Origin: Terriglobia bacterium
GTDB lineage: Bacteria; Acidobacteriota; Terriglobia; Bryobacterales; Bryobacteraceae
Assembly: GCA_020073445.1 (NCBI GenBank)
Contig: JAIQFE010000015.1
Coordinates: 62,001 to 126,000, forward strand
Reading direction: 5' to 3'
Length of the DNA: 64,000 nt
In this document: positions 1 to 64,000 of the stretch, piece by piece
Layout of the letters: every line of letters starts with the position of its first letter
How positions within the stretch are numbered: the first letter of the stretch is position 1
The notes under the pieces: model-generated
Databases searched by the model: none
What the model saw: the letters and a program-made list of their open reading frames with translations, nothing else
Told to the model about the DNA's origin: nothing
Made by a program: the position numbers and the translations under genes

Positions 1-152
1 AGCGGCACCGCTCGAAGAGCTGGACGCCTAGTTCGCGCTCCAGCTCTTTGATGTGTACGGTCACCGTCGATTGACAACAGCCAAGCTCAGCCGCCGCGCG
101 CGTGGGTACCGGCAGCTACACGGAACGTCTCTAGCTTTAGCAAGTCGAGCAT
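1..152 (-). CDS. LysR-type transcriptional regulator, N-terminal fragment
   Basis: Reading leftward from an ATG at 152 gives about 50 residues that form a LysR-type helix-turn-helix: it begins MLDLLKLETFRVAAG, then AAAELGCCQSTVTVHIKELE and LGVQLFER. The spacing and the closing GVQLFER are typical of the LysR DNA-binding domain. A good ribosome site (AGGAGA) lies 8-10 bases before the ATG. The gene runs off the left edge, so the ligand-binding domain and its regulon are not visible. It follows secDF on the same strand with a gap of only 14 bases and may be co-transcribed, although LysR genes usually have their own promoter. The family is clear; the specific function is unknown. Confidence 0.85.
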
Positions 153-166
153 ATGTTTCGCTTCTC

Positions 167-3049
167 CTATCGTGCTTTGGGCTGCGGGCGCCCTTTCGAC
201 CGCAAGGCCCGTGCCAGAGCGCTATCCGGAAGATCGTACGCAACGTCCCGCTTCGGCTGTGGGCGCGTTCCAATAGCCGGCGCTCCTCTCCTTTCTTGGA
301 ATTGGTGCCACATCACGAGTAGCGCACTCGCGACGAAAATAGACGAATAAGTGCCCACAACGATGCCGGCGCAGAGCGCGAACGCGATTCCATTGAGGAC
401 CTTACCGCCCAGGAAGTACAGCGCCAGGCAGGCAACAAGGGTCAGACCTGCCGTAAGGATCGTCCGGCTTAGGGTTTGGTTGATCGACTGGTTGACCAAA
501 TCGAGGAACGAGCCGCGCCGATTTGCGCGCAGATTCTCACGCACACGGTCAAGCACCACGATCTTGTCGTTCATCGAGTACCCGATAAGAGTGAGCAAGG
601 CAGCGATCACCGTGAGGTCGATCTCCCGGCCGGTGAGAGAGAACAGGCCCAGCGTGATAATGACGTCGTGCACGGTCGCGATGACCGCCGCAGCGCCCGA
701 AATCAGCTTGAATCGGAAGGCGACATAGATCAGCATGCCGCCAAGCGCGCACAGCGTGGCAAGAACGGCCTGTTGCCGCAGTTCCTGGCCTGCGCGCGGG
801 CCCACGACTTCGACCGAACGAATGTTGAACGTCCCTACCCCGAGTTCCTGCTTCACGGCGGTCAAGACTTGCTCATTGATTTCCGGGATCTTGCTTAATT
901 CGTCCACATTGCCGACGAGGCCGTTCCTCTCTTTATCTCGATAGTTCAGTACCCGTGTTGCCAGGTCTTTCACATCCTGTTCCGAAAGCGCTGGCAGCCC
1001 GCGCCGGACGCGATCCTCGAGCGCTGCTTGGTTTGCGTTGTTCAGGTCCAACTTGCCGCCAAGATTGGCATACTTCTCGCGAAGCGTCTGCTCAACCGTT
1101 TGCCGCGCCTCGTCGAGTCTCGCTTCGTTGGCCAGCTCGGTTCCGATGATAAACTCGCCGGTGCCCTGCGTTTCCTGGAGGCTGAAATCGCCCTTCAAGC
1201 GGGTTGACAGCGCCCTGCGGAGATCCTCGATCGGGGGCTTGGGATCGAATCTCACGTACATGTTGGTGCCGCCGCGGAAGTCGAGACCATATTTCGGTCC
1301 TCCTTTTACCGCCAGACTGACCACGCTTATCACGATCGCAAGCATGGAGAGGCCAAGAGTAAGATTGCGCCTGGAGAGAAAATCTACGCTGGTAGCTTTG
1401 AATAGTTCCGTCCGTCCGCTTCCGATGCTCAGGTGAGTCATGCTTGGCCTCTTCCAGAGCTCGATATCGAAGATGGCCCGCGAAACAAAGACCGCGGTGA
1501 AAACATTGGCGATCAAGCCGATGACCAGGGTCACCGCAAAGCCCCGTACCGGACCGGTTCCGAAGATAAACAAGAAGGCACTCGCCACCACGGTAGTGAC
1601 GTGAGTATCAATGATGGTGGCAAACGCGCGGTCAAACCCCGACGAAATTGCCGCGGCCACCGCCTTCCCGGATCGTAACTCCTCCTTGATGCGCTCGAAG
1701 ATGAGGACGTTAGAGTCCACGGCCATGCCGATGGAAAGCACGAGGCCGGCGATTCCAGGCAAAGTCCACGTTGCATCGATGTAGCTGAGCGCCGCGACCG
1801 TCATAATTGTGTTCAGTAGCAGCGCCAGAACAGCGTTGAACCCCGCGCCGCGATAGTAAAGGACCATCGCCGCAATCAGCAGAGCCAAACCGACGATGCC
1901 CGCGGTGACACCGCGCCGGATCGAATCCGCACCTAGGGAGGGGCCGACGGTCCGTTCTTCGATTACCTTCGCACCAGCCGGTAGAGATCCTGCACGAAGA
2001 TTGAGCGCCAGGTCGGCGGCCTCATCGTGTGTGCCCGCGCCCGTGATGCGTCCTTGATCGGAAATCTTGCTTTGGATTGTGGGAGCGCTCAACACGACGT
2101 TGTCGAGCACGATTGCCAGTCGATTGCCGACGTTGGCGCCAGTGAATCTTTCAAAACGCCGCGCGGCATCCTGGGTCAGTACGAATCCGGTGTCCCATCG
2201 CCCTTGCGTCTCGCTTTGCTGCGCTTTTGCGTCGCGCAAGTCGCGGCCGGTGACCACCGGAGACCGACCTAATAGCCACCACGTGTCTCCAGTCCCGTCG
2301 CCCGTCCTAGACGATCCACGAACAAGCTTGGTGCCGAGCGGTAGGATACCGCCGTTAGCGCTCCGCGCCGCATCCGGAGACCCGAACGGACCACCTTTGA
2401 CCTCGCAGAGTTCCAGCAACGCGGAAGTCTGCAAAATTCCCTTCACCCGGGCCGGATCGTCGACGCCGGGCAGTTGAATCAGGATTTCGGCCTCGCCGCT
2501 GCTGCCGCCCCGCTGCTGAACGCTGGCCTCGGCAACCCCGAGGCCGTTGACCTTTTTCTCGATCGTATTCATGCTCTGCGTCAAGGTGTCCTGACGCAAC
2601 TTGAGCGCAGCATCTCCGCGCATGGTCAGCTTGTAATCGGTTGAGTTTTCCGAAGCAAGTATCCATTGCTGGCCCGTAAGGTCGCCCACGATACGGCGAA
2701 AGTCGCCGGACTTGGCGATCGGAACTCCCCGGACGTTGATCTGAATCGTTCCGGCCGTCTCAATCGAGACTGGTTCGTTCCGATCCATCGAAACGTACTC
2801 CACGCTTTCCTTACGTAGCGGGTCCTTGAGGCGCTCGATCACCTGATCGGCCTCCGCCTTAAACGCATCCTGCACCTGGATCTGCAAGACAATGTGGCTG
2901 CCGCCCTTCAGGTCTAAACCAAGGCGAATATTCTTGTTCCAGTTCTCTGCCAGCTCACGAGTCGACTTGGGGAGCCCGATGATGCCGAACACACAGCTCA
3001 GCACGACGGCAACAATGAAAATCGATTTCCAACGTAGATTCTTAGGCAT
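167..3049 (-). CDS. secDF: Fused protein translocase subunit SecDF
   Basis: This 960-residue protein joins SecD and SecF in one chain. It is the membrane component that uses proton motive force to help the SecYEG channel pull proteins into the periplasm. An N-terminal membrane segment (about residues 8-26) is followed by the SecD signature around LGLDLKGGSHIVLQ, a large periplasmic part, and a first RND-like six-helix bundle starting near residue 385. The SecF half begins near residue 550 with its own start-type segment and YGLDFRGGTNMYVRF, and ends with a second bundle. The start at 3049 has an AGGAGAAG site just upstream. SecD and SecF are often separate genes; the fused form occurs in several phyla. 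No yajC was seen upstream. Confidence 0.96.
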   Translation of the reverse strand: MPKNLRWKSIFIVAVVLSCVFGIIGLPKSTRELAENWNKNIRLGLDLKGGSHIVLQIQVQDAFKAEADQVIERLKDPLRKESVEYVSMDRNEPVSIETAGTIQINVRGVPIAKSGDFRRIVGDLTGQQWILASENSTDYKLTMRGDAALKLRQDTLTQSMNTIEKKVNGLGVAEASVQQRGGSSGEAEILIQLPGVDDPARVKGILQTSALLELCEVKGGPFGSPDAARSANGGILPLGTKLVRGSSRTGDGTGDTWWLLGRSPVVTGRDLRDAKAQQSETQGRWDTGFVLTQDAARRFERFTGANVGNRLAIVLDNVVLSAPTIQSKISDQGRITGAGTHDEAADLALNLRAGSLPAGAKVIEERTVGPSLGADSIRRGVTAGIVGLALLIAAMVLYYRGAGFNAVLALLLNTIMTVAALSYIDATWTLPGIAGLVLSIGMAVDSNVLIFERIKEELRSGKAVAAAISSGFDRAFATIIDTHVTTVVASAFLFIFGTGPVRGFAVTLVIGLIANVFTAVFVSRAIFDIELWKRPSMTHLSIGSGRTELFKATSVDFLSRRNLTLGLSMLAIVISVVSLAVKGGPKYGLDFRGGTNMYVRFDPKPPIEDLRRALSTRLKGDFSLQETQGTGEFIIGTELANEARLDEARQTVEQTLREKYANLGGKLDLNNANQAALEDRVRRGLPALSEQDVKDLATRVLNYRDKERNGLVGNVDELSKIPEINEQVLTAVKQELGVGTFNIRSVEVVGPRAGQELRQQAVLATLCALGGMLIYVAFRFKLISGAAAVIATVHDVIITLGLFSLTGREIDLTVIAALLTLIGYSMNDKIVVLDRVRENLRANRRGSFLDLVNQSINQTLSRTILTAGLTLVACLALYFLGGKVLNGIAFALCAGIVVGTYSSIFVASALLVMWHQFQERRGAPAIGTRPQPKRDVAYDLPDSALARALRSKGRPQPKAR

Positions 3050-3122
3050 ATGCTTCTCCTCTCACATTCACTTAGCGTGCGAAGGAATACCCCACGCCCG
3101 CGCATTCACACCACTGTTTTCC

Positions 3123-3482
3123 TTACCGAGAGAATGTGTAGGGAGGAGCTCGACCGGAATGCGCCCGGAGAAGTCCAGCCTGCGGTCTGAATGATTGATT
3201 GAAGATGACGAGTTCGGCCTGTTCACTTGGAGGCGCGTTAGCTCTAATGCTTGCGGGAGCCACAGATCCTTGGAAAGTGGGCCTCGCATTTGCGCAATCG
3301 ACTTGCTGTTTCTCCAGCCCGGGGAGTTTTTCCGGGCGCCCGGCCATGCCACGGGCCAGGACTCCGTTCGGGTCATGGATGGCCGCGTCGTGTAGAAGCG
3401 GCACCTGGGCGAGCGACAGAGCGATTCCCCCGCACAGGAGGAAGATGAGCATCCGTCGTGTTTGCCGAACCGTTTGTTTCAT
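3123..3482 (-). CDS. Hypothetical small exported protein
   Basis: The frame encodes 119 residues with a basic N-terminus followed by a hydrophobic stretch (MLIFLLCGGIALSLAQ, about residues 11-26) that resembles a signal peptide. The rest is polar and proline-rich with no recognisable domain. It lies 35 bases downstream of the small membrane protein gene at 3518-3742, on the same strand, and ahead of secDF. The ribosome site is weak, and an overlapping frame on the plus strand is also open, so it may not be a real gene. Confidence 0.35.
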   Translation of the reverse strand: MKQTVRQTRRMLIFLLCGGIALSLAQVPLLHDAAIHDPNGVLARGMAGRPEKLPGLEKQQVDCANARPTFQGSVAPASIRANAPPSEQAELVIFNQSFRPQAGLLRAHSGRAPPYTFSR

Positions 3483-3517
3483 CGCCGAACCAGCACAGAG
3501 AGTCCTTACGTTCTTGA

Positions 3518-3742
3518 TTACGGCTCCAGCATGCTTGCTTGAGCCGCACTGAGTTTCTGGATCGTCGCAGTCGACGACCCCTTGAAAAGACTACAGATCG
3601 AGAAGAAAAGAATTGTTGCTACTACCAGCACCGCCGTCTCCCTGCCTCTTGAGGCGTTCGGAAACTTAACCCGCAAGAGGAAAAGCAGCCCGAACAGCGC
3701 AACCAGTAGCAGGCTTAACCACGCTTCATCAACAGAGTTCAT
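3518..3742 (-). CDS. Small membrane protein, two transmembrane segments
   Basis: From the ATG at 3742 the frame gives 74 residues with two hydrophobic segments (roughly residues 7-25 and 36-53), separated by a short basic loop, and a polar tail. The second segment, with VVATILFFSICSLF, closely resembles VVLTVLFFSLCSVL in the small protein at 8109-8366 next to kdpC, so the two appear to be paralogues. The frame is open to 3817, but that longer start would begin inside a four-unit 11-bp repeat array at 3770-3810, so 3742 is preferred. The array places this gene in the putative KdpE-like regulon. No function is known. Confidence 0.7.
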   Translation of the reverse strand: MNSVDEAWLSLLLVALFGLLFLLRVKFPNASRGRETAVLVVATILFFSICSLFKGSSTATIQKLSAAQASMLEP

Positions 3743-3769
3743 AACGCCTTGATGATGCCAGAAGAGCCC

Positions 3770-3810
3770 TGAAGAAGTCCCGAAGAAACCATGAAGAATT
3801 CCTGAAGAAC
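3770..3810 (-). promoter_or_regulatory. KdpE-like operator, four 11-bp direct repeats (site A)
   Basis: TGAAGAA or CGAAGAA begins at 3770, 3781, 3792 and 3803, exactly 11 bases apart. On the minus strand each unit reads roughly TTCATGA/TTCTTC, the direction of the small membrane gene at 3742. Exact 11-bp tandem spacing is the pattern expected for head-to-tail binding of OmpR/KdpE-type regulators. The site also lies about 155 bases before the antiporter gene on the plus strand. Confidence 0.65.
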
Positions 3811-3963
3811 GGCCCACGCAGCGGGCCTAAGTTGCTGGTTTCTCAAGGACGAAGTCCGGAAGTCGGACGAATTGTCTTGCGGGAGCGGCCTGCGGAGTGC
3901 GGTAATGAAGGACGGCTCGCGGGGAGCCTGGTAGTCGTCCCTTCGTGACCGTGTCCATAAGCA

Positions 3964-5178
3964 ATGGAACTCAATTTTGGAAATAGCGCGGTGCTGCTGC
4001 TCCTCATCGCATCCGTAGTTGCGATGGTTACGCGACGGCTCCGGCTTCCCTACAGCGTGGGCTTGGTTGCAGCCGGAATGGGCCTGGCGCTACTGCCCTT
4101 CGCACCGAAGATGAGTCTGACAAGAGAGTTGCTTTTCACCGGACTCCTGCCTCCGCTCATTTTCGAGGCCGCGTTCCACCTTCGCTGGAAAGAGCTGCGC
4201 CGAGATCTACCGGTCATCCTCGTCTTGGCGACTGTAGGCGTGCTGGTATCAGCAGGAATCACGATGCTTGGCATGCATTTTCTCGCGCACTGGCAGTGGG
4301 TCAGCGCTCTGGTATTTGGTGTTCTGATTGCCGCCACGGATCCAGTTTCCGTAGTCGCAATGTTCCGCGAGGCCAACGTTCATGGCCGTCTTCGTCTACT
4401 GGTCGAGGCAGAAAGTCTCTTTAACGATGGCACAGCGGCTGTTGCATTCGGTATCGTTATCGTCCTGGCATCAGGACATAACCTTGGCGCGCTGGCCATA
4501 ACAAGGACTGTTCTCGTCACCGCCGGTGGCGGCATCCTCAGTGGGGCGTTAGTTGGGAATCTTGTTCTCTTTCTAATAGGGCGCACAAAGGACCACTTGG
4601 TTGAAACCACCTGTACAACCATCGCTGCTTATGGCTCTTTTCTGCTCGCAGACAGTCTCCATGCATCTGGGGTGTTAGCTACGCTGACAGCCGGGCTTGT
4701 TCTGGGCAATCTGGGAGCTCTCGGGTCCATATCAGACCGGGGCAGCGAAACCGTTCAGGCCTTCTGGGAGTATGCAGCTTTCGTGGCGAATTCCATTGTG
4801 TTTCTCCTCATAGGAATGCACGAGGCGAGTCGAAATTTCGCAATTGCGTGGCTCCCTGCGATGGTTGCGGTTCTATTCGTCACGGTCGGCCGTGCGGCGG
4901 CCGTCTATCCCATCTGTCAGGCGTTCTCTTGGTCCCGCTTTCGCGTGAGCACGCAGCACCAACATGTGTTGTTCTGGGGCGGATTACGCGGTGCATTGGC
5001 ACTGGCGCTCGTATTGGGGCTTCCCGAGGAAGTTCCGCGACGCGAGGAAATCATCACCGTTAGCTTCGCTGTCGTTGCCTTTTCCATCTTCGTCCAGGGC
5101 CTCACGATTACACCAGTGTTGCGCGCGCTTGGAGAGATTCCTGCGCATGACGGCAAGCCATACTCACCGAAAGCTTAG
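3964..5178 (+). CDS. CPA1-family Na+(K+)/H+ antiporter (NhaP-like)
   Basis: This 404-residue integral membrane protein exchanges Na+ or K+ for protons across the inner membrane. About 12 hydrophobic segments cover the whole length. The CPA1 signatures are present: LLPPLIFEAAFHL near residue 62, ATDPVSVVAM near 124 and EAESLFNDGTA near 148, with the Asn154-Asp155 pair that is the expected ion-binding site. GGLRGALALAL near residue 340 is also typical. There is no C-terminal RCK or TrkA domain. It lies beside the Kdp-like genes, which fits a role in cation balance. It ends tail-to-tail with a minus-strand gene, overlapping it by four bases. Whether Na+ or K+ is the substrate cannot be read from the sequence. 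Confidence 0.92.
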   Translation: MELNFGNSAVLLLLIASVVAMVTRRLRLPYSVGLVAAGMGLALLPFAPKMSLTRELLFTGLLPPLIFEAAFHLRWKELRRDLPVILVLATVGVLVSAGITMLGMHFLAHWQWVSALVFGVLIAATDPVSVVAMFREANVHGRLRLLVEAESLFNDGTAAVAFGIVIVLASGHNLGALAITRTVLVTAGGGILSGALVGNLVLFLIGRTKDHLVETTCTTIAAYGSFLLADSLHASGVLATLTAGLVLGNLGALGSISDRGSETVQAFWEYAAFVANSIVFLLIGMHEASRNFAIAWLPAMVAVLFVTVGRAAAVYPICQAFSWSRFRVSTQHQHVLFWGGLRGALALALVLGLPEEVPRREEIITVSFAVVAFSIFVQGLTITPVLRALGEIPAHDGKPYSPKA

Positions 5179-5390
5179 ATTCTGCCATGTTCGCCGTGGT
5201 GCCGTTTCAGGCGTGCAAGCTCTTCATCCAAGATTTGCGCTCGTTTCATGAGTTGTAGAACGTGCGAATCTTCAGCCTCCGTCAGCTCTCTACACTCGGC
5301 AGATGCCGTTGCGACGATACGAGATGCCTCATCGAGCCGGGCAGCCCGCTCGCTCAGCATTTCATCGAAATGTGTGGATTCTTCCATCAC
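5175..5390 (-). CDS. Small coiled-coil protein of unknown function
   Basis: The 71-residue protein is highly charged and mostly helical (SERAARLDEASRIVATASAE, then LTEAEDSHVLQLMKRAQILDEELARLKR), with heptad-like hydrophobic spacing that suggests a coiled coil. There is no signal peptide or membrane segment, so it should be cytoplasmic. Its start overlaps the stop of the upstream membrane gene at 5387-5623 by four bases (ATGA), which implies translational coupling and a joint role. Its end overlaps the antiporter end by four bases on the opposite strand. The family is not recognised. Confidence 0.6.
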   Translation of the reverse strand: MMEESTHFDEMLSERAARLDEASRIVATASAECRELTEAEDSHVLQLMKRAQILDEELARLKRHHGEHGRI

Positions 5391-5623
5391 ATCTGCAAGA
5401 CTCGAAGGATTATTCGGATCGCGAAGGCGAGTAAGCCGGTGCCTAGAACGCGCAGGAACAGTTTCTTGCCCCAGTCTCCCGGATGGACCTCCGGAGAGAG
5501 CTGAAGGTTATCGTGAACAAGGTTCCCGAAACGGGCCGGGGCTAGGAGCATGAACAAGCCTACGCCGCTCCATGCCAGCACCATAGCCGCGTAAATAAAG
5601 ACGATGCCAAGAAGACGGCTCAT
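5387..5623 (-). CDS. Small membrane protein, two transmembrane segments
   Basis: The 78-residue protein has an N-terminal hydrophobic segment (LLGIVFIYAAMVLAWSGVGL) and a second one near the C-terminus (VLGTGLLAFAIRIILRVL), joined by a polar loop containing HPGDWGKK. It is coupled by an ATGA overlap to the coiled-coil gene downstream. A four-unit 11-bp repeat array at 5685-5725 lies about 60 bases before its start and looks like its operator. It sits between kdpA and the antiporter gene, so a link to cation transport is plausible, but no domain is recognised. Confidence 0.7.
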   Translation of the reverse strand: MSRLLGIVFIYAAMVLAWSGVGLFMLLAPARFGNLVHDNLQLSPEVHPGDWGKKLFLRVLGTGLLAFAIRIILRVLQM

Positions 5624-5684
5624 CGTGTCCTCTTTCGATGCCGAGGTAGGAGCACACAGTGCTGACAGGATATGCGGAAAGGCC

Positions 5685-5725
5685 TGAAGGAGTCATGGAA
5701 AAACCGTGAAGAAATCATGAAGACG
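5685..5725 (-). promoter_or_regulatory. KdpE-like operator, four 11-bp direct repeats (site B)
   Basis: Units TGAAGGA, TGGAAAA, TGAAGAA and TGAAGAC begin at 5685, 5696, 5707 and 5718, exactly 11 bases apart. The array fills the gap between the end of kdpA and the minus-strand gene starting at 5623, about 60 bases upstream of that start. It matches sites A and C in unit sequence and spacing. Confidence 0.65.
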
Positions 5726-5765
5726 CCTCGGAAAAGAGGTGTGACGAGCGCTGAACCGCACGAGG

Positions 5766-7454
5766 TCAATGTTGCAGCCATTCCGAGAGGGGTCCCAGCG
5801 CCAGAGCTGGCAGGAAGCACAGCGCCCCGACGAGCAAAATGGTGCCGAGAATCAGCGCTGCGAAGGTGATCGTATCGCTCGGCAGAGTACCGGAAGTCGT
5901 TGGCCAGTGGCGCTGGGCTCCAAACCTTCCAGCAAGTGCCAGGGCAAGGGCCGCCAGCCCGAACCGCCCTGCCAGCATGGCTACCGCCGTCGTGGCATTA
6001 TAAAACCCACTATTGGCGCTTAGGCCGGCCATGTTCTGGCCGTTGTTGGCCATCGACGAGGCGTAGGCGAATAGGATTTCCGTAAAGCCATGCGCGCCGC
6101 CGTTGGTGACTAAGCCGGCCCTCCCCGCTTCCGTTGCAACAGCCAACCCGGTGAGCAGCAGCACGATCGATGGAGTAAGGAGGGTATAGAGGACGATCAA
6201 CTTCGTCTCGTGGGTGCCAACCCTCTTGCCGAGGTATTCCGGCGTTCGACCGACCATCAATCCCCCGAGGAACACGCCGACCAGTGCGATCATGATCATG
6301 CTGTAAATGCCGGTTCCCAGTCCTCCGAAAATGACTTCTCCTAGCAGCATGTTGACCAGTGGCACCAGCACTCCCAACGGTTGATAGGAATCATGCATGG
6401 AGTTGTATGAACCGGTGGCGCCGTTCGAGGTCACGAGAGCCGCGAGCACTGACCCGCTGATGCCGAAACGCACTTCCTTCCCCTCCATATTCCCGCCTGA
6501 CACATGGAGGTTCGCGAGCTGCGGCGGGGTCGCGGCTTCGGCGAAATCACACAATGCCAGGCCGCCGACGAACAACACAACCATCACCGCCAGCAACACC
6601 CACCCCGCGCGAGGTCTTCCCGTCAGGCGACCGAACGTGACGGTGAGCGAGGCGGGCAGCACAGCAATGGCCAGCAACACCAGGAAATTGACTAGCGGCG
6701 TCGGGTTCTCATAAGGGTGGGCGCCGTTGGCGTTGGAAAAGCCGCCACCATTAGTGCCTAGATTCTTGATGAACTCCAGCGCCGCTACCGGCCCTTGAGC
6801 GATGGTCTGAATTCCGCCCTCCAAAGTGTGGACTTCCGTGTAAGGCGCGAGGTTGAATGGTACACCCTGCCAGATCAAGGCGAGGCTGCCCACCAAGGCC
6901 AGAGGTAAGAGGACCCATAGCAGAGCTCGGACCAGATCCACCCAGAAGTTGCCGACCGTGGCTGAACGTTCCCGGGCAAAGCCTCGGATGAAGGCGATCC
7001 CTACGGCCAAACCGGCTGCTCCCGCCAGGAAATTTTGCGAGACCAAGCCAAGCAGTTGGGTCATGTACCGAAGAGTAGTCTCGCCACCGTAGGCTTGCCA
7101 GGTTGTCGTCGTCGAGAAACTGATTGCTGTGTTCGCCGCCAGATCTGCGGTCATGGGCATAGTCAGGTAGCGATCGGCGGGTCCACCAGGAAGCCAACGT
7201 TGGACCAGCAACAGGAGGACCAACCCCACCGTGCTTACCGCGCTGAAAAGCAGGAAGCATAGGGCGTATACACCCGCAGACATCTCTCGGGCTCTGTGGA
7301 TCCCTAACCACCGATAGAGGAATGATTCGACCGGGCGGAGTGCGGGATCAAGAAAAGTGGGCTTCCGCTCGAACACCCGAGCCAGATAAAGGCCCACAGG
7401 CCGGGCCAGCCCGACGACCAGTGCTAGAAAAATGAGGTATCCCTGCCAGCGCAT
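5766..7454 (-). CDS. kdpA: Potassium-transporting ATPase, K+-binding subunit KdpA
   Basis: KdpA is the channel-like subunit of the KdpFABC high-affinity K+ pump. The 562-residue protein shows the four pore-loop repeats: TTTTWQAYGGE (about residue 95), GTNGGGFSNANGAHPYENPT (about 225), NGATGSYNSMHDSY (about 345) and NNGQNMAGLSANSGFYN (about 470). Length and hydrophobic profile fit intact KdpA. The ATG at 7454 follows the kdpC stop by seven bases and has a GAGAG site; the frame extends further upstream but would overlap kdpC. In the first loop both Asn of the TNTNWQ seen in E. coli are Thr here. kdpB, normally between kdpA and kdpC, is absent from the window, and the order kdpC-kdpA is inverted relative to the usual operon. 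Confidence 0.95.
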   Translation of the reverse strand: MRWQGYLIFLALVVGLARPVGLYLARVFERKPTFLDPALRPVESFLYRWLGIHRAREMSAGVYALCFLLFSAVSTVGLVLLLLVQRWLPGGPADRYLTMPMTADLAANTAISFSTTTTWQAYGGETTLRYMTQLLGLVSQNFLAGAAGLAVGIAFIRGFARERSATVGNFWVDLVRALLWVLLPLALVGSLALIWQGVPFNLAPYTEVHTLEGGIQTIAQGPVAALEFIKNLGTNGGGFSNANGAHPYENPTPLVNFLVLLAIAVLPASLTVTFGRLTGRPRAGWVLLAVMVVLFVGGLALCDFAEAATPPQLANLHVSGGNMEGKEVRFGISGSVLAALVTSNGATGSYNSMHDSYQPLGVLVPLVNMLLGEVIFGGLGTGIYSMIMIALVGVFLGGLMVGRTPEYLGKRVGTHETKLIVLYTLLTPSIVLLLTGLAVATEAGRAGLVTNGGAHGFTEILFAYASSMANNGQNMAGLSANSGFYNATTAVAMLAGRFGLAALALALAGRFGAQRHWPTTSGTLPSDTITFAALILGTILLVGALCFLPALALGPLSEWLQH

Positions 7455-7461
7455 AGGACTC

Positions 7462-8112
7462 TCAACGAGCGGTGAGCCGGGCTGCCTGGTCGAGAGCAAG
7501 ATTCAGATCGAGCACCGACACCCGAGGGTCGCCCATGAACCCCAGTTGCGGCCCTTGCGTGTAGTCGGCCAACAGACGGCGAACCACATCCTCTTGGAGG
7601 CCGCGCGTACGCGCCACGCGTGGAACCTGAAGGGCCGCGTTTTGCGGACTGATATGCGGGTCGAGTCCGCTACCTGAGCGTGTGACCGCATCGATGGGGA
7701 CGGCGGCGTCCGGAGGCAGTCCATTGCTTCTGCGGTAATCCTCGGCCAACTGCCGGACGCTCTCGACGAGCTTCGCGTTGTTTGGGCCGAGGTTCGTTCC
7801 GCCGGAGGAAGCGCCGTCATAGCCGGTCCCGGCTGCCGAGGGCCGCGGGTGAAAGTACTCGGGCCGGGTGAAGTCCTGGCCGATCAGCCGGGAACCGATG
7901 ACGACGCCATTGCGCGTCACTAGACTACCGGCGGCTTGTGCGGGATAGAGCAACCGGCCAAGAGCAAATAGCACCAAGGGAAAGATACATCCGGTGAGCA
8001 ACGTGAGCGAAATGACGCTGACAACCGCCAGGCGTATATGCTCGCGGAGCTTCACAACGGGCGCGGGTGCCGAGGCCCCGCGCATCGGGTCGAATGGTTC
8101 GTCGGAAGTCAC
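7462..8112 (-). CDS. kdpC: Potassium-transporting ATPase subunit KdpC
   Basis: KdpC is the single-span subunit that associates with KdpA/KdpB and is thought to assist K+ loading. The 216-residue protein has one N-terminal membrane helix (about residues 27-50, with LTLLTGCIFPLVLFAL) and a periplasmic domain with the family motifs IGSRLIGQDFTRPEYFHPRPSA, GTNLGPNN, DAVTRSGSGLDPHIS and AALQVPRVARTRG. It overlaps the upstream small membrane gene by four bases (ATGA), and kdpA follows after seven bases, so the three are probably translated together. Without KdpB in the window, the source of ATPase activity is unclear. Confidence 0.95.
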   Translation of the reverse strand: MTSDEPFDPMRGASAPAPVVKLREHIRLAVVSVISLTLLTGCIFPLVLFALGRLLYPAQAAGSLVTRNGVVIGSRLIGQDFTRPEYFHPRPSAAGTGYDGASSGGTNLGPNNAKLVESVRQLAEDYRRSNGLPPDAAVPIDAVTRSGSGLDPHISPQNAALQVPRVARTRGLQEDVVRRLLADYTQGPQLGFMGDPRVSVLDLNLALDQAARLTAR

Positions 8113-8366
8113 TTGGCGCCGCTGGCTGGGTTAGCATCAACCAGAGAAGGCGCCTCTCTCACGACCTGCGCCGCCCCGGTTTCTGCAGTTCTGCGCACCA
8201 ACACGCTGCAGAGGGAGAAGAACAGGACAGTCAGTACCACCCAGGTGACTGTTTGCTGGCGTTCCGACAGGCGTCCTTTCGCGAGAGCCAGGAGAAACAG
8301 GAAAGCTACAACTACGAAAACCGCAAGCAGGGCAAACATAGCCCCGGGTTGTTCAGGAACATCCAT
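8109..8366 (-). CDS. Small membrane protein upstream of kdpC
   Basis: The 85-residue protein has two hydrophobic segments (about residues 9-28 and 40-59) and a polar tail rich in Ala and Glu. VVLTVLFFSLCSVL in the second segment parallels VVATILFFSICSLF in the protein at 3518-3742, so the two form a small family. The gene overlaps kdpC by four bases, so it belongs to the kdp unit. It holds the place where kdpF might be expected, but KdpF is about 30 residues with one helix, so it is not a simple KdpF. A start at residue 10 (ATG at 8339) is possible. Expression probably depends on the repeat array at 8528-8568. Confidence 0.75.
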   Translation of the reverse strand: MDVPEQPGAMFALLAVFVVVAFLFLLALAKGRLSERQQTVTWVVLTVLFFSLCSVLVRRTAETGAAQVVREAPSLVDANPASGAK

Positions 8367-8527
8367 TGAGAACGCGCTCGATCCCCGGTCGCCTGCGAGC
8401 TCACTTTGGACGGCACCGCCGTCTGGGAAGAGCGCAATCTCCTTTCCGTCGGATCCGGCAAGCGCCTCAACATTGCATCAACTAGCATTTGTCGGATCAT
8501 GACGGTTCCAGCGTAACCGGAAACTTC

Positions 8528-8568
8528 TGAAAAAGTCATAGAAAAAGCGTGAAGGATTCATGAAGATT
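8528..8568 (-). promoter_or_regulatory. KdpE-like operator, four 11-bp direct repeats (site C)
   Basis: Units TGAAAAA, TAGAAAA, TGAAGGA and TGAAGAT begin at 8528, 8539, 8550 and 8561, exactly 11 bases apart. The array overlaps the last codons of the response regulator gene and lies about 160 bases before the small gene that starts the kdpCA unit on the minus strand. This is where an E. coli-type KdpE site would be expected relative to kdp structural genes. Confidence 0.7.
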
Positions 8569-9256
8569 CGGGTATCCCATTGAAACGATAGCCAATCCAG
8601 GGTTCAGTCGTGATGTATTGCGGATGATCCGGATCTGGCTCAATCTTTTTCCGAAGGTTCTTTATAAACGCTCGAAGGTAGTCAACTTGGTCGCCATAAT
8701 CGGGTCCCCAAACTGACTGCAGCAATTCCCGATGCGGTACGGCTTCATTGGCGTGCTGCGTGAGGTATCTGAGCAGATCCAGTTCTTTTGGGGTTAGATG
8801 GACGCTGGATGTTCCGCGCGTCACAGTTCGCGCTGCGAAGTCGATCGAGAGTTCACCAAAGTGCAAGCGGTTGGGCGCAGACTGTGGTACCGGTACGCGC
8901 CGCAGGGCAGCGCGTATGCGGGCGAGAAGCTCAGGCGTGCTGAACGGCTTCGTCACGAAGTCGTCCGCGCCGGCATCCAAGGCTTCGACCTTGTCCGCCT
9001 CCGTGTTGTGAACCGTCAGCATGATGATGGCAACATTCGGGTCGGCACGAATTTCCCGGCACGCCGCCAGGCCGCCCATTCCGGGCATGTTGATATCGAG
9101 GAGCACCAGGTCCGGGCGGAACTCCCGGAGTTTCGTAAGTCCTTCCTCACCCGTCTTGGCATCGTCCACTTCGTATCCGGCCCCAGTCAGAGTCGTGCGC
9201 ATAATCCGCCGGATCTGCGGTTCGTCGTCTACGACCAGAATTCGGCCGGCGCTCAA
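8558..9256 (-). CDS. KdpE-like response regulator (OmpR family)
   Basis: This 232-residue regulator has a receiver domain (residues 1-120: acidic pair Asp10-Asp11, phosphoacceptor Asp54 in LLDINMPG, conserved Lys in TKPF) and an OmpR/PhoB winged-helix domain (about 130-230: LTPKELDLLRYL, GYRF). A TTG start at 9256 is preferred because AGGAGAG lies just before it and the protein then begins SAGRILVVDDEP as paralogues do. The frame is open to 9358, but that stretch overlaps the upstream kinase gene and has no domain character. It is paired with the truncated kinase at 9288-10580 and lies before kdpCA, so it is the likeliest KdpE equivalent. Confidence 0.9.
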   Translation of the reverse strand: MSAGRILVVDDEPQIRRIMRTTLTGAGYEVDDAKTGEEGLTKLREFRPDLVLLDINMPGMGGLAACREIRADPNVAIIMLTVHNTEADKVEALDAGADDFVTKPFSTPELLARIRAALRRVPVPQSAPNRLHFGELSIDFAARTVTRGTSSVHLTPKELDLLRYLTQHANEAVPHRELLQSVWGPDYGDQVDYLRAFIKNLRKKIEPDPDHPQYITTEPWIGYRFNGIPESS

Positions 9257-9287
9257 CTCTCTCCTGCCTTTCGGTCGGATGGAAACG

Positions 9288-10580
9288 TCAGCCGGAGGGG
9301 CTCCTATACAAGCGTTCAAAAATGCGGCTCTGCTCCTGGGATGGTATCCCTTTCCCATAATCAGTCACCGCCACCGTGACGCCGCTTCCGTTGTGAACGC
9401 GAACGGTCACGGGTGTATCGGGAGGGGAGTACTTCAGGGCGTTATCCAGAAGCTGCTTGATCGCCAGCTTAACTAACCGTCGGTCAACGGGCGCGGCCGG
9501 TGGGTGTTCCTCGCAGACCACGTTCAGAGGGCGGCCGTCGATCACATTGTGCATCGAAGCGATCACCTCGCGAACGAGCTCGCCGACATTTGAGGGTTCC
9601 GTGTGAAGCTGAATGTTCGCCGTGTCCAACCGTCCCATCTCCACGGCGTCATCGATGAGCTCATTGAGGTGCTTGGCTTCCTCATCCGCGATCTTGACCA
9701 ACTCCGACCTGCTGTTCGCAGGTTGATCCGGATTGGCCATGAGTGAGGTGGTGGCGGCCATGATCGATGTCAACGGGGTCTTGAACTCATGCGCCATTGC
9801 ATCCAGCAGCGTAATTCGAAGCTTTTCACTTCGTCGCGCGGCCTCGATCTGAGAGGAGAGATCCTGCGCCCGCGCCCGTTCCAGTCCGATGGCCACCAGG
9901 TTGGCGATTCCCTGGAGGACGGCATCCGGCATCTCAGCCCCCTGGAGTGCGAGGCCTGCAATCGGCTCCGATCCCAGACGCACCGCCGTGATCACTCGAT
10001 GGTGCTGGGTGTCTGCAAAGGATGTACCCTGCAAGGCCGAGTCGCGAAGCTGATCGTCAAGACCGTCAAAATCCAAGGGGCCGGCACGATAAAACTCCTC
10101 AGCGCGGCGCTCGTAGAGCACCACCGCACCCAAATCGAAGATCTCAGCGAGTTTTCGGACTAATTGTTTCGGAAACGGTTCAGTGCTGTCTATCAGCAGG
10201 ATCGCCCGGCTGAAGGTGTATAGCCTCTCCAAGTCCTGTTGCCGCTCGACAGCGTCCAACGCCCGGCGTTTGACCTCTGCGGATAGGCGGCTGGCAATGA
10301 GCGCCGTCGTCAGAAAACTAAACAGGGCCACCCAGTTTTGTGGATCCGCGATGGTGAATCTTCCAACCGGCGGCAAGAAGAAGTAATTGAAGGTGAGCGT
10401 GGCGGCCACCGAGGCGATGGAGGCCTCAAAGAAGCCCCAGAAACTGGCGACGATCAACACCAGGAGCAGGTATGCGAACCCGATCGTCGTTGCATTGACC
10501 GGAAGCAAGTTATAACCGGCCACCGTGACCACCGCTACGCCGGCGAGCGATAGTACCAACCGCAGAACGCGTTGACCCAA
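9288..10580 (-). CDS. KdpD-like sensor histidine kinase lacking the G2 box (truncated)
   Basis: The 430-residue protein starts with a four-helix DUF4118 membrane domain (about residues 8-105, including NYFFLPPVGRFTIADPQNW as in KdpD), a GAF-like segment, a HisKA dimerisation domain (MAHEFKTPLTS, about 265) and part of a HATPase domain with N box (KQLLDNALKYS) and intact G1 box (VTDYGKGI). It stops at FERLYRSPSG, just where the G2 box (GxGLGL) and the last 45-50 residues should follow; no reading frame downstream supplies them. The N-terminal KdpD/Usp modules of classical KdpD are also absent. The start codon is TTG. It may be an inactive remnant, a phosphatase-only form or a scaffold. Confidence 0.85.
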   Translation of the reverse strand: MGQRVLRLVLSLAGVAVVTVAGYNLLPVNATTIGFAYLLLVLIVASFWGFFEASIASVAATLTFNYFFLPPVGRFTIADPQNWVALFSFLTTALIASRLSAEVKRRALDAVERQQDLERLYTFSRAILLIDSTEPFPKQLVRKLAEIFDLGAVVLYERRAEEFYRAGPLDFDGLDDQLRDSALQGTSFADTQHHRVITAVRLGSEPIAGLALQGAEMPDAVLQGIANLVAIGLERARAQDLSSQIEAARRSEKLRITLLDAMAHEFKTPLTSIMAATTSLMANPDQPANSRSELVKIADEEAKHLNELIDDAVEMGRLDTANIQLHTEPSNVGELVREVIASMHNVIDGRPLNVVCEEHPPAAPVDRRLVKLAIKQLLDNALKYSPPDTPVTVRVHNGSGVTVAVTDYGKGIPSQEQSRIFERLYRSPSG

Positions 10581-10653
10581 CGTTACCGAAGACCTCTGGC
10601 TGCTATTCTAGGCGAATTGCCGTCCGATGCGTGCGCGGTTGGTCGCACAGAGA

Positions 10654-10995
10654 CTATGAGAGCGCGAACTTGACGCGCTGCCCGCTGCGGACGCTGATCG
10701 CGTCGGCCATTTCAGAAACCATGATCGTGCCATCGTCACCCGGTGTGGTCGTACGCGCGGCCCGCGAAATGGCGTCGACTACTTCGTCGACAACCAGGGA
10801 GGAAACGACTAATTCAAATTTAACTCCCAGTGCGTCAGCGTTGTACTTCGCGCCGCGGTAAGACATCTTCTGTCCCACCAAGCCGCCGTGAACGAAGACG
10901 TGGCAGATTGTGATTCCTGTGATCCCTAAGCCTTCCAGAGCGACCTTCACGTCGTCTAACTTGAACGGCTGGATGATGGCCTCGATTTTGACCAT
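10654..10995 (-). CDS. Divergent PII-family signalling protein
   Basis: PII proteins are trimeric sensors of 2-oxoglutarate, ATP and ADP that bind and control enzymes and channels. The 113-residue protein has the usual start (IEAIIQPFKLDDVKVAL) and length, and the T-loop keeps YRGAKY with Tyr51 where E. coli GlnB is uridylylated. The T-loop is atypical: the GRQKG segment around Gln39 of GlnB is replaced by HGGLVGQK, and the Lys58 region seems one residue shorter, so 2-oxoglutarate binding may differ. No amtB or glnA is nearby. It lies between a small membrane gene (41 bases upstream) and the KdpD-like kinase (73 bases downstream) on the same strand, so it may control ion transport instead of nitrogen uptake. 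Confidence 0.88.
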   Translation of the reverse strand: MVKIEAIIQPFKLDDVKVALEGLGITGITICHVFVHGGLVGQKMSYRGAKYNADALGVKFELVVSSLVVDEVVDAISRAARTTTPGDDGTIMVSEMADAISVRSGQRVKFALS

Positions 10996-11036
10996 GTTGT
11001 GTTAAAGCGCCCCTTCTGCGCTACCGGTCTTCCTGC

Positions 11037-11324
11037 CTATTGGCTCCGGAACATAAAGAGAAATCCTCCCGCCAGGAATGTCACACACACTAGGAGTGGC
11101 GGCATCCAGCGAAGCCTGCGTACATGCCCCCTGTACTTTGTGAGCAGCAGCAGCGAGGAGGCAAATGATGCTGTCATTGCAAACGCTGCTACCGATTGCA
11201 AGAGCGCCGATAAGTCTGGCTGCGCCATCTTCTTCACGGGCTCCACAAAATTCGGAACCGGTGCGGCAGCGGTCGTGATTCCGAGCGCCAGAACGACCGC
11301 CGCTAGACTGAGCCTGCCGAGCAT
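11037..11324 (-). CDS. Small membrane protein, about three hydrophobic segments
   Basis: From the ATG at 11324 (GGAAAGAAAG upstream) the protein has 95 residues. The first hydrophobic stretch (LSLAAVVLALGITTAAA) could be a signal peptide or a membrane helix. Two further hydrophobic stretches follow (SVAAFAMTASFASSLLLL and PPLLVCVTFLAGGFLFMF), separated by a basic loop KYRGHVRRLRW. The frame is open to 11387, but that longer start would overlap the KdpE-like repeat at 11365-11385, so the shorter one is chosen. It is the first gene of a probable unit leading to the PII gene, the kinase and the regulator. No family is recognised. Confidence 0.65.
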   Translation of the reverse strand: MLGRLSLAAVVLALGITTAAAPVPNFVEPVKKMAQPDLSALLQSVAAFAMTASFASSLLLLTKYRGHVRRLRWMPPLLVCVTFLAGGFLFMFRSQ

Positions 11325-11364
11325 GGATGACTTTCTTTCCGGGGTTCCAGTATTGAAGAGAAAC

Positions 11365-11385
11365 CATAAAAAGCGCATAAACTCC
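11365..11385 (-). promoter_or_regulatory. KdpE-like operator, two 11-bp repeats (site D)
   Basis: On the minus strand the site reads TTTATGCGCTTTTTATGG, two TTTATG units exactly 11 bases apart. This is very close to the E. coli KdpE site (TTTATA, five bases, TTTACA). It lies 41-61 bases before the start at 11324. Confidence 0.65.
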
Positions 11386-11438
11386 AAGCAGGTATTGAGT
11401 TGGGCAAACGAAACGGTGCGCGGCTGGGATCGGCCACA

Positions 11439-11482
11439 TTGATAACTTTTTCACGATCCATAAAAGAGTTATGTAAACTGGT
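11439..11482 (+). promoter_or_regulatory. KdpE-like operator, two pairs of 11-bp repeats (site E)
   Basis: TTGATAACTTT (11439) and TTCACGATCC (11450) are 11 bases apart, as are ATAAAAGAGTT (11460) and ATGTAAACTGG (11471). The site lies 36-79 bases before the small membrane gene that starts at 11518 and shares the divergent region with site D. Confidence 0.5.
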
Positions 11483-11517
11483 TACGTTGGACTTGACGGC
11501 CGTTGAGGAGATCCTGC

Positions 11518-11793
11518 ATGTCTACCGAAAAGCGAATTTGGATTCCCGCCTTTTATTGGATCGGTGTGGCGATGGCCTTGGCATGTTTTGGTTTTGTCCT
11601 GGCTGGGAGCACGGAGCTGGTCTGGCGGTTCGAGCACAGGGGTTTCCCGCTGTCATGGGCGTTGGCGGGCGCCTCGATACTCGCGTTTCTGGGAGCTGAG
11701 TTTTGTCATTCTGCTTTTTCGCTTCGCAGTGATGCGGAAGATGGAAGCTCGCAGCCTTCTCCAGAGTTGGCAGCCGCCGAATCTGAAAGCTAA
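11518..11793 (+). CDS. Small membrane protein, two transmembrane segments
   Basis: The ATG at 11518 has a strong GAGGAG site eight bases upstream, so this start is firm. The 91-residue protein has two hydrophobic segments (about residues 8-29 and 42-60), with a short loop (ELVWRFEHRGFP), and a polar Glu/Ser-rich tail. It is transcribed alone, divergently from the gene at 11324, and faces the end of the response regulator gene at 11821. The upstream KdpE-like repeat suggests control by the local two-component systems. No family is recognised. Confidence 0.75.
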   Translation: MSTEKRIWIPAFYWIGVAMALACFGFVLAGSTELVWRFEHRGFPLSWALAGASILAFLGAEFCHSAFSLRSDAEDGSSQPSPELAAAESES

Positions 11794-11820
11794 TCCGGCG
11801 ACATTCCTCCGAGATTTCAG

Positions 11821-12555
11821 TCAATCCTCGGTTGCGACCGGCGGCGAATCGGGATCTGACGGATTACAGAAGCGATATCCTAGCCACGGCTCCGTCAATA
11901 TGTATTCCGGGTTCGACGGATCGCTCTCGATCTTCTTCCGAAGCATTCTTACGTAGGACCGTAAGTACTCCAGTTCGTTCCCGTACTCCACGCCCCAGAC
12001 CGTTCGCAGGAGCTTCACGTGGGTCAGAGGAGCGCCAGCGTTCTTCATCATGAACGCCAGCAGATCGAATTCCTTCGGCGAGAGGTGAATGTCCTCTCCG
12101 TCCCGGCGCAGGACACGTTCATGAACGTCCATCTCCAAGTTACCAGCCCGAAGAACCACGGGCTCGACTGCGTCCGACATGCGAGTCCGCCTGAGCACGG
12201 CTCGAAGACGCGCGGTGAGTTCGCGGAGTTTGAAGGGCTTGGTGACGTAGTCGTCCGCTCCAGCCTCCAAAGCTCGAACCTTGTCATCCTCCTGGTCGCG
12301 GACCGTGACCATGACGATGCCGGCTTGCGGAGAGATTCCGCGGATCCGCCGGCAGGCATCGATTCCGCTCATGCCGGGCATGCTGACATCCAGCAGTACC
12401 AAGTCAAACTGATGTTGCTGAACCGAACCTAGCGCCTCCTCTCCGCTGCGGGCTTCTTCGACGTCAAAGCCGCTGGCAGTTAAGGAAGTTCGAAGTGCCT
12501 TGCGGAGCGCAGATTCGTCGTCCACTACAAGAACGCTACTATGCTGTGAGAGCAT
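11821..12555 (-). CDS. KdpE-like response regulator (OmpR family)
   Basis: The 244-residue regulator has a receiver domain with the acidic pair at residues 12-13, phosphoacceptor Asp56 in LLDVSMPGMSG, the Thr of VTVRD and the Lys of TKPF. A winged-helix output domain follows (LSPKEFDLLAFM, VWGVEYGNELEYLRSYVRMLRKKIE, GYRF). It overlaps the end of the kinase gene at 12539-14014 by 17 bases, which marks a kinase/regulator pair. It is closely similar to the regulator at 16233-16979, especially in the output domain, so the two may recognise the same 11-bp repeats. Confidence 0.93.
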   Translation of the reverse strand: MLSQHSSVLVVDDESALRKALRTSLTASGFDVEEARSGEEALGSVQQHQFDLVLLDVSMPGMSGIDACRRIRGISPQAGIVMVTVRDQEDDKVRALEAGADDYVTKPFKLRELTARLRAVLRRTRMSDAVEPVVLRAGNLEMDVHERVLRRDGEDIHLSPKEFDLLAFMMKNAGAPLTHVKLLRTVWGVEYGNELEYLRSYVRMLRKKIESDPSNPEYILTEPWLGYRFCNPSDPDSPPVATED

Positions 12556-14014
12556 GTTTTAACTCATCTTTCGTTGTCGGTAACTTCAGACAAAACGTGA
12601 CGTGATCGCCCTGTTCCTCTGTTTCCAGATCCAGCGCTCCTCCGTGAGCAAGAGCAATTTTGCGGGCAACATACAAGCCCAAGCCGGAACCGGATGTGGA
12701 GCGCTTAGCGTCTTCTCCGCGATAGAACCGCTCAAAAATGCGCTTCTGTTCATTTCTCGGAATCGAGCTGCCGTTGTTTGATACCCGGATCGCAACGAAT
12801 TCGCCTTGGCGCTCGACGGCAATCGTCACGGCGGAGCCGGGCCGGGAATACTTGCAGGCATTCTCGATCAGCTGGCCGACCATGAGCCGGATTAATTCTG
12901 GATCTGCCAATGCCTGCACGGGTTCGTGACCATCGGTCAGGAAGATCGCCCGGTCGGATGATCGCGCCGAGTACTGGCTGATCAATTGGGCGACGACGGC
13001 AGTGATATCGACCAATTCCATCCGCGGGCGGATGTGTTCATTGTCCAGCCGGGCAGTTCGAATCAGCCGGGAGGTCAGGTTGCCGAGCCGAGACGCCTCA
13101 TTCTCAACCGTATCAGCCATTCCTTCCTGTTCAGCGGTCAATGGTCCGGCCTCACGAAGTCCCCCCACGCCTGTCAGGATTGTGGCCAGCGGAGTCTTGA
13201 ACTCGTGTGCCAGGGCATCCAGCATCGCAGATCGATAAATCTCGGTTTGTGCAGCTGCCGCAGCTTCGCTCGCAGTGCGAAACGCAATCCTCCTCTCGAG
13301 AAGCGCCGCGGTAAGGGCCGTCAAGGCGCCTGCCGATTCTTGGGGATCCTCAATTCCTTCAAATCCGATCGTACCCGCCAGTTGCCCGCTCGTTCGAACA
13401 CGTCGCACCGACACTCTCGCCTCGACATCGTCGAAGTCCAGCCCGTGGATATAGGTGTCGCGAGTCTTGGTCGCCAGTTGATGTTGCGAATCACCGACGA
13501 GATGAATCTCCGCGCTGTCGGCCTCGAAGATGCAAACAGCCCTGATACTGAAGAGCCGCTGAAAGGGTTCGAGGAAGTCCTCCCCCAAGGGCAATTCCGG
13601 ATCCAGTCCTAGAAGTTGCTGGGCAAGCTGATACAGGCGATTCAACCGTTCTTTCTGACGCTTCGCGGAATTGGCCTCTTCGCGTACGCGAGATACCAGC
13701 TTCGTGATGACCAGCGACGTGACCACAAAGCCGGCCAGCGCCAGGCCGTTGAGCGGGTGATCGAGGCGAAGCGAGAAGAGCGGCTCGGTAAAGAAAAGAT
13801 CCAAGAATCCCGTGGAGACAATCGCGACGATTGCGGAGGACCGAAAGTCGCCTGTCAGCGACTGCAGAACCACCAGGAGCAGGTACAACGGGATGACCGA
13901 AGCGAAATCGACATGGAGGCGATAGCTGGTGACTGTGAGCAGCGTGGAAGCTATGCTGCCTATCAGGGCATAGCGGGCCGACTTCGCCAACCCAGGAAAG
14001 TACTGTTGCCCCAT
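12539..14014 (-). CDS. KdpD-like sensor histidine kinase with altered G1 box
   Basis: The 491-residue protein has a DUF4118 membrane domain with four helices (about residues 12-105), a GAF-like region (about 130-255), a HisKA domain with LDALAHEFKTPL, and a HATPase domain with N box (QLIENACKYSRPGS), F box (IFERFYRG) and G2 box (SGSGLGLYVARK). In the G1 box the usual VxDxGxGI is VSNNGSSI: the adenine-contacting Asp is Asn and the second Gly is Ser. The ATG at 14014 is preferred over the GTG 18 bases upstream. The KdpD/Usp N-terminal part is absent. It overlaps its regulator by 17 bases and has a KdpE-like repeat cluster upstream. Catalytic competence is uncertain. Confidence 0.9.
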   Translation of the reverse strand: MGQQYFPGLAKSARYALIGSIASTLLTVTSYRLHVDFASVIPLYLLLVVLQSLTGDFRSSAIVAIVSTGFLDLFFTEPLFSLRLDHPLNGLALAGFVVTSLVITKLVSRVREEANSAKRQKERLNRLYQLAQQLLGLDPELPLGEDFLEPFQRLFSIRAVCIFEADSAEIHLVGDSQHQLATKTRDTYIHGLDFDDVEARVSVRRVRTSGQLAGTIGFEGIEDPQESAGALTALTAALLERRIAFRTASEAAAAAQTEIYRSAMLDALAHEFKTPLATILTGVGGLREAGPLTAEQEGMADTVENEASRLGNLTSRLIRTARLDNEHIRPRMELVDITAVVAQLISQYSARSSDRAIFLTDGHEPVQALADPELIRLMVGQLIENACKYSRPGSAVTIAVERQGEFVAIRVSNNGSSIPRNEQKRIFERFYRGEDAKRSTSGSGLGLYVARKIALAHGGALDLETEEQGDHVTFCLKLPTTKDELKHALTA

Positions 14015-14085
14015 ATCGTAACCGCCTAGCACTAGTTTACCCAGCTACCGCTTTTAGCCGCCTAGCTCATCATCTCGTACAGTTC

Positions 14086-14124
14086 GTAAAAAAGTTATAA
14101 AAACGTGAAAAAGTTGTGAAAGAG
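14086..14124 (-). promoter_or_regulatory. KdpE-like operator cluster (site F)
   Basis: Two pairs of 11-bp spaced units are seen: TAAAAAAG (14087) with TAAAAACG (14098), and TGAAAAA (14106) with TGAAAGA (14117). On the minus strand they read as T-rich TTTCAC/TTTTTAC units. The cluster lies 70-110 bases before the kinase gene starting at 14014. Confidence 0.5.
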
Positions 14125-14153
14125 TTGAGGCTCAAACTCATTTTCTTTCAGCG

Positions 14154-14173
14154 TTTTATGCCTTTTTAATGGC
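14154..14173 (+). promoter_or_regulatory. KdpE-like operator (site G)
   Basis: TTTTATGCC followed by TTTTTAATGG places ATG-type cores 11 bases apart. Nearly the same sequence (ATGCCTTTTT) recurs at sites H and I and, as ATGCCTTCTT, at site J. It lies about 150 bases before the secreted protein gene at 14320. Confidence 0.6.
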
Positions 14174-14319
14174 TCCGGGCGCAAACTCGAAATCGATGCG
14201 ATAAGGTTCGCGTACCACTGATGTACGTGGGCTCGTTGAACGAAGAGGCTCGACTGCACGACAACGTTGGTCCGGCGGCGGCATGGCAGTTCATCTCGCA
14301 CAAAGAAGGAGATCAAATC

Positions 14320-14697
14320 ATGCGTGTATATTTTAAGACCGCCTTGGCAATCATGGTGGCCACCTTGCCGCTGCAGTTAGGAGCAGTTCCTCAAAAGACG
14401 AGCGAGCCTCTTACGGCTCGGGAAGTTCAGAAAGCGGAAAAGGAAGCCAAAACAGCAGCCGACCACCTTCGGCTCGCGACGTATTATCGGCTTGAAGCTC
14501 AGCAAGATCAGAAGAAGCTCGCGGACGCCGAGGATACGCTGAAGCACTGGGCGTGGATGGAGAATTGGACCAAGATACCCAATCCATACTGGAGCACAAA
14601 AACCCAGGTGGATTCGTATCGCTCCAAGCTCGAAAAGGCGACTAAGCTCGCTGCCGATCACGAAAAGATGGCGCAGTCGCTCCAGGCGAGCAGGTAA
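14320..14697 (+). CDS. Secreted helical protein of unknown function
   Basis: The ATG at 14320 follows a strong AAGAAGGAGAT site. The 125-residue product begins with a signal peptide (basic MRVYFK, hydrophobic TALAIMVATLPLQLG, likely cleavage near residue 20). The mature part is mostly helical and Lys/Glu/Ala-rich, with a central HWAWMENWTKIPNPYW aromatic segment and a second helical stretch to the end. It probably acts in the periplasm. It precedes a kinase/regulator pair on the same strand (88-base gap) and has a KdpE-like repeat upstream, so it might serve as an accessory sensor, but nothing recognisable proves that. Confidence 0.75.
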   Translation: MRVYFKTALAIMVATLPLQLGAVPQKTSEPLTAREVQKAEKEAKTAADHLRLATYYRLEAQQDQKKLADAEDTLKHWAWMENWTKIPNPYWSTKTQVDSYRSKLEKATKLAADHEKMAQSLQASR

Positions 14698-14785
14698 TCC
14701 TGGGTAGCGATCTTGATTGCGCCCGCCGGGTCCTGGTTCTTGCATGAGTCGGGACCCACGCAGGCGTCGGATTTGACGGACTACG

Positions 14786-16264
14786 ATGCAGCGATTTAAG
14801 AAGATCGGGTTTTGGCGAACCGTAGCCTGGAGCACCCTCGGCAGCCTTGCCGTGGTCCTTCTGACTGTCGTGACCTTCCGTCTGCACTTGAGTCTCGTCA
14901 GCGCCAGTTTTTGTTACCTGCTTCTCTTGGTTCTGCAGTCGCTGTCAGGAGAGCTAGTCTCGTCGCTGATTGTAGCCGTACTGGCTGTCGGCTGCCTCGA
15001 TTACTTCTTTGTAGAGCCGCTTTTTTCATTCCAGGTAGAGAGTCCTCTCGATACATTAGGACTCCTTTCGTTCCTCCTAACCGGTGTGGTCATCACGCGA
15101 CTGGTGACCCAACTGCGAATCAAGACCGAATCGTCGCGCTTGCAACACGAGAATCTGAAGCGTCTGTATGACGTGGCTCAGCAAATGCTGGCACTCGAAC
15201 CGGACGCCAACGCCGGAGGCAACTTCCTGGAGCCGTTTCGGCAGGTGTTCGGCCTCAAGGCGGTGTGTGTGTTCGATGCAGCTCGCTCAGAGCTTTACAT
15301 CGCCGGACAGGCACACGCGGACCTCGAAAAACGAACCGGGGAAGCCTTTATCCATGGCAGGGGCCGCGACGACAGAGAAGAACAGATTACCACCCAGGTC
15401 ATCCGTGTGGGCGGGCGAACGACGGGAGCGATCGGATTTGAAGGGCTGAAGGATCAAGAGTTGACGGCGGGCCCGCTAGCGGCTCTTGCCGTCGCCCACC
15501 TTGAAAGAACCCATTCGTTTGCTCACGCCAGCCGCGCAGCCGCCACCGCCCAAGCGGAGTCGTATCGCTCCGCTATTTTGGACGCGCTGGCCCATGAGTT
15601 CAAAACCCCGCTTTCGACCATTCTTGCCGCAGCCGGTGCTCTGCGCGAAGTGCGGTCACTCGACCCGGATCATCGCGAGATGGCTGAAACCGTTGAGTCG
15701 GAGGCGGCTCGGCTCGGACGCTTGACCACACGGCTGATTCGTACCGCCCGCTTGGAGCGGGAAGAGGTTAAGCCGTGGATGGAATTGATTGACGCTTATC
15801 CAGTGATTAGCGACACGGCGGAACAGTACAACAAGTCGACCCACGGACGGATTTCCGTGATCAAGGATTGCGAGTTCACCGAGGTCATGGCTGACCGTGA
15901 GCTCCTGCGTTTGGCTGTGAGCCAACTTCTCGATAACGCCTGCAAATACTCAACGCCCGGATCCACCATCACGCTGAGCATCACTCGTCAGGACGAATCC
16001 ATCGCCGTGCGTGTTTTGAGTAGCGGAAATCCGATCCCCGCCGGCGAGAAGAGTAAGATCTTTGACCGGTTTTACCGGGGACTGAACGGGCGGCATACGA
16101 GTCATGGCTCCGGGCTGGGTCTGTACGTGGCTCGCAAGATCGCGGTGGCGCTGGGTGGCAACTTGGACCTCGACAGCGAGCCTGGCGCAACCAAAGACGT
16201 AGTGTTCCGTCTAACCCTGCCGGTTCCCGAAAGTGAGCGTAGTGACATCGCAGCAGTCGTTTAG
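14786..16264 (+). CDS. KdpD-like sensor histidine kinase with altered G1 box
   Basis: The 492-residue kinase has a DUF4118 four-helix membrane domain (about residues 12-108), a GAF-like region, a HisKA domain (LDALAHEFKTPLST, about residue 270) and a HATPase domain with N box (QLLDNACKYSTPGS), F box (IFDRFYRG) and G2 box (GSGLGLYVARK). The G1 box reads VLSSGNPI instead of VxDxGxGI, so the Asp is Ser and the second Gly is Pro. Domain order and sequence closely match the kinase at 12539-14014, pointing to a duplication. Its end overlaps the start of the regulator gene by 32 bases. It lacks the KdpD/Usp N-terminal module. Confidence 0.9.
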   Translation: MQRFKKIGFWRTVAWSTLGSLAVVLLTVVTFRLHLSLVSASFCYLLLLVLQSLSGELVSSLIVAVLAVGCLDYFFVEPLFSFQVESPLDTLGLLSFLLTGVVITRLVTQLRIKTESSRLQHENLKRLYDVAQQMLALEPDANAGGNFLEPFRQVFGLKAVCVFDAARSELYIAGQAHADLEKRTGEAFIHGRGRDDREEQITTQVIRVGGRTTGAIGFEGLKDQELTAGPLAALAVAHLERTHSFAHASRAAATAQAESYRSAILDALAHEFKTPLSTILAAAGALREVRSLDPDHREMAETVESEAARLGRLTTRLIRTARLEREEVKPWMELIDAYPVISDTAEQYNKSTHGRISVIKDCEFTEVMADRELLRLAVSQLLDNACKYSTPGSTITLSITRQDESIAVRVLSSGNPIPAGEKSKIFDRFYRGLNGRHTSHGSGLGLYVARKIAVALGGNLDLDSEPGATKDVVFRLTLPVPESERSDIAAVV

Positions 16265-16979
16265 CGTTTTGGTTGTGGATGACGAGCCTTCCTTGCGGAA
16301 AACCATCCGCGCTTCCCTTGCGGCTAGCGGCTATACCGTGACCGAAGCGGGAACGGGTGGCGAAGCAGTAGGAGTGGTTCGAGGAAGGCCGTTCGATCTG
16401 GTGCTGCTCGACGTGAATATGCCCGGAATGAGCGGAGTCGAGGCGTGCCGGCAGATTCGGGCTCTGGCCCCGCGCACGGGGATCATCATGGTCACCGTAC
16501 GCGACGCCGAGGAAGACAAAGTGCGCGCACTCGAGGCCGGGGCGGACGACTACGTCACCAAACCATTCCGCTTTCGGGAACTCATTGCGCGTCTGGGCGC
16601 GGTACTTCGAAGGACCCATATGGACACCGAAGTATCTGGACTCATCCAGGCCGGCGATATCAGGATGGATCTCGAGCGGCACCTGCTATGGAAGGGGGAA
16701 GAGGAGATTCGCCTGTCGCCCAAGGAGTTCGATCTTCTTTCATTCCTGATGAAGAACCAGGGTGTTCCCCTGACCCACCTAAAACTGCTGCACGCGATCT
16801 GGGGACCGGAGTACGGTAGCGAACTGGAATACCTGCGAACTTACGTGCGGATGCTACGCAAGAAGATTGAGAAGGATCCCGCTAGGCCCGAGTACATCCT
16901 GACGGAGCCGTGGGTCGGCTACCGGTTTCGGAACCCGTCGGATCCGGATCAGGCAACCAGGCCTTCCGAAGAAGAATAG
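16233..16979 (+). CDS. KdpE-like response regulator (OmpR family)
   Basis: The 248-residue protein has a receiver domain (acidic pair Asp16-Asp17, phosphoacceptor Asp60 in LLDVNMPGMSG, Lys in TKPF) and a winged-helix output domain (LSPKEFDLLSFLMKNQG, IWGPEYGSELEYLRTYVRMLRKKIEKDP, GYRF). The start is GTG inside the kinase gene; the 32-base overlap indicates translational coupling. The recognition helix region is almost the same as in the regulator at 11821-12555, so shared target sites are likely. The next KdpE-like repeat (site H) begins 14 bases after its stop. Confidence 0.93.
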   Translation: MSVVTSQQSFSVLVVDDEPSLRKTIRASLAASGYTVTEAGTGGEAVGVVRGRPFDLVLLDVNMPGMSGVEACRQIRALAPRTGIIMVTVRDAEEDKVRALEAGADDYVTKPFRFRELIARLGAVLRRTHMDTEVSGLIQAGDIRMDLERHLLWKGEEEIRLSPKEFDLLSFLMKNQGVPLTHLKLLHAIWGPEYGSELEYLRTYVRMLRKKIEKDPARPEYILTEPWVGYRFRNPSDPDQATRPSEEE

Positions 16980-16992
16980 AATCTTTCTCCCT

Positions 16993-17011
16993 TTCATGCC
17001 TTTTTTATGGA
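16993..17011 (+). promoter_or_regulatory. KdpE-like operator (site H)
   Basis: TTTCATGCC and TTTTTTATGG have ATG cores 11 bases apart (16996 and 17007). The second core overlaps the first possible start codon of the following gene at 17007, so a bound regulator there might also block initiation or transcription, or the true start lies further downstream. Confidence 0.55.
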
Positions 17012-17528
17012 TTTAGCCGCACACTTGGCTGTGCAAGCTGTAACCCCGATGCAGCGATACTACGACTCGGTGGTGGCCGGTGGCCGCCGGCCGCACCGAT
17101 CGCTTCGACCGGATCTTCCAGCGTTCGACCAAAGTACTCTGAGTAGTCTCCGTGTCGATCAGCTGCGCGCAGCGATTCGGGCTAACCTGGTCACCTTCCC
17201 GAACCAGGTGCCCGTATTTGAACGGCATGACCGTCCCGATCTGCAGTGTAAGATTGTCCAGTTGTATTTCACACTTGGCTGGGGCTATGAAACCATTGCG
17301 ATCCGGTTCGGGCTAGTGCATCAGCGTGTGGCCCAAATCTTGAAAACGTGGAAACGCCGCGCCATCGAGACTGGCTATGTCCAGTACATCCCGCCCTTTG
17401 AGCCGCTCACAATGCCCGGTGTAAGCGCTATGGTTCCTCCTCCGCAAGTCCCCGCGTTTGTTGTGATTTCTTCTCAAGTGCCTCCTCCGGCCCCACTACG
17501 CGTCTCCTCGGAAATCTCAACTTATTAG
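17007..17528 (+). CDS. Helix-turn-helix protein, probable DNA-binding
   Basis: The 173-residue frame contains a central helix-turn-helix of the homeodomain/sigma-4-like kind (about residues 80-120): KIVQLYFTLGWGYETIAIRF, then GLVHQRVAQILKTWKRRAIE. The C-terminal 45 residues are Pro/Val-rich and likely disordered. The ATG at 17007 lies within site H and lacks a ribosome site; a second ATG at 17049 is possible but also weak. No ligand-binding or catalytic domain is seen. The context between a KdpE-like regulator and a large porin suggests a local regulator. Its exact family is not recognised. Confidence 0.65.
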   Translation: MDLAAHLAVQAVTPMQRYYDSVVAGGRRPHRSLRPDLPAFDQSTLSSLRVDQLRAAIRANLVTFPNQVPVFERHDRPDLQCKIVQLYFTLGWGYETIAIRFGLVHQRVAQILKTWKRRAIETGYVQYIPPFEPLTMPGVSAMVPPPQVPAFVVISSQVPPPAPLRVSSEISTY

Positions 17529-17566
17529 CTTTTGCTATCAGACGCATAAGAGATTTCTGTTCCGGC

Positions 17567-17585
17567 TTTCATGCCTTTTTGAGGA
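17567..17585 (+). promoter_or_regulatory. KdpE-like operator (site I)
   Basis: TTTCATGCCTTTTTGAGG repeats the first half of site H exactly, while the second core is degenerate (GAGG for TATGG). It lies about 120-135 bases before the porin gene. Confidence 0.5.
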
Positions 17586-17702
17586 ACTGGACTTCATACT
17601 GATTTCACCGAGTCGTACTTAACTGTTCATCAAATCGACCGGCTCACGAAGGGCTAGTTAGTCAGACCTTCCTGAGCGTAAAGGAAACCATTGGTTGTTG
17701 CT

Positions 17703-19544
17703 ATGAAAAACAATTTGTCACGTGTCTCGTTATTGACTCTCACCGCGAGCGTATCGGTCTTTGCCCAGTCGGCCGGCACCACTTCGACTCCCACCCAAAT
17801 GCTGGCGCCAGCGAATGCGAATCCGGATCAGCCGGCAGCAACTGGCGGCAGTTCCGGCAGCAACGCGGGAAAGGGATCCAAGAACTTCTGGGCCAATTGG
17901 CTGGAGAGGAAAACCGCTCCTGCGACGGCCGCATCGAAGAAGAGCAGCGCTCCCGTGTATGCCAAGGCGTTCACCGACGCAGCGGGTGCCGACGCTGCCC
18001 CGGAGCCAGCGCCCGGGCCGGAGCCAATAGGGCCAGCCGTCAACAAAGAAACCGACGCGGCTAAAGAGATCCAGATTCTCAAAGACCGCCTGGACAAGCT
18101 GCAAAAAGTGATCGATGAGCAATCGCAAGGTGGCGGGAATGCAGCGCCCGCCGCTTCGGCTCCGCCGCTTAAAATCCCTGAACCATTGTCCGCTCCCGAT
18201 CCTGCTCCCGCGAACGACAAGGATACGCCGTTCGCATACGGCGACCAAAGCTGGTTCAACGGCAGCCCTCGCAACAGTCCTGTGCTCGATACGAAGTTCT
18301 TCACCGGGGAAGTCCGGTTCGATACGCACTTCATGGAAGATTTCAATCAGCCCATTGACCACACCATGGGCGGCGCGACCGAGTCATTCCGGTCCGGCGA
18401 ATTCCAGGTGGAGCAAATCAGCTTCGGCGGCGACTTCCACTACGACAACGTTCGCGGAAGAGTCCTCACCATGTTTGGCTTATTCGCGAGCACCACACCG
18501 CGCAACGACGGTAGCGCCGGGGTCGGGCAGTGGGACGTCCGCAGCGCCTATAAGTATGTATCGGAAGCGTGGGGCGGATACCACTTCAACGTGGCGCACG
18601 GCCTCAACGTGGACGCGGGAATTTTCGTGTCGTACATCGGCCTGTTCAGTTATTACAATTTCGACAACTGGACTTACCAGCCGTCCTTCGTGTCCTCGAA
18701 CACGCCGTGGTTCTTTAACGGCCTTCGCATCCAGTATTTCCCAACTCAGAAACTGAAGATCGAACCTTGGATTATTAACGGGTGGCAGTCTTATAACAAG
18801 TTCAACGGCCATCGCGGTCTGGGAGGTCAGATTCTGTGGATACCGACCGATGCGATTAGAATCGTTTTGAACAACTACGGCAACGGTACCGATACCCTCG
18901 GTAATCCCGGCCGCTCGCGCATCCAGACCGACGACAGTATCGAGGTCAGATACTTCAACAAGCCGATGGCCACAGGCATCGACAAGATGGCGTTCACTTT
19001 CACTGCCGACGCGGGATGCGAATACGGCGGCGGAGTAACTTGCCACGGCGGTTCGGGCGGACCGAAGCAGGCGTTCCTGGGCTGGATGGCTTATGACCGG
19101 ACCTGGTGGGGTCATGACAAGTATGCCCTCACAGTCGGCGGTGGCCAGATGAATAACCCCGGCCGCTATCTGACGCTGCTCCCGCCGATCAATGGTGCGG
19201 ACGCGATCTCGGGTTCGCCCTACTTCACGGCGAATCCCGGGGACAAATCCCACATGTGGGATGCCAACATCAATTTCCAATGGATGCCCAAGGCATACAT
19301 TACCTGGTGGGGAGAGGCCGGCTATCGCCACTCGGACGTGCCGTACTGGTCGGGCCGCGGAGGGATCACGCCTCCTGGCGGCAATACCGGTTCTCCGGGA
19401 CAATACGTCTGCGGAGCCGGCGGCTCGGCCGGGACCAACGACCTAGCCACGGCGCAGGCGAATTGCGGCTCCGCCGGGGTCTGGTTCCCGGATCTTCGCA
19501 AAGGCCAGGCCACTCTCAGCTTCGGCGTCATGGTGAAGTTCTAG
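17703..19544 (+). CDS. Outer-membrane beta-barrel porin, OmpL-like (BBP2 family)
   Basis: The 613-residue protein has a signal peptide (MKNNLSRVSLLTLTASVSVFAQ), a low-complexity Ala/Pro/Ser region, a short coiled coil (about residues 115-140, EIQILKDRLDKLQKVIDEQ) and a long beta-barrel with alternating aromatic strands ending in FGVMVKF, the usual C-terminal Phe of outer-membrane proteins. SEAWGGYHFNVAHGLNVDAG and NGLRIQYFPTQKLKIEPW are typical of the putative porin-2 family. The coiled coil may anchor it to peptidoglycan. The start is uncertain: a TTG at 17691 has a better-placed AAGGAAA than the ATG used here. Site I upstream suggests regulation with the Kdp-like island, so ion or small-solute passage is likely. 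Confidence 0.85.
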   Translation: MKNNLSRVSLLTLTASVSVFAQSAGTTSTPTQMLAPANANPDQPAATGGSSGSNAGKGSKNFWANWLERKTAPATAASKKSSAPVYAKAFTDAAGADAAPEPAPGPEPIGPAVNKETDAAKEIQILKDRLDKLQKVIDEQSQGGGNAAPAASAPPLKIPEPLSAPDPAPANDKDTPFAYGDQSWFNGSPRNSPVLDTKFFTGEVRFDTHFMEDFNQPIDHTMGGATESFRSGEFQVEQISFGGDFHYDNVRGRVLTMFGLFASTTPRNDGSAGVGQWDVRSAYKYVSEAWGGYHFNVAHGLNVDAGIFVSYIGLFSYYNFDNWTYQPSFVSSNTPWFFNGLRIQYFPTQKLKIEPWIINGWQSYNKFNGHRGLGGQILWIPTDAIRIVLNNYGNGTDTLGNPGRSRIQTDDSIEVRYFNKPMATGIDKMAFTFTADAGCEYGGGVTCHGGSGGPKQAFLGWMAYDRTWWGHDKYALTVGGGQMNNPGRYLTLLPPINGADAISGSPYFTANPGDKSHMWDANINFQWMPKAYITWWGEAGYRHSDVPYWSGRGGITPPGGNTGSPGQYVCGAGGSAGTNDLATAQANCGSAGVWFPDLRKGQATLSFGVMVKF

Positions 19545-19622
19545 CGCCGAGTGAGTCGAATGACGGAGCGGCGCTCGGGGCGGAACTCCCGGTCGCTGCT
19601 CCGCTGCTTTTCGGAGTAGAGT

Positions 19623-20354
19623 ATGTGCAAGTTTCTGATACAACCGCTCTGCATCATCCTAGCCGCGGCTCAACTCAGGGCCGCGGATCCGGCATGGAGA
19701 AGCAAGTCGACCGCCGAGTGGACCGAACAGGACGCCAAGGAGATCCTCTCCACGTCACCTTGGTCGAAGACGACTACGGCCGTGATCATGCGCCGTCGGA
19801 CCGAGGACGAACTCAGGATGGCTGGACAGATGGGGCAACCCCGAGGCGTCGGCAATGAGAATGTGGATGCGAAGGGGACGACCGGGATTAAGGCGTCACT
19901 GAAGTCCCAAAACGCTCCGGTAACCGCCGACCACAGCGTCCAGTCTGGTTCCCAGCCCATCGCCCTCAGACTGCGTTGGGAGAACGCGTTCCCGGTTCGG
20001 GTCGCGGAGTTGAAAGCCCATGAGGTGGAGCCTCCCACATCGGAGGACGGCTATCGCATCGCTGTTTACGGGCTCCCCGTCCCCGATGGCGATGCCGGGA
20101 GCGATGCAAAACAGCCGGTGCACCTGAAGAATCTTGCGGCTTTGAAGCGCCCGGGAAGAAAAGATGTGAAGCCGGTCAATGTCGAGGTGTTCCAGCGGGA
20201 TAGCGAGATGGTGGTGGTCTATCTGTTTCCGTTGTCGGCGGAAATCACCGAGAAGGATGGGCACGTCGACTTTCAGGCGCAAATCGGCCGGGTCACTATC
20301 GATCAGTCGTTCGATCTGACGCAAATGACATTTGAAGGAAAGCTGGAACTGTAG
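19623..20354 (+). CDS. Secreted protein of unknown function
   Basis: The 243-residue protein starts with a signal peptide (MCKFLIQPLCIILAAAQLRA). The mature part includes KSTAEWTEQDAKEILSTSPW, a helical segment met in many acidobacterial secreted proteins, then a polar linker and a beta-rich C-terminal half with no catalytic motif that I recognise. It lies between the porin gene and the fourth KdpD-like kinase on the same strand, with the kinase start eight bases after its stop, so a shared transcript is probable. Confidence 0.75.
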   Translation: MCKFLIQPLCIILAAAQLRAADPAWRSKSTAEWTEQDAKEILSTSPWSKTTTAVIMRRRTEDELRMAGQMGQPRGVGNENVDAKGTTGIKASLKSQNAPVTADHSVQSGSQPIALRLRWENAFPVRVAELKAHEVEPPTSEDGYRIAVYGLPVPDGDAGSDAKQPVHLKNLAALKRPGRKDVKPVNVEVFQRDSEMVVVYLFPLSAEITEKDGHVDFQAQIGRVTIDQSFDLTQMTFEGKLEL

Positions 20355-20361
20355 GGCCTCT

Positions 20362-21891
20362 ATGACTCTTCACGAAAGCCTCGTTCTTCCGCTTCAGGAT
20401 TTGCGTGCCACGGCGAAAGCGCCCGGTCTCTCTCTTCGGTCGAAGCTGGCTCACAGCTTGGCTAAAACGCTTCGACCTGCGTTACCAAGCGCGCTTTGCC
20501 TGGCCGGGGTGATGCTCTGCACTTGGGTGGGATTTCACTTCGATCAAGGTTTTGCTTTCACTGGATTTCTGTATCTGGTTCCAGTCGTCTTCGCCGCGAT
20601 GTACGGAGGGTTCTGGCAGGCAACGCTGGTTTCCATCGGTGCCGCGACGTGCCTCAACTATTTCTTCATACCGCCTGTTTTCAGTCTTGAAAACAGTCCG
20701 GAGAATTGGATCGCTCTCGGCGCGTTTGAGTTTACAGCTTTGGTGATCAGCCGCATGTCGCTCCGGGAACAATTGCGGACGAAGGAAGCGATCGCGGGGC
20801 GGCGCGATATGGAGCGGCTGTATCAAACCTCGCGGCGAATACTGCTCTTGGACAGTTCCGACGAGCCCGGAACTCTGGTCCCTTCCCTGATTCAAGAGAT
20901 CTTCGAACTCAAAGGCGTACTGTTGTTCGATGCGCTATCCGGTAAGACCTATCGAAGCGGAGAAGTTCTTCACGGAATGGAGCAGTTGACCCGTGCCGCA
21001 AATACTCTGGGCGCCGATACCTTTGATCCCGAAAGCAGAACCAGATATTGCGTCCTTCGATTTGCCACCCAGCCCGTGGGCGGCCTGGCGTTGAGCGGCT
21101 CAGAAATAAGTGAACCGGCGGCAAGCGCGCTCGCATCGCTGGCCGGAGTTGCACTCGAACACTTTCGAACACTTCAGAGAGAGTCGCGAGCGCAGGCAGC
21201 ACGCCAAGCCGAACAATTGCGGACCTCCGTCCTGGATGCACTTGCACATCAGTTCAAAACACCCTTGACCGCCGCGCGGGCAGCCAGTTCCGGCCTCTTA
21301 GCCGCGGGCGGACTGTCGGACCTGCAAACCGAGCTTGTGACCGTGATCGACCGGCAAGCGACGAAGCTGGACGATCTCGCATCACGGCTGCTTGGAGCCG
21401 CAAAGCTGGATACTGCCGACTTCAAGCCTCAGCGTGAGCCACTGCTCTTTTCCCGCTTGGTGGGCGCCGCGATCCAGCGGATCGACCAGGCCACTGATCG
21501 GGACCGATTCCACATTTACGCGCCGAGTGAGGAGGTGGCGATACTCGCGGATCGCGAGTTAGTCCTCACCTCGATTGCGCAGCTCCTCGACAATGCGCTC
21601 AAGTATTCCGAGCCCGGATCGCCCATCGACGTTGTGGTCGCGGTCATAAACGCCGAAGTGGTCCTCACCGTGCGCAACAAGGGACTGGTAGTCGCCGCGA
21701 AGGACCGCGAACGTGTTTTTGAAAGATTCTATCGGGCGCCCGAGACTCAAGACCTGCCTGCTGGTACCGGGTTGGGTCTTTCGATCGTCAAGAGAATCGT
21801 AGAAGCGCACCATGGACGAGTGTGGGCGAAGGGTGAGGCGAATTATGGAACGTTGTTTTCAATTTCCCTTCCGGCGGCTCGCGGGTGTTAG
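20362..21891 (+). CDS. KdpD-like sensor histidine kinase with HQ box and altered G1 box
   Basis: The 509-residue protein has a DUF4118 membrane domain (about residues 40-130, with NYFFIPPVFSLENSPENW close to KdpD), a GAF-like region, a HisKA domain and a HATPase domain with N box (QLLDNALKYSEPGS), F box (VFERFYR) and G2 box (GTGLGLSIVKRI). The phosphorylated His sits in LAHQFKTPL: the following acidic residue that normally acts as general base is Gln. The G1 box is VRNKGLVV, with Asp replaced by Asn. The ATG at 20362 is chosen over 20332 because it lies eight bases after the preceding stop. The regulator gene follows after three bases. Confidence 0.9.
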   Translation: MTLHESLVLPLQDLRATAKAPGLSLRSKLAHSLAKTLRPALPSALCLAGVMLCTWVGFHFDQGFAFTGFLYLVPVVFAAMYGGFWQATLVSIGAATCLNYFFIPPVFSLENSPENWIALGAFEFTALVISRMSLREQLRTKEAIAGRRDMERLYQTSRRILLLDSSDEPGTLVPSLIQEIFELKGVLLFDALSGKTYRSGEVLHGMEQLTRAANTLGADTFDPESRTRYCVLRFATQPVGGLALSGSEISEPAASALASLAGVALEHFRTLQRESRAQAARQAEQLRTSVLDALAHQFKTPLTAARAASSGLLAAGGLSDLQTELVTVIDRQATKLDDLASRLLGAAKLDTADFKPQREPLLFSRLVGAAIQRIDQATDRDRFHIYAPSEEVAILADRELVLTSIAQLLDNALKYSEPGSPIDVVVAVINAEVVLTVRNKGLVVAAKDRERVFERFYRAPETQDLPAGTGLGLSIVKRIVEAHHGRVWAKGEANYGTLFSISLPAARGC

Positions 21892-21894
21892 TTT

Positions 21895-22632
21895 ATGTCC
21901 ACCCCGAACCTTTCGGCCCTCGGAAGGGTCCTCGTAACCGACGATGATGCCGATATTCGCCGCGTGCTGCGGAGTACGCTCGTCACCCTGGGCTTCGACG
22001 CTGCGGAAGCTTCGAATGGCGAGCAGGCTCTGAAGGAGATCGATGCTCACCCTTTCGATGTAGTGCTGCTGGACGTAAACATGCCTGGTATGGGCGGGAT
22101 CGAAGCGTGCCGGCAAATCAGAAAGAAAGCTCCCCGGCTGCAAATCCTAATGCTGACCGTCCGGGACCGGGAGGAGGACAAGATCAAAGCGCTCGACGCG
22201 GGCGCGGACGATTACATCACCAAGCCCTTCTCCATGCCGGAACTGGCGGCCCGAATCAGATCCGCCGTTCGGCGCACTTCCACTCCACCTGTCGATACCA
22301 ATGCGCCAATCGTGATCGGAGACATCGAGCTCGACCCTGAGCGCCGGATTGTGCGTAAAGCGGGCACGGACATGCGCCTGACGAATAAGGAGTTCGACCT
22401 GCTGCATTACCTGATGTCTCACTCCGGCGTTCCCCTGGCCCACGCGAAGCTATTACGAGCGGTTTGGGGCGCCGAGTATGGCCAGGAACTGGAGTACCTG
22501 CGGGTGTTCATGCACCAGCTCCGGAAGAAGCTGGAGGACGATCCCTCGGCGCCCGCCTATCTCCTTACGGAACCGCACTTTGGATATCGCTTCCGGGAGC
22601 CGGCTGATGACAATTCCGTATCGAATCCATAA
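21895..22632 (+). CDS. KdpE-like response regulator (OmpR family)
   Basis: The 245-residue protein has a receiver domain (acidic pair Asp16-Asp17, phosphoacceptor Asp60 in LLDVNMPGMGG, Lys in TKPF) and a winged-helix output domain (LTNKEFDLLHYLMSHSG, VWGAEYGQELEYLRVFMHQLRKKLEDDP, GYRF). It follows the kinase gene by three bases. A KdpE-like repeat (site J) begins 20 bases after its stop, immediately before the metal-efflux operon, so this regulator is the most direct candidate controller of that operon. Confidence 0.93.
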   Translation: MSTPNLSALGRVLVTDDDADIRRVLRSTLVTLGFDAAEASNGEQALKEIDAHPFDVVLLDVNMPGMGGIEACRQIRKKAPRLQILMLTVRDREEDKIKALDAGADDYITKPFSMPELAARIRSAVRRTSTPPVDTNAPIVIGDIELDPERRIVRKAGTDMRLTNKEFDLLHYLMSHSGVPLAHAKLLRAVWGAEYGQELEYLRVFMHQLRKKLEDDPSAPAYLLTEPHFGYRFREPADDNSVSNP

Positions 22633-22651
22633 GTGTTTTCAATCACAGCCA

Positions 22652-22670
22652 TTTATGCCTTCTTTATCCT
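22652..22670 (+). promoter_or_regulatory. KdpE-like operator (site J)
   Basis: TTTATGCC and TTTATCC have TTTAT cores exactly 11 bases apart (22652 and 22663). This is the closest match in the window to the E. coli KdpE site. It lies about 70-87 bases before the membrane-fusion protein gene. Confidence 0.65.
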
Positions 22671-22738
22671 TCTCGCCCTATTCTGAACCTGAGTGAACTG
22701 CGCGTTTTCCGCGCCCCCATAGGATCAGGAGCATTCCG

Positions 22739-23875
22739 ATGAAAAACATAACAGTGAAAGCTGTTCTTCTGGCTCTAAGTATTCCCGCATTGCTCACCCT
22801 TCACGGCTGCAATAAAGTTCAGGCAGATGCCGCAGCGGAGGCGCCGCCGGCCGCGAAGGTCGTTCCGGACGTGGACATCGCGCTGTTCGCCGTCGACCAT
22901 CCGGAGCAGTTCCCATTCACCACGGCAACCGAGCACCCCACGACTTCGGAGTTGACGGTTACGGGAACAGTGAACCCGGATGTTTCCCGCAGTGTTCCCG
23001 TTGTGTCTCTGGCGACCGGCCGCGTAACAGCGATTCACGCGCGCTTGGGCGACAACGTGAAAGCCGGGCAAGTCCTGCTGAGCATCCGGAGCGACGACGT
23101 GCAGAGCGGGTTTGCCGACTACCGCAAAGCGGTTCGTGACGAAGTGTTGGCACGAACGCAGCTGGAACGCGCCCAGGATCTGTTCAGCCACGGCGCGATC
23201 GCCCAGGCCGACCTTCAGGTAGCTGAGGACACCGAAGACAAAGCCAAGATCGATGTCGAGACCACAGGGGAGCATCTGAAGCTGCTTGGCAATGATCCCA
23301 ACAACCCGAAAGGGGAAGTGGAAGTGATGGCTCCCGTTTCGGGAGTGATTACCGATCAGCAGGTCACCAACTCCGCGGGTATACAGGGCCTGGGCTCGAC
23401 ACCTTTTACGATTTCCGATCTCTCCAGCGTGTGGATCATTTGCGACGTGTATGAAAACGATCTGGCCACGGTGCACATCGGTGACGCCGCCGAGGTTCGC
23501 TTGAACGCATATCCCGGGCAAATCTTTAAAGGAAAGGTCAGCAACATCGGCACAATCCTTGACCCCAGTCTCAGGACCGGAAAAGTTCGCATCGAAGTGC
23601 AAAATCCAGGAATGATGCGCCTCGGCATGTTTGTAACCGCGACCTTCCGCGGTCAGGCGATGGAGATGCATACTGAAGTGCCAGCGAGCGCCATCTTGCA
23701 CATCCATGACCGGGACTACGTCTACGTGCCCGCGCCGGACAACAAGTTCAAGCGACTCGAGGTCGTCAGCGGCGACCAGCTACCCGGCAACATGCAGGAA
23801 ATCAAGTCCGGCATCAAAGCAGGCCAGCAGCTGGTGGCCAACGCCCTGGTGTTGGAACGCACCATCGATCAATAG
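22739..23875 (+). CDS. RND efflux periplasmic adaptor (CusB/CzcB-like lipoprotein)
   Basis: The 378-residue protein links the inner-membrane pump to the outer-membrane channel. It begins with a lipoprotein signal (LLTLHGC, lipid-attached Cys about residue 22). The adaptor features follow in order: a barrel-sandwich hybrid (GRVTAIHARLGDNVKAGQVL), a helical hairpin (about residues 130-185), the return half of the hybrid (EVMAPVSGVITDQQVTNSAG), a beta-barrel (SVWIICDVYENDLATVHIG) and a membrane-proximal domain. A classical metal-binding His or Met cluster is not evident. The gene begins the efflux operon and is preceded by KdpE-like site J. Confidence 0.9.
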   Translation: MKNITVKAVLLALSIPALLTLHGCNKVQADAAAEAPPAAKVVPDVDIALFAVDHPEQFPFTTATEHPTTSELTVTGTVNPDVSRSVPVVSLATGRVTAIHARLGDNVKAGQVLLSIRSDDVQSGFADYRKAVRDEVLARTQLERAQDLFSHGAIAQADLQVAEDTEDKAKIDVETTGEHLKLLGNDPNNPKGEVEVMAPVSGVITDQQVTNSAGIQGLGSTPFTISDLSSVWIICDVYENDLATVHIGDAAEVRLNAYPGQIFKGKVSNIGTILDPSLRTGKVRIEVQNPGMMRLGMFVTATFRGQAMEMHTEVPASAILHIHDRDYVYVPAPDNKFKRLEVVSGDQLPGNMQEIKSGIKAGQQLVANALVLERTIDQ

Positions 23876-23926
23876 AGCGATCAATTGGAGTAAGCGTCGG
23901 AGTAAAGGCTTCCGGAGAAAAGAAAA

Positions 23927-26900
23927 GTGATTCGGGCTCTTGTAGATTTCGCGTTGAACAACAAAGTGGTCGTGATTGCGATCGGGATGCTCCTGCTCGG
24001 CTGGGGCGCCATCTCCTTTCACAACCTGCCCGTGGAGGCGTATCCCGATATCGCGGACAACTACGCAACCATCATTACCCAGTGGCCGGGCAGGGCTGCC
24101 GAGGAAGTAGAGCAACAGGTCACCATCCCGCTCGAGATCGCGATGAATGGAATCCCCCATCGGACGCATCTCCGCTCCGAATCGGTGTTCGGCCTGTCTT
24201 TCATCATCATCATTTTCGATGACGGCTCGAACAACGATTGGAACCGGCAGAAAGTCATCGAAAAGATGGCGCAAGCCGACTTGCCCGACGGCCTACAGCC
24301 TTCAATGGGAACCGATTGGAGCACCACAGGACAGATTTACTGGTATGTGCTGAAGAGCACCAACCCTCAGATCGATCTCATGGATCTCAGATCCCTCCAA
24401 GACTATGTCGTCTCGAAGGAAATCAAATCCGTTCCCGATATCGTGGACGTGAGCACCTTCGGCGGGATAACGCGGGAATATCAAGTCCGAGTCGACCCCA
24501 ACAAGCTCGTGTCTTACGGAATGACCATCGGCCAGGTGGAGCAGCAGCTTTCGAACAACAATGTCAATGCCGGAGGCAACTTCATTGAAACCGGATTGCA
24601 GCAGATGAACGTCCGGGCGATCGGTCTGTTCCGAAACGTCAAAGATATCGAGCAAACGGTCTTGACGACCAAAACCGGGACACCGCTTCGCGTCAAGGAT
24701 ATCGCCGAGGTGGCTCAGGGCCCGAAGGTTCGCCTGGGTCACGAAGGCCGGGCGATCCGACGGGAGGACGGTACGGTGGTCGACAATGGCGACGTGATCT
24801 TTGCGCAAGTGATGATGCGCAAAGGCGCGGACTCGGGGCCCACACTCGACGGGCCTAATGGCCTTCACGCCAAAGTCAAACAACTCAACGAGAGCATCCT
24901 CCCTCCGGGCGTGAAGCTGGAGAAGATGATCGACCGCAGTGACCTTTTGGGTTTCACCTTGAACACGGTCATGCACAACCTGGGTGAGGGAATGATTCTG
25001 GTGGCGATCATCCTGTTCCTGTTCCTGCTGAACGTGCGCGCGGCACTCATCGTGTCGCTGACCATTCCGTTCTCGTTGCTATTCGCTTCCATCTGGCTCG
25101 GAGCGACGAAGGTTCCCGTCAACCTGCTCTCGCTGGGTGCGTTGGATTTCGGGATGGTGGTGGACGGCGCCGTGGTGATGGTCGAGAACATCGTACGCCA
25201 CTTGACCCGGCGTCAAAGCGCGGAAGGCCAGCAGAAATCCGTCGCGGAGACGATACGTGACGCTTCTCATGAGGTCCAACGCCCCGTCTTCTATGCCATC
25301 GTCATCATCATCACAGCCTATTTGCCCATCTTTACGCTGGAGCGAATCGAAGGCCGGCTGTTTCGTCCCATGGCCTGGACGGTAGCCTTTTCTCTTTTAG
25401 GCGCGATGACCTTCTCGATCCTGCTCGCGCCCGTGCTGGCCAACATGTTTTTCCGGAAAGGGGTCAAGGAAACCCACAATCCGGTGATGGAATATCTCAC
25501 GGAGCGCTATCGCAGGCGCCTGCGCTGGGCCATCCAGCACCGCTGGGTCACGGCGAGCGTCGGCGTGATCGCGCTGGGTGTCTCTGCTTTCCTGCTCCTC
25601 AGTGGAATCATCGGCGGAGAGTTTCTGCCCCATCTGGACGAAGGCGCTATCTGGGCTCGCGGCACGCTTGCACAGAGCACAAATCTCACGGAAGGCACGC
25701 GGTTCATGAATCAGGCGCGCGTGGTATTCGCGGCTTTCCCCGAGGCGAAACAAGTAATCTCCGAAATCGGCCGGCCGGATGACGGCACCGATACCGGTGG
25801 TTTCGGCAACACCGAATACTTCATCGATCTGAAGCCGAAGGACGAATGGCGCCCGGTGTTTCACAGAGACAAGGACGAATTAATCGCGGCGATGAATCGA
25901 GAGGCGGAAAAGCTGCCGGGCGCTACGTGGAATTTTTCCCAGCCCATTGAAGACAACGTCGGGGAAACGCTCACGGGCACCAAAGGGCAGCTCGCGCTGA
26001 AGATCTACGGCTCCGACCTGAGGGCTCTCGAAGACACGGGCGATCAGGTGATCAATGTGATGCGTAACGTTCCTGGAATTAAGGACGTGAAGTTGTACCG
26101 CGATACCGGCCAGCCGAACGTGAACTTCACCATAAACCGTCCGGCGGCCGCGCGTTTCGGTGTCAATGTCAGCGATATCCAGGACGTCATTGAAACCGCC
26201 GTCGGCGGGAAGGCGGTAAGCACGGTACTGCCGGCGGGCACTCCCGAGCGTTACGACGTCGTGGTGCGCTATCTGGAGCCATACCGCAAAGATCCGAAAG
26301 CCATCAGCAATATTCGGATCGTTGCTCCTACGGGAGAACGCGTGGCCCTTTCCCAGCTCACGAACCTGGAAATCCGCGACGGCGCTTACGATATCTACCG
26401 GGAAGAAAGCAGTCGGTACGTCAGTGTCACTTTTAACGTCCGCGAACGGGACCTGAACAGCGCCGTGGAAGACGCCATGGCTCAGATCAATCAGAAGGTC
26501 AAGCTCCCACCGGGATACCGGCTGGGATTGACAGGCGAATATGAGAGCTCGAAACGCGCTCAGGCGCGTCTGGCCGTGATTGTGCCCCTAACGCTGCTGG
26601 TCATCTTCATCATCCTCTATACGATGTTCCACTCGGCGAAGTGGGCCGGCCTGATTTTGGCCGTAGTCGCGATGGCGCCGATCGGAGGATTGCTGGCGCT
26701 TTACTTCACCGGCACTCATTTCAGCGTCTCGTCGGGAATCGGCTTCCTGGCGCTGTTCGGCGTATCGGTCCAAACCGGCGTCATCATGCTGGAGTACATC
26801 AATCAGCGTCGCGCCAGGGGCCACAATATCGTCGACGCGGCCATCGAGGGTGCGGTACTGAGACTTCGGCCGATCATGATGACGTCGCTGGTCGCGACGT

Positions 26901-27088
26901 TCGGGCTGGTTCCCGCGGCTCTGTCGCACGAAATCGGTTCCGACTCGCAGCGGCCCTTCGCCATCGTCATCGTGGGTGGACTAGTTGCAGCGCTCTTCAT
27001 GAGCATCGTCCTGCTGCCCACGCTATATGTCTGGATCGCGAGGGACGGGGACAAGCTTCCGGAACCGGAGGCATCTGGTGACCACTAG
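23927..27088 (+). CDS. RND efflux pump, heavy-metal (HME/CzcA-like) subfamily
   Basis: The 1053-residue inner-membrane proton-driven transporter has the RND layout: helix 1, a periplasmic porter region, helices 2-6, a second periplasmic region and helices 8-12. Helix 4 carries GALDFGMVVDGAVVMVEN, with Asp407, Asp413 and Glu420 at the spacing of the essential proton-relay residues Asp402, Asp408 and Glu415 of CzcA. This supports the metal-exporting HME branch, probably for divalent ions. The start is GTG at 23927. It lies 51 bases after the adaptor gene. The metal exported cannot be deduced from the sequence. Confidence 0.93.
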   Translation: MIRALVDFALNNKVVVIAIGMLLLGWGAISFHNLPVEAYPDIADNYATIITQWPGRAAEEVEQQVTIPLEIAMNGIPHRTHLRSESVFGLSFIIIIFDDGSNNDWNRQKVIEKMAQADLPDGLQPSMGTDWSTTGQIYWYVLKSTNPQIDLMDLRSLQDYVVSKEIKSVPDIVDVSTFGGITREYQVRVDPNKLVSYGMTIGQVEQQLSNNNVNAGGNFIETGLQQMNVRAIGLFRNVKDIEQTVLTTKTGTPLRVKDIAEVAQGPKVRLGHEGRAIRREDGTVVDNGDVIFAQVMMRKGADSGPTLDGPNGLHAKVKQLNESILPPGVKLEKMIDRSDLLGFTLNTVMHNLGEGMILVAIILFLFLLNVRAALIVSLTIPFSLLFASIWLGATKVPVNLLSLGALDFGMVVDGAVVMVENIVRHLTRRQSAEGQQKSVAETIRDASHEVQRPVFYAIVIIITAYLPIFTLERIEGRLFRPMAWTVAFSLLGAMTFSILLAPVLANMFFRKGVKETHNPVMEYLTERYRRRLRWAIQHRWVTASVGVIALGVSAFLLLSGIIGGEFLPHLDEGAIWARGTLAQSTNLTEGTRFMNQARVVFAAFPEAKQVISEIGRPDDGTDTGGFGNTEYFIDLKPKDEWRPVFHRDKDELIAAMNREAEKLPGATWNFSQPIEDNVGETLTGTKGQLALKIYGSDLRALEDTGDQVINVMRNVPGIKDVKLYRDTGQPNVNFTINRPAAARFGVNVSDIQDVIETAVGGKAVSTVLPAGTPERYDVVVRYLEPYRKDPKAISNIRIVAPTGERVALSQLTNLEIRDGAYDIYREESSRYVSVTFNVRERDLNSAVEDAMAQINQKVKLPPGYRLGLTGEYESSKRAQARLAVIVPLTLLVIFIILYTMFHSAKWAGLILAVVAMAPIGGLLALYFTGTHFSVSSGIGFLALFGVSVQTGVIMLEYINQRRARGHNIVDAAIEGAVLRLRPIMMTSLVATFGLVPAALSHEIGSDSQRPFAIVIVGGLVAALFMSIVLLPTLYVWIARDGDKLPEPEASGDH

Positions 27089-27110
27089 GGGAGCGAATTC
27101 GGTGAGTTCC

Positions 27111-28385
27111 ATGAAACGTGTATTGTGGGTTTCTTTGATTGCGTTGGTCTGCCTTCATCCGGGCACGCTGCGCGGTCAAAATGCCACGCAAGGACCGGTC
27201 AAGATTACGCTGGATCAAGCCATTCAACTGGCGCTGCAGCAGAACCATAGTTTGCTGGCCAACCGCACTAACGTTCAGCAGGGTCTGGCCCTGGAGGTGA
27301 CCGCCAATCTGCGTCCCAACCCTACGGTTTTCGCTGACTGGGCGTACCTGCCGATCGTCACCCCGGAAGGCGGCTGGGGTACTTACCTCCACGATCTATC
27401 GGAGATCGACGCGGGCGTAAGTTACACGATCGAGCGCGGCGGAAAACGCGCTCGCCGCCTTCAGGCCGCCAAGGACGCGACCACAGTCACGCGCACGCAG
27501 GTGCTCGATAACGAGCGTACGCTCACATTTCAGGTCGCCTCGGATTTCATTAACGCTCAGCTCGCTAATTCCATGGTGGATCTGGCGCAGCAGAATCTGA
27601 AGAGCTTTCAGGATACGGTGGACGTCGCTCAGAATCAGTACCGGGCCGGCGGGATCAGCGAGAACGATTTCCAGAAGATCAAGCTCCAGTTGCTGCAATT
27701 TGAAACTGACCTGCAGACGGCTCAACTGACCCGGGCCCAAGCGCTGGCCGATCTTCGCCAGCAACTCGGTTATGAAGCCGTGCCCGCGGATTTCGATATT
27801 TCGGGCACGTTCGAGTACCAGCCCTTGATGGTCAGCCTCGACCAATTGCAAGCGAAAGCCCTGGAGAATCGTCCAGACCTTCGCGCTGCGTTGCAGAGCA
27901 TTACGGCAGCAAAGAGTCAGCTCGAATTGGCTAAAGCGAACGGAAAGCAGGACCTGGGCGTTACTGGAAACTATTCGCACGTCAATGCGGGCAACCACGT
28001 GACCTTTGCGGTGAATATTCCTCTGCCGATTTTCGACCGCAACCAGGGCGAGATCGCCCGGACGCAGGTCGCCATGACTCAGGCACGCCAGCAGGAAGCG
28101 GCAGCGCACGGACAGGTCCTGACTGACGTGAAACAAGCATACGACGCATTGGTAAGCAGCGACCGCGTGGCGCAATTGTTTCGAACCACCTATCTTAACG
28201 TGTCCCAGAGGAGCCGCGATATCAGCGAGTATTCGTACCGTCGTGGAGCGGGAACGCTGCTGGATTTTCTGGATGCCGAGCGCAGCTATCGTGCTACCCA
28301 GCTCGCGTACCGCCAGGCGCTCGCCACCTACCTAACGGCGATCGAACAGTTGCGACAGGTTGTAGGGACCAGGAGTCTACAGTGA
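27111..28385 (+). CDS. Outer-membrane efflux channel (TolC/CzcC-like)
   Basis: The 424-residue protein begins with a signal peptide (MKRVLWVSLIALVCLHPGTLRG) and has two outer-membrane-efflux repeats: one starts at ITLDQAIQLALQQNHSLLANR and the second near residue 260 (LQAKALENRPDLRAALQSI). Long coiled helices with Gln/Ala-rich heptads and PLPIFDRNQGEIARTQ are typical of CzcC/TolC proteins. The start at 27111 is chosen because it begins the signal peptide and follows GGTGAG; the longer frame overlaps the pump gene. It completes the tripartite efflux system and overlaps the next gene by four bases. Confidence 0.9.
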   Translation: MKRVLWVSLIALVCLHPGTLRGQNATQGPVKITLDQAIQLALQQNHSLLANRTNVQQGLALEVTANLRPNPTVFADWAYLPIVTPEGGWGTYLHDLSEIDAGVSYTIERGGKRARRLQAAKDATTVTRTQVLDNERTLTFQVASDFINAQLANSMVDLAQQNLKSFQDTVDVAQNQYRAGGISENDFQKIKLQLLQFETDLQTAQLTRAQALADLRQQLGYEAVPADFDISGTFEYQPLMVSLDQLQAKALENRPDLRAALQSITAAKSQLELAKANGKQDLGVTGNYSHVNAGNHVTFAVNIPLPIFDRNQGEIARTQVAMTQARQQEAAAHGQVLTDVKQAYDALVSSDRVAQLFRTTYLNVSQRSRDISEYSYRRGAGTLLDFLDAERSYRATQLAYRQALATYLTAIEQLRQVVGTRSLQ

Positions 28386-29059
28386 CAAAGGACCAGGTCC
28401 GCGCCCGGATCCAAGAGATAGGCATCATCCCTGCTGTACGTGTTGATTCGGCCGAGGATGCGCTGTTTGCCACCGAGGCGGTGTGCGCCAGTGGTATCCC
28501 CATCGTCGAAGTCACCATGACCGTGCCCGGTGCGATCGAAGTGATTCGCGAACTCGTGAAGCAGAATCCGGAACTCATCGTGGGGGCGGGGACGGTGTTT
28601 TACCTGGAAACAGCCCGCCGCTGCGTGGATGCCGGAGCTGCGTTTCTGACTTCACCGGGCCTGGAGCATGACGTCGTCAATTTTGCAGCGGGCCGCGGCG
28701 TCGTCGTATTCCCGGGCGCCCTAACCCCGACCGAAATCATCGACGCCTGGAAAGCAGGCTCCGACTTTGTGAAGATTTTTCCTTGTTTCGCAAACGGCGG
28801 CCCCGCCTATATCCGAACCCTGAAATTGGCGTTTCCGGACGTTCCGCTGATTGCCTCGGGCGGTGTGGACCAGCAAAATGCAGGTGACTTTATTCTGGCG
28901 GGCGCGGTCGCGCTGGGTATTGGCAGACATCTGATCCATCCGGACGCAATCAAACGGCGGGAGCGCGGGTGGATCCAGGAACTGTCGCGGAGGTATTTGG
29001 CCACGGTCAGCCACGCCCGGAGCGAGCTCCAGCCGCTACGAAAGGATTCCAAAGTATGA
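28382..29059 (+). CDS. KDPG/KHG aldolase-family enzyme (Eda-like)
   Basis: The 225-residue protein belongs to the class I KDPG aldolase family, which cleaves 2-keto-3-deoxy-6-phosphogluconate to pyruvate and glyceraldehyde 3-phosphate. The Schiff-base Lys131 lies in DFVKIFP, and Glu43 in VEVTM matches the catalytic glutamate. LIVGAGTV, FLTSPG and IASGGV are also family motifs. The Arg that follows VEVTL in E. coli Eda (Arg49) is not conserved, so the substrate may differ. The start is GTG overlapping the efflux-channel stop by four bases, so its translation is tied to a metal-efflux operon, an unexpected place for a sugar-acid aldolase. Confidence 0.85.
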   Translation: MTKDQVRARIQEIGIIPAVRVDSAEDALFATEAVCASGIPIVEVTMTVPGAIEVIRELVKQNPELIVGAGTVFYLETARRCVDAGAAFLTSPGLEHDVVNFAAGRGVVVFPGALTPTEIIDAWKAGSDFVKIFPCFANGGPAYIRTLKLAFPDVPLIASGGVDQQNAGDFILAGAVALGIGRHLIHPDAIKRRERGWIQELSRRYLATVSHARSELQPLRKDSKV

Positions 29060-29754
29060 GACATCCGTGCGCCATCGCCGTCCTCGTGCTGGGTGCGGTA
29101 GCAGCCACGCTGCCGTTGTCGGGCGAGAGCCAACAGCCTGTTCAGATATCCGGCACGGAGCGACTCGACTTCCCGCCGGGCGGCACCATTCATATAAACG
29201 GCTCGTACGGATATCTAGTTGTGGAGGGCTGGGATCAGCCCGCGGTTGAGATTACGGTGACAAAATCGCTCCCCCGCCCGGGGGAGTCCAAGACGAAGGA
29301 CCAGGATCGGTTGGACGGCGTCCAGGTCGCTACGAATCGCAACTCCGCCACGGAATTGACGATTTCGACTACGCTCCCGTCCCGTCACGGCGACTGGTTT
29401 CCTTTCCTGCCGCCATCGAAGACGGGCGGTGTTGCCACGGAGTACGAGATCCACGTGCCACGCGATACACGGCTCGCCATCCAAAACCGCGCCGGCTACG
29501 TGTTTGTGAACGGCGTGGCGGGCGACATCGAGGCGAGCGTAAGCCGCGGCGACATCGTGTTGATGCTTCCCGATTCGGGAACGTACTCGATCGACGCCAA
29601 AACCAAACTCGGGGCAGTGTCTTCCGACTTTGACGGCTCGGTTCTCAGTCGCTACATCGTGGGCCAAGAATTCGAACGAACTCTTGTTCCCCCCTCGCAA
29701 CATCTCTACCTGCGCATGGGATTTGGCGGGATCACGATTAAAGCCGTTCCCTAA
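29056..29754 (+). CDS. Secreted beta-rich protein, possibly DUF4097-like
   Basis: The 232-residue protein has a signal peptide (MRHPCAIAVLVLGAVAATLPLSG) and a repetitive beta-strand pattern, such as GTIHINGSYGYLVVEGWDQP and AGYVFVNGVAGDIEASVSRG, which suggests a beta-solenoid of the DUF4097 type. The start overlaps the aldolase stop by four bases (ATGA), and the stop overlaps the next start by one base (TAATG), so it belongs to a tightly packed unit. The function is unknown. Confidence 0.75.
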   Translation: MRHPCAIAVLVLGAVAATLPLSGESQQPVQISGTERLDFPPGGTIHINGSYGYLVVEGWDQPAVEITVTKSLPRPGESKTKDQDRLDGVQVATNRNSATELTISTTLPSRHGDWFPFLPPSKTGGVATEYEIHVPRDTRLAIQNRAGYVFVNGVAGDIEASVSRGDIVLMLPDSGTYSIDAKTKLGAVSSDFDGSVLSRYIVGQEFERTLVPPSQHLYLRMGFGGITIKAVP

Positions 29755-29936
29755 TGGTGAAGAAACAGCAGGATCGCATGCATTCCGGAACAGACGATCG
29801 TTACAGCGGTGTGCGGCTTCGTTGCAGGAAATGCGGCATAGTCAAGCTGACCATGGACGAGTTGCAGAAGCTCGTGCTCGTAAACCCTGACTCGCGCCGC
29901 TGCCCAACATGCGGCTCCATAGCCGTGTTCGTCTGA
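29754..29936 (+). CDS. Small zinc-ribbon protein
   Basis: The 60-residue protein has two CxxC knuckles, CRKC (about residue 24) and CPTC (about residue 50), 22 residues apart, which should bind one zinc ion in a rubredoxin-like ribbon. There is no signal peptide or membrane segment. It is the last gene of the overlapping unit that starts with the efflux adaptor. It could sense metal or bind nucleic acid; the sequence does not decide. Confidence 0.65.
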   Translation: MVKKQQDRMHSGTDDRYSGVRLRCRKCGIVKLTMDELQKLVLVNPDSRRCPTCGSIAVFV

Positions 29937-30041
29937 TTCCCAAGCTCTCATGCCGAATTATGCTAGATGCGCGCGGGACGCCGGTGACGTCACGCCGAAA
30001 CGCACTGATTGTGCGTCGGCAAGTCGAAATGAGGAGGTCAT

Positions 30042-30659
30042 TTGAAATTGAGATCGGGAGCTAACACACTTGCAGTGCTCTTGCTCGGAGTTACTGGGTC
30101 TTCGCGAGCGGTCCAAGCACAGGAAGTGAGCGGGTATTTTGGAATGGGCGGCACGCATGCCAGCTCCAGCGGCGCCCAGATCGATACGTTCGGCGACGGC
30201 ACTTTGCACGGCACTCCGAGGCTGGGAGGATTCTGGGGAACGGTCGGCGGAAATATCTTCTTCACCAAGCGCTTCGGCTTTGGCGCGGAAACGTCTTGGA
30301 AGATCCAATCCGATTATGCCGGAATTCAGTATCGCCCCTCGTTCTACAATTTCGATGCGATCTTCCGGCCCGCCAGAACGACCACCAAGCGGTGGACGCC
30401 AGAAGTTCGCGCGGGCCTCGGCGGCACCCACGTCAACTATTTCCCTGATGATCCTAGTTTCTGCGACCAAATTGCCGGTTGTCCGTCGTCGCGCCATTTC
30501 CAGGTGCATCTGGGAGTGTCCGCGCCTTGGTACGCGACGAAGCATATCTTTATCCGGTCCGCAGTCGATGTTCACTATGTGAGGAACCTCTTCGAGTTTG
30601 GAAGTAATTGGGTGCCTCAGTATTCGGTTGGTATCGGATATAGTTTCGGAAGGGAATGA
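30042..30659 (+). CDS. Outer-membrane beta-barrel protein
   Basis: The start is TTG at 30042 with a strong GAGGAGG site. The 205-residue product has a signal peptide (about residues 1-27) and then alternating aromatic and glycine-rich strands (GGFWGTVGGNIFFTKRFGFG, WTPEVRAGLGGTHVNYF) ending in YSVGIGYSFGRE, typical of a small eight-stranded OmpA/OmpW-like barrel. Two Cys (in SFCDQIAGC) may form a loop disulphide. The function is unknown. Confidence 0.75.
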   Translation: MKLRSGANTLAVLLLGVTGSSRAVQAQEVSGYFGMGGTHASSSGAQIDTFGDGTLHGTPRLGGFWGTVGGNIFFTKRFGFGAETSWKIQSDYAGIQYRPSFYNFDAIFRPARTTTKRWTPEVRAGLGGTHVNYFPDDPSFCDQIAGCPSSRHFQVHLGVSAPWYATKHIFIRSAVDVHYVRNLFEFGSNWVPQYSVGIGYSFGRE

Positions 30660-30675
30660 AGCTGGCGACACCGGC

Positions 30676-30756
30676 TTAGCTGGCCGATGCCTCCCGCACA
30701 TCGCCGACCAGCGATTCGAGCACGTCCTCCAGGGTGATCCTCCTAACGCCATCCAT
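30676..30756 (-). pseudogene. C-terminal remnant of a CNNM/CBS (CorC-like) gene
   Basis: Read leftward, this stretch encodes MDGVRRITLEDVLESLVGDV and then REASAS before a stop. The intact gene at 31516-32553 ends with ITLEDVL-type sequence: TLEDVLESLVGDVREAPAR. The two DNA segments are nearly the same over about 65 bases, 840 bases apart. No upstream part of the gene remains here, so it is a duplicated tail or the scar of an ancestral paralogue. Confidence 0.7.
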
Positions 30757-30785
30757 CCGTAGGGATTTCAAACAGATGGCTGATC

Positions 30786-30828
30786 TTCATAAAATCTTCC
30801 TGACTTTTCTATGACTTCTTCACATCCT
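30786..30828 (+). promoter_or_regulatory. KdpE-like operator, four 11-bp direct repeats (site K)
   Basis: TTCATAAAATC, TTCCTGACTTT, TCTATGACTTC and TTCACATCC begin at 30786, 30797, 30808 and 30819, exactly 11 bases apart. A fifth partial unit (TTCCATATATC) follows one base out of phase. It lies 33-75 bases before the small gene at 30861 and has the same unit type as sites A-C. Confidence 0.65.
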
Positions 30829-30860
30829 TCCATATATCTTCGGAAGTGAGGAGTTTCTTT

Positions 30861-31091
30861 ATGAGCCGTAAAATGATTGCACAAGCCATGAATCAAGCCG
30901 CCCAGAGAAACTTGACTTTCAAAATCGATTTTCCAAAGTCGGATCGTTCGGTCATAGCGGTCTGGAATGAATGGACTCGCCGGCTGGAACTTGACCACGG
31001 TTACCCCGACATCCTCCCTCAAATGGGGGAAGGTCGGCTGGCGGCCATCAAGCGTACCTACCCGGGTGTGGAAGTGTCCGAAATTCTATAA
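30861..31091 (+). CDS. Small soluble protein of unknown function
   Basis: The ATG at 30861 has a GAGGAG site eight bases upstream. The 76-residue product has no signal peptide or membrane segment. It has an N-terminal amphipathic stretch (MIAQAMNQAAQRNLTFKIDF), a WNEWTRRLEL segment and a C-terminal LAAIKRTYPGVEVSEIL. It is a single-gene unit bounded by KdpE-like site K and a clear terminator at 31110, so it is well delimited and probably strongly regulated. No family is recognised. Confidence 0.75.
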   Translation: MSRKMIAQAMNQAAQRNLTFKIDFPKSDRSVIAVWNEWTRRLELDHGYPDILPQMGEGRLAAIKRTYPGVEVSEIL

Positions 31092-31109
31092 GCGGCAAAA
31101 ACATGGTTC

Positions 31110-31139
31110 AAGGGCAGGGTGCCAAACTCTGCCCTTTTT
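31110..31139 (+). terminator. Rho-independent terminator
   Basis: AAGGGCAG pairs perfectly with CTGCCCTT across an 11-base loop and is followed by a T-run. It lies 19 bases after the stop of the gene at 30861-31091. Confidence 0.9.
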
Positions 31140-31297
31140 CTTTTCGTAAATACTACATGCGAGCTTTTGCGCGATTCAAGACCGAGGGCGACAAACGTCA
31201 AAAGGTTGCCGAAAGCGCGTCGCCGTCCTCTGGCGATAGCGCCTGGGTGCCTACGTAGATGGCCGTTCGTCGAGACGTCGCAAAAGGAGAAACTACT

Positions 31298-31489
31298 GTG
31301 CCAAAGAAAGCAATGAAAACAGCCCCGGCTTCTAAGGCGCCGGCGGCCCCAATTGAAAGCCGTCCCAGTCAGGAGGAGATCGCCGCCCTTGCCTATTCCT
31401 TGTGGCAGGCCAAGGGTTGCCCGGAAGGAATACCCGATGACGACTGGTTCAATGCCGAGAAAGTGTTGAAGGCCAAAGCGGAAGCCTAG
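31298..31489 (+). CDS. DUF2934 family small protein
   Basis: The GTG at 31298 follows AAAGGAGA by seven bases. The 63-residue product has a Lys/Ala/Pro-rich N-terminus and the DUF2934 core, QEEIAALAYSLWQAKGCPEG followed by IPDDDWFNAEKVL. DUF2934 proteins are small and of unknown function, common in Acidobacteria and Proteobacteria, and often stress-associated. It converges on the CNNM/CBS gene, with 26 bases between the two ends. Confidence 0.8.
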   Translation: MPKKAMKTAPASKAPAAPIESRPSQEEIAALAYSLWQAKGCPEGIPDDDWFNAEKVLKAKAEA

Positions 31490-31515
31490 TCGTCGGCACA
31501 ATCGAAATGCTGGCT

Positions 31516-32553
31516 TTATCGGGCCGGCGCCTCCCGCACATCGCCGACCAACGATTCGAGCACATCCTCCAAAGTGACAATGCCCAACGTTTTCTGATCG
31601 GCGGCATCGCGAACGATACCCATCTGCCCGCGACACTCTTGCAGGCGTTTGAGAATGCCGTCTTGAGAAAGATCGTACGGAATTTTGATTAGAGGCCGCA
31701 TAGCCCGTTCGAAGGCAGCGTTGGATTCATCCAGCAGAAGCAGCGGCCACACGTCCTTCATGCTGACGGTTCCCATAACGGAATCGAGATCGTTGCGGCA
31801 AAGCGGGAGTCTTGCGTGCATGTGTCTCCGGGCAACATCGAGATTGCGATCGAAGCTGCGCGCAAGGGAAATGTAATCGACGTGCTCCGCCTCAATCATG
31901 ACCTCCGTCGCCTCCTTGTCTGCGAACTCGAACGCCCGGATGATGATCTTTGCTTCGCCAGCGGTCAGGACGCCGTCCTCGTGAGAATCCATGAGAACCA
32001 GTTTGAGCTCGTCTTCAGTGAGCGGCAGATCGTGGATCTCGCCGTGCCCCATGCATCGTAAGACAAAGGTCGAAAGTTTCTCGAAGAGGCGAAGCACAGG
32101 CCGCAGTATGATATGAAGGATTTGCAACGGCCGCGCAAGGAATAGCAGGAGATGTTCGGTTTTCCTGAGCGCGAGGTTTTTCGGAACCAGTTCTCCCAGG
32201 ACTACGTGCATCGTCGTGATGGAGAGAAATGCGGCCGCAATCGCCGTTCCATGCAGGACTGCGCTTGAGAGGAGGCTGGCGGGGAGCAGCAGGCTGAACA
32301 AACGGGCGAACGAGTCTTCGCCAATCCATCCGAGGCCGAGGCTAGCCGCCGTTATGCCGATCTGAGTCACCGCAAGGTACTCGCTCACATGGTCGACGAT
32401 CAAAAGCGCGTGTTTGGCCGGTTCTTTGCCTTCCCCTGCCAGCTCTTCCAGGCGGGTCCTGCGTACCCGAACAATGGCAAACTCCGCGGCTACGAACATC
32501 CCGTTCGTGAGCACCAGTGCGAACGCAGCCAGGATTAAGAGCGGCAGCCTCAC
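31516..32553 (-). CDS. CNNM-domain membrane protein with CBS domains (HlyC/CorC family)
   Basis: The 345-residue protein has an N-terminal CNNM transmembrane domain (about residues 1-175, with NGMFVAAEFAIVRVRRTRLEEL and GELVPKNLALRK) and two CBS domains (about 195-340, ending with IVTLEDVLESLVGDV). The family is linked to Mg2+/Co2+ export or tolerance; older names include hemolysin. The usual C-terminal CorC/HlyC transporter-associated domain is missing, so it is shorter than many homologues. A GTG start at 32553 is chosen because it begins the first helix; the frame is open further but would run past the neighbouring divergent promoter. A copy of its tail lies at 30676-30756. Confidence 0.88.
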   Translation of the reverse strand: MRLPLLILAAFALVLTNGMFVAAEFAIVRVRRTRLEELAGEGKEPAKHALLIVDHVSEYLAVTQIGITAASLGLGWIGEDSFARLFSLLLPASLLSSAVLHGTAIAAAFLSITTMHVVLGELVPKNLALRKTEHLLLFLARPLQILHIILRPVLRLFEKLSTFVLRCMGHGEIHDLPLTEDELKLVLMDSHEDGVLTAGEAKIIIRAFEFADKEATEVMIEAEHVDYISLARSFDRNLDVARRHMHARLPLCRNDLDSVMGTVSMKDVWPLLLLDESNAAFERAMRPLIKIPYDLSQDGILKRLQECRGQMGIVRDAADQKTLGIVTLEDVLESLVGDVREAPAR

Positions 32554-32779
32554 GTGAAGTACTTCGCAACTCACCTGCCGAAACCAGCACGCGAAAATGG
32601 GGCTATTCGGGTGCCCACCTGTCTCTTCGGCGAGTGTCCTGGGTGAAAACACGCACAATCGTGCGTGGAATCGACGCGTCAGGCACAGGTCAAAGTATGT
32701 AAAGGACTTAACTCCGGCATCCCGGATGGTACTCCGGGTGCATCCTTCAGGGTTCACGGTAAGGTTCACAGACCGAAGA

Positions 32780-35700
32780 ATGATCAGAGCGCTCCAAACC
32801 CGAGGTCTCGGTTACCTGGCCGCAGCAGTGGGCATCGCCGCTGTCACGGTGGTCTGTGCCCTGCTTCGCAGTCACATTAACGAAATGACCGTGGCACTGG
32901 CGATGCTCCTGATGGTCTTGTTCGTGGCGGTCGTGTGGGAGCGCTGGCCGGGCCTGGTCGCCTCGGTGTTGGGGATGCTTTGCCTCAACTTCTTCTTTCT
33001 GCCTCCCCTCTACACCTTCACGATCGCGGACCCCAAGAACTGGATCGCGCTCAGCGCCTTTTTCATCACCGCGCTGACCGCCGGGCAGCTTTCGACCTGG
33101 GCAAAGCAGCGGGCCGCGGAGGCCGAGGCCAGCCGGAGTCAGGCGCGCTTGGCCAGCACTTACAACCGGAGCCTCCTTGAGGCGAGTCTCGACCCGCTTC
33201 TCACTATTGGGCATGACGGCAAGATCAGCGACGTGAACGCCGCCGCCGAGACGGTGACCGGTTATTCGCGAGCTGAACTGATCGGCACGGAGTTCTCCAA
33301 GCACTTCAGGGAGCCCGACAAGGCGCGGGCAGCTTATGACCAGGTGTTTCGCGGTGAGGCGGTGCGCGGCTACGCTCTGGAGCTTCGCCATCGTGGCGGG
33401 CACAGCACCTCTGTCGTGCTCGATGGGTCGCTGTATCGGGACGCCGATGGCAACGTTATCGGCGTGGTCGCTTCCACTCGCCCCATCGCAACCTATACCG
33501 GCAAGCCGTTAAGCCCGCGGCAGGATCCTCGGGTCGTCAGGCACTTGAGTCTCTTCGTCGGTTTCGCCAGCTGGTTTGCGGTCGCCGTAGGATTCTTGTC
33601 GCTGGTTGGATTGACGTTTCACTTTGATGTCCTAAAGAGCGTCCTTCCGGGGCAACCCGTCATCAAGTTTAATGCGGCTGTCTGCCTGCTCTTGCTGGGT
33701 CTCTCCCTGTGGCTGCTGCGCAACGACGGGTCTCTCGCCGGGACGCGCAGGCTCCTCGGTCAAGTGATGGCGGCGCTAACGGCCTTCGTGGGCTTGCTGA
33801 GCGTGACCGAACACGTGACCGGATGGGACCTCGGTATTGACCAACTGCTGTTCCGCGAGCCTGCCGCCGACGCATTCTTCAGTGCGCGTCCAGGCCTGAT
33901 CGCCCCGATTACGGCTTTGAATTTTCTTTTGTTGGGACTTGCCCTGCTCTTGCTGGATCGGAGCGTATCGTGGGGATCACGACGTTATTGGCCAGCCGAG
34001 TACTTCGCCTCTTTGACAGCAATTCTGTCTATTGTGGGGCTTCTTGATTTTGTTCTTGGGTCACACACTTCCTACACTCATATAGCTTTGCAGACTGCGA
34101 TTACCGCGCTTCTGCTTTCTTTGGCTTTGCTATGTTCCCGCACCGAACGGGGGCTGGCGGCACTATTGGCAAGCTCGACCACCGGAGGAGCGCTGATACG
34201 GCGGTTGCTGCCAGCGTCCGTTATTATTCCCATCGCGATCGGCGCTCTGTCGTGGAGAGCCCTATCCACTGGCCGGTACTCCGAGTGGAGTGTCATCAGC
34301 CTGATGATTGTGACGACGATAACCCTGTTGGCTGGTCTGGCCATTGCGAACGGCTACATCGTCGATCGCCGCAACCTAGAACGCCGCCGGGCCGAAGGCG
34401 TCCTCCACCGAAGGGAGATGGAGCTAAGAGGGGCGGAGCGTCTGGCTCGCATGGGCAGCTGGTGGTGGGATCCGAAGATCGACAGCGTTACCTGGTCTGC
34501 CGGACTTTCTCAAATTACGGGGCGTAGTCCCATGCTGCCGCCGCCGGCATATAAAGAACACCTCGGTTTCTACACGACGGAGAGTACCGCTCGGCTCGAC
34601 GCAGCCATACAAAACGCCATTCAGACGGGAGCGCCTTACGAACTCGACCTGCAGATGGTTCGTAGCGACGGCGTCATCCGGTCAGTCACCGGCAGAGGAG
34701 AAGTAGAGCGCGATGCCGAGGGCCAAGTCGTGCTGGTGCGCGGCACCGTACAAGACGTCACTGAGCTTAAGGAGGCTGAAGACGAAACAAGACTGCTCGC
34801 GCGCTTGCAGTCGGTTGTCGCCGATCTGGGCGAGCGCGGGCTGCGGGACGTTCCCTTGTCCCAGATGCTGGACGATGCGGCCAACCATGTTGCTCAAGCC
34901 CTCAGTGCAGATTACTGCAAGATCCTGGAGTTGCTGCCGAATCGCGAAGCGCTACTGATGGTATCCGGCGCGGGCTGGAAGCCCGGATCTGTGGGTCATG
35001 CTACGGTCGGTCTCGGTAAGGACTCGCAGGCTGGCTACACGCTGCTTTCCGACGGGCCGGTGGTCGTCGAAGATCTGCAGACGGAGAAGCGGTTCGCTGG
35101 AACGGCGCTACTTCATGACCACGCGGTGGTGAGCGGCGTGAGCGTTGCTATTTCCACCAGTGAGGGTCACTATGGCGTGCTCGCGGCTTACACGCGTAGC
35201 CGCCGGCTGTTTACCACCGACGAAATCAACTTTCTGCAGTCCGTCGCGAACGTCCTGGGATCGGTAATCGAACGGCAGCGCTCCGAGGCGCGCCTCGGGA
35301 GAATCAACCAAGCCCAGCGCGTCCTCAGCAAGTGCAATGAGACTCTGATTCGGGCAACCGAAGAGTCCGGGCTGCTCCAGCGAATCTGCGACCTCATCAT
35401 CGAAGAAGCCGGATACCGCCTCTGTTGGGTGGGCCGCGCTGAGAACGACGAAGCGAAGTCGGTGCGCGCAATCGCACAAGCGGGTTTCGAAGCGGGCTAC
35501 TTAGCCACGGCGAACATCACGTGGGCGGAAACCGGGCGAGGCTTAGGGCCCACGGGCACATGCATCCGCACGCGCGAAACCGTAGTGACGAAACAGATCG
35601 CCTCAGATCCGAAAATGATTCCGTGGCGCGCAGAGGCTTTGAGACGCGGCTATGCCTCTAGCATCTCCATCCCTCTGATCGTCGACTCGGAGGCATTCGG

Positions 35701-37519
35701 GGCCCTCATGATTTATGCGGCGGAGCCGGATGCGTTCGACGCTGAGGAAGTCGCGCTGTTGACCGAACTCGCCAGCGACTTGGCTTTCGGAATCGGAACG
35801 CTGCGAACAAGCGCCGAACGTGATCAGGGAGAGATCGCTTTGCGCCACCAAGAAGAGCACGTCCGGCTTCTTTTGGATTCGACGGCCGAAGCCATCTGCG
35901 GCGTGAATCTTGAGGGGAAATGCACGTGGGCGAATCAAGCATCCGCGCAGATGCTCGGCTATCCCAATTCCAGCGCGTTGCTTAGCCAGAACTTTCACAA
36001 TCTCGCTCATCACAGCCGGCCGGATGGAACCCGGATGCCCCAGGATGAATGCCAGGCATATCGGGCCTTGGTGAAGGGCGACTACGCGCACGCGGACGCC
36101 GAGGTGATGTGGCGAAAGGATGGAACCTTCTTCCCGGTGGAGTATTGGTCTCACCCCATGTACCACGACGGAACACTGGTTGGGGCCGTAGTCACTTTCC
36201 TCGATATCACCGAGCGCAAACAGGCCGAATCAGAAATCCACATTCTTAATGCCGAGTTGGAGCAGAGGGTGATTGCGCGTACCTCTGAACTCCAGACCGC
36301 GAACAAGGAACTGGCGCAGGCTCGCGAACGGGAAGCGGAAATAGGATTCAAGATTCAGCAAAACCTGCTGCTCGACCAACCGCCGGCCGACCTGCCAGGA
36401 TTGCGAGTCGCCGCGCTGACGATTCCCTCCCAGAGGATCGACGGCGATTTCTATATCTTCATCAGGCACGACGATTCATCGCTGGACGTGATTGTCGGCG
36501 ACGTCATGGGCAAGGGCATTCCGGCGGCGCTTCTTGGGGCTGCAACCAAAAGCCATTTCCTCAAAGCCCTGAGCGATTTGATGGGCACTTCCAAGGACGG
36601 CCAGCTCCCTGAGCCCCGCGAAATCGTGATGTTGGCACATGCACAACTGGTTCGTCACCTGATCGGCCTGGACAGCTTTGTCACCCTGTGTTATGCGCGG
36701 CTGGATGTGAACCGGCGAATCCTCGATCTCGTCGATTGCGGGCACACCGGGATCGTTCATTGGCACGCGAAGACGGGCACATGCGAAGTGTTGCACGGGG
36801 ACAATCTTCCTCTGGGAGTGCGTGAAGGCGAGATCTACGACCAGAGATCGATTCCGTTCGAGCCTGGAGACTCCTTGTTCTTCTATTCCGATGGAATCAC
36901 CGAAGCCCGGAATCCCGCCGGCGACTTCTTCGGAGAAACTCGCCTGCAGGAGTATATTAAGGTCAACGGCCAACTGGAACCAGCCGCTCTGGTGGAAGGG
37001 ATTCGAAAGGCTGTCTTCAACTTCTCGGAATCCACACGGCTATCGGATGATCTGACCAGCGTGGCGATCAAAGTGGAGGAGAAACAGGCGCCCCTGATGC
37101 GGCAGGAGATCGATCTCCGCAGCGATCTTAAGGAATTACACCGGACTCGGGAATTCGTGCGGACGTTTTGCTCGAATCTTCCAGGCGGGTGGCTGGACGA
37201 AGAAAGCGCCGCGGCGCTTGAATTAGCGGTTAATGAAGCGGCCAGTAACATCATGAAGCACGCCTATCACGGCCGTTCTGACCAATCCATTCACCTCGAA
37301 GGGGAAGCATTCCCGGATCGTGTCGCGATCCAGTTGCACCACTTCGGTGATGCCTTTGACCCCTCGATCGTGTCGCCGCCGCCGCTGGATGGCTCGCGCG
37401 ATTCGGGATTTGGCGCTTATATCATCGCCAGGAGCGTCGACGAAGTACGGTACTATCGCGATGAACGCGGCAGGAACTGCATTGTGCTCGTAAAAACCCG
37501 TAAAGCGAAAGAAAAGTGA
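32780..37519 (+). CDS. DUF4118-PAS-GAF-SpoIIE-HATPase hybrid (KdpD-like sensor on a partner-switching phosphatase/kinase)
   Basis: This 1579-residue protein has a KdpD-type DUF4118 membrane domain (residues 5-105, NFFFLPPLYTFTIADPKNW), PAS (about 130-235), a second membrane domain with about eight helices (257-523), PAS (552-663), GAF (695-830), GAF (865-1006), PAS (1027-1148), a short coiled coil, a SpoIIE/RsbU phosphatase (1208-1430) and an RsbW-like HATPase (1452-1579). The phosphatase keeps its metal ligands (DGDFY, GDVMGKG, SDGITEARN, SDDLTS). The HATPase keeps its N box (ELAVNEAASNIMKHAY), but the G1 Asp is lost (LHHFGDAFDP). The STAS gene follows after six bases and is the expected substrate. 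The ATG at 32780 precedes the first helix; longer starts are possible. There is no HisKA domain, so output should be through anti-sigma partner switching. Confidence 0.9.
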   Translation: MIRALQTRGLGYLAAAVGIAAVTVVCALLRSHINEMTVALAMLLMVLFVAVVWERWPGLVASVLGMLCLNFFFLPPLYTFTIADPKNWIALSAFFITALTAGQLSTWAKQRAAEAEASRSQARLASTYNRSLLEASLDPLLTIGHDGKISDVNAAAETVTGYSRAELIGTEFSKHFREPDKARAAYDQVFRGEAVRGYALELRHRGGHSTSVVLDGSLYRDADGNVIGVVASTRPIATYTGKPLSPRQDPRVVRHLSLFVGFASWFAVAVGFLSLVGLTFHFDVLKSVLPGQPVIKFNAAVCLLLLGLSLWLLRNDGSLAGTRRLLGQVMAALTAFVGLLSVTEHVTGWDLGIDQLLFREPAADAFFSARPGLIAPITALNFLLLGLALLLLDRSVSWGSRRYWPAEYFASLTAILSIVGLLDFVLGSHTSYTHIALQTAITALLLSLALLCSRTERGLAALLASSTTGGALIRRLLPASVIIPIAIGALSWRALSTGRYSEWSVISLMIVTTITLLAGLAIANGYIVDRRNLERRRAEGVLHRREMELRGAERLARMGSWWWDPKIDSVTWSAGLSQITGRSPMLPPPAYKEHLGFYTTESTARLDAAIQNAIQTGAPYELDLQMVRSDGVIRSVTGRGEVERDAEGQVVLVRGTVQDVTELKEAEDETRLLARLQSVVADLGERGLRDVPLSQMLDDAANHVAQALSADYCKILELLPNREALLMVSGAGWKPGSVGHATVGLGKDSQAGYTLLSDGPVVVEDLQTEKRFAGTALLHDHAVVSGVSVAISTSEGHYGVLAAYTRSRRLFTTDEINFLQSVANVLGSVIERQRSEARLGRINQAQRVLSKCNETLIRATEESGLLQRICDLIIEEAGYRLCWVGRAENDEAKSVRAIAQAGFEAGYLATANITWAETGRGLGPTGTCIRTRETVVTKQIASDPKMIPWRAEALRRGYASSISIPLIVDSEAFGALMIYAAEPDAFDAEEVALLTELASDLAFGIGTLRTSAERDQGEIALRHQEEHVRLLLDSTAEAICGVNLEGKCTWANQASAQMLGYPNSSALLSQNFHNLAHHSRPDGTRMPQDECQAYRALVKGDYAHADAEVMWRKDGTFFPVEYWSHPMYHDGTLVGAVVTFLDITERKQAESEIHILNAELEQRVIARTSELQTANKELAQAREREAEIGFKIQQNLLLDQPPADLPGLRVAALTIPSQRIDGDFYIFIRHDDSSLDVIVGDVMGKGIPAALLGAATKSHFLKALSDLMGTSKDGQLPEPREIVMLAHAQLVRHLIGLDSFVTLCYARLDVNRRILDLVDCGHTGIVHWHAKTGTCEVLHGDNLPLGVREGEIYDQRSIPFEPGDSLFFYSDGITEARNPAGDFFGETRLQEYIKVNGQLEPAALVEGIRKAVFNFSESTRLSDDLTSVAIKVEEKQAPLMRQEIDLRSDLKELHRTREFVRTFCSNLPGGWLDEESAAALELAVNEAASNIMKHAYHGRSDQSIHLEGEAFPDRVAIQLHHFGDAFDPSIVSPPPLDGSRDSGFGAYIIARSVDEVRYYRDERGRNCIVLVKTRKAKEK

Positions 37520-37525
37520 GGCTCG

Positions 37526-37864
37526 ATGGAAATCGCAGTCGACAAGATAGGCAGCATCGCCGTCGCAACTGTGCCGGTGGATGAACTGGACGCAAGCAAC
37601 GCCGAGGAGTTCAAACGCGACATCGCGCCCGTGCTGCAAGCTAATACGAAGCTGGTGCTCGATCTCGGCCGGCTGCGTTTTGTGGATAGCTCCGGATTAG
37701 GCGCAATGCTTTCCTGCCTCCGCCAGTTGAGCGCCAAGAGCGGCGACTTGAAACTGTGCGGCATGTCGAAGCAGGTTCGAGCGCTTTTTGAGCTCGTGCG
37801 CATGCACCGCATCTTCGATATCTACGGCACGAAAGAAGAGGCTGCTAGGGCATTCTCGTCCTAA
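37526..37864 (+). CDS. STAS-domain anti-sigma factor antagonist (RsbV/SpoIIAA-like)
   Basis: The 112-residue single STAS domain carries FVDSSGLGAML, with Ser55 at the position phosphorylated in SpoIIAA. In such systems the unphosphorylated form binds the anti-sigma kinase and releases a sigma factor. The gene starts six bases after the SpoIIE/HATPase hybrid, so the hybrid's phosphatase and kinase domains are its likely modifiers. No sigma factor gene is nearby, so the final target is unknown. Confidence 0.9.
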   Translation: MEIAVDKIGSIAVATVPVDELDASNAEEFKRDIAPVLQANTKLVLDLGRLRFVDSSGLGAMLSCLRQLSAKSGDLKLCGMSKQVRALFELVRMHRIFDIYGTKEEAARAFSS

Positions 37865-37879
37865 GCAGCGGAACGGCAC

Positions 37880-40348
37880 ATGGGTATTCCGGCAAGTTCC
37901 GTCTCCGCAAGTTCCATTAGAGACAGCGCGGCCCTGCTTCGGGAAGCCATCGAGCGCCACGCCCGATACTCGCTAGGCAAGCTTTGGCGCGACTTGACCG
38001 CGCGAGACCGGTTTGACGCGGTCGCTCTCGCTGTTCGGGACCGGATGGTGGACCGCATGCTCGAAACCGAAGAGCGTTACGGCCGCAGCGACCCCAAGCG
38101 CCTGTACTATCTTTCGATTGAGTTTCTAATCGGGCAGTCTCTCGGAAATAACCTCCTCAATCTCGGAATCCGCGAATCCTGCCGCGAAGCGTTGACAAAT
38201 CTCGGAGCTGACTTGGAAGACGTCGAGACGAGTGAGCCGGACGCGGCCCTGGGTAACGGCGGGCTCGGGCGATTGGCCGCTTGCTTTCTGGATTCGCTGG
38301 CAACTCTCGGGATGCCAGGTTACGGTTACGGCATCAATTATGAATACGGCCTGTTCAAGCAGGAGATCGATAACGGATATCAACGGGAGAAGCCGGATAA
38401 CTGGCTCGCGGAGGGCACTCCTTGGCAGATCGCCCGCCCGGATGAAGCTTGCCTGGTCCCGGTTTATGGGCGTGTCGAGCACAGCGTTGATCGCAAAGGC
38501 GCCTACAACCCCATGTGGATGGATTGGAAGGTCCTCATCGGCATCCCCTACGACTTCCCGGTCGTCGGCTATGGCGGTCAGACCGTAAATTATCTGCGTC
38601 TGTACTCGGCGCGCGCCTCGCATGACTTCGATATGAAGATTTTCAACGACGGCGATTATTTGAAGGCCGTCGGGCAGAAGATCGCCTCGGAAACGATTTC
38701 CAAGGTTCTCTACCCGTCAGACGCTATGGTTGCCGGACAAGAACTGCGGCTGGTGCAGGAGTATTTCCTCGTCGCCTGCGCGATTCGAGATATCGTTCGC
38801 CGGTTCGAGCGGGATCACGCCAACTTCCAGGACTTCCCCGCGAAAGTTGCGCTTCAACTGAACGACACGCATCCCGCCCTGGCAGTCGCCGAGTTGATGC
38901 GCATTCTTGTGGATGAGAAGAATCTGGAATGGGACGAGGCGTGGCCCATCACCCAAGCCACGCTCGGGTACACCAACCACACACTCGCGCCGGAAGCACT
39001 GGAGAAGTGGCCGGTTCCGCTGCTCGAATCTGTGCTTCCCCGGCACCTGCAGATTATCTATGAGATCAACCGTCGTCTTCTGGATCGGGTTTCCGCCGCG
39101 CACCCGGGGGATGTCGGCCGCGTCAATCGATTGTCAATCATTGAAGAGTCTGCGCCCAAACAGGTGCGGATGGCCAACCTTGCGATGGAAGGAAGCCATT
39201 CGATAAACGGAGTCTCTGTAATTCATACCGAGTTGGTCAAGAAAACTCTGGCCGCCGACTTCTTTCAGCTCTGTCCGGAACGGTTTAACAATAAGACCAA
39301 CGGTATTACCCAAAGGCGGTGGTTGTTGAAGGCCAACCCTGCGTTGGCAAGCTTGATCAACTCCACCATCGGAGAAGGCTGGCTCACGGACCTCAATCGG
39401 CTACGGGAGCTCGAATCTCATGCGGCAGATGCAGGCTTCCAGGCGGAATTCGCAAGAGTCAAGCGCCTAAATAAGGAGAAACTGGCGGGGATCATCCACG
39501 ATACGGCCCGGGTGAAAGTCGACCCTGATTGCCTCTTCGACATCCAAGTCAAGCGGATCCACGCCTACAAGCGGCAGTTGCTCAACCTGATGCATATCAT
39601 TGATGAGTACTTATCGCTGGTCGAAGACGGCCGTCAGCCTGCTGTGCCTAGAACCTATATCTTCGCGGGAAAGGCCGCACCGGGCTATTGGCTGGCCAAA
39701 CAGATCATTAAGTTGATTCACAGCGTTGGGCGGGTGATCAACAACGATTCTCGGGCCGATGAGTGGATCAAAGTGGCCTTCATTCCCGACTATCGTGTCT
39801 CGCTGGCGGAGAACATCATCCCCGCCGCCGATATCAGCGAGCAGATCTCGACCGCCGGAACAGAAGCATCTGGGACCGGCAACATGAAACTGGCGCTGAA
39901 TGGTGCCGTCACGATCGGCACTCTCGACGGCGCGAATATCGAGATTCTGGAGGAAGTGGGTCGCGAAAATATGTTTATCTTCGGCCTGAAAGCGGCGGAA
40001 GTGCGGACGATGCGCGAGCAGAAATCGTACCGGCCGTGGGAATACTACGCTCGCGATCCTCGAGTGAAGCGGGTCGTGGACAGCTTCTCGTCGAACCTGT
40101 TCTGTCCTAACGAACCGAACCTCTTCTCATGGATGTTTGCCAGCGTTCTAGATGCAAACGATGAGCACTTCCACCTGGCGGATTTCATGACCTACATCGA
40201 AGCGCAGGAAACGGCGGGTAGCACGTTCCGCGATCGGGATCGTTGGACACGGATGGCGATTATGAATGTGGCGCGAATGGGCAAGTTTTCCAGTGATCGT
40301 ACGGTCGCAGAATACGCTCGCGACATTTGGAACGTAGGAGCGGTATAG
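37880..40348 (+). CDS. glgP: Glycogen/starch phosphorylase
   Basis: The 822-residue enzyme releases glucose 1-phosphate from glycogen or starch with phosphate and pyridoxal phosphate. The PLP-binding Lys is about residue 670 in EASGTGNMKLALNGAVTIG. Other family signatures are YYLSIEFLIGQSLGNNLLNL, ALGNGGLGRLAACFLDS, NDTHPALAVAELMR and NNKTNGITQRRW. Length is standard, so it appears intact. The start lies 15 bases after the STAS gene, suggesting that glycogen breakdown is co-expressed with the partner-switching module. Confidence 0.96.
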   Translation: MGIPASSVSASSIRDSAALLREAIERHARYSLGKLWRDLTARDRFDAVALAVRDRMVDRMLETEERYGRSDPKRLYYLSIEFLIGQSLGNNLLNLGIRESCREALTNLGADLEDVETSEPDAALGNGGLGRLAACFLDSLATLGMPGYGYGINYEYGLFKQEIDNGYQREKPDNWLAEGTPWQIARPDEACLVPVYGRVEHSVDRKGAYNPMWMDWKVLIGIPYDFPVVGYGGQTVNYLRLYSARASHDFDMKIFNDGDYLKAVGQKIASETISKVLYPSDAMVAGQELRLVQEYFLVACAIRDIVRRFERDHANFQDFPAKVALQLNDTHPALAVAELMRILVDEKNLEWDEAWPITQATLGYTNHTLAPEALEKWPVPLLESVLPRHLQIIYEINRRLLDRVSAAHPGDVGRVNRLSIIEESAPKQVRMANLAMEGSHSINGVSVIHTELVKKTLAADFFQLCPERFNNKTNGITQRRWLLKANPALASLINSTIGEGWLTDLNRLRELESHAADAGFQAEFARVKRLNKEKLAGIIHDTARVKVDPDCLFDIQVKRIHAYKRQLLNLMHIIDEYLSLVEDGRQPAVPRTYIFAGKAAPGYWLAKQIIKLIHSVGRVINNDSRADEWIKVAFIPDYRVSLAENIIPAADISEQISTAGTEASGTGNMKLALNGAVTIGTLDGANIEILEEVGRENMFIFGLKAAEVRTMREQKSYRPWEYYARDPRVKRVVDSFSSNLFCPNEPNLFSWMFASVLDANDEHFHLADFMTYIEAQETAGSTFRDRDRWTRMAIMNVARMGKFSSDRTVAEYARDIWNVGAV

Positions 40349-40541
40349 ACATCTTATGAGCACCGTGATTGATGTCGACGTTGCGTCGCGCACGCTCTCA
40401 AGGAAGCGTTGGGCTAATACAACCTCCACTCTCTGCGAATTGCTCCCGACTGCGCGCGGGATAGTCTCTTACGCAAACAAGTGTTCCGGTTCAGTTGGAA
40501 ATGGAGAAAACGTTCCCCCACTAAGCTAATGGAGAGAACGC

Positions 40542-40898
40542 ATGAGGAAGCAACGGAATCAATACGCGCCGGAAGAGAAGGTCGCCATTCTGAGGCGGCA
40601 TTTGCTGGAGAAGGAGCCCATCCCGAAGCTGTGCGATGAAGTGGGACTCCAGCCAACGGTCTTCTTCCGCTGGCAAAAAGAGTTCTTCGAGAACGGGGCT
40701 GCTGCCTTCGAGCAGAAAGCACGTCCGAAACATTCCGCCGTCGAGCATTACAGCAACGCGCGCTTGAACAGTGCCATCGGCTACATCACGCCGAAGGACA
40801 TGCTCGCCGGGCGTCAGCAGGAGATCCATGCCGAGCGCGATCGGAAGCTGGAGGAGGCCCGAAAACAGCGGCAGATTCGTCGTAAGCGGGCCACGTGA
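40542..40898 (+). pseudogene. IS3-family transposase remnant, OrfA-OrfB internal deletion fusion
   Basis: The 118-residue frame joins two distant parts of an IS3-type transposase. Residues 1-65 are the OrfA helix-turn-helix (NQYAPEEKVAILRRHLLEKE, LQPTVFFRWQKEFFENG). From about residue 68, VEHYSNARLNSAIGYITPKD and LAGRQQEIHAERDRKLEEAR match the extreme C-terminus of OrfB. The whole DDE integrase core, some 250 residues, is missing between them, so the element cannot transpose itself. The frame has stayed open. A clear pair of terminal inverted repeats was not found by eye. Confidence 0.85.
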
Positions 40899-40993
40899 AG
40901 AACGAAGCGGCCAAATCTCCCGGTAAACTGACTATCGAAAGGTTCGCCGCGGCCGAGTCCTGCGGGTTTGGAAACTACGCAAGGGAGATGTGG

Positions 40994-42262
40994 ATGAAGA
41001 CTCGCTACCATTTCAACACTCTGCCGCTGCTCGTGCTGCTTGGGGCCGGGGCGGCCGCGGATGCACAGGTCCAACCGCAGATCGCCCAGCGGTACTTCGA
41101 GGAGGCCACGAAGCTCTGCGAGCGAGACGCGAGCCGGTTATGGGGTGTGTCGCTCTGTGGTCCGATGGTGATCGGCGACCCGTCAACCGGAACGCGTGCG
41201 ACCAGCCAGGCGGAACCGGAGGGGCAGCCACCCCGCTTTCCTGGTGGCGCGGACGGCCCCGTCATCTGGGGCGGCCTGCGGTGGTTCTACTTCCCCTTGT
41301 ATATGCTCACGAGCACGGATGCCGACGCCCGCCAGCAGAATATGCTTCACGGGCTGTTCCATCGCATTCAGCCCGAGCTGGCGTTCATGGCAGGAAACAC
41401 CGACGGCTTCAACGAGCATCTCGATACGCTCGAAGGGCGCGTCTGGATGCAGCTTGAATGGCGGGCGCTCCGCCGCGCGGTCGAGTCGAGCGGAAGCGAG
41501 CAGGCCCAAGCCATCGCCGATGCGCTGGCCTTCAGGCGCGAACGCCGTCGCCTTTTTCCCGGCGCGGCCGACAACGAACGGCGCGAAGAGATTCGCGAAG
41601 GGCTTGCTTCCTACACCGGCGTTGCTGCCTGGGCCAATTCGCCAGCGGATGCCCACCGTGCCGCAGCGGCGGCGCTCGCAGGAGGCGAATTGCAGACATC
41701 CTTCGTCGGAAATTTCGAAGCCGCGTCCGGACCCGGCTACGGTGTGCTGCTGGACGACCTCCTGCCGGGATGGCGCCGACAGCTTCGTGCCACCTCGGAC
41801 CTTGGTGACTTGCTCGGCTCAGCAACGAACAGGCCACCGACGACGGATGTTGCCGTGGCAGCGGCGCGTTACGATGGCGCAGCGCTGCGAACGACGGAGG
41901 AGGCCCGCGATCAGGTGCAGCAGGTCCGCGTCGCCGAGTTGCGTCGACGCTTTGTGGATGGGCCGGTGCTGACGATGCCTGCCGTGGGCAGCGGCACCAG
42001 TGACACCACCGGCAGCGTCGGCATTCCGGGGGCCGGTACCGTGTTCTTTCGCAATTTCAGACTTTCCGCCCAATGGGGCCGTCTCAACGCCAATAACGGC
42101 GTCTTGCGCTCGGCCGATGGGTCCACACTCTCCGTGCCGGTTACTGGGCCGCTCGAAGGGACCACCCTGCAGGGGGACGGCTGGAGCGCCAATCTGAACT
42201 CCGGGTGGGTGGTGCGGCCGGCGGCACGACCTGGCTCATTTACTATCGTTCGCGAGAACTAA
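40994..42262 (+). CDS. Secreted peptidase-like protein with degenerate zinc motif
   Basis: The ATG at 40994 follows AAGGGAG by six bases. The 422-residue product has a signal peptide (about residues 1-25, ending GAAADA). A central region has MLHGLFHRIQPEL, followed by NEHLDTLEGRVWMQLEWRAL and later IREGLASYTG. The spacing resembles a zinc-peptidase HExxH with a downstream Glu, but Gly replaces the catalytic Glu (HGLFH), so it would be inactive if the relation is right. The C-terminal 90 residues are Gly/Thr/Val-rich and beta-like. It follows the IS3 remnant closely and may have arrived with it. The function is unknown. Confidence 0.7.
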   Translation: MKTRYHFNTLPLLVLLGAGAAADAQVQPQIAQRYFEEATKLCERDASRLWGVSLCGPMVIGDPSTGTRATSQAEPEGQPPRFPGGADGPVIWGGLRWFYFPLYMLTSTDADARQQNMLHGLFHRIQPELAFMAGNTDGFNEHLDTLEGRVWMQLEWRALRRAVESSGSEQAQAIADALAFRRERRRLFPGAADNERREEIREGLASYTGVAAWANSPADAHRAAAAALAGGELQTSFVGNFEAASGPGYGVLLDDLLPGWRRQLRATSDLGDLLGSATNRPPTTDVAVAAARYDGAALRTTEEARDQVQQVRVAELRRRFVDGPVLTMPAVGSGTSDTTGSVGIPGAGTVFFRNFRLSAQWGRLNANNGVLRSADGSTLSVPVTGPLEGTTLQGDGWSANLNSGWVVRPAARPGSFTIVREN

Positions 42263-43367
42263 TCTCCCGTACCCACGCTGGTCATCGCTGAGGCCCACCA
42301 GCGCGCCCTCTGGCCACAGCGCTGGCGGTGGTGTAATTACTGGACGCACTAACCACCTACCTCGCGTGTAGTCGCCCTGTATTTACCAAAACGGTCCGCC
42401 GCAGCCTGCGGAATCGCGTAGTGCTTGATTTCTTCCCTAGCCAGTCTCGTTTTGCGGCGCGCACCCTGTGTCAAGTGGAGTGTGAGTGGGGAGACCAACC
42501 AACCCGATTTCTTTTTGAAACCAGTTGTGGCTTCTTCAGGGCGTCTTGCCCACCAGCCACCTACATTGGGCGATGTCGTCCAAACAGGCCCGGCGAACTG
42601 GCTATATACGCGCTAAGAGGGAACGTCGTCTCTCCATTTCACGCTGAACCAGCACACAAGGACGCGATCGATAGGTTGGACCCCGCTGGCTCAGCTCATG
42701 GGTGACCGTATCAAAACCGTATCAAAACCCTATCTTTAACAGCTATTGGAGATGCTGATTGAGCGAAGAGCAGATTCCCCAAATGGTTGAAAGTAAAAAG
42801 AACAGCGTAGAAAGCTGGGAGCCAAAAGAAGCCTGCCGCTCGCTTCACACGCAGGAGGTCAGATAGGGGCAACTGCCTTCGTAATCAATCAGGTTCCTCT
42901 GGGACCAGTCCCTGTCCTAGCGCGTTAAAAAAGCAATTACGGGTAAGGTTCGGCGTGCCTTGGTGATCTAAGAGGAAGAGCACCTGATCCGAATGAACAG
43001 CGGTGGATCGGCCCGACGAATGGGCTCGGGGGCCCTCGTTTGCCGATTGGAGATCCGTGTTTCTGCGCAACGTCCTCGCCCTTGAAACACCGGAGGGTCA
43101 GCGTCTGGTCCCATCGTTCCAGATAGCATGCTTCCACACAGCGGCAGTCCTCAGAACCGCCTACACAAGGGATCTTCGAATGCCGTATGCTAGAGGCTGC
43201 TGGATGTGTTGTGGGGAGCAAGGATCGCTGTAGCGAGTTTGTATGTCAAAGCTGCCAAAAGCTGCTTTTGTGCACGGTTTTTGCAAATCGTGCAAATCTA
43301 AGAATCAATAACTTATGCGGAATCAGAGGCTTACGGACGAACGAATCCCTCTTCCTCCGCCACGCCG
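42263..43367 (+). other. Long stretch without a convincing gene
   Basis: About 1.1 kb has only short frames (under 95 codons) with no signal peptide, domain or ribosome site that I trust, on either strand. It contains a short run of direct repeats near 42710-42735, where CGTATCAAAAC occurs twice with a partial third copy at 11-base spacing. It lies between the peptidase-like gene and a broken cupredoxin gene and probably represents decayed DNA. No tRNA was seen. Confidence 0.5.
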
Positions 43368-44055
43368 CTATTTCACCGCCACAACCCCGGCCATATCGTG
43401 CCCGCCCGCGGCTCCGTGAAACTCGCAGAAATAGCGATAGACTCCTGGACGATCGAAGCGGTGTTTGAACGTTCCTCCCGCCGTTAAAACCTCCGACTTG
43501 AACGAACCATCATCGCCTTAGACCGAGTGCCGCCCGCCTTGGTCGGCCCATTCGACGTCCGTGCCGACTGGAACCGTAATCTCCGCCGGATCGAAGCCGA
43601 AATTCTTGACGACTATCCGCGCGCTCGACGGTAAAGCGGGCGGGGAAGCAGGCGCGGATCCCCCATTTAGAGTGCGATAAGTCCACACACCGAGCCCGAC
43701 CGCGACTAGCCAAGCTCCCAGCGTCACACGCATCCATCGCTTGTAATTTCCGACTCGTAGGCGCTTGGGAAGTGCGTCCAGTCCAACCGAGACGACTATG
43801 TACAGCCCTAGCAACTCCACCACGCTTCCGGCGATCACATGAGCCCGCACAACGCGTGATCCCGTGCCTGACTTGAAATTGCGATGAAACGACGGCACCA
43901 TCGCGGCCCCGATGACCGCGGCGTTCAAACCCACCATGGCGCTTTTGCAGCCAGCCGTGGATCCAGAAACGCCCCAGGCGGGCGAGCGCTGCACCCAAAA
44001 GCAGGCCGCCCGCCATCCCACCTTCCAGCCACAAAACGACTCCAGGATCGATCAT
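43368..44055 (-). pseudogene. Broken membrane-cupredoxin gene (frameshift and in-frame stop)
   Basis: The N-terminal part begins at 44055 with MIDPGVVLWLEGGMAGGLLL and continues to FWIHGWLQK. The reading must then shift by one base near 43940 to continue as AMVGLNAAVIGAAMVPSFHR and a three-helix membrane region. A cupredoxin domain follows (VVKNFGFDPAEITVPVGTDV, GGRHSV). A TAA at 43518-43520 interrupts it, after which the same frame continues to 43368 with GDDGSFKSEVLTAGGTFKHR, then YFCEFHG and GHDMAGVVAVK. The Cu ligands His, Cys, His and Met are all still present. One frameshift and one nonsense codon point to a pseudogene, unless they are sequence errors. Confidence 0.75.
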
Positions 44056-44089
44056 GGCTGCGCCTCGAACGATGCTCTACTTCTCGTTC

Positions 44090-44539
44090 TTATTTTTCGA
44101 CGATGTCGCTCTTCATCGGCCCCAGCACGCCGAGCAGCGTGTTCTTGTCCGCCGGCTTGACGTTGAACTTATCCAGCGCGCCGACCAGATCTTCCACCAA
44201 CGCACCGAAGTCCGCGCCGCTGATGCCCATACCCGCGTGAGCCGACTTCATGTCTTTGCCCTTGTATTTACACGGACCGCCGCTCGCTTGGCAAATCTGG
44301 TCCACCAGCTTGGCTTTGAAACTCGCCAGCCGTTTCGGATCGGACGCGGTCTGCTTGAAGAACGCATTGATCCGATTGTCCGCGGCCACGCGGGACACGA
44401 ACTCATCGACCACCGCCACGATGGCTTTCTTCCCACCCAGGTTGTCGTAGAGTGTCGGTGTTTTCTGTGCAAGTGCGGCCGTTAACGATGTCAGTGCGAG
44501 GCCGCTTACGACCAGAAGTGAAGCGATGTATTTACGCAT
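44090..44539 (-). CDS. Group 1 truncated hemoglobin with signal peptide
   Basis: The ATG at 44539 has a GGGGAG site seven bases upstream. The 149-residue protein starts with a signal peptide (MRKYIASLLVVSGLALTSLTAALAQ) and is followed by a truncated-globin fold: TLYDNLGGKKAIVAVVDEFV, RINAFFKQT, and SAHAGMGISGADF with the proximal haem ligand His101. Most bacterial truncated globins are cytoplasmic, so an exported form is less usual; possible roles include O2 or NO handling in the periplasm. It lies alone between a broken gene and the secreted-protein cluster. Confidence 0.9.
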   Translation of the reverse strand: MRKYIASLLVVSGLALTSLTAALAQKTPTLYDNLGGKKAIVAVVDEFVSRVAADNRINAFFKQTASDPKRLASFKAKLVDQICQASGGPCKYKGKDMKSAHAGMGISGADFGALVEDLVGALDKFNVKPADKNTLLGVLGPMKSDIVEK

Positions 44540-44647
44540 GGTTTCTCCCCAATTAATGGATTCTGAAGCCGGTTCCGCCGGTCTCTCATCTGGTACTACG
44601 AGGCAGCGCCCCGATTGGATGTAGAATCTACTCCCAGGGGGCTTCAG

Positions 44648-45388
44648 ATGCGTCGATTCTCGATTTTGTTCATACTCGCGGTTTCCGCCTTTGCGCAAGC
44701 GCCACCAACTGCGGCCAAACAGGCTCCGTCTGGTCCCCCGAAACCCGCCCCGCGACTCGCCAACGGCCGCATCGATTTCACTGGCCTATGGCGCCCCGCC
44801 GACATCTTCCTGATCGAAGATATTTCGCTCGGCCTCAAACCCGGCGAGACCGTTCCCGTGAACGCGTGGGCTCAAGAGGTGATGAAGAAGCATCTCTCGA
44901 AAGACGATCCTGAAGCGAGCTGCCTGCCCACCGGCGTTCCGCGTCATGCTCCCTATCCCTGGAAGTTCGTCGAATCGCCGCCCTACATCTATATGCTGTT
45001 CGAGGGCAACATCCACAGCTTCCGCCAGGTCTTCATGGATGGCCGCGCGCATCCCGCCGATCCGAATCCCACCTGGTACGGCCACTCCACCGGCCGTTGG
45101 GATAACGACACGCTGATCATCGACACCGTCGGATTCAACGACCGGTTCTGGTTCGATTTCGTCGGGCATCCGCACACCGAGCAGCTCCATACCGTCGAGC
45201 GTTATACGCGTCCCGAGCTCGCCATCATCAACGAAGAAGTCACCATCACCGATCCCGGAGCGTACACCCGGCCTTTCACCATCAATTCCAAGCACCGTTT
45301 GCTGCCGGGCGATGAACTGCTCGAATACATCTGCCAGGAGAACCAGCGCGACACACAACACTTGGTCGGGCCGGCTGGAAGACCCTAA
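44648..45388 (+). CDS. Secreted protein, acidobacterial paralogous family
   Basis: The 246-residue protein has a signal peptide (MRRFSILFILAVSAFA). The mature part includes GRIDFTGLWRP, DDPEASCLPTGVPRHAPYPW, an aromatic YIYMLFEGNIHSFRQVFMDG, then WYGHSTGRWDNDTLIIDTVG and TEQLHTVERY. The same pattern recurs in the next gene and at 54648. No catalytic motif is recognised; the fold may be beta-rich. AGGGGG lies seven bases before the ATG. It begins a four-gene unit with one- and four-base overlaps that ends with a TonB receptor, which suggests a role in handling an external compound. Confidence 0.8.
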   Translation: MRRFSILFILAVSAFAQAPPTAAKQAPSGPPKPAPRLANGRIDFTGLWRPADIFLIEDISLGLKPGETVPVNAWAQEVMKKHLSKDDPEASCLPTGVPRHAPYPWKFVESPPYIYMLFEGNIHSFRQVFMDGRAHPADPNPTWYGHSTGRWDNDTLIIDTVGFNDRFWFDFVGHPHTEQLHTVERYTRPELAIINEEVTITDPGAYTRPFTINSKHRLLPGDELLEYICQENQRDTQHLVGPAGRP

Positions 45389-46173
45389 TGCGAAACTTGC
45401 TTTTTCTAACGATTCTTGTCGTGCCTGTTTCGGCGCAGTGGTTCGATTACCCCACCAAGGGAATCCCGCGACTGCCCGATGGCAAAGCGAATATGACCGC
45501 GCCCGTTCCCAAGACCGCTGATGGGAAGCCCGACCTCTCCGGAGTGTGGCTGGGAGATCAGTGGTCGCCCGCCGGCCGTCGTCCGAATCCTCCCGGAGGT
45601 GGCGGACGTGGCGGAGGCGCGCCCGAGATGCTCCCGTGGGCCCAGAAAGTTTTCGACGAACGGCGTGCCACCTCGCTCCGTGACGATCCCGAAGCCCGCT
45701 GCATGCCGCAGGGTGTTCCTAAGGCGAGCACGCTGCCGTACCCGTTCGAAATCGTGAACGCCAGCAACAAGACCCTGATCCTGTTCGAAATGTATTCTCT
45801 GCGCCGGCAGATCTTCACCGACGGCCGCGAGCTACCCAAGGATCCGAAAGATTACGCGCAGCCAAGTTGGATGGGCTACTCGGTCGGCAAGTGGGACGGC
45901 GACGATTTCGTGGTCACCACCGCCGGCGTCAACGATCAGGTATGGAATATCGATCTCGCGGGGCATCCGCATTCCGATGCCTTGCGCATTACTGAGCGTT
46001 ATCATCGTGTCGACTTCGGGCACATGGACGTCAACGTGACCATTGACGATTCGAAGACCTACGCCAAGCCGTGGAACATGCCGGTGATGCGATACACGCT
46101 GCTGCCGGACACGGATTTGTTCGAATTCGTCTGTGAGAAGAATATCGATCCGCAGCACATGGGGGCGAAATGA
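45388..46173 (+). CDS. Secreted protein, acidobacterial paralogous family
   Basis: The 261-residue protein has a signal peptide (MRNLLFLTILVVPVSA) and is a paralogue of its neighbour: GKPDLSGVWLGDQW, DDPEARCMPQGVPKASTLPY, LILFEMYSLRRQIFTDGREL, SWMGYSVGKWDGDDFVVTT and DALRITERYH align with the motifs of that protein. A Gly-rich linker (GGGGRGGGAP) lies about residue 70. The start overlaps the preceding stop by one base (TAATG), and the stop overlaps the DUF6152 start by four bases. The function is unknown. Confidence 0.8.
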   Translation: MRNLLFLTILVVPVSAQWFDYPTKGIPRLPDGKANMTAPVPKTADGKPDLSGVWLGDQWSPAGRRPNPPGGGGRGGGAPEMLPWAQKVFDERRATSLRDDPEARCMPQGVPKASTLPYPFEIVNASNKTLILFEMYSLRRQIFTDGRELPKDPKDYAQPSWMGYSVGKWDGDDFVVTTAGVNDQVWNIDLAGHPHSDALRITERYHRVDFGHMDVNVTIDDSKTYAKPWNMPVMRYTLLPDTDLFEFVCEKNIDPQHMGAK

Positions 46174-46571
46174 ATCGGTACCTTTTGATCTTTGTGTTGG
46201 CAGCAGCTCCGCTGCTCGCGCATCATTCATTTGCAGCAGAATTCGACAACAAGAAGCCGGTCGAGCTCAAGGGCACGCTGATCGAACTCGAGTGGGTGAA
46301 TCCCCACGCCTGGATTCACATGGAAGTGACCGACGCGAGCGGCAAGGTCACTAAGTGGGACTGCGAACTCGGCAGCCCCAACCTCCTGATGCGGAATGGG
46401 TGGCGCAGGGATTCGCTCAAGAAGGGCGACGTGATCATCGTCAGCGGCTCTCAGGCGAAGGACGGATCGAACCTGGCCAACGCCAAAACGGTCAGCTTCG
46501 CCGACGGCAAACGCGTATTTAACGCAGGATCGTCCGGCGATCCCGGCACCCCCGGAGCACTCACGCAGTAG
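46170..46571 (+). CDS. DUF6152 family secreted protein
   Basis: The 133-residue protein has a short signal peptide (MNRYLLIFVLAAAPLLA) and then the family signature HHSFAAEFDNKKPVELKGTL, EWVNPHAWIHMEV and a C-terminal KDGSNLANAKTVSFADGKRV. It looks like a small beta-barrel (OB-like) domain. Three members occur in this window, each adjacent to the unknown secreted family. The start overlaps the previous gene by four bases. Confidence 0.85.
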   Translation: MNRYLLIFVLAAAPLLAHHSFAAEFDNKKPVELKGTLIELEWVNPHAWIHMEVTDASGKVTKWDCELGSPNLLMRNGWRRDSLKKGDVIIVSGSQAKDGSNLANAKTVSFADGKRVFNAGSSGDPGTPGALTQ

Positions 46572-46578
46572 GTTAGAT

Positions 46579-48711
46579 TTGACACTGCTGGTTCTGGTCG
46601 CAACTTTACTTTCAGCGCAGGCACAAGCACCACCGACCGCCACCCTTCGCGTCGCGGTGAAGACAGAAGCGGGTCCCGTGATGGGAGCGACCGTGACCTT
46701 CAATGGAATTCCCGCTCCCACCGATCAAAACGGAATTGCGACAGCCACCGTGCCTTTGGGAAAAGTGGAGGTCAGCGTTTCCAAGGAAGGATTCCTTCCC
46801 GGTAAGGCATCGCTGTTGGTGGATGAGGCCCGCGAGTGGCAGATCACTGTCGATCTCAATCCTCAACAGCAGGCAGAAGAAGAGGTGACGGTGTTCGCCA
46901 CGCGAACCGATACGCGAATCCAGGATCTGCCAACACGCGTTGAAGTTCTCGGACCGGAGGAAATCGACGAAAAGACCATGATGACGCCGGGCGACATCGT
47001 CATGATGCTCAATGAAATGGGTGGGCTGCGGGTCCAAAGCACTTCGCCTTCGCTCGGTGCCGCGAGTGTCCGGATCCAGGGAATGCGCGGACGCTACACC
47101 GCCTTCCTCGGCGATGGCCTCCCCCTATTCGGCCAGCAAGGGGGCGGACTCGGACTCTTGCAGATTCCTCCCGTGGATCTGGGCCAGGTCGAGGTCATCA
47201 AGGGAGTTTCGTCAGCCCTGTACGGCGCGGGAGCGATGGCCGGAGTAGTGAACTTGATCTCCCGCCGCCCGAGTAAAGAGCCCGTGCACGAGATTCTCTT
47301 CAATCGTTCTACGCGAGGCGCCACCGATACTTCGCTCTTCCTCGCGTCGCAGCTGACGCCGCACTGGGGCGTATCGTTTCTAGGCAGCGGGGACTGGCAG
47401 CAGCGTAACGACATCGACCACGACGGATGGGCTGATATCGCCGGGTACTCCCGGGGCGTCGTTCGACCGCGGCTGTTCTGGGACAGCGGCAATGGATGGA
47501 CTGGATTCCTAACCGCCGGCGTCACCTATGAGAATCGGGACGGCGGAACCCTCCCTGGACCCGTTCTGCCGGCCACCGGCACGCCCTACGTGGAGGCTTT
47601 GAACACCCGTCGCTATGACATCGGCGGCAATCTCCAGTACATCGTCAAGCAGCGGTACGTGATCACCGCTCGCTTCGCCGCGTCCTTACAGGATCACGAT
47701 CATCGCTTCGGTGACGTTCGCGAACGTGACCGGCACGGACTGCTGTTTGGCGAAGTCACCGCGCGCGGCACGTTTCATCGGAACACCTGGGTTGTCGGGG
47801 TTGCCGCCGAACGCGAGGTTTATCTTCCCCGCGACGTTTCTCAGTTTACCTACCGCTACACGACTCCTGGCGTGTTCGTGCAGGACGACTTCGAAATCGC
47901 CCGCTGGCTTTCCGTCTCGGCGAGTGGGCGCGCCGATTTCCAGAATCAGTACGGGACGTTCTTCAGCCCGCGAGTTTCCGCGCTCATCCGCTGGCGCGGC
48001 TGGACCAGCCGCCTCTCAGCCGGGCAGGGATTCTTCGCGCCCACGCCGCTGACCGAGGAAACGGAAGCAGCCGGGCTTACGCGGCTGGTAATCCCGAAGC
48101 CGCTGGTCGCCGAGCGTGGACGCAGCGTCTCTGTCGATCTTTCGCGGAAGATCGGCCCAGCCTATTACACCGTGACGTTATTCGACTCCCGCGTGACGCA
48201 TCCGATCGACGTAGAGCGCGGAAACGTCTACCAGCTTGTGAATCTATCCGAGCCCACGCACAACGTCGGCTTAGAATTTCTTGGCACTTTAAGAAAGGCC
48301 GCCTTCTCGGCCACACTCAGCTACACCTACGTGCACTCGCGCCAGTTCGAGTTCGGGGAACGCGTCGACACTCCGCTGACGCCGCGCCAGAGTTTCGGGC
48401 TCGTCGGGATGTGGGAGAAAGAGAAAGTCGGCCGTTTCGGCGTCGAGAGCTACTACACGGGGGATCAGCGCCTCGAAGACAACCCGTTCCGCACTGAATC
48501 CAAGCCATACGTCCTGTTCGGCTTCCTGGCCGAGCATCCTATCGGTCCGGTCAGGCTCTTCGTGAATATGGAGAACCTCACGAACGTTCATCAGACTCGC
48601 TGGGATCCGCTGCTCCGGCCGGATCGCGCCGTAGATGGCCGATGGACCGTGGACGCGTGGGCTCCGTTGGACGGCCGCGTCCTCAACGGCGGCGTTCGAC
48701 TGAAATTCTAA
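46579..48711 (+). CDS. TonB-dependent receptor with carboxypeptidase-like N-terminal domain
   Basis: The 710-residue outer-membrane receptor has a signal peptide (about residues 1-17), a carboxypeptidase-regulatory-like beta-sandwich (about 20-95), a plug domain (TRIQDLPTRVEVLGPEEIDE to GAGAMAGVVNLISRRP) and a 22-strand barrel ending in GVRLKF. It should import a bound substrate with energy from TonB. The start is TTG with only a weak ribosome site. It follows the DUF6152 gene by seven bases, so the cluster at 44648-48711 likely acts on one substrate. The substrate is not evident. Confidence 0.9.
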   Translation: MTLLVLVATLLSAQAQAPPTATLRVAVKTEAGPVMGATVTFNGIPAPTDQNGIATATVPLGKVEVSVSKEGFLPGKASLLVDEAREWQITVDLNPQQQAEEEVTVFATRTDTRIQDLPTRVEVLGPEEIDEKTMMTPGDIVMMLNEMGGLRVQSTSPSLGAASVRIQGMRGRYTAFLGDGLPLFGQQGGGLGLLQIPPVDLGQVEVIKGVSSALYGAGAMAGVVNLISRRPSKEPVHEILFNRSTRGATDTSLFLASQLTPHWGVSFLGSGDWQQRNDIDHDGWADIAGYSRGVVRPRLFWDSGNGWTGFLTAGVTYENRDGGTLPGPVLPATGTPYVEALNTRRYDIGGNLQYIVKQRYVITARFAASLQDHDHRFGDVRERDRHGLLFGEVTARGTFHRNTWVVGVAAEREVYLPRDVSQFTYRYTTPGVFVQDDFEIARWLSVSASGRADFQNQYGTFFSPRVSALIRWRGWTSRLSAGQGFFAPTPLTEETEAAGLTRLVIPKPLVAERGRSVSVDLSRKIGPAYYTVTLFDSRVTHPIDVERGNVYQLVNLSEPTHNVGLEFLGTLRKAAFSATLSYTYVHSRQFEFGERVDTPLTPRQSFGLVGMWEKEKVGRFGVESYYTGDQRLEDNPFRTESKPYVLFGFLAEHPIGPVRLFVNMENLTNVHQTRWDPLLRPDRAVDGRWTVDAWAPLDGRVLNGGVRLKF

Positions 48712-48727
48712 GTCTGCCAACGCAGCT

Positions 48728-49840
48728 TTACGTGTCGCCCCATACCTGGCGCGCAGTCTTTGCGACCAGGTCCAGCTTGCTCCACTGCTCGTCTTCGGTC
48801 AGCAGGTTCCCGTCCATGGTCGACGCGAATCCGCACTGCGGGCTGACCGCCAGATTCTCTAACGGCACATATTTCGTCGCTTCTTCGATCCGCCGCACCA
48901 CCTGATCCTGCGGCTCCATTTGCGCCAGCTTGCTGCTGATCAAGCCCAGGACCACGGTCTTGCCGCGCGGCACGAAGCGCAGAGGCTCGAAGGTACCTGC
49001 GCGCTCGGATTCGTATTCGAGCAGGAACCTGTCCACATCAAGCTGGCTGAAAACCTTCTCAGCGATGGGATCGTAGCCGCCCTGTGCGTACCACTGGCTG
49101 CGATTGTTGCCGCGGCACAGGTGAATCGCGAGCACGACTCCTTCACGCCGAGCGCCTTCGAGACACGCGTTGTCGGCGCGAATGGCCTCGCTCAATGCCT
49201 CATCCGGATTGACGCCCATCTCGTCGTGGACGTACTGCCGCCACTTGGGATCGATGAAGTAGCTGTAGCGCGGCGCATCGATCTGGATATACTTCACGCC
49301 GTCCTTGAGCAGCGCCTGGATCTCCGCTTTGATGATCGGCACGATGTCCCACAGCAGCGCGGAGTGCGTCGGATAGACCTTGTCGCTGATCCCCTTGCGG
49401 TAGGAGATCGCCGGGAATTGGTTGGCGCTGGGCAGAGTGATCTTGATGTCGCCGGGACTGTGGCGCTTGAGAAAGTCGACTTCATGCGACGTCATGCGCT
49501 TGGTCTGCCGGATCTTGTCGACGACGACCCCCGCCACCGGTCTCGAAGTAGGTGTGGTGAGCGCGCCTGCACCTGCATTCTGCCAACTGCGATCGATCGC
49601 GTTTTGCATGTCGAGTCCCGACACCGACTCGTGGAAGTCGCTCATGAATCCGCGGCGGCGAAACTCGCCGTCGGAGAAGATCTTGAAGCCGAGATCTTTC
49701 TGGCGTCCGAGCACGCGGAGGATTTGCTGATCCTCCAGCTCCTTCAGTTTCTCGGCAGAGGCGCCGCTCCGAATCGCCTCCAGAAGCTCTTTCGGACGCA
49801 GAAGGCTGCCGACCTGGTCGGCTCGATATTTAGAGGCCAT
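48728..49840 (-). CDS. MetE C-terminal-like (cobalamin-independent) methyltransferase
   Basis: The 370-residue protein resembles the catalytic C-terminal half of methionine synthase II, in the UROD/MetE-like barrel superfamily. It begins with RADQVGSLLRPKELLEA. The central YIQIDAPRYSYFIDP and IHLCRGNNRSQWYAQGGYDP contain the His and Cys zinc ligands expected in HxC, and LAVSPQCGFAST holds the last Cys. The MetE N-terminal domain is absent, as in short archaeal and bacterial relatives that use other methyl donors or acceptors. It stands alone, convergent with the TonB receptor gene. The substrate is uncertain. Confidence 0.85.
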   Translation of the reverse strand: MASKYRADQVGSLLRPKELLEAIRSGASAEKLKELEDQQILRVLGRQKDLGFKIFSDGEFRRRGFMSDFHESVSGLDMQNAIDRSWQNAGAGALTTPTSRPVAGVVVDKIRQTKRMTSHEVDFLKRHSPGDIKITLPSANQFPAISYRKGISDKVYPTHSALLWDIVPIIKAEIQALLKDGVKYIQIDAPRYSYFIDPKWRQYVHDEMGVNPDEALSEAIRADNACLEGARREGVVLAIHLCRGNNRSQWYAQGGYDPIAEKVFSQLDVDRFLLEYESERAGTFEPLRFVPRGKTVVLGLISSKLAQMEPQDQVVRRIEEATKYVPLENLAVSPQCGFASTMDGNLLTEDEQWSKLDLVAKTARQVWGDT

Positions 49841-49932
49841 GGTCTTCTATTCTAATTGCCTGCCGGGCGGCATTTCACATCGGAGTACTGAACAGCTTGC
49901 CTCAGGCGAGGCTTTACCGTACGCTGAAGACG

Positions 49933-50181
49933 ATGGAAGTGCATCTCGCCCCTGACCTGGAAAAGAAGCTCAATGACCTCGCTGCGGAGAGCGGACGCGG
50001 GACAGACGAGCTTTTGCAGGACGCCTTAGCCGGATACTTGGACGAGCAGGCGCAGACGCGGGATATGCTCAGCAGCCGTTATGACGATCTCAAGAGCGGC
50101 AGAGTAAAACCAATCGACGGCGAGGAAGCGTTTGCCCGCCTGAAAGCGAAGACTGAAGAGCAGCGCAACCGCCGGTCGTGA
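49933..50181 (+). CDS. Antitoxin of ParD-like type
   Basis: The 82-residue product begins MEVHLAPDLEKKLNDLAAES, a ribbon-helix-helix DNA-binding domain, followed by a charged C-terminal helix that would bind the toxin. The ATG at 49933 begins this domain and is preferred over 49897. The stop overlaps the toxin start by four bases (GTGA), the usual arrangement for such pairs. It should neutralise the toxin and repress its own promoter. Confidence 0.85.
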   Translation: MEVHLAPDLEKKLNDLAAESGRGTDELLQDALAGYLDEQAQTRDMLSSRYDDLKSGRVKPIDGEEAFARLKAKTEEQRNRRS

Positions 50182-50492
50182 GCAGCGGCTACGCTCTTCA
50201 CCCGGAAGCTTTTGCCGACCTCGACGACATACGCGGCTATATCGCACAGGACAACCCGGATGCGGCCGATCGAGTCATGGCGGAAATCTTTGATGCCATT
50301 CGGGGGCTTGTGCCTTTCCCCTATCAGGGCCACCGCCGCCCGGACCTGAGCCTGCGGCCTTTACGGTTCACTCTTGTGCGAGACTACTTGATCGCCTACG
50401 CGCCTGACCAGAAGCCATTGTGGGTTGTTGCCGTAATGCATGGTCGGCGCAATCCCCGCATTATGGCCGCGATCCTAAAGGGCAGATCTTAG
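50178..50492 (+). CDS. Toxin of ParE/RelE type
   Basis: The 104-residue protein has the ParE/RelE fold pattern: YALHPEAFADLDDIRGYIAQ, a helical segment, then RFTLVRDYLIAYAPDQKPLW and VVAVMHGRRNPRIM near the C-terminus. The start is GTG overlapping the antitoxin gene. ParE toxins inhibit gyrase, whereas RelE-like ones cleave mRNA; the sequence alone does not settle which. Codon usage resembles the surrounding genes, so recent arrival is not obvious. Confidence 0.88.
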   Translation: MSSGYALHPEAFADLDDIRGYIAQDNPDAADRVMAEIFDAIRGLVPFPYQGHRRPDLSLRPLRFTLVRDYLIAYAPDQKPLWVVAVMHGRRNPRIMAAILKGRS

Positions 50493-50520
50493 ACCCGACC
50501 GGGAACTCATCCGGGCTGCG

Positions 50521-52020
50521 TTACGCCAGAGCGGGACGTTTCTTGCCGAAGCCCGTCGCCTGTTCAAACGCGTGCGCCATTTGCAGGACGCTGAAGTCTT
50601 CCTTGTTGCGGCCGACGATCTGCACGCCAACCGGGAGCCCCTCCGGCGTGAACCCGCCAGGCACCGACGCCGCCGGATTGCCCGTTGCCGAGATATACCA
50701 GCAGGACTTCATCCAGTCGATGTAATTGTCGAACTTCACGCCCGCGATCTCGGTCGGGTACGGAGTGTTTACGTCGAACGCCGGCAACTGCGTCGTGGGC
50801 AGCACGAAGTACTCGTATTTCTCGAGGAATGCCTGAAAGCGCCGCCAGAGCTGGCCGTGAGCCGTCTCCGCGCGTGCGACTTCCATGCCGCTCAGCCGCA
50901 GCCCTTCCTCGATCTCACCCGTCAGCGTGTCCTTGAAAGCATCCGGATGCTCACGCTGCCGGGCACCGTAAGTATTCGCCGTATTCCATGCGCGCAGCAC
51001 GCGGAAGGCGATTTCCGCCAGAGCGAAGTCCGGTTCCGCCTGCTCGACGATGCAGCCCAAGGATTCAAATGTCTTGCGATGTCCGTCCACCACAGCCCGC
51101 ACGCGCGGATCGAACGGCACTCCGCCCAGGTCCTTGAACCAGGCCACGCGCACACCTTTGAAACTGCGGTCGAGCGGGCGCGCGAAGCGTTCTCCCGGTT
51201 CGTTGATAGACAACGGCGCGCGCGGATCGGGCCCCGCGATCGTGCTCAACACGAGCGCCAGGTCCGCCACCGATCGCCCCAGGCATCCCGAGGTGCTCAG
51301 CGTCGACCATGCGAGCGCCGCGTTCGGATTAGGCACGCGGCCGATGGAAGGCCGGAAGCCGACTACGTTGCAGAACGCCGCAGGATTGCGCAGGGAACCG
51401 CCGGTATCGGAGCCCGAGGCGACGGGCGTCAGTCCGCAGGCCAGCGCGACCGCGGCACCCCCTGACGATCCGCCGCAGGTCTTCGTCAAATCGTACGGGT
51501 TGTACGTCGCGCCGAAGACCTTGTTGAACGTCTGCGATCCCGAGCCGAATTCCGGTGTGTTGGTCTTACCAATGGTGATCGCTCCCGCGCGTCGCATCCG
51601 TTCGACGACGATATCGTCCACCGTGGGAATGTTGTCTTTATAGAGCGGCGATCCAAAGGTGGTGCGGATGCCCTTGGTTTCCAGCAGATCCTTGTGCGCG
51701 ACCGGCAGGCCGTGCAGCGGCCCGAGCGTTTCTTTGTGAGCCTGCATCTCGTCGGCCTTCGCCGCGGCCGCGGCGGCCATTTCCGGCACCAGGGTCACAA
51801 TGGCGTTGACCTTCGGGTTCACGCGCTCGATCTGCTTGAGGTGCTCGGCCAGCGCTTCCCGCGCCGAAAGCTTCTTCGTTCGGATGAGCCGGGCCATCTC
51901 GACCGTGCTCAGGAAACAAACCGAGGAGGAGGCAGCCTGCGCCTCTAAAGTCTCCTGGAGTAGGGGCGCGGCCGCGATTCCCAGCAGGATTTCGCGCCGC
52001 GTGCTGTTGTTCTCGCTCAT
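50521..52020 (-). CDS. Amidase-signature family hydrolase, exported by Tat
   Basis: The 499-residue enzyme has a Tat-type signal (TRREILLGIAAAPLL) and the amidase catalytic triad Lys110 (VAHKDLLETKG), Ser185 in TCGGSSGGAA and nucleophile Ser209 in GSDTGGSLRN. It should hydrolyse an amide to an acid plus ammonia or an amine outside the cytoplasm. The close match to the GatA pattern is generic to the family and no gatB or gatC is nearby, so a catabolic amidase is likelier. Length is normal. It is transcribed alone, with its end 28 bases from the convergent toxin gene. Confidence 0.93.
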   Translation of the reverse strand: MSENNSTRREILLGIAAAPLLQETLEAQAASSSVCFLSTVEMARLIRTKKLSAREALAEHLKQIERVNPKVNAIVTLVPEMAAAAAAKADEMQAHKETLGPLHGLPVAHKDLLETKGIRTTFGSPLYKDNIPTVDDIVVERMRRAGAITIGKTNTPEFGSGSQTFNKVFGATYNPYDLTKTCGGSSGGAAVALACGLTPVASGSDTGGSLRNPAAFCNVVGFRPSIGRVPNPNAALAWSTLSTSGCLGRSVADLALVLSTIAGPDPRAPLSINEPGERFARPLDRSFKGVRVAWFKDLGGVPFDPRVRAVVDGHRKTFESLGCIVEQAEPDFALAEIAFRVLRAWNTANTYGARQREHPDAFKDTLTGEIEEGLRLSGMEVARAETAHGQLWRRFQAFLEKYEYFVLPTTQLPAFDVNTPYPTEIAGVKFDNYIDWMKSCWYISATGNPAASVPGGFTPEGLPVGVQIVGRNKEDFSVLQMAHAFEQATGFGKKRPALA

Positions 52021-52066
52021 GCGATTCAGAAGCCCTTCCGGCCGAATGGCCTTGGTCCAGGATGCC

Positions 52067-53611
52067 CTATTTGTGGGTTAGCAACAACAAGGACTCCAGG
52101 TCGAACGTGAAGCCGAAACTGGCTCGCACGTCCTTCTCGTCGATCAGCTCTGTCCGAGAAGCATACGTCAGTGAGAGGGGAATCTTTACCCCTGAATCGC
52201 CGATCGGAAACGTCAGCGCGGCTTGTGCCAGTCCCATCTTCCCAGGCGTATTGATATTTGTGTCGTGAACGACGAAGTCAAGCCCTAACGGTTTCTGATG
52301 AAGATCGGCGAACATGCCCGCCAGCGTGATCTGAGCTTTCTTGGAGGCCGGGTTCAGGAACGTAACGGGTATGTCGAGCTTAGCGGAAGCCTGGAAGTCC
52401 CGGAAATTGCCGCTCATAGTGGGCAGGGCCTGATGAAAGATGCTGCTGGACACATTAAACGTGAAATCCGCCGAGCCCACTTTGCGCACGCCAATCACCC
52501 GCAGCGTGTGCAGGTCCGGCGATTGGACGGCCGTCGAGGAATTCGCCGGACTGGCCCCCGTTCCCGTGGCGTCGAGCATGGTCAGCGGAGGGCGCCCGAA
52601 TACGTACTCGGCTGTCATCACCCATCCACGGCCCGCTTGGCGTGCGATGTCGGTATTCGCATTCACAAACGCTTCCCAGGCCGACACCACATCTCCCGCC
52701 GCGAGCGCCAAGTCCGGGTTGGCGCGGGCGATATCCACCACCTGTTTCATCAACGCTTCGATGGCCACCTGAATGGCAGCGGGGTCCGTCAGGCTCGAAA
52801 TGTTGCCGGCTGCGCTCCCAAACGCGCTCTCCAAGGACGAGTTAGTCCTCAGCTTCCGATAGACTGCGCTGAGCCCATTCGCCAACCGCTGCGCAACGGG
52901 CTTCCCCGCCAGCTCCCTGTACAGCTTGGCATTGTTGCGAGCATTCGGATCTCGGTGATTGATGAAGTCGTAGCGTGCCGAGAACTGCGTCAATTGGCGA
53001 TAGTTCGCGAGGAAGGTGTTCCCGCCCGTCTCGGTGGTACTGCCTCGCGTGGTATCGAAGGTCGCCGCCAGGTTCAACTTCTTGAGAGCCCGCACCAGCG
53101 GCTCATTGTCGTCCGGTGAGTAGATCCGGACCGAGCCGCCGTTCCCAAAGGCCGACAAGAGCAGAACTGGATTCGTTCGCAGCGTCACCGTACTGCCGCT
53201 GATCGATTGAAGAATGCCGCCTTGTTCAACGGCCAGTCCTATAAGGCGCGCAGTTTGCCCGCTGCTTACCAGTGTGGTTGAACCAGCCGCACTCGCACCA
53301 GCGCCCGTCTGAGTATCCACGCGATTCGCTTCCATTGCGACCGCCAGACTCTTCGCCAGGCCCGCGCGGGTGTCCTCGGGAAGCGCGTCGATCATGCATG
53401 CGGAAAGGTCCAGGTTGTCGCGGAGAACCCCTTCGACCGCGTCGGCCTGTGATTGCCCAGCGGCCAACGGAGTGTTCTTCGCTGCCTGAACCAGCGGGAC
53501 CATTGCCTTGACCTGATCGAGACAGGTCTGTGAAAGCTCCGCTCCGGCCATCGGGCATGCCGCAACTGCTATTAATGTCGCGATCCTCAGGTATCCGGGA
53601 GCTTGACTCAT
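52067..53611 (-). CDS. Secreted protein of unknown function, possible C-terminal barrel
   Basis: The 514-residue protein has a signal peptide (about residues 1-24, ending MAGA). The N-terminal half is helical, with two Cys in the mature part (CLDQ and SACMID). The C-terminal 150 residues are beta-rich (FRDFQASAKLDIPVTFLNPA, GVKIPLSLTYASRTELID) and could form an outer-membrane barrel. No family is recognised. It overlaps the upstream 126-residue gene by four bases, which implies a functional pair. Confidence 0.75.
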   Translation of the reverse strand: MSQAPGYLRIATLIAVAACPMAGAELSQTCLDQVKAMVPLVQAAKNTPLAAGQSQADAVEGVLRDNLDLSACMIDALPEDTRAGLAKSLAVAMEANRVDTQTGAGASAAGSTTLVSSGQTARLIGLAVEQGGILQSISGSTVTLRTNPVLLLSAFGNGGSVRIYSPDDNEPLVRALKKLNLAATFDTTRGSTTETGGNTFLANYRQLTQFSARYDFINHRDPNARNNAKLYRELAGKPVAQRLANGLSAVYRKLRTNSSLESAFGSAAGNISSLTDPAAIQVAIEALMKQVVDIARANPDLALAAGDVVSAWEAFVNANTDIARQAGRGWVMTAEYVFGRPPLTMLDATGTGASPANSSTAVQSPDLHTLRVIGVRKVGSADFTFNVSSSIFHQALPTMSGNFRDFQASAKLDIPVTFLNPASKKAQITLAGMFADLHQKPLGLDFVVHDTNINTPGKMGLAQAALTFPIGDSGVKIPLSLTYASRTELIDEKDVRASFGFTFDLESLLLLTHK

Positions 53612-53988
53612 GAGTCCGACCCGATCGCAAAACCGTAGCTTGCCGAGCGCTGGCTTCGCCCCAGTGATGCCATATTCTCCCGAAACACGTACGTGCCTTG
53701 ACTACCTTCGATCTGTATGCGGTACATGGCGTCGTCGGGGACCGGATCGGCGCCGGTGTGCGCATAGTTCAAGAGCAGCGTGAACGAATCTCCCTGGGGT
53801 AATTTCGCAGGCACGTTATAGATACGGATTTCGACCGGATTGTCATTGGTCGGATTCTGCAGTATCTTCCACTGCGGATTGCTCAGATCGCTGAAAGTCG
53901 CCGAATACGGCGTGTTCGCAGCCGTTACCGTAACGGTGATCAATTCGCGCGGTGCTACTAAAAACTCCCGGAATTCACGTTTTGTCAA
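53608..53988 (-). CDS. Hypothetical beta-rich protein
   Basis: The 126-residue protein lacks a clear signal peptide and is rich in predicted strands (LITVTVTAANTPYSATFSDL, NPVEIRIYNVPAKLPQGDSF, YRIQIEGSQGTYVF). Its stop overlaps the start of the next gene by four bases. No family is recognised; its tie to the secreted protein downstream is the only clue to its role. Confidence 0.6.
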   Translation of the reverse strand: MTKREFREFLVAPRELITVTVTAANTPYSATFSDLSNPQWKILQNPTNDNPVEIRIYNVPAKLPQGDSFTLLLNYAHTGADPVPDDAMYRIQIEGSQGTYVFRENMASLGRSQRSASYGFAIGSDS

Positions 53989-54156
53989 GGATTCCTGCCC
54001 TTCTTAAATCTTATGTCCAGAAGGTATCACAGCGAGTAAAAACGCGACGGAGGTAACGTGGTCTTTTGAGTCGTGGGCGTTTTTCAGCCGTCCCACGCCG
54101 TGTTCAAGCCAATGTAGAATTGATGAAGTTAATCCAGCACCCCGGAGGTGATTCGG

Positions 54157-54636
54157 ATGCCCAGTAAGCTCTTGCTCGCGGCGGCCGGCGCGGTCCTGGC
54201 CGCGGCCCCGGCCTTCTCCCATCACTCCTTTGCGGCCCAGTTCGACCAGAACAAAGTCGTCATCCTGCAGGGGACCGTGATCAAAATGGAGTGGGTTAAC
54301 CCGCACGCCTTCATTCACATCGCTGTTAAGAATCCCGATGGCACGGTGACCAATTGGGCCATCGAAGGCAACACGCCCAACAGCCTGCTGCGCGTGGGTA
54401 TCACCAAGAACGCGCTGGCCGAGGGCACCGAGATCGCCGTCCGCGGCTATATGTCGAAGAGCGGCGAGAACGTCGCCAGCGGCAGCTCCATCATCTTCAA
54501 GAGCGGCAAGAAACTTTCGCTCGGATCCGAGCACAGCGGCGTGAGTCATCAGGAGGCTGTCCTGGAATGGATCTCCTCGGATGAGGACCTCTGGAAGCGG
54601 CAGATCGAGGCCCTGAAACTCGACCACAGCGATTAA
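54157..54636 (+). CDS. DUF6152 family secreted protein
   Basis: The ATG at 54157 follows GGAGG by eight bases. The 159-residue protein has a signal peptide (MPSKLLLAAAGAVLAAAPAFS), the motif HHSFAAQFDQNKVVILQGTV, then EWVNPHAFIHIAV and KSGENVASGSSIIFKSGKK. It is longer than its relatives by a C-terminal acidic and aromatic tail of about 30 residues (EWISSDEDLWKRQIEALKLD). The next gene starts at its stop. Confidence 0.85.
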   Translation: MPSKLLLAAAGAVLAAAPAFSHHSFAAQFDQNKVVILQGTVIKMEWVNPHAFIHIAVKNPDGTVTNWAIEGNTPNSLLRVGITKNALAEGTEIAVRGYMSKSGENVASGSSIIFKSGKKLSLGSEHSGVSHQEAVLEWISSDEDLWKRQIEALKLDHSD

Positions 54637-54647
54637 TGAGGTATTCC

Positions 54648-55601
54648 ATGAAACGAACCTTACTGCTGGCTCTGTGTGCCGCTGGAATCGTCGCCGCGCA
54701 AGCACCCAAACCGAAAGCCTATGTGCCGCCCAAAACGCCCTGGGGCGATCCCGATCTGCAAGGTCTGTGGCCCGGCAGCGTGAACATCCCGCTGCAGCGC
54801 CCCGAGAACATGGGCGACCGGGACGTTCTTACCGAGCAGGAAGTGAAGGCTCGCGACACCGCGTCGAAACAGCGCGTCGCCACCGGCACTTGGATCGAGT
54901 ATTATCCAGCCAGTTCGCAAGCTTCTTTGGTGGTCGATCCGAAAAACGGCCGGCTGCCTCCGATGACGGCCGAGGCGGAGGCTCGCAACAAAGCGGTGCG
55001 CGGCGGCCTGGGTCCGCCGACCCTATCGAGCCCCGAGCAGCGCGCCGACTCGGTCGAGGACTTCGATCTGTGGGGCCGATGCATTACGAAGGGCCTCATC
55101 GGCTCTATGCTGCCGGGCAATCTCTACAACAAGGGCAACCGCATCATCCAGGCGCCGGGCCTGTTCGTGATCCAGAACGAAATGGTGCATGAGACCCGCA
55201 TTGTCCCGACCGATGGCAGCCCGCACCGCGGCCAGAACATCCGCACCTACATGGGCGACGGACGCGGCCACTGGGAAGGTAACACGATGGTGGTCGAGAC
55301 CACGAATTTCGTGAAGGACATCGCCATGAACGGCATCAACTTCGCGCTGCTGACCGATCAGTTGAAGATTGTCGAGCGGTTCACGCGTATCGCGCCGGAT
55401 AAACTCAGCTACGATGCCACGGTCGAAGACCCGGGCACGTGGGCGAGGCCGTGGACCATGCATGTGACGTTTCCGCTGGATCCGACTTACGAGTTGTTCG
55501 AGTACGCCTGCCACGAAGCGAATTACGGCATGGCCGACATTCTGAAGGGCGCTCGCAAAGAAGAAGAAAAACAAGCCGAGCAGAGGAGATCAAAACAATG
55601 A
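54648..55601 (+). CDS. Secreted protein, acidobacterial paralogous family
   Basis: The 317-residue protein has a signal peptide (MKRTLLLALCAAGIVAA) and the same motif order as the proteins at 44648 and 45388: GDPDLQGLWPG, a polar Arg/Glu-rich middle, LWGRCITKGLIGSMLPGNLY, FVIQNEMVHETRIVPTDG, MGDGRGHWEGNTMVVETTNF and QLKIVERFTR. The C-terminus is Glu/Lys/Gln-rich. ATG 54648 is preferred over 54636. It sits between two DUF6152 genes, repeating the association seen in the other cluster. The function is unknown. Confidence 0.8.
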   Translation: MKRTLLLALCAAGIVAAQAPKPKAYVPPKTPWGDPDLQGLWPGSVNIPLQRPENMGDRDVLTEQEVKARDTASKQRVATGTWIEYYPASSQASLVVDPKNGRLPPMTAEAEARNKAVRGGLGPPTLSSPEQRADSVEDFDLWGRCITKGLIGSMLPGNLYNKGNRIIQAPGLFVIQNEMVHETRIVPTDGSPHRGQNIRTYMGDGRGHWEGNTMVVETTNFVKDIAMNGINFALLTDQLKIVERFTRIAPDKLSYDATVEDPGTWARPWTMHVTFPLDPTYELFEYACHEANYGMADILKGARKEEEKQAEQRRSKQ

Positions 55602-55996
55602 AGGCTGTCGCAATCATAGCCGGAGTTCTGGCAACGGTGCCGGCCTGGGCTCACCATTCATTCGCGGCCGAGTTCGATCGCAACAAGGTCGTCGACCTGG
55701 ACGGCACCATCGTCAAGATGGAATGGGTGAATCCTCATGCCTGGATCCATGTCGCGGTGAAGAACGCGGATGGCACCAGCACCACCTGGATGGTGGAAGC
55801 GAATACGCCCAACGGGTTGTTGCGTCGCGGATTCACCAAGAAGTCTCTGGAGGAAGGAACCTCGGTCGTGATCCGCGGCTATCAGGCCAAGAGCGGCGAC
55901 AACAAAATCAACGGCAGCTCGATGACGTTCAAAGACGGGAAGAAGCTATTCCTGGGCTCGTCCAGTGGCGACGAAGATCCGGCAGAGAAGAAGTAG
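55598..55996 (+). CDS. DUF6152 family secreted protein
   Basis: The 132-residue protein has a signal peptide (MKAVAIIAGVLATVPAWA) followed by HHSFAAEFDRNKVVDLDGTI, EWVNPHAWIHVAV and KSGDNKINGSSMTFKDGKKL. It is most similar to the member at 54157, which suggests a local duplication around the gene between them. The ATG overlaps the preceding stop by four bases. Confidence 0.88.
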   Translation: MKAVAIIAGVLATVPAWAHHSFAAEFDRNKVVDLDGTIVKMEWVNPHAWIHVAVKNADGTSTTWMVEANTPNGLLRRGFTKKSLEEGTSVVIRGYQAKSGDNKINGSSMTFKDGKKLFLGSSSGDEDPAEKK

Positions 55997-56018
55997 GGGC
56001 GACGCATGCGTCGCCGGC

Positions 56019-57275
56019 CTAAATCCCCATCGCCTCTTTAAACGCCGCGGCGACTTCCGCAGGCCGGCCGGCCTGGAACACGTAGTCGCCGGCATAATGA
56101 TGGCCCAGGATCGGATGCGCCAGTAGCTCCGCCTGAGTCAACCCATCGACCAGTAGTTTGCGCTCGGCCACCGGCAATGCAACGCTTCGGTTGACCTTTG
56201 GATCGCGAATGATCGCTTTGGGATCCTCGCCTCGCGCGATGGCTTCCAGATCGCTGAGGAATCGTTGGCGCTGCAGGATGATTCCACGATCGCTCGATCC
56301 CAGGTGCTCCTTGGTGCGGTCGGCGACCACACCTTGCCCGACCCACGCCACGAAGTCCTGATTCATGATGTGGCTCGAGATCCATCCGGCCTTCTCGGCG
56401 TCTCTCACGGGGCCGTGCCAGGCCGGGATCGTTCCCTGCACGTAGGGCTCGCGCTCTTTGGGTACGCGAGTGAAGGCCCAGGTCACGCTCAGCGTGTTCT
56501 CATCGTCGATGGGCACGCGCCATTCGAAGTGATCGCCCGTGAACAGCGTGTTGGGCCAGAGGCAAACGCGGCCGGTCGTCCACATGGGATCCGATTCACT
56601 CATCCCTTCGCGCAGGCGGCGGTAGACGAACCCGTAATCGAACTCTTCGAACTCGATCCGGAGGTGCCGGGGCGAGTACGGGCCAACTTGATCTTTGAGC
56701 CGGACGCTCCAGTTCATGTGCATCCACTCGAAGTGCAGGGGATCGATGGAGTTCTCCTGGCATTGAAACCAGTTGCACGGCACTTCGGCGAAGACGATCT
56801 CGACAAACCCGTTCTTCCAGCTGAACGGTTCCCAATCGGGGACCAGCGGCGCCGGCTCGGGTCCGAGGTAGGCCCAGATCAAGCCTGCCTTGGTTTGCAC
56901 CGGATAGGACGTGATGCGGATCTTGTCTTTGAAGTTCGCCTGCGGCTGCGCGACGTCTTCATACGGCTGCTCGGTGCAGCGGCCGTCCTGATCGAAGAGC
57001 CAGCCGTGATAGTTACAGCGGATGCCGCACTGCTCGACGAATCCGTAGGCAAGATCCGCGCGGCGATGCGGGCAGTGCCGGTCAACCAAGCCGTAGGTGC
57101 CGCTGAGGTCCTTATAGAGCGTCAGGTTCTCGCCTAGCAGTCGAACAGGCTTGATGGACTTGCCGTCGAATTCGCTGACAGCGGCGATCGGCATCCAGTA
57201 GCGGCGCAGCAGGCCGCCCATGGGCGTTCCCGGTCCGACCTGCGTAAGAAGACGGTTCTTAGATTCGTCGAGCAT
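56019..57275 (-). CDS. Rieske non-haem iron oxygenase, large subunit
   Basis: The 418-residue enzyme belongs to the ring-hydroxylating oxygenase family, which hydroxylates or demethylates aromatic and related substrates. The Rieske 2Fe-2S centre is Cys68-x-His70 with Cys87-x2-His90 (RHCPHRRADLAYG, RCNYHGW). The catalytic iron ligands are expected in NSIDPLHFEWMH. The C-terminal region is typical of single-component-alpha forms with separate reductases. No reductase or ferredoxin gene is nearby, so electron supply is unknown. It is transcribed opposite to the DUF6152 cluster, with 22 bases between the ends. Confidence 0.93.
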   Translation of the reverse strand: MLDESKNRLLTQVGPGTPMGGLLRRYWMPIAAVSEFDGKSIKPVRLLGENLTLYKDLSGTYGLVDRHCPHRRADLAYGFVEQCGIRCNYHGWLFDQDGRCTEQPYEDVAQPQANFKDKIRITSYPVQTKAGLIWAYLGPEPAPLVPDWEPFSWKNGFVEIVFAEVPCNWFQCQENSIDPLHFEWMHMNWSVRLKDQVGPYSPRHLRIEFEEFDYGFVYRRLREGMSESDPMWTTGRVCLWPNTLFTGDHFEWRVPIDDENTLSVTWAFTRVPKEREPYVQGTIPAWHGPVRDAEKAGWISSHIMNQDFVAWVGQGVVADRTKEHLGSSDRGIILQRQRFLSDLEAIARGEDPKAIIRDPKVNRSVALPVAERKLLVDGLTQAELLAHPILGHHYAGDYVFQAGRPAEVAAAFKEAMGI

Positions 57276-57357
57276 TCAGAGCCAAGCCCTTTCCAGTCGT
57301 CATCCGTTTGTTATATACTAGCCCCCAGTCTAGCCGGGAAACCGGCAGGGGAGAGGG

Positions 57358-60300
57358 ATGCATACTATGACTCATATGAGGACCGTGACTATGTGGACAC
57401 GTGTTTGTGTGCTGGCCGCGATTGGATTGATGATCGCCTGTGCCACGCTGAGTGCGCAGAACATCGCTGGATCCATCAGCGGCGTAGTGCAAGATCCGCA
57501 GGGCGCCGTTATCCCGGCTGCGAAAGTAACTCTAACCAACGATGAGCAGGGCGCTGGTTCCGCCCGAACCGTCAGTACGACCTCCGACGGGACGTTTGTC
57601 TTCACGCCCGTGCTGGCGGGAAAGTACACCGTCACGGTGGAAGTGATGGGTTTCAAGAAATACGCGCAGTCCGGCATCACACTGGACGTGGGCGACCGCC
57701 TCGGCCTGCCTGCCATTGCTCTCCAAGTTGGCGCGACCGGTGAATCGGTCACGGTCGAAGCCGCCGCTGTCCAACTGCAGACGCTGAGCGGAGAACGCGC
57801 GGGTGTCGTTACCGGCAAGCAGGCCGTGGACATCGCGATCAACGGCCGCAACTATACCAGCTTGTTGAAGACCATTCCCGGGATCGCCGCCGACAGCGGC
57901 ACGGGTGACGTGAGCGCCAATGGCGGACGCACGGCGCAGAACAACTTCACGCTCGACGGGCAGAACGTGACCGATATCGGCGTCAATCAGCAATTCGCCT
58001 ATCGCATCAGCATGGACGCCATCGCCGAATTCAAGGTGTCCACCAATGGCCAGACCGCCGAATACGGCCGCAACGATGGAGCGCAGGTGCAGGTTGTCAC
58101 GAAGAGCGGCACTACGGATTTTCACGGTGACGGCTACTGGTTCAAGCGCGGCGAGTTCATGAATGCGAATACATTCACGAACAATGCGCAGCCAGTCAAG
58201 GACCCCGTGACGGGGAACCTGGTGGCTCCGTTCCCGATCTATCGCTTCCTGGATGCCGGATGGACCCTTGGCGGCCCGATCTATATCCCCGGCGTTCTGA
58301 ACAAGAACAAAGACAAGCTCTTCGGGTTCATGTCGCAGGAGTGGCAGCACAACATCATCCCCGGCACGCTGCATCAGATTACGGTTCCCACGGCAGCCGA
58401 GCGGATCGGCGACTTCTCATTGACCCACGATGCTACAGGCGCCATTCAGAAGATCATCGACCCGACAACCCGTTCCGCGGCAAATCCCAACGGAACGCAG
58501 TTCGCTGGAAACCAAGTGCCCGTTACGCGATTCAGCCAGTACGGGCCGCCGGTTTTGAATTGGCTGCCTTTGCCGAACGTCGTCGGCCAGCCAGGTTACA
58601 ATTATCAGTCGCAAATTCCCAGCTCCCAGCCTTCTTACGATCAGATCTATCGCGTCGACTACAATCTGAACGAGAAATGGCACTTTTTCGTTCGGGGACT
58701 CGATAACAAGCAAACGCAAAACGTTCCGTACGGGCGAGCGGACACTGGCAATCAACTTGGCCTGACTCCGTTCTATGCGCCCACCTACGGGTGGTCCATT
58801 ACGGCTAACGCGGCCACCATCATCACCCCGACGCTGTTCAACGAGTTCCAATTCGGCTACACGGTGAACGGAATTCCGGGTGACCCGCCGCCTTCCGGCA
58901 GCCCGTATTACCGCTCGGTGTCGAAGATCAATATCCCCCTGCTTTACCCGGATGCCAACATTTCGGGAGTGATTCCGAATTTCAACTTCAGCGGCATTCC
59001 GGGTCCCAGCGGCACCCAGTTCACCACTTTCCAAGGCACGCCTTACGCCAATCGGAACCCGGTTTGGAACTACATCGACAACATCACCAAGGTCAAAGGC
59101 AACCACACCATCAAAGCCGGAATCTACTACGAATACGCGGTGAAGACGGAGAACGCATTCAAGCCGTACAACGGCACCATCGACTTCGGCCGGGATGCCA
59201 ATAATCCGGGCGACACCAACTGGGCCTTCTCGAACGCGTTGCTGGGGAACTATTTGAGCTACACCCAGATCAACAAGGACCCCCTGCCAAGCTACCCGTA
59301 CAAGAACTTCGAATTCTATGGCCAGGATACCTGGAAGATTACACGCAAGCTGACGCTGAATTACGGTCTGCGCATCGCGTTTATCAAGCCGTTCCACGAT
59401 ACGCTGGGCCTGATGTCGAACTTCGATCCTTCAAAGTATGACCCGACACAGAAAGTCGTGTTTTATCAGCCGTCGGGTACGGGGGCTAATCGCAGAGCGC
59501 TCAATCCGATTACGGGCGAGCTGTTGCCCGCGGTTCTGATTGGCGCGATCGTACCTGGCGTCGGAAACATCAACAACGGCCTGGTTCAATCCGGCAAGAA
59601 TGGCACGCCGGAGGGCTTGATGGAGGATCGTGGGGCGCATTGGGGTCCCCGGCTCGGGATTGCCTACCAGATCAACAGCAAGACGGTAATCCGCGCGGGC
59701 GGTGGAGTTTTCTACGAGCGCGTGGCGACCTTTGGAATCGGTATCACCAGCAACTACACGACGAATCCTCCCAATTTACGCACGGCGCAGCTCTACTACG
59801 GGAATGTCGCTGACATCGCCAGCTCCCCAGGGACGTTCTTCCCTACGGCGTTCAGCAAGCTTTCCTCGGACGGGCATGTTCCGACCGTATATAACTACAA
59901 CCTGGGCATTCAGCGAGAGCTTCCCTGGAACCTCTTTACGGAGATTTCCTACGTCGGCACGCAATCGCGCCACCTGTGGCTCGCACAGCCGATCAACCTC
60001 GTGCCGCTCGGAAGTGCCTGGCTACCGGGCACGCAGGATCCGACGGCGACTCCGAAGTTTGACGGCACCACCAACCTGCCCGTGAACTTCTATCGCCCGT
60101 ATGCTGGGTACACGAACGCCATCGACTATACCTGGGGCACGAACAACAACTACAACGCGCTGCAGGCCTCGCTGAACCGGCGTGTAGGTAAGGGACTTCA
60201 AATCGGCGTCTCGTATACCTGGTCGAAGGCTCTGGGAGTCTCGGTCGGGCATATCAACGATACTCGCACCGCGGGTTATGGTCCGCTGCCGCAGGACCGG

Positions 60301-60924
60301 ACGCAGTCGCTGGTGATCAACTACATTTACAGCATTCCTGATGTGCGTAAAGCATCGTTTCTGGACAATGCACCCACCCGGCTGGTCCTCAACGGCTGGC
60401 GGCTCTCGGGCCTGACCAGCGTCTCCAGCGGCGCGCCTGTCAACGTGAGCTACAGCGTTTCGGGAACTGCCGGCACTACGTTGAATCGCATGATCACCGG
60501 CAGCGAGGACGTTGCGCCTCGCGTGGTCTTCACTTGCAATCCGAATAAGTCCGCCGGCGACCGGACGCTCGATGCGTTTATCAATACGTCGTGCTTCGCG
60601 CCCGCACAGAAGGGCAGCGTGGGTCTGGATTCCGGTTACGACCGTCTGCGCGGCCCCGGACTTCAGAACTGGGACATCAGCCTGTTCAAGAACATCAATA
60701 TCAAGGAAGGCCGCGCCCACGCAGAGCTTCGATTGGAGGCTTTCAACGCGTTCAACCATGCTGAGTTTAGCTCGTTCAACAGCAGCATCACGTTCAACGC
60801 CGCGGGCCAGGTGGCCAACCTGCCAACGCAGCTGGGTGGGACTGGCGGACGATTTGGCTTCGGGACGCTGAACAACGTTCGCCCCCAGCGTATTCTGCAA
60901 GTCGGGGCGAAGTTCTACTTCTGA
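57358..60924 (+). CDS. Oar-like TonB-dependent receptor with carboxypeptidase-like N-terminal domain
   Basis: The 1188-residue outer-membrane protein has a signal peptide (about residues 13-34), a carboxypeptidase-regulatory-like domain (35-120, GSISGVVQDPQGAVIPAAKV), a plug (INGRNYTSLLKTIPGIAADS) and a very long barrel ending in GAKFYF. Length and the sequence EYGRNDGAQVQVVTKSGTTD are typical of the expanded Oar-type receptors of Acidobacteria, often used for large polymers. A purine-rich GGGGAGAGGG directly precedes the ATG; later in-frame ATGs at the signal peptide are alternatives. It is divergent from the Rieske gene, which may share a substrate. Confidence 0.92.
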   Translation: MHTMTHMRTVTMWTRVCVLAAIGLMIACATLSAQNIAGSISGVVQDPQGAVIPAAKVTLTNDEQGAGSARTVSTTSDGTFVFTPVLAGKYTVTVEVMGFKKYAQSGITLDVGDRLGLPAIALQVGATGESVTVEAAAVQLQTLSGERAGVVTGKQAVDIAINGRNYTSLLKTIPGIAADSGTGDVSANGGRTAQNNFTLDGQNVTDIGVNQQFAYRISMDAIAEFKVSTNGQTAEYGRNDGAQVQVVTKSGTTDFHGDGYWFKRGEFMNANTFTNNAQPVKDPVTGNLVAPFPIYRFLDAGWTLGGPIYIPGVLNKNKDKLFGFMSQEWQHNIIPGTLHQITVPTAAERIGDFSLTHDATGAIQKIIDPTTRSAANPNGTQFAGNQVPVTRFSQYGPPVLNWLPLPNVVGQPGYNYQSQIPSSQPSYDQIYRVDYNLNEKWHFFVRGLDNKQTQNVPYGRADTGNQLGLTPFYAPTYGWSITANAATIITPTLFNEFQFGYTVNGIPGDPPPSGSPYYRSVSKINIPLLYPDANISGVIPNFNFSGIPGPSGTQFTTFQGTPYANRNPVWNYIDNITKVKGNHTIKAGIYYEYAVKTENAFKPYNGTIDFGRDANNPGDTNWAFSNALLGNYLSYTQINKDPLPSYPYKNFEFYGQDTWKITRKLTLNYGLRIAFIKPFHDTLGLMSNFDPSKYDPTQKVVFYQPSGTGANRRALNPITGELLPAVLIGAIVPGVGNINNGLVQSGKNGTPEGLMEDRGAHWGPRLGIAYQINSKTVIRAGGGVFYERVATFGIGITSNYTTNPPNLRTAQLYYGNVADIASSPGTFFPTAFSKLSSDGHVPTVYNYNLGIQRELPWNLFTEISYVGTQSRHLWLAQPINLVPLGSAWLPGTQDPTATPKFDGTTNLPVNFYRPYAGYTNAIDYTWGTNNNYNALQASLNRRVGKGLQIGVSYTWSKALGVSVGHINDTRTAGYGPLPQDRTQSLVINYIYSIPDVRKASFLDNAPTRLVLNGWRLSGLTSVSSGAPVNVSYSVSGTAGTTLNRMITGSEDVAPRVVFTCNPNKSAGDRTLDAFINTSCFAPAQKGSVGLDSGYDRLRGPGLQNWDISLFKNINIKEGRAHAELRLEAFNAFNHAEFSSFNSSITFNAAGQVANLPTQLGGTGGRFGFGTLNNVRPQRILQVGAKFYF

Positions 60925-60956
60925 TCCCGCAGCGAGGCTGAACTTCGAGGAACGAA

Positions 60957-61310
60957 TTACGCGGACGCGGCGTTAGACAACTGCCGCTCCGCGAGTTCCA
61001 CGCTGTCGAAGGAGGGAATCAATCCCGACACGCCGGCAACGGTGAACAGAGTCTGGATACGCTCGGTAGCGCCGGTGATTCCGAAGCCGCGGCTCTTGCG
61101 CTGGCAGGACGCCATGATGCCAAGTATGGCGCCGAGTCCAGCGGAGTCCATATAAGGCACGCCCGACAAGTCGATGACGGTAGCAGCATCGTGATCCGAG
61201 CGAGCCAAGTCTTGGAACTCAAACACGGAGGCCAGCGTCAGGGGGCCGATGAGCCGGAATATCCGGACTCCTGAGGTCCCGGTCTCACTCTCGATCTTCA
61301 ATTCCTTCAC
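60957..61310 (-). CDS. STAS-domain anti-sigma factor antagonist
   Basis: The 117-residue single STAS domain carries YMDSAGLGAILG with Ser56 at the phosphorylation position. It is related to but clearly different from the STAS protein at 37526. No kinase or phosphatase gene is adjacent. It lies downstream of ppk on the same strand (78-base gap), so co-transcription is possible. Confidence 0.9.
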   Translation of the reverse strand: MKELKIESETGTSGVRIFRLIGPLTLASVFEFQDLARSDHDAATVIDLSGVPYMDSAGLGAILGIMASCQRKSRGFGITGATERIQTLFTVAGVSGLIPSFDSVELAERQLSNAASA

Positions 61311-61388
61311 AGGCGTTCCTTCATAGTTTCACCGAACTATCGAGGCTATCACGCCATTCTTACAGCTGGATTACGTTTTCGTTACGGT

Positions 61389-63515
61389 TCAGAGGCGTTC
61401 GTTCCAGTGCGGGCGGGAGCTTCGCCGGGCCATGAAGCGCTGGTGACTATCGACGCCGCCGGTAGTCTCGCTGCGCGGGGCTCGCGTGTAAGAGCCGTCG
61501 CTGTGCGCCAGATAGGCGTTGACGTCGTCGGCCAGATACACCTCGAGGATCTCATTCCGGATGCGCTGCACCAGGCTCGGGCTCTCGACGGGAAACACGA
61601 TTTCGATCCGATGATTGAGATTGCGCAGCATCAAGTCCGCACTGCCCAGGTAGATCTCTTCCTTGCCGCCATTGCGGAAGTAATAGATACGGGTATGCTC
61701 CAGGAACCGGCCGATCACGCTGGAAACCCGGATGCGATCGCTGACCCCGGGGACTCGGGGCCGTAGGCAGCATAATCCGCGGACTAGCAAATCCACCTGC
61801 ACGCCGGCCTGTGACGCCCGGTAGAGCAGCTTGATCATCTCGGGATCTTCGAGCGCGTTCATCTTGAAAATGAGATGACCCTTGCCGCCCTGCTTGGCGA
61901 TTTCGATTTCGCGCAGGATCAGGCCTTCCATCCGGCGCCGCAAACTGACCGGCGCCACCAGCAGCTTGCGGAAGTCCGTCTTGGCCGAATAACCCGTCAA
62001 GTAGTTGAACAAGTCGGTGGCATCCGCGCCAATCTGTTCATCGCAAGTGAACAGGCTCAGGTCGGTGTACATTCGTGCGGTGAGCGGATTGTAGTTCCCG
62101 GTGCCCATATGGACGTAGCGGCGCATGATATCGCCTTCGCGCCGGACCACGAGAGCGATCTTGGAATGGACCTTGAGGCCGACCAACCCATAGATCACGT
62201 GCACGCCTTCACGTTCCAGCGCCTTGGCCCACTCGATATTGCTCTCTTCGTCGAACCGGGCCTTCAGCTCGAGCAATACGGAGACCTGCTTGCCTTCCTC
62301 TACGGCCTCGAGCAGAGCTTGAACGATGGGCGAATTTCGGCCCACGCGATAAAGCGTGATCTTGATCGCGAGGACGTCCGGATCGCGCGCAGCACGGCGG
62401 ATGAATTCCACCACCGGCTGGAAGGATTCGAAAGGATGATGCAGAAGAACATCGCCGCCGCGGATCAGCGTGAAAATATCCTCTTTAGCGTTGGGCTGCA
62501 GACCCGGCGGAGTGTAGGGAAGGAACGGTTTGTATTTGAGATCCGGCCGGTCCAGACCGTTCAGCTCTCGCAGGCGTCTTAAGTCCAAAGGACCTTCGAT
62601 CAGATAGACGTCCTTCTCGTGGAGCTCAAGCTGGCTGGTCAGGATCCCAAGGATATGGGCCGAGATCCTCGTATCCACCTGCAATCGGACCACCGAGCGG
62701 AACCGGCGCCGCCATACGGCTTCCTCGATCGTTTCGAGGAGATCGTCGCTCTCGAGTTCCTGAATCGAAGTCTCGGCGTCGCGCGTGACGTGGAACGGAT
62801 GAGCCTCCTTGATTTCGAGTCCCGGGAAAAGAGCCTGCAAGTTGGCGATGATCAACTGCTCCAGCCACACGAAGCGCGGGGCCTTGTCGCCGCCCTCGCG
62901 CGGGGGTACCGGCACCAGTTGGGGAAGCGTGTCGGGGATCTTGACTCGGGCGAAGCGCTCTTCGCCGCGCGCATCCTGGATCACGACGGCGAGATTCAGG
63001 CTCAAGTTTGAAATATGCGGGAACGGCCGGCCCGGGTCGAAGGCGAGTGGAGCGAGCACCAGGAACACCGTCCGGTAGAAGTATTCGTTGAGGCGAGCAC
63101 GGTCTTCTTCGCCGAGGTCGGTGTAGTCGACCAGAACGATTCCGGTGCGCTCGAGCTCCGGACGGATATCTTCGCGCAGGCACCGGTAGGCTTCGTCGGT
63201 CAGGCGGACGACCTCCGAGCGGATCGCATCCAGCAGTTCCGTTCCAGACATCCCGCCGGCTCCGGCGTCCCCTATTCCTGAAGCGGCCTTTTGCTTCAGG
63301 CCGGCAACACGCACCATGAAGAATTCGTCGATATTGGAGCCGAAGATGGAAAGAAAGTTGAGCCGTTCCAGCAGGGGATTCGAAGACTCTTTGGCCTCAT
63401 TGAGCACGCGCTCCTGAAAAGAAAGGAGGCTGAGCTCACGGTTGTGGAAGAGCCTGGGGTCTTCGAGGGTCAACGCTTGCGCCCAGGCAGCGGAAGCGTC
63501 TTCGTCGTTTGGCAT
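61389..63515 (-). CDS. ppk1: Polyphosphate kinase 1
   Basis: The 708-residue enzyme reversibly transfers the gamma phosphate of ATP to polyphosphate. It begins with the PPK N-terminal domain (FHNRELSLLSFQERVLNEAK, FGSNIDEFFMVRVAG). The catalytic His, about residue 469, sits in VHMGTGNYNPLTARMYTD. The second PLD-like half has GSADLMLRNLNHRIEIVFPV. Length is normal. It is a general stress and energy-storage enzyme and fits the nearby glycogen and partner-switching genes only loosely. No ppx is in view. Confidence 0.96.
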   Translation of the reverse strand: MPNDEDASAAWAQALTLEDPRLFHNRELSLLSFQERVLNEAKESSNPLLERLNFLSIFGSNIDEFFMVRVAGLKQKAASGIGDAGAGGMSGTELLDAIRSEVVRLTDEAYRCLREDIRPELERTGIVLVDYTDLGEEDRARLNEYFYRTVFLVLAPLAFDPGRPFPHISNLSLNLAVVIQDARGEERFARVKIPDTLPQLVPVPPREGGDKAPRFVWLEQLIIANLQALFPGLEIKEAHPFHVTRDAETSIQELESDDLLETIEEAVWRRRFRSVVRLQVDTRISAHILGILTSQLELHEKDVYLIEGPLDLRRLRELNGLDRPDLKYKPFLPYTPPGLQPNAKEDIFTLIRGGDVLLHHPFESFQPVVEFIRRAARDPDVLAIKITLYRVGRNSPIVQALLEAVEEGKQVSVLLELKARFDEESNIEWAKALEREGVHVIYGLVGLKVHSKIALVVRREGDIMRRYVHMGTGNYNPLTARMYTDLSLFTCDEQIGADATDLFNYLTGYSAKTDFRKLLVAPVSLRRRMEGLILREIEIAKQGGKGHLIFKMNALEDPEMIKLLYRASQAGVQVDLLVRGLCCLRPRVPGVSDRIRVSSVIGRFLEHTRIYYFRNGGKEEIYLGSADLMLRNLNHRIEIVFPVESPSLVQRIRNEILEVYLADDVNAYLAHSDGSYTRAPRSETTGGVDSHQRFMARRSSRPHWNERL

Positions 63516-63666
63516 GAGCTCAGGCTTCCGGCGGAGGCGCAGCGGCCACGCCGGACGGCAAATTCTAAAGCTAGCACTAAGGGGTGGAGGCGAGTGTTAC
63601 AGCTCGATGACGCTTGGGGTGGTCGTTCCGCGTCCGATGTTCATCCGCGGCTGGAACCATCTCTCG

Positions 63667-64000
63667 TTAAGTAACGCGGGACGCCCGAACGATAAACCGG
63701 TCGGGAGCGGAGCCAAGAAAATAGAAGGGATAGCACGTCACCAACGTCAGGATCTCGCCGCTGTCGGAGTTCAGTACCTCCACGTTTTCTGGACGTACAA
63801 CTTTGGTCGAGACCACGCGATATCGGTACTCGCCCTGTTGGGTTGTCAGCGTGATAATGTCGTCGGCCTGGATGTTTCGCAACGGCCGGAAAAACGTATC
63901 GCGGTGCCCGGCTATCCCTACGTTGCCCGCCTGTCCCGGCAGCGCTGTGCCGGAAACATGTCCCACGGCACGCCGAAGGGTCTTGTTGCTGGTCCCTTCC
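63667..64000 (-). CDS. Sortase (class D-like), C-terminal part
   Basis: The frame is open to the right edge, reading EGTSNKTLRRAVGHVSGTAL at the start, so it is incomplete at its N-terminus; the GTG at 63966 is not the true start. It contains the sortase catalytic His in GIAGHRDTFF, the Cys in LVTCYPF and the Arg in APDRFIV, as in class D/E-like transpeptidases. Such sortases in Gram-negative bacteria have few known substrates. The missing part would hold a membrane anchor. Confidence 0.92.
   Translation of the reverse strand, partial: EGTSNKTLRRAVGHVSGTALPGQAGNVGIAGHRDTFFRPLRNIQADDIITLTTQQGEYRYRVVSTKVVRPENVEVLNSDSGEILTLVTCYPFYFLGSAPDRFIVRASRVT

Follow-up and report, generated by a model that had tools for sequence, protein, structure and literature searches.

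Repeat arrays of 11 bp in a soil acidobacterium, most likely the docking sites of a potassium-type regulator family split into two target-site classes

Genes and repeats of the island

The stretch analysed here (the window, 64 kb of DNA) carries an island of sensor, regulator and transport genes, the main ones being the following.

5766-8112, minus strand: kdpC and kdpA, without kdpB
8558-9358, minus strand: RR1, KdpE-like response regulator, helix YLRAFIKNLRKK
9288-10580, minus strand: HK1, DUF4118 histidine kinase, no KdpD N-domain by Pfam
11821-12555, minus strand: RR2, KdpE-like, helix YLRSYVRMLRKK
12539-14032, minus strand: HK2, DUF4118 histidine kinase
14786-16264, plus strand: HK3, DUF4118 histidine kinase
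16233-16979, plus strand: RR3, KdpE-like, helix YLRTYVRMLRKK
17691-19544, plus strand: BBP2 porin
20332-21891, plus strand: HK4, DUF4118 histidine kinase
21895-22632, plus strand: RR4, KdpE-like, helix YLRVFMHQLRKK
22739-28385, plus strand: RND efflux genes (adaptor, CusA/CzcA-family pump, outer-membrane factor)

An earlier note on this DNA had reported four KdpE-like regulators in the region and had placed a porin and an RND metal pump among their targets; both statements agree with what we find (RR1-RR4 in the window; BBP2 and CusA/CzcA types). It had missed that kdpC and kdpA are the only kdp genes within the window, kdpB being absent. RR1 to RR4 each combine a receiver and a Trans_reg_C domain, and E. 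coli KdpE was the best match in the PDB search, which was made with RR1. The residues R193, R200 and T215, described in PMC3264566 as important for binding by E. coli KdpE, have equivalents in all four regulators by our own residue matching. By Pfam, HK1 to HK4 contain DUF4118 and no KdpD N-domain was found in them; ORFs with a KdpD domain lie at 52-54 kb of the same contig (C19) and at 45-47 kb of contig C36.

The intergenic DNA of this island is enriched in repeats spaced by 11 bp. When 7-mers matching at 6 or more of 7 positions were counted over distances 7 to 30 in the 2,779 intergenic nt between 3.0 and 31 kb, distance 11 gave 43 pairs, its double, 22, was the runner-up with 21, and the remaining distances gave 0 to 15. 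A coarser gene mask with more flanking DNA gave 48 pairs at 11 and 38 at 12, the second distance, for a mean of 14 at the others. Over the whole window, coding DNA included, the 124 pairs at 11 form no peak (range 72-239), because codon periodicity dominates there, and the spectrum of other genera of the same family has no clear peak at 11 either (29 pairs; mean of the others 19, maximum 61). Intergenic three-unit chains in 37 loci number 27 at a spacing of 11, some of them clearly no such arrays (e.g. L036:4897, L036:5110 and L070:13818), and 1 to 8 at each other spacing from 8 to 15.

Two classes of sites

A single motif for all sites had to be rejected, since the sites fall into two classes. 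Class I consists of four-unit TTCATGACTTC arrays and precedes kdpFABC and genes of small membrane proteins. Matrix searches place the following class I arrays in the window.

3770-3809, minus strand: -10-like CATCAT at 3752-3757; before the small membrane-protein ORF 3518-3742 (minus)
5685-5724, minus strand: -10-like TATCCT at 5667-5672; before the small membrane-protein ORF 5387-5623 (minus)
8528-8567, minus strand: -10-like TACGCT at 8510-8515; upstream of the small ORF 8109-8366 (minus), kdpC and kdpA
30783-30822, plus strand: -10-like TATCTT at 30835-30840; before the ORF 30861-31091 (plus)

The ORF at 8109-8366 resembles the small membrane-protein ORF smallM_A and lies 162 nt from its array, and the relatives of the ORF 30861-31091 in genome G014 are preceded by similar sites (L073, L074). 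The array at 3770 might also serve a divergent Na+/H+ exchanger gene, 151 nt off.

Class II consists of two-unit TTTATGMCTTTTTTATG sites and precedes BBP2 porins, the CusA-type RND pump and regulator genes. The matrix matches of this class are as follows.

11365-11381, minus strand: -10-like AATACT at 11349-11354; before the small ORF 11037-11324 (minus)
14085-14101 and 14104-14120, minus strand: two two-unit sites, the nearer one with -10-like GATGAT at 14069-14074; before HK2-RR2
14155-14171, plus strand: -10-like CAAACT at 14182-14187; before a small ORF (read from 14320)
16993-17009, plus strand: -10-like CACACT at 17020-17025; before an HTH-like ORF
17568-17584, plus strand: -10-like CATACT at 17595-17600; before the BBP2 porin
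22652-22668, plus strand: -10-like TATTCT at 22679-22684; before the adaptor, pump and outer-membrane factor genes

Of the eleven places where 11-bp repeats had previously been noted, ten hold; the one at 11439-11455 (plus strand) is a weak two-unit match (score 15.4) with no -10 at the common offset and was not accepted. The repeats near 14086 were rejected as one continuous regular array, being two two-unit sites set 19 bp apart. The HTH-like ORF takes its name from the earlier note and has no Pfam match; it probably starts at or after 17049, as the ATG at 17007 falls within the site 16993-17009. Class II sites lie mostly away from kdp.

Across our own and the related loci, 29 of 32 class I matrix matches have an ORF within 400 nt on the side to which TTCTTCA points, and 17 also have one on the opposite side, often short. 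We take the TTCTTCA direction as the reading direction of these sites, which the placement of the -10 element supports.

A -10-like element at a fixed distance

In both classes a -10-like hexamer stands 12 nt downstream of the site. The -10 was not part of any pattern or matrix by which the sites counted here were gathered. Of 31 class I sites, 25 have TAnnnT at 12 nt and 0-3 have it at each other offset from 0 to 39, the 31 being the 32 matches scoring at least 22 less one (L077 3488). That site, anchored at 3477, fails the -10 test and is included in the separate tally for kdp and other loci: at 12 nt the class I sites of kdp show TAnnnT in 11/11 and nAnnnT in 11/11 (nAnnnT being frequent in this set also at offsets 9, 6/11, and 10, 5/11), and the others show TAnnnT in 13/19 and nAnnnT in 17/19, two of the 19 thus having no nAnnnT at 12 nt. 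For other subclasses, eleven kdp loci with anchors set by eye gave TAnnnT at 12 in five cases, nAnnnT in one and neither in five. Noncoding class II sites have nAnnnT at 12 nt in 26 of 28, for 0-5 at the other offsets from 2 to 39. Six of the 34 class II matches, inside ORFs of at least 130 aa, were set aside from this count, and all six show nAnnnT at the offset; L144 and L145 were left out as well, each with one match scoring at least 20, within a coding ORF and without a -10. The promoter geometry described before was right about the 11-bp repeats and had missed the -10 at 12 nt.

Distribution in the genome

In the 6.58-Mb genome, near-consensus copies are almost confined to the island and to a second kdp operon, on C36, which the earlier note does not mention. 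The composite TTYATGMCTTYTTYA-N12-NANNCT has 7 matches with at most one mismatch, all 7 belonging to the island or the C36 kdp locus, and 15 with at most two, of which 12 lie there; with at most three there are 34, versus 14 with the reversed pattern. The two-unit pattern with at most two mismatches has 13 matches versus 1 reversed. The earlier proposal would have fallen had its motif been equally common elsewhere, and these scans find the strong copies to be local. Two good sites lie just outside the left end of the window, which is why they had gone unnoticed: C19:60898, in the promoter of kdpFABC, and C19:61469, before a small membrane-protein gene. Further candidate positions are C6:105762 and C82:8529. 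The site at C95:3679 is oriented opposite to the adjoining Trans_reg_C-TPR gene and may be due to chance or belong to another regulator.

Could the repeats be a chance or compositional quirk of AT-rich intergenic DNA? Matches with up to three mismatches do come near the reversed level (for the plain four-unit pattern, 17 overlapping matches versus 9 in the whole genome; in another scan, 8 versus 5 for the own genome and 12 versus 7 for G014), and scanning reversed sequence with the class I matrix does not give a clean control (26 reversed versus 37 real in the loci scan at threshold 17), because the array resembles its own reverse; spacing and -10-offset controls were used in its place. The spacing and -10 results speak strongly against chance, as do orientation and conservation, and we regard this explanation as hardly credible.

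Conservation and the regulators

Arrays of the same type stand ahead of the two kdpFABC operons found in this genome and of kdp in relatives, and this sequence comparison supports the KdpE-like operator reading first suggested in the earlier note. In 8 loci from 7 genomes, kdpB has a class I array 2.60-2.68 kb ahead of it. In the 2.6 kb preceding kdpA, chains of three units occur in 10 of 20 related loci (at most 1 at other spacings), the 20 being those in which the kdpA start was taken, with L070, L079, L084, L090, L094, L097, L098, L100 and L101 left out. They also occur in 10 of 21 loci of other Acidobacteriota (at most 3 at other spacings), and no such enrichment was seen upstream of kdpA in 50 loci of other phyla, assigned by record title. 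Of the 80 loci taken from genome contigs, 28 were annotated.

Pho-box promoters likewise carry direct repeats with an 11-bp period, which overlap the -35 element or stand in its place, so that by geometry alone these arrays could be Pho boxes read by a PhoB-type regulator, with the proximity of kdp incidental. This would involve another regulator subfamily and other target genes. We consider it very improbable, given the strong copies at kdp loci and before the genes named above, the arrays upstream of kdpA in other Acidobacteriota, and the fact that RR1, which adjoins arrays, best matches E. coli KdpE in the PDB.

A regulator of the RR1 class is present in 9 of 23 genomes of the genus. Class I sites with at most one mismatch, among the matches listed (across 61 genomes; complete for the genus save for weaker ones in G008), occur in 8 of these 9 genomes versus 1 of the 14 others (Fisher P 1.6e-4). 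With two mismatches at least 51 of the 61 genomes have a match, and therefore only matches with 0-1 mismatch were used. The RR2 class and class II clusters occur in the same 5 of 23 genomes (P 3e-5), and these five had been noted as a prediction for RR2 at the time of the search. The identity cut-offs for the regulators (81% and 58%) were chosen after inspecting the lists, and the Fisher values treat genomes as independent, many class I sites being orthologous; since sites and regulators share gene clusters in relatives, the co-occurrence partly reflects linkage and shared descent. Genome G012 has neither an RR1-class regulator nor kdpB at the cut-offs applied, yet a BBP2 porin gene in it is preceded by a good class I site. 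Positions 197-198 of the recognition helix differ between the regulator subclasses (KN, KS or KT versus mostly RM or RT), with G011 departing from the K197 pattern.

These results bear on the single regulon proposed earlier, in which all four regulators would read every site interchangeably. The 11-bp step, the 12-nt offset of the -10 and a TT(T/C)A core are common to both classes, and the key arginines to RR1-RR4. For the small ORF 11037-11324 the site here belongs to class II, while its relative in G014 (71%) is preceded by a class I array, so the classes are not cleanly divided by gene. Against this, the two site classes segregate over 23 genomes with two regulator subclasses, with one exception, and these subclasses differ at helix positions 197-198; we therefore think that one interchangeable regulon is unlikely, and that the earlier proposal should give way to two target classes.

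Discussion

We hold it quite probable, on the sequence evidence, that the repeats are operators of KdpE-family regulators, set in sigma-70-type promoters and forming two target classes; the arrays of this soil acidobacterium would then most likely be the docking sites of a potassium-type regulator family that has split its targets. From the geometry, enrichment, orientation, conservation and co-occurrence observed, we infer binding, activation, the pairing of regulators with classes and the input signal as follows. KdpE-family (OmpR/PhoB-fold) regulators would dock on the arrays head to tail, one DNA-binding domain per 11-bp step. The promoter-proximal unit, 12 nt upstream of the -10 hexamer, would substitute for the -35, so that activation by the phosphorylated regulator would probably come from its retaining RNA polymerase at this place. 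Class I TTCATGACTTC arrays (kdpFABC, small membrane proteins and associated genes) may be read by KdpE of the RR1/RR5 type, RR5 being the regulator that adjoins the C36 kdp operon, and class II TTTATGMCTTTTTTATG sites (BBP2 porins, the CusA-type pump and sensor-regulator genes) by the RR2/RR3 type, perhaps also by RR4. The input signal could be K+ or another ion.

More generally, there is perhaps an even chance that KdpE-type regulators of Acidobacteriota use three- or four-unit arrays that replace the -35 at a fixed 12 nt, and that the family radiated by changes at helix positions 197-198 and drift of the units within a fixed promoter frame, so that one island came to hold regulons for potassium, porins and metal efflux. 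Of the 41 acidobacterial kdpA genes examined, about half (20) have arrays upstream. The predicted frame separates two classes of regulator paralogues that differ at few helix residues, so that target divergence of duplicated response regulators can be tested directly. It also suggests that small membrane proteins and BBP2 porins have functions related to ions.

How do these sites compare with known KdpE operators? According to the description in PMC3264566, the E. coli site upstream of kdpFABC is TTTATA-N5-TTTACA, at -72 to -50. The likeness lies in the 11-bp step, the TTTA core, the coding-strand orientation, the kdp target and the conserved contact residues. Our arrays too lie upstream of kdpFABC; half-sites one 11-bp step apart with a TTTA core are found in class II TTTATGMCTTTTTTATG, and many arrays of other Acidobacteriota carry TTTA or CTTA at the same step, class I units being mostly TTCA, not TTTA. 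Within the 312 nt preceding E. coli kdpF, the class II matrix scores highest at TTTATACTTTTTTTACA; this is the established KdpE site, read on the coding strand, and 2.8% of random 312-mers reach a score as high as this region does. The E. coli site has two half-sites at -72 to -50, away from the -35, whereas here class I has four units, many of the targets are not kdp, and the array stops 12 nt short of the predicted -10 instead of taking the E. coli-like position; we treat this as a variant geometry and not as family-defining.

In M. smegmatis the minimal KdpE motif is 22 bp long, a single site at one operon, with no noticeable likeness to other KdpE motifs as far as the account of the motif in PMC5401905 goes. 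We read it as two A-rich units at an 11-bp step that are similar to class I units, and no more than 0.1% of random 22-mers equal its score with the class I pair matrix. Few KdpE sites have been mapped (four species, by the count given in PMC5401905), and the operator-promoter frame predicted here recurs at dozens of sites in one genus.

The 11-bp repeats and the genes around them

The spacing of exactly 11 bp, read by the earlier note before most transcription units of this island, is strongly enriched in the intergenic DNA of the island, where there are 43 repeat matches at 11 bp, 21 at 22 bp and 0-15 at every other distance from 7 to 30 bp; with coding DNA included, the whole window has no peak at 11 bp. 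Ten of the eleven places listed in that note hold up, the one at 11439 being weak, and 14086 stands as a pair of two-unit sites, not as a single array. Further good sites, two in number, lie 0.5-1.1 kb to the left of the window, one in front of the kdpFABC operon and the other in front of a small membrane-protein gene. In the intergenic DNA of 37 loci from this genome and its relatives, three-unit chains number 27 at 11 bp (a few of them not true arrays), and 1, 8, 2, 6, 2, 7 and 4 at 8, 9, 10, 12, 13, 14 and 15 bp, respectively.

The window (contig C19:62001-126000 of a 6.58-Mb genome in 102 contigs) begins, by Pfam and from left to right, with SecDF, a Na+/H+ exchanger and KdpA with KdpC. 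It also encodes four DUF4118 histidine kinases, each adjoined by a KdpE-like regulator (RR1 to RR4), as well as a PII-like protein, a BBP2 porin and then RND adaptor, pump and channel genes, the pump being of the CusA/CzcA type. The nearest KdpA relatives among named loci are mostly from Candidatus Sulfotelmatobacter and other acidobacterial MAGs, the top one being titled Gammaproteobacteria; by these relatives the organism is taken for an acidobacterium. The adjoining kdpC and kdpA (5766-8112) lack a kdpB, and two kdpB genes are found elsewhere in the genome. Since nine loci whose KdpA is 57-68% identical to that of the window likewise have no KdpB-like gene in the DNA examined (some contigs end nearby), a clade of stand-alone KdpA seems to exist.

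Each kdp operon has two short KdpD proteins of 365-371 aa (L036:7748-9964 and L035:12356-14566), with the Walker A motif G-X5-GKS/T and separate from the DUF4118 kinases; KdpD short forms without kinase domains have been described (PMC11018627). An ORF of 62-75 aa lies out of frame over the small membrane-protein gene (window 8312-8539; L070:10810-10998) and is kept in the related genome G014, which also has two relatives (92-93%; L073 and L074) of the 76-aa ORF at 30861, each preceded by the same four-unit array.

Two classes of site, one promoter geometry

The sites fall into class I, TTCATGACTTC, mostly with four units, and class II, TTTATGMCTTTTTTATG, with two units. The patterns and matrices used to collect them contained no sequence downstream of the array. 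When class I sites are aligned at the last TTCTTCA, TAnnnT follows 12 nt on in 25 of 31, and at other offsets from 0 to 39 it is absent save for one case at offset 4 and three at offset 38. The looser nAnnnT is found at offset 12 in 11/11 kdp sites, 17/19 non-kdp sites and 2/2 sites of other families (this split takes in one site left out of the 31-site alignment); the kdp set has it also at offsets 9 (six sites) and 10 (five). Class II noncoding sites have nAnnnT at offset 12 in 26 of 28, and each of the other offsets between 2 and 39 has it in 0-5. The hexamer at the same distance in both classes places the array where a -35 element would be expected. On these sites, of which sequence, spacing, -10-like hexamer and conservation are observed, phosphorylated regulator dimers would probably line up head to tail along the array, its proximal unit probably touching polymerase at the -35 position; we infer regulator binding, activation, dependence on phosphorylation and the signal.

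In several class I promoters (window 3742 and 8500; L036:17525; L070) the distance from the predicted -10 to an ATG is only 8-9 nt, pointing to mRNAs with no leader or almost none.

The genome scan proposed in the earlier note finds strong copies confined mostly to the island and the kdp operon on contig C36. With at most two mismatches, the four-unit pattern occurs only at C19:60.9-76.1 kb, at C36:39.8 kb and at one place on C95; with at most three it has 17 matches, against 9 for the reversed pattern. The composite promoter pattern (class I sequence, N12, NANNCT) has seven matches with at most one mismatch, every one of which lies either on the island or at the C36 operon. Allowing two mismatches gives 15, with 12 in those places, and allowing three gives 34, against 14 reversed. 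The array matches are not chance; strong ones are thus local, and weak ones carry little weight.

Putative targets and regulators

Class I sites precede a USP-like gene in our genome (both kdp operons) and in G004, G011, G014, G016, G017, G019, G021 and G022, with kdpA downstream within the available DNA in all except G019, where no kdpA ORF lies between the site and the contig end. In G014 they also precede genes related to the small ORFs of the window and to its PII-like gene. Class II sites occur around BBP2 porins, the u19.6 family, RND adaptors and kinase-regulator genes in G004, G005, G007 and G009; for these sites the signal may be a different ion or a condition of the envelope. The split is imperfect: the small ORF at 11037-11324 has a class II site in the window, and a class I array precedes its relative in G014.

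BBP2 porin-like genes adjoin kdp genes in several Acidobacteriota (L077, L078, L211, L230, L233, L235, L253) and the class I site of G012 precedes such a porin, a hint that potassium may have a route across the outer membrane. Elsewhere in our genome, a class II-like site (C65:61747-61779, in L038) lies past the end of a regulator whose receiver domain matches poorly, directed toward an outer-membrane beta-barrel gene.

RR1-class proteins (at least 81% identity to RR1) are present in 9 of 23 genus genomes, of which eight carry a class I site with at most one mismatch and the ninth, G021, a kdp site with three; among the 14 others, G012 alone carries a class I site with at most one mismatch. 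RR2-class proteins (at least 58%) are found in the genomes that have class II clusters, namely G000 (our genome), G004, G005, G007 and G009. The recognition helix reads YLR-(A/V)F(I/V)K(S/N/T)LRKK in the RR1 class, with M for K in G011, and YLR-(S/T/F)YV(R/K)(M/T/F)LRKK in the RR2 class; other kdp-linked regulators mostly have NQ at the corresponding place, and kdp promoters in their genomes have the units CTTCCTTATG (G026, G029) or CATCCTTA (G007, G009). Eleven kdp promoters with other units, anchored by eye, have TAnnnT at 12 nt in five, nAnnnT in one and neither in five. That regulator class tracks site class over genomes is only suggestive, because sites and regulators share clusters and ancestry.

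Spread among kdp loci and comparison with known KdpE sites

Of 20 related loci, 10 have three-unit chains at 11 bp in the 2.6 kb upstream of kdpA, as do 10 of 21 other acidobacterial loci; chains at other spacings from 7 to 17 bp occur in at most one and at most three, respectively. Among 50 loci assigned to other phyla by their record titles, chains at 11 bp number seven, which is not above those at 9 bp (nine). A coarser spacing spectrum has the 11-bp peak in the genus and in four loci of the order or class, and no clear one in nine loci from other genera of the family. From these counts and spectra, tandem arrays of at least three units seem to characterize many acidobacterial kdp promoters, though not all.

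E. coli KdpE is reported to bind TTTATA-N5-TTTACA inside an element at -72 to -50, with R193, R200 and T215 important (PMC3264566). No E. coli sequence went into the class II matrix. Run over the 312 nt upstream of E. coli kdpF, it scores highest at this known site, on the coding strand, and 2.8% of random 312-mers reach that score. The minimal M. smegmatis KdpE site (PMC5401905) has a score with the class I pair matrix that 0.1% of random 22-mers equal. Low K+ is the reported signal in both systems. Searching open PMC papers turned up no title or abstract on such sites in Acidobacteriota. The sites are known in kind, as probable KdpE operators; as read from sequence, they would be new in form, with multi-unit arrays on the -35 position in a 12-nt register, and in reach, with two paralogue classes.
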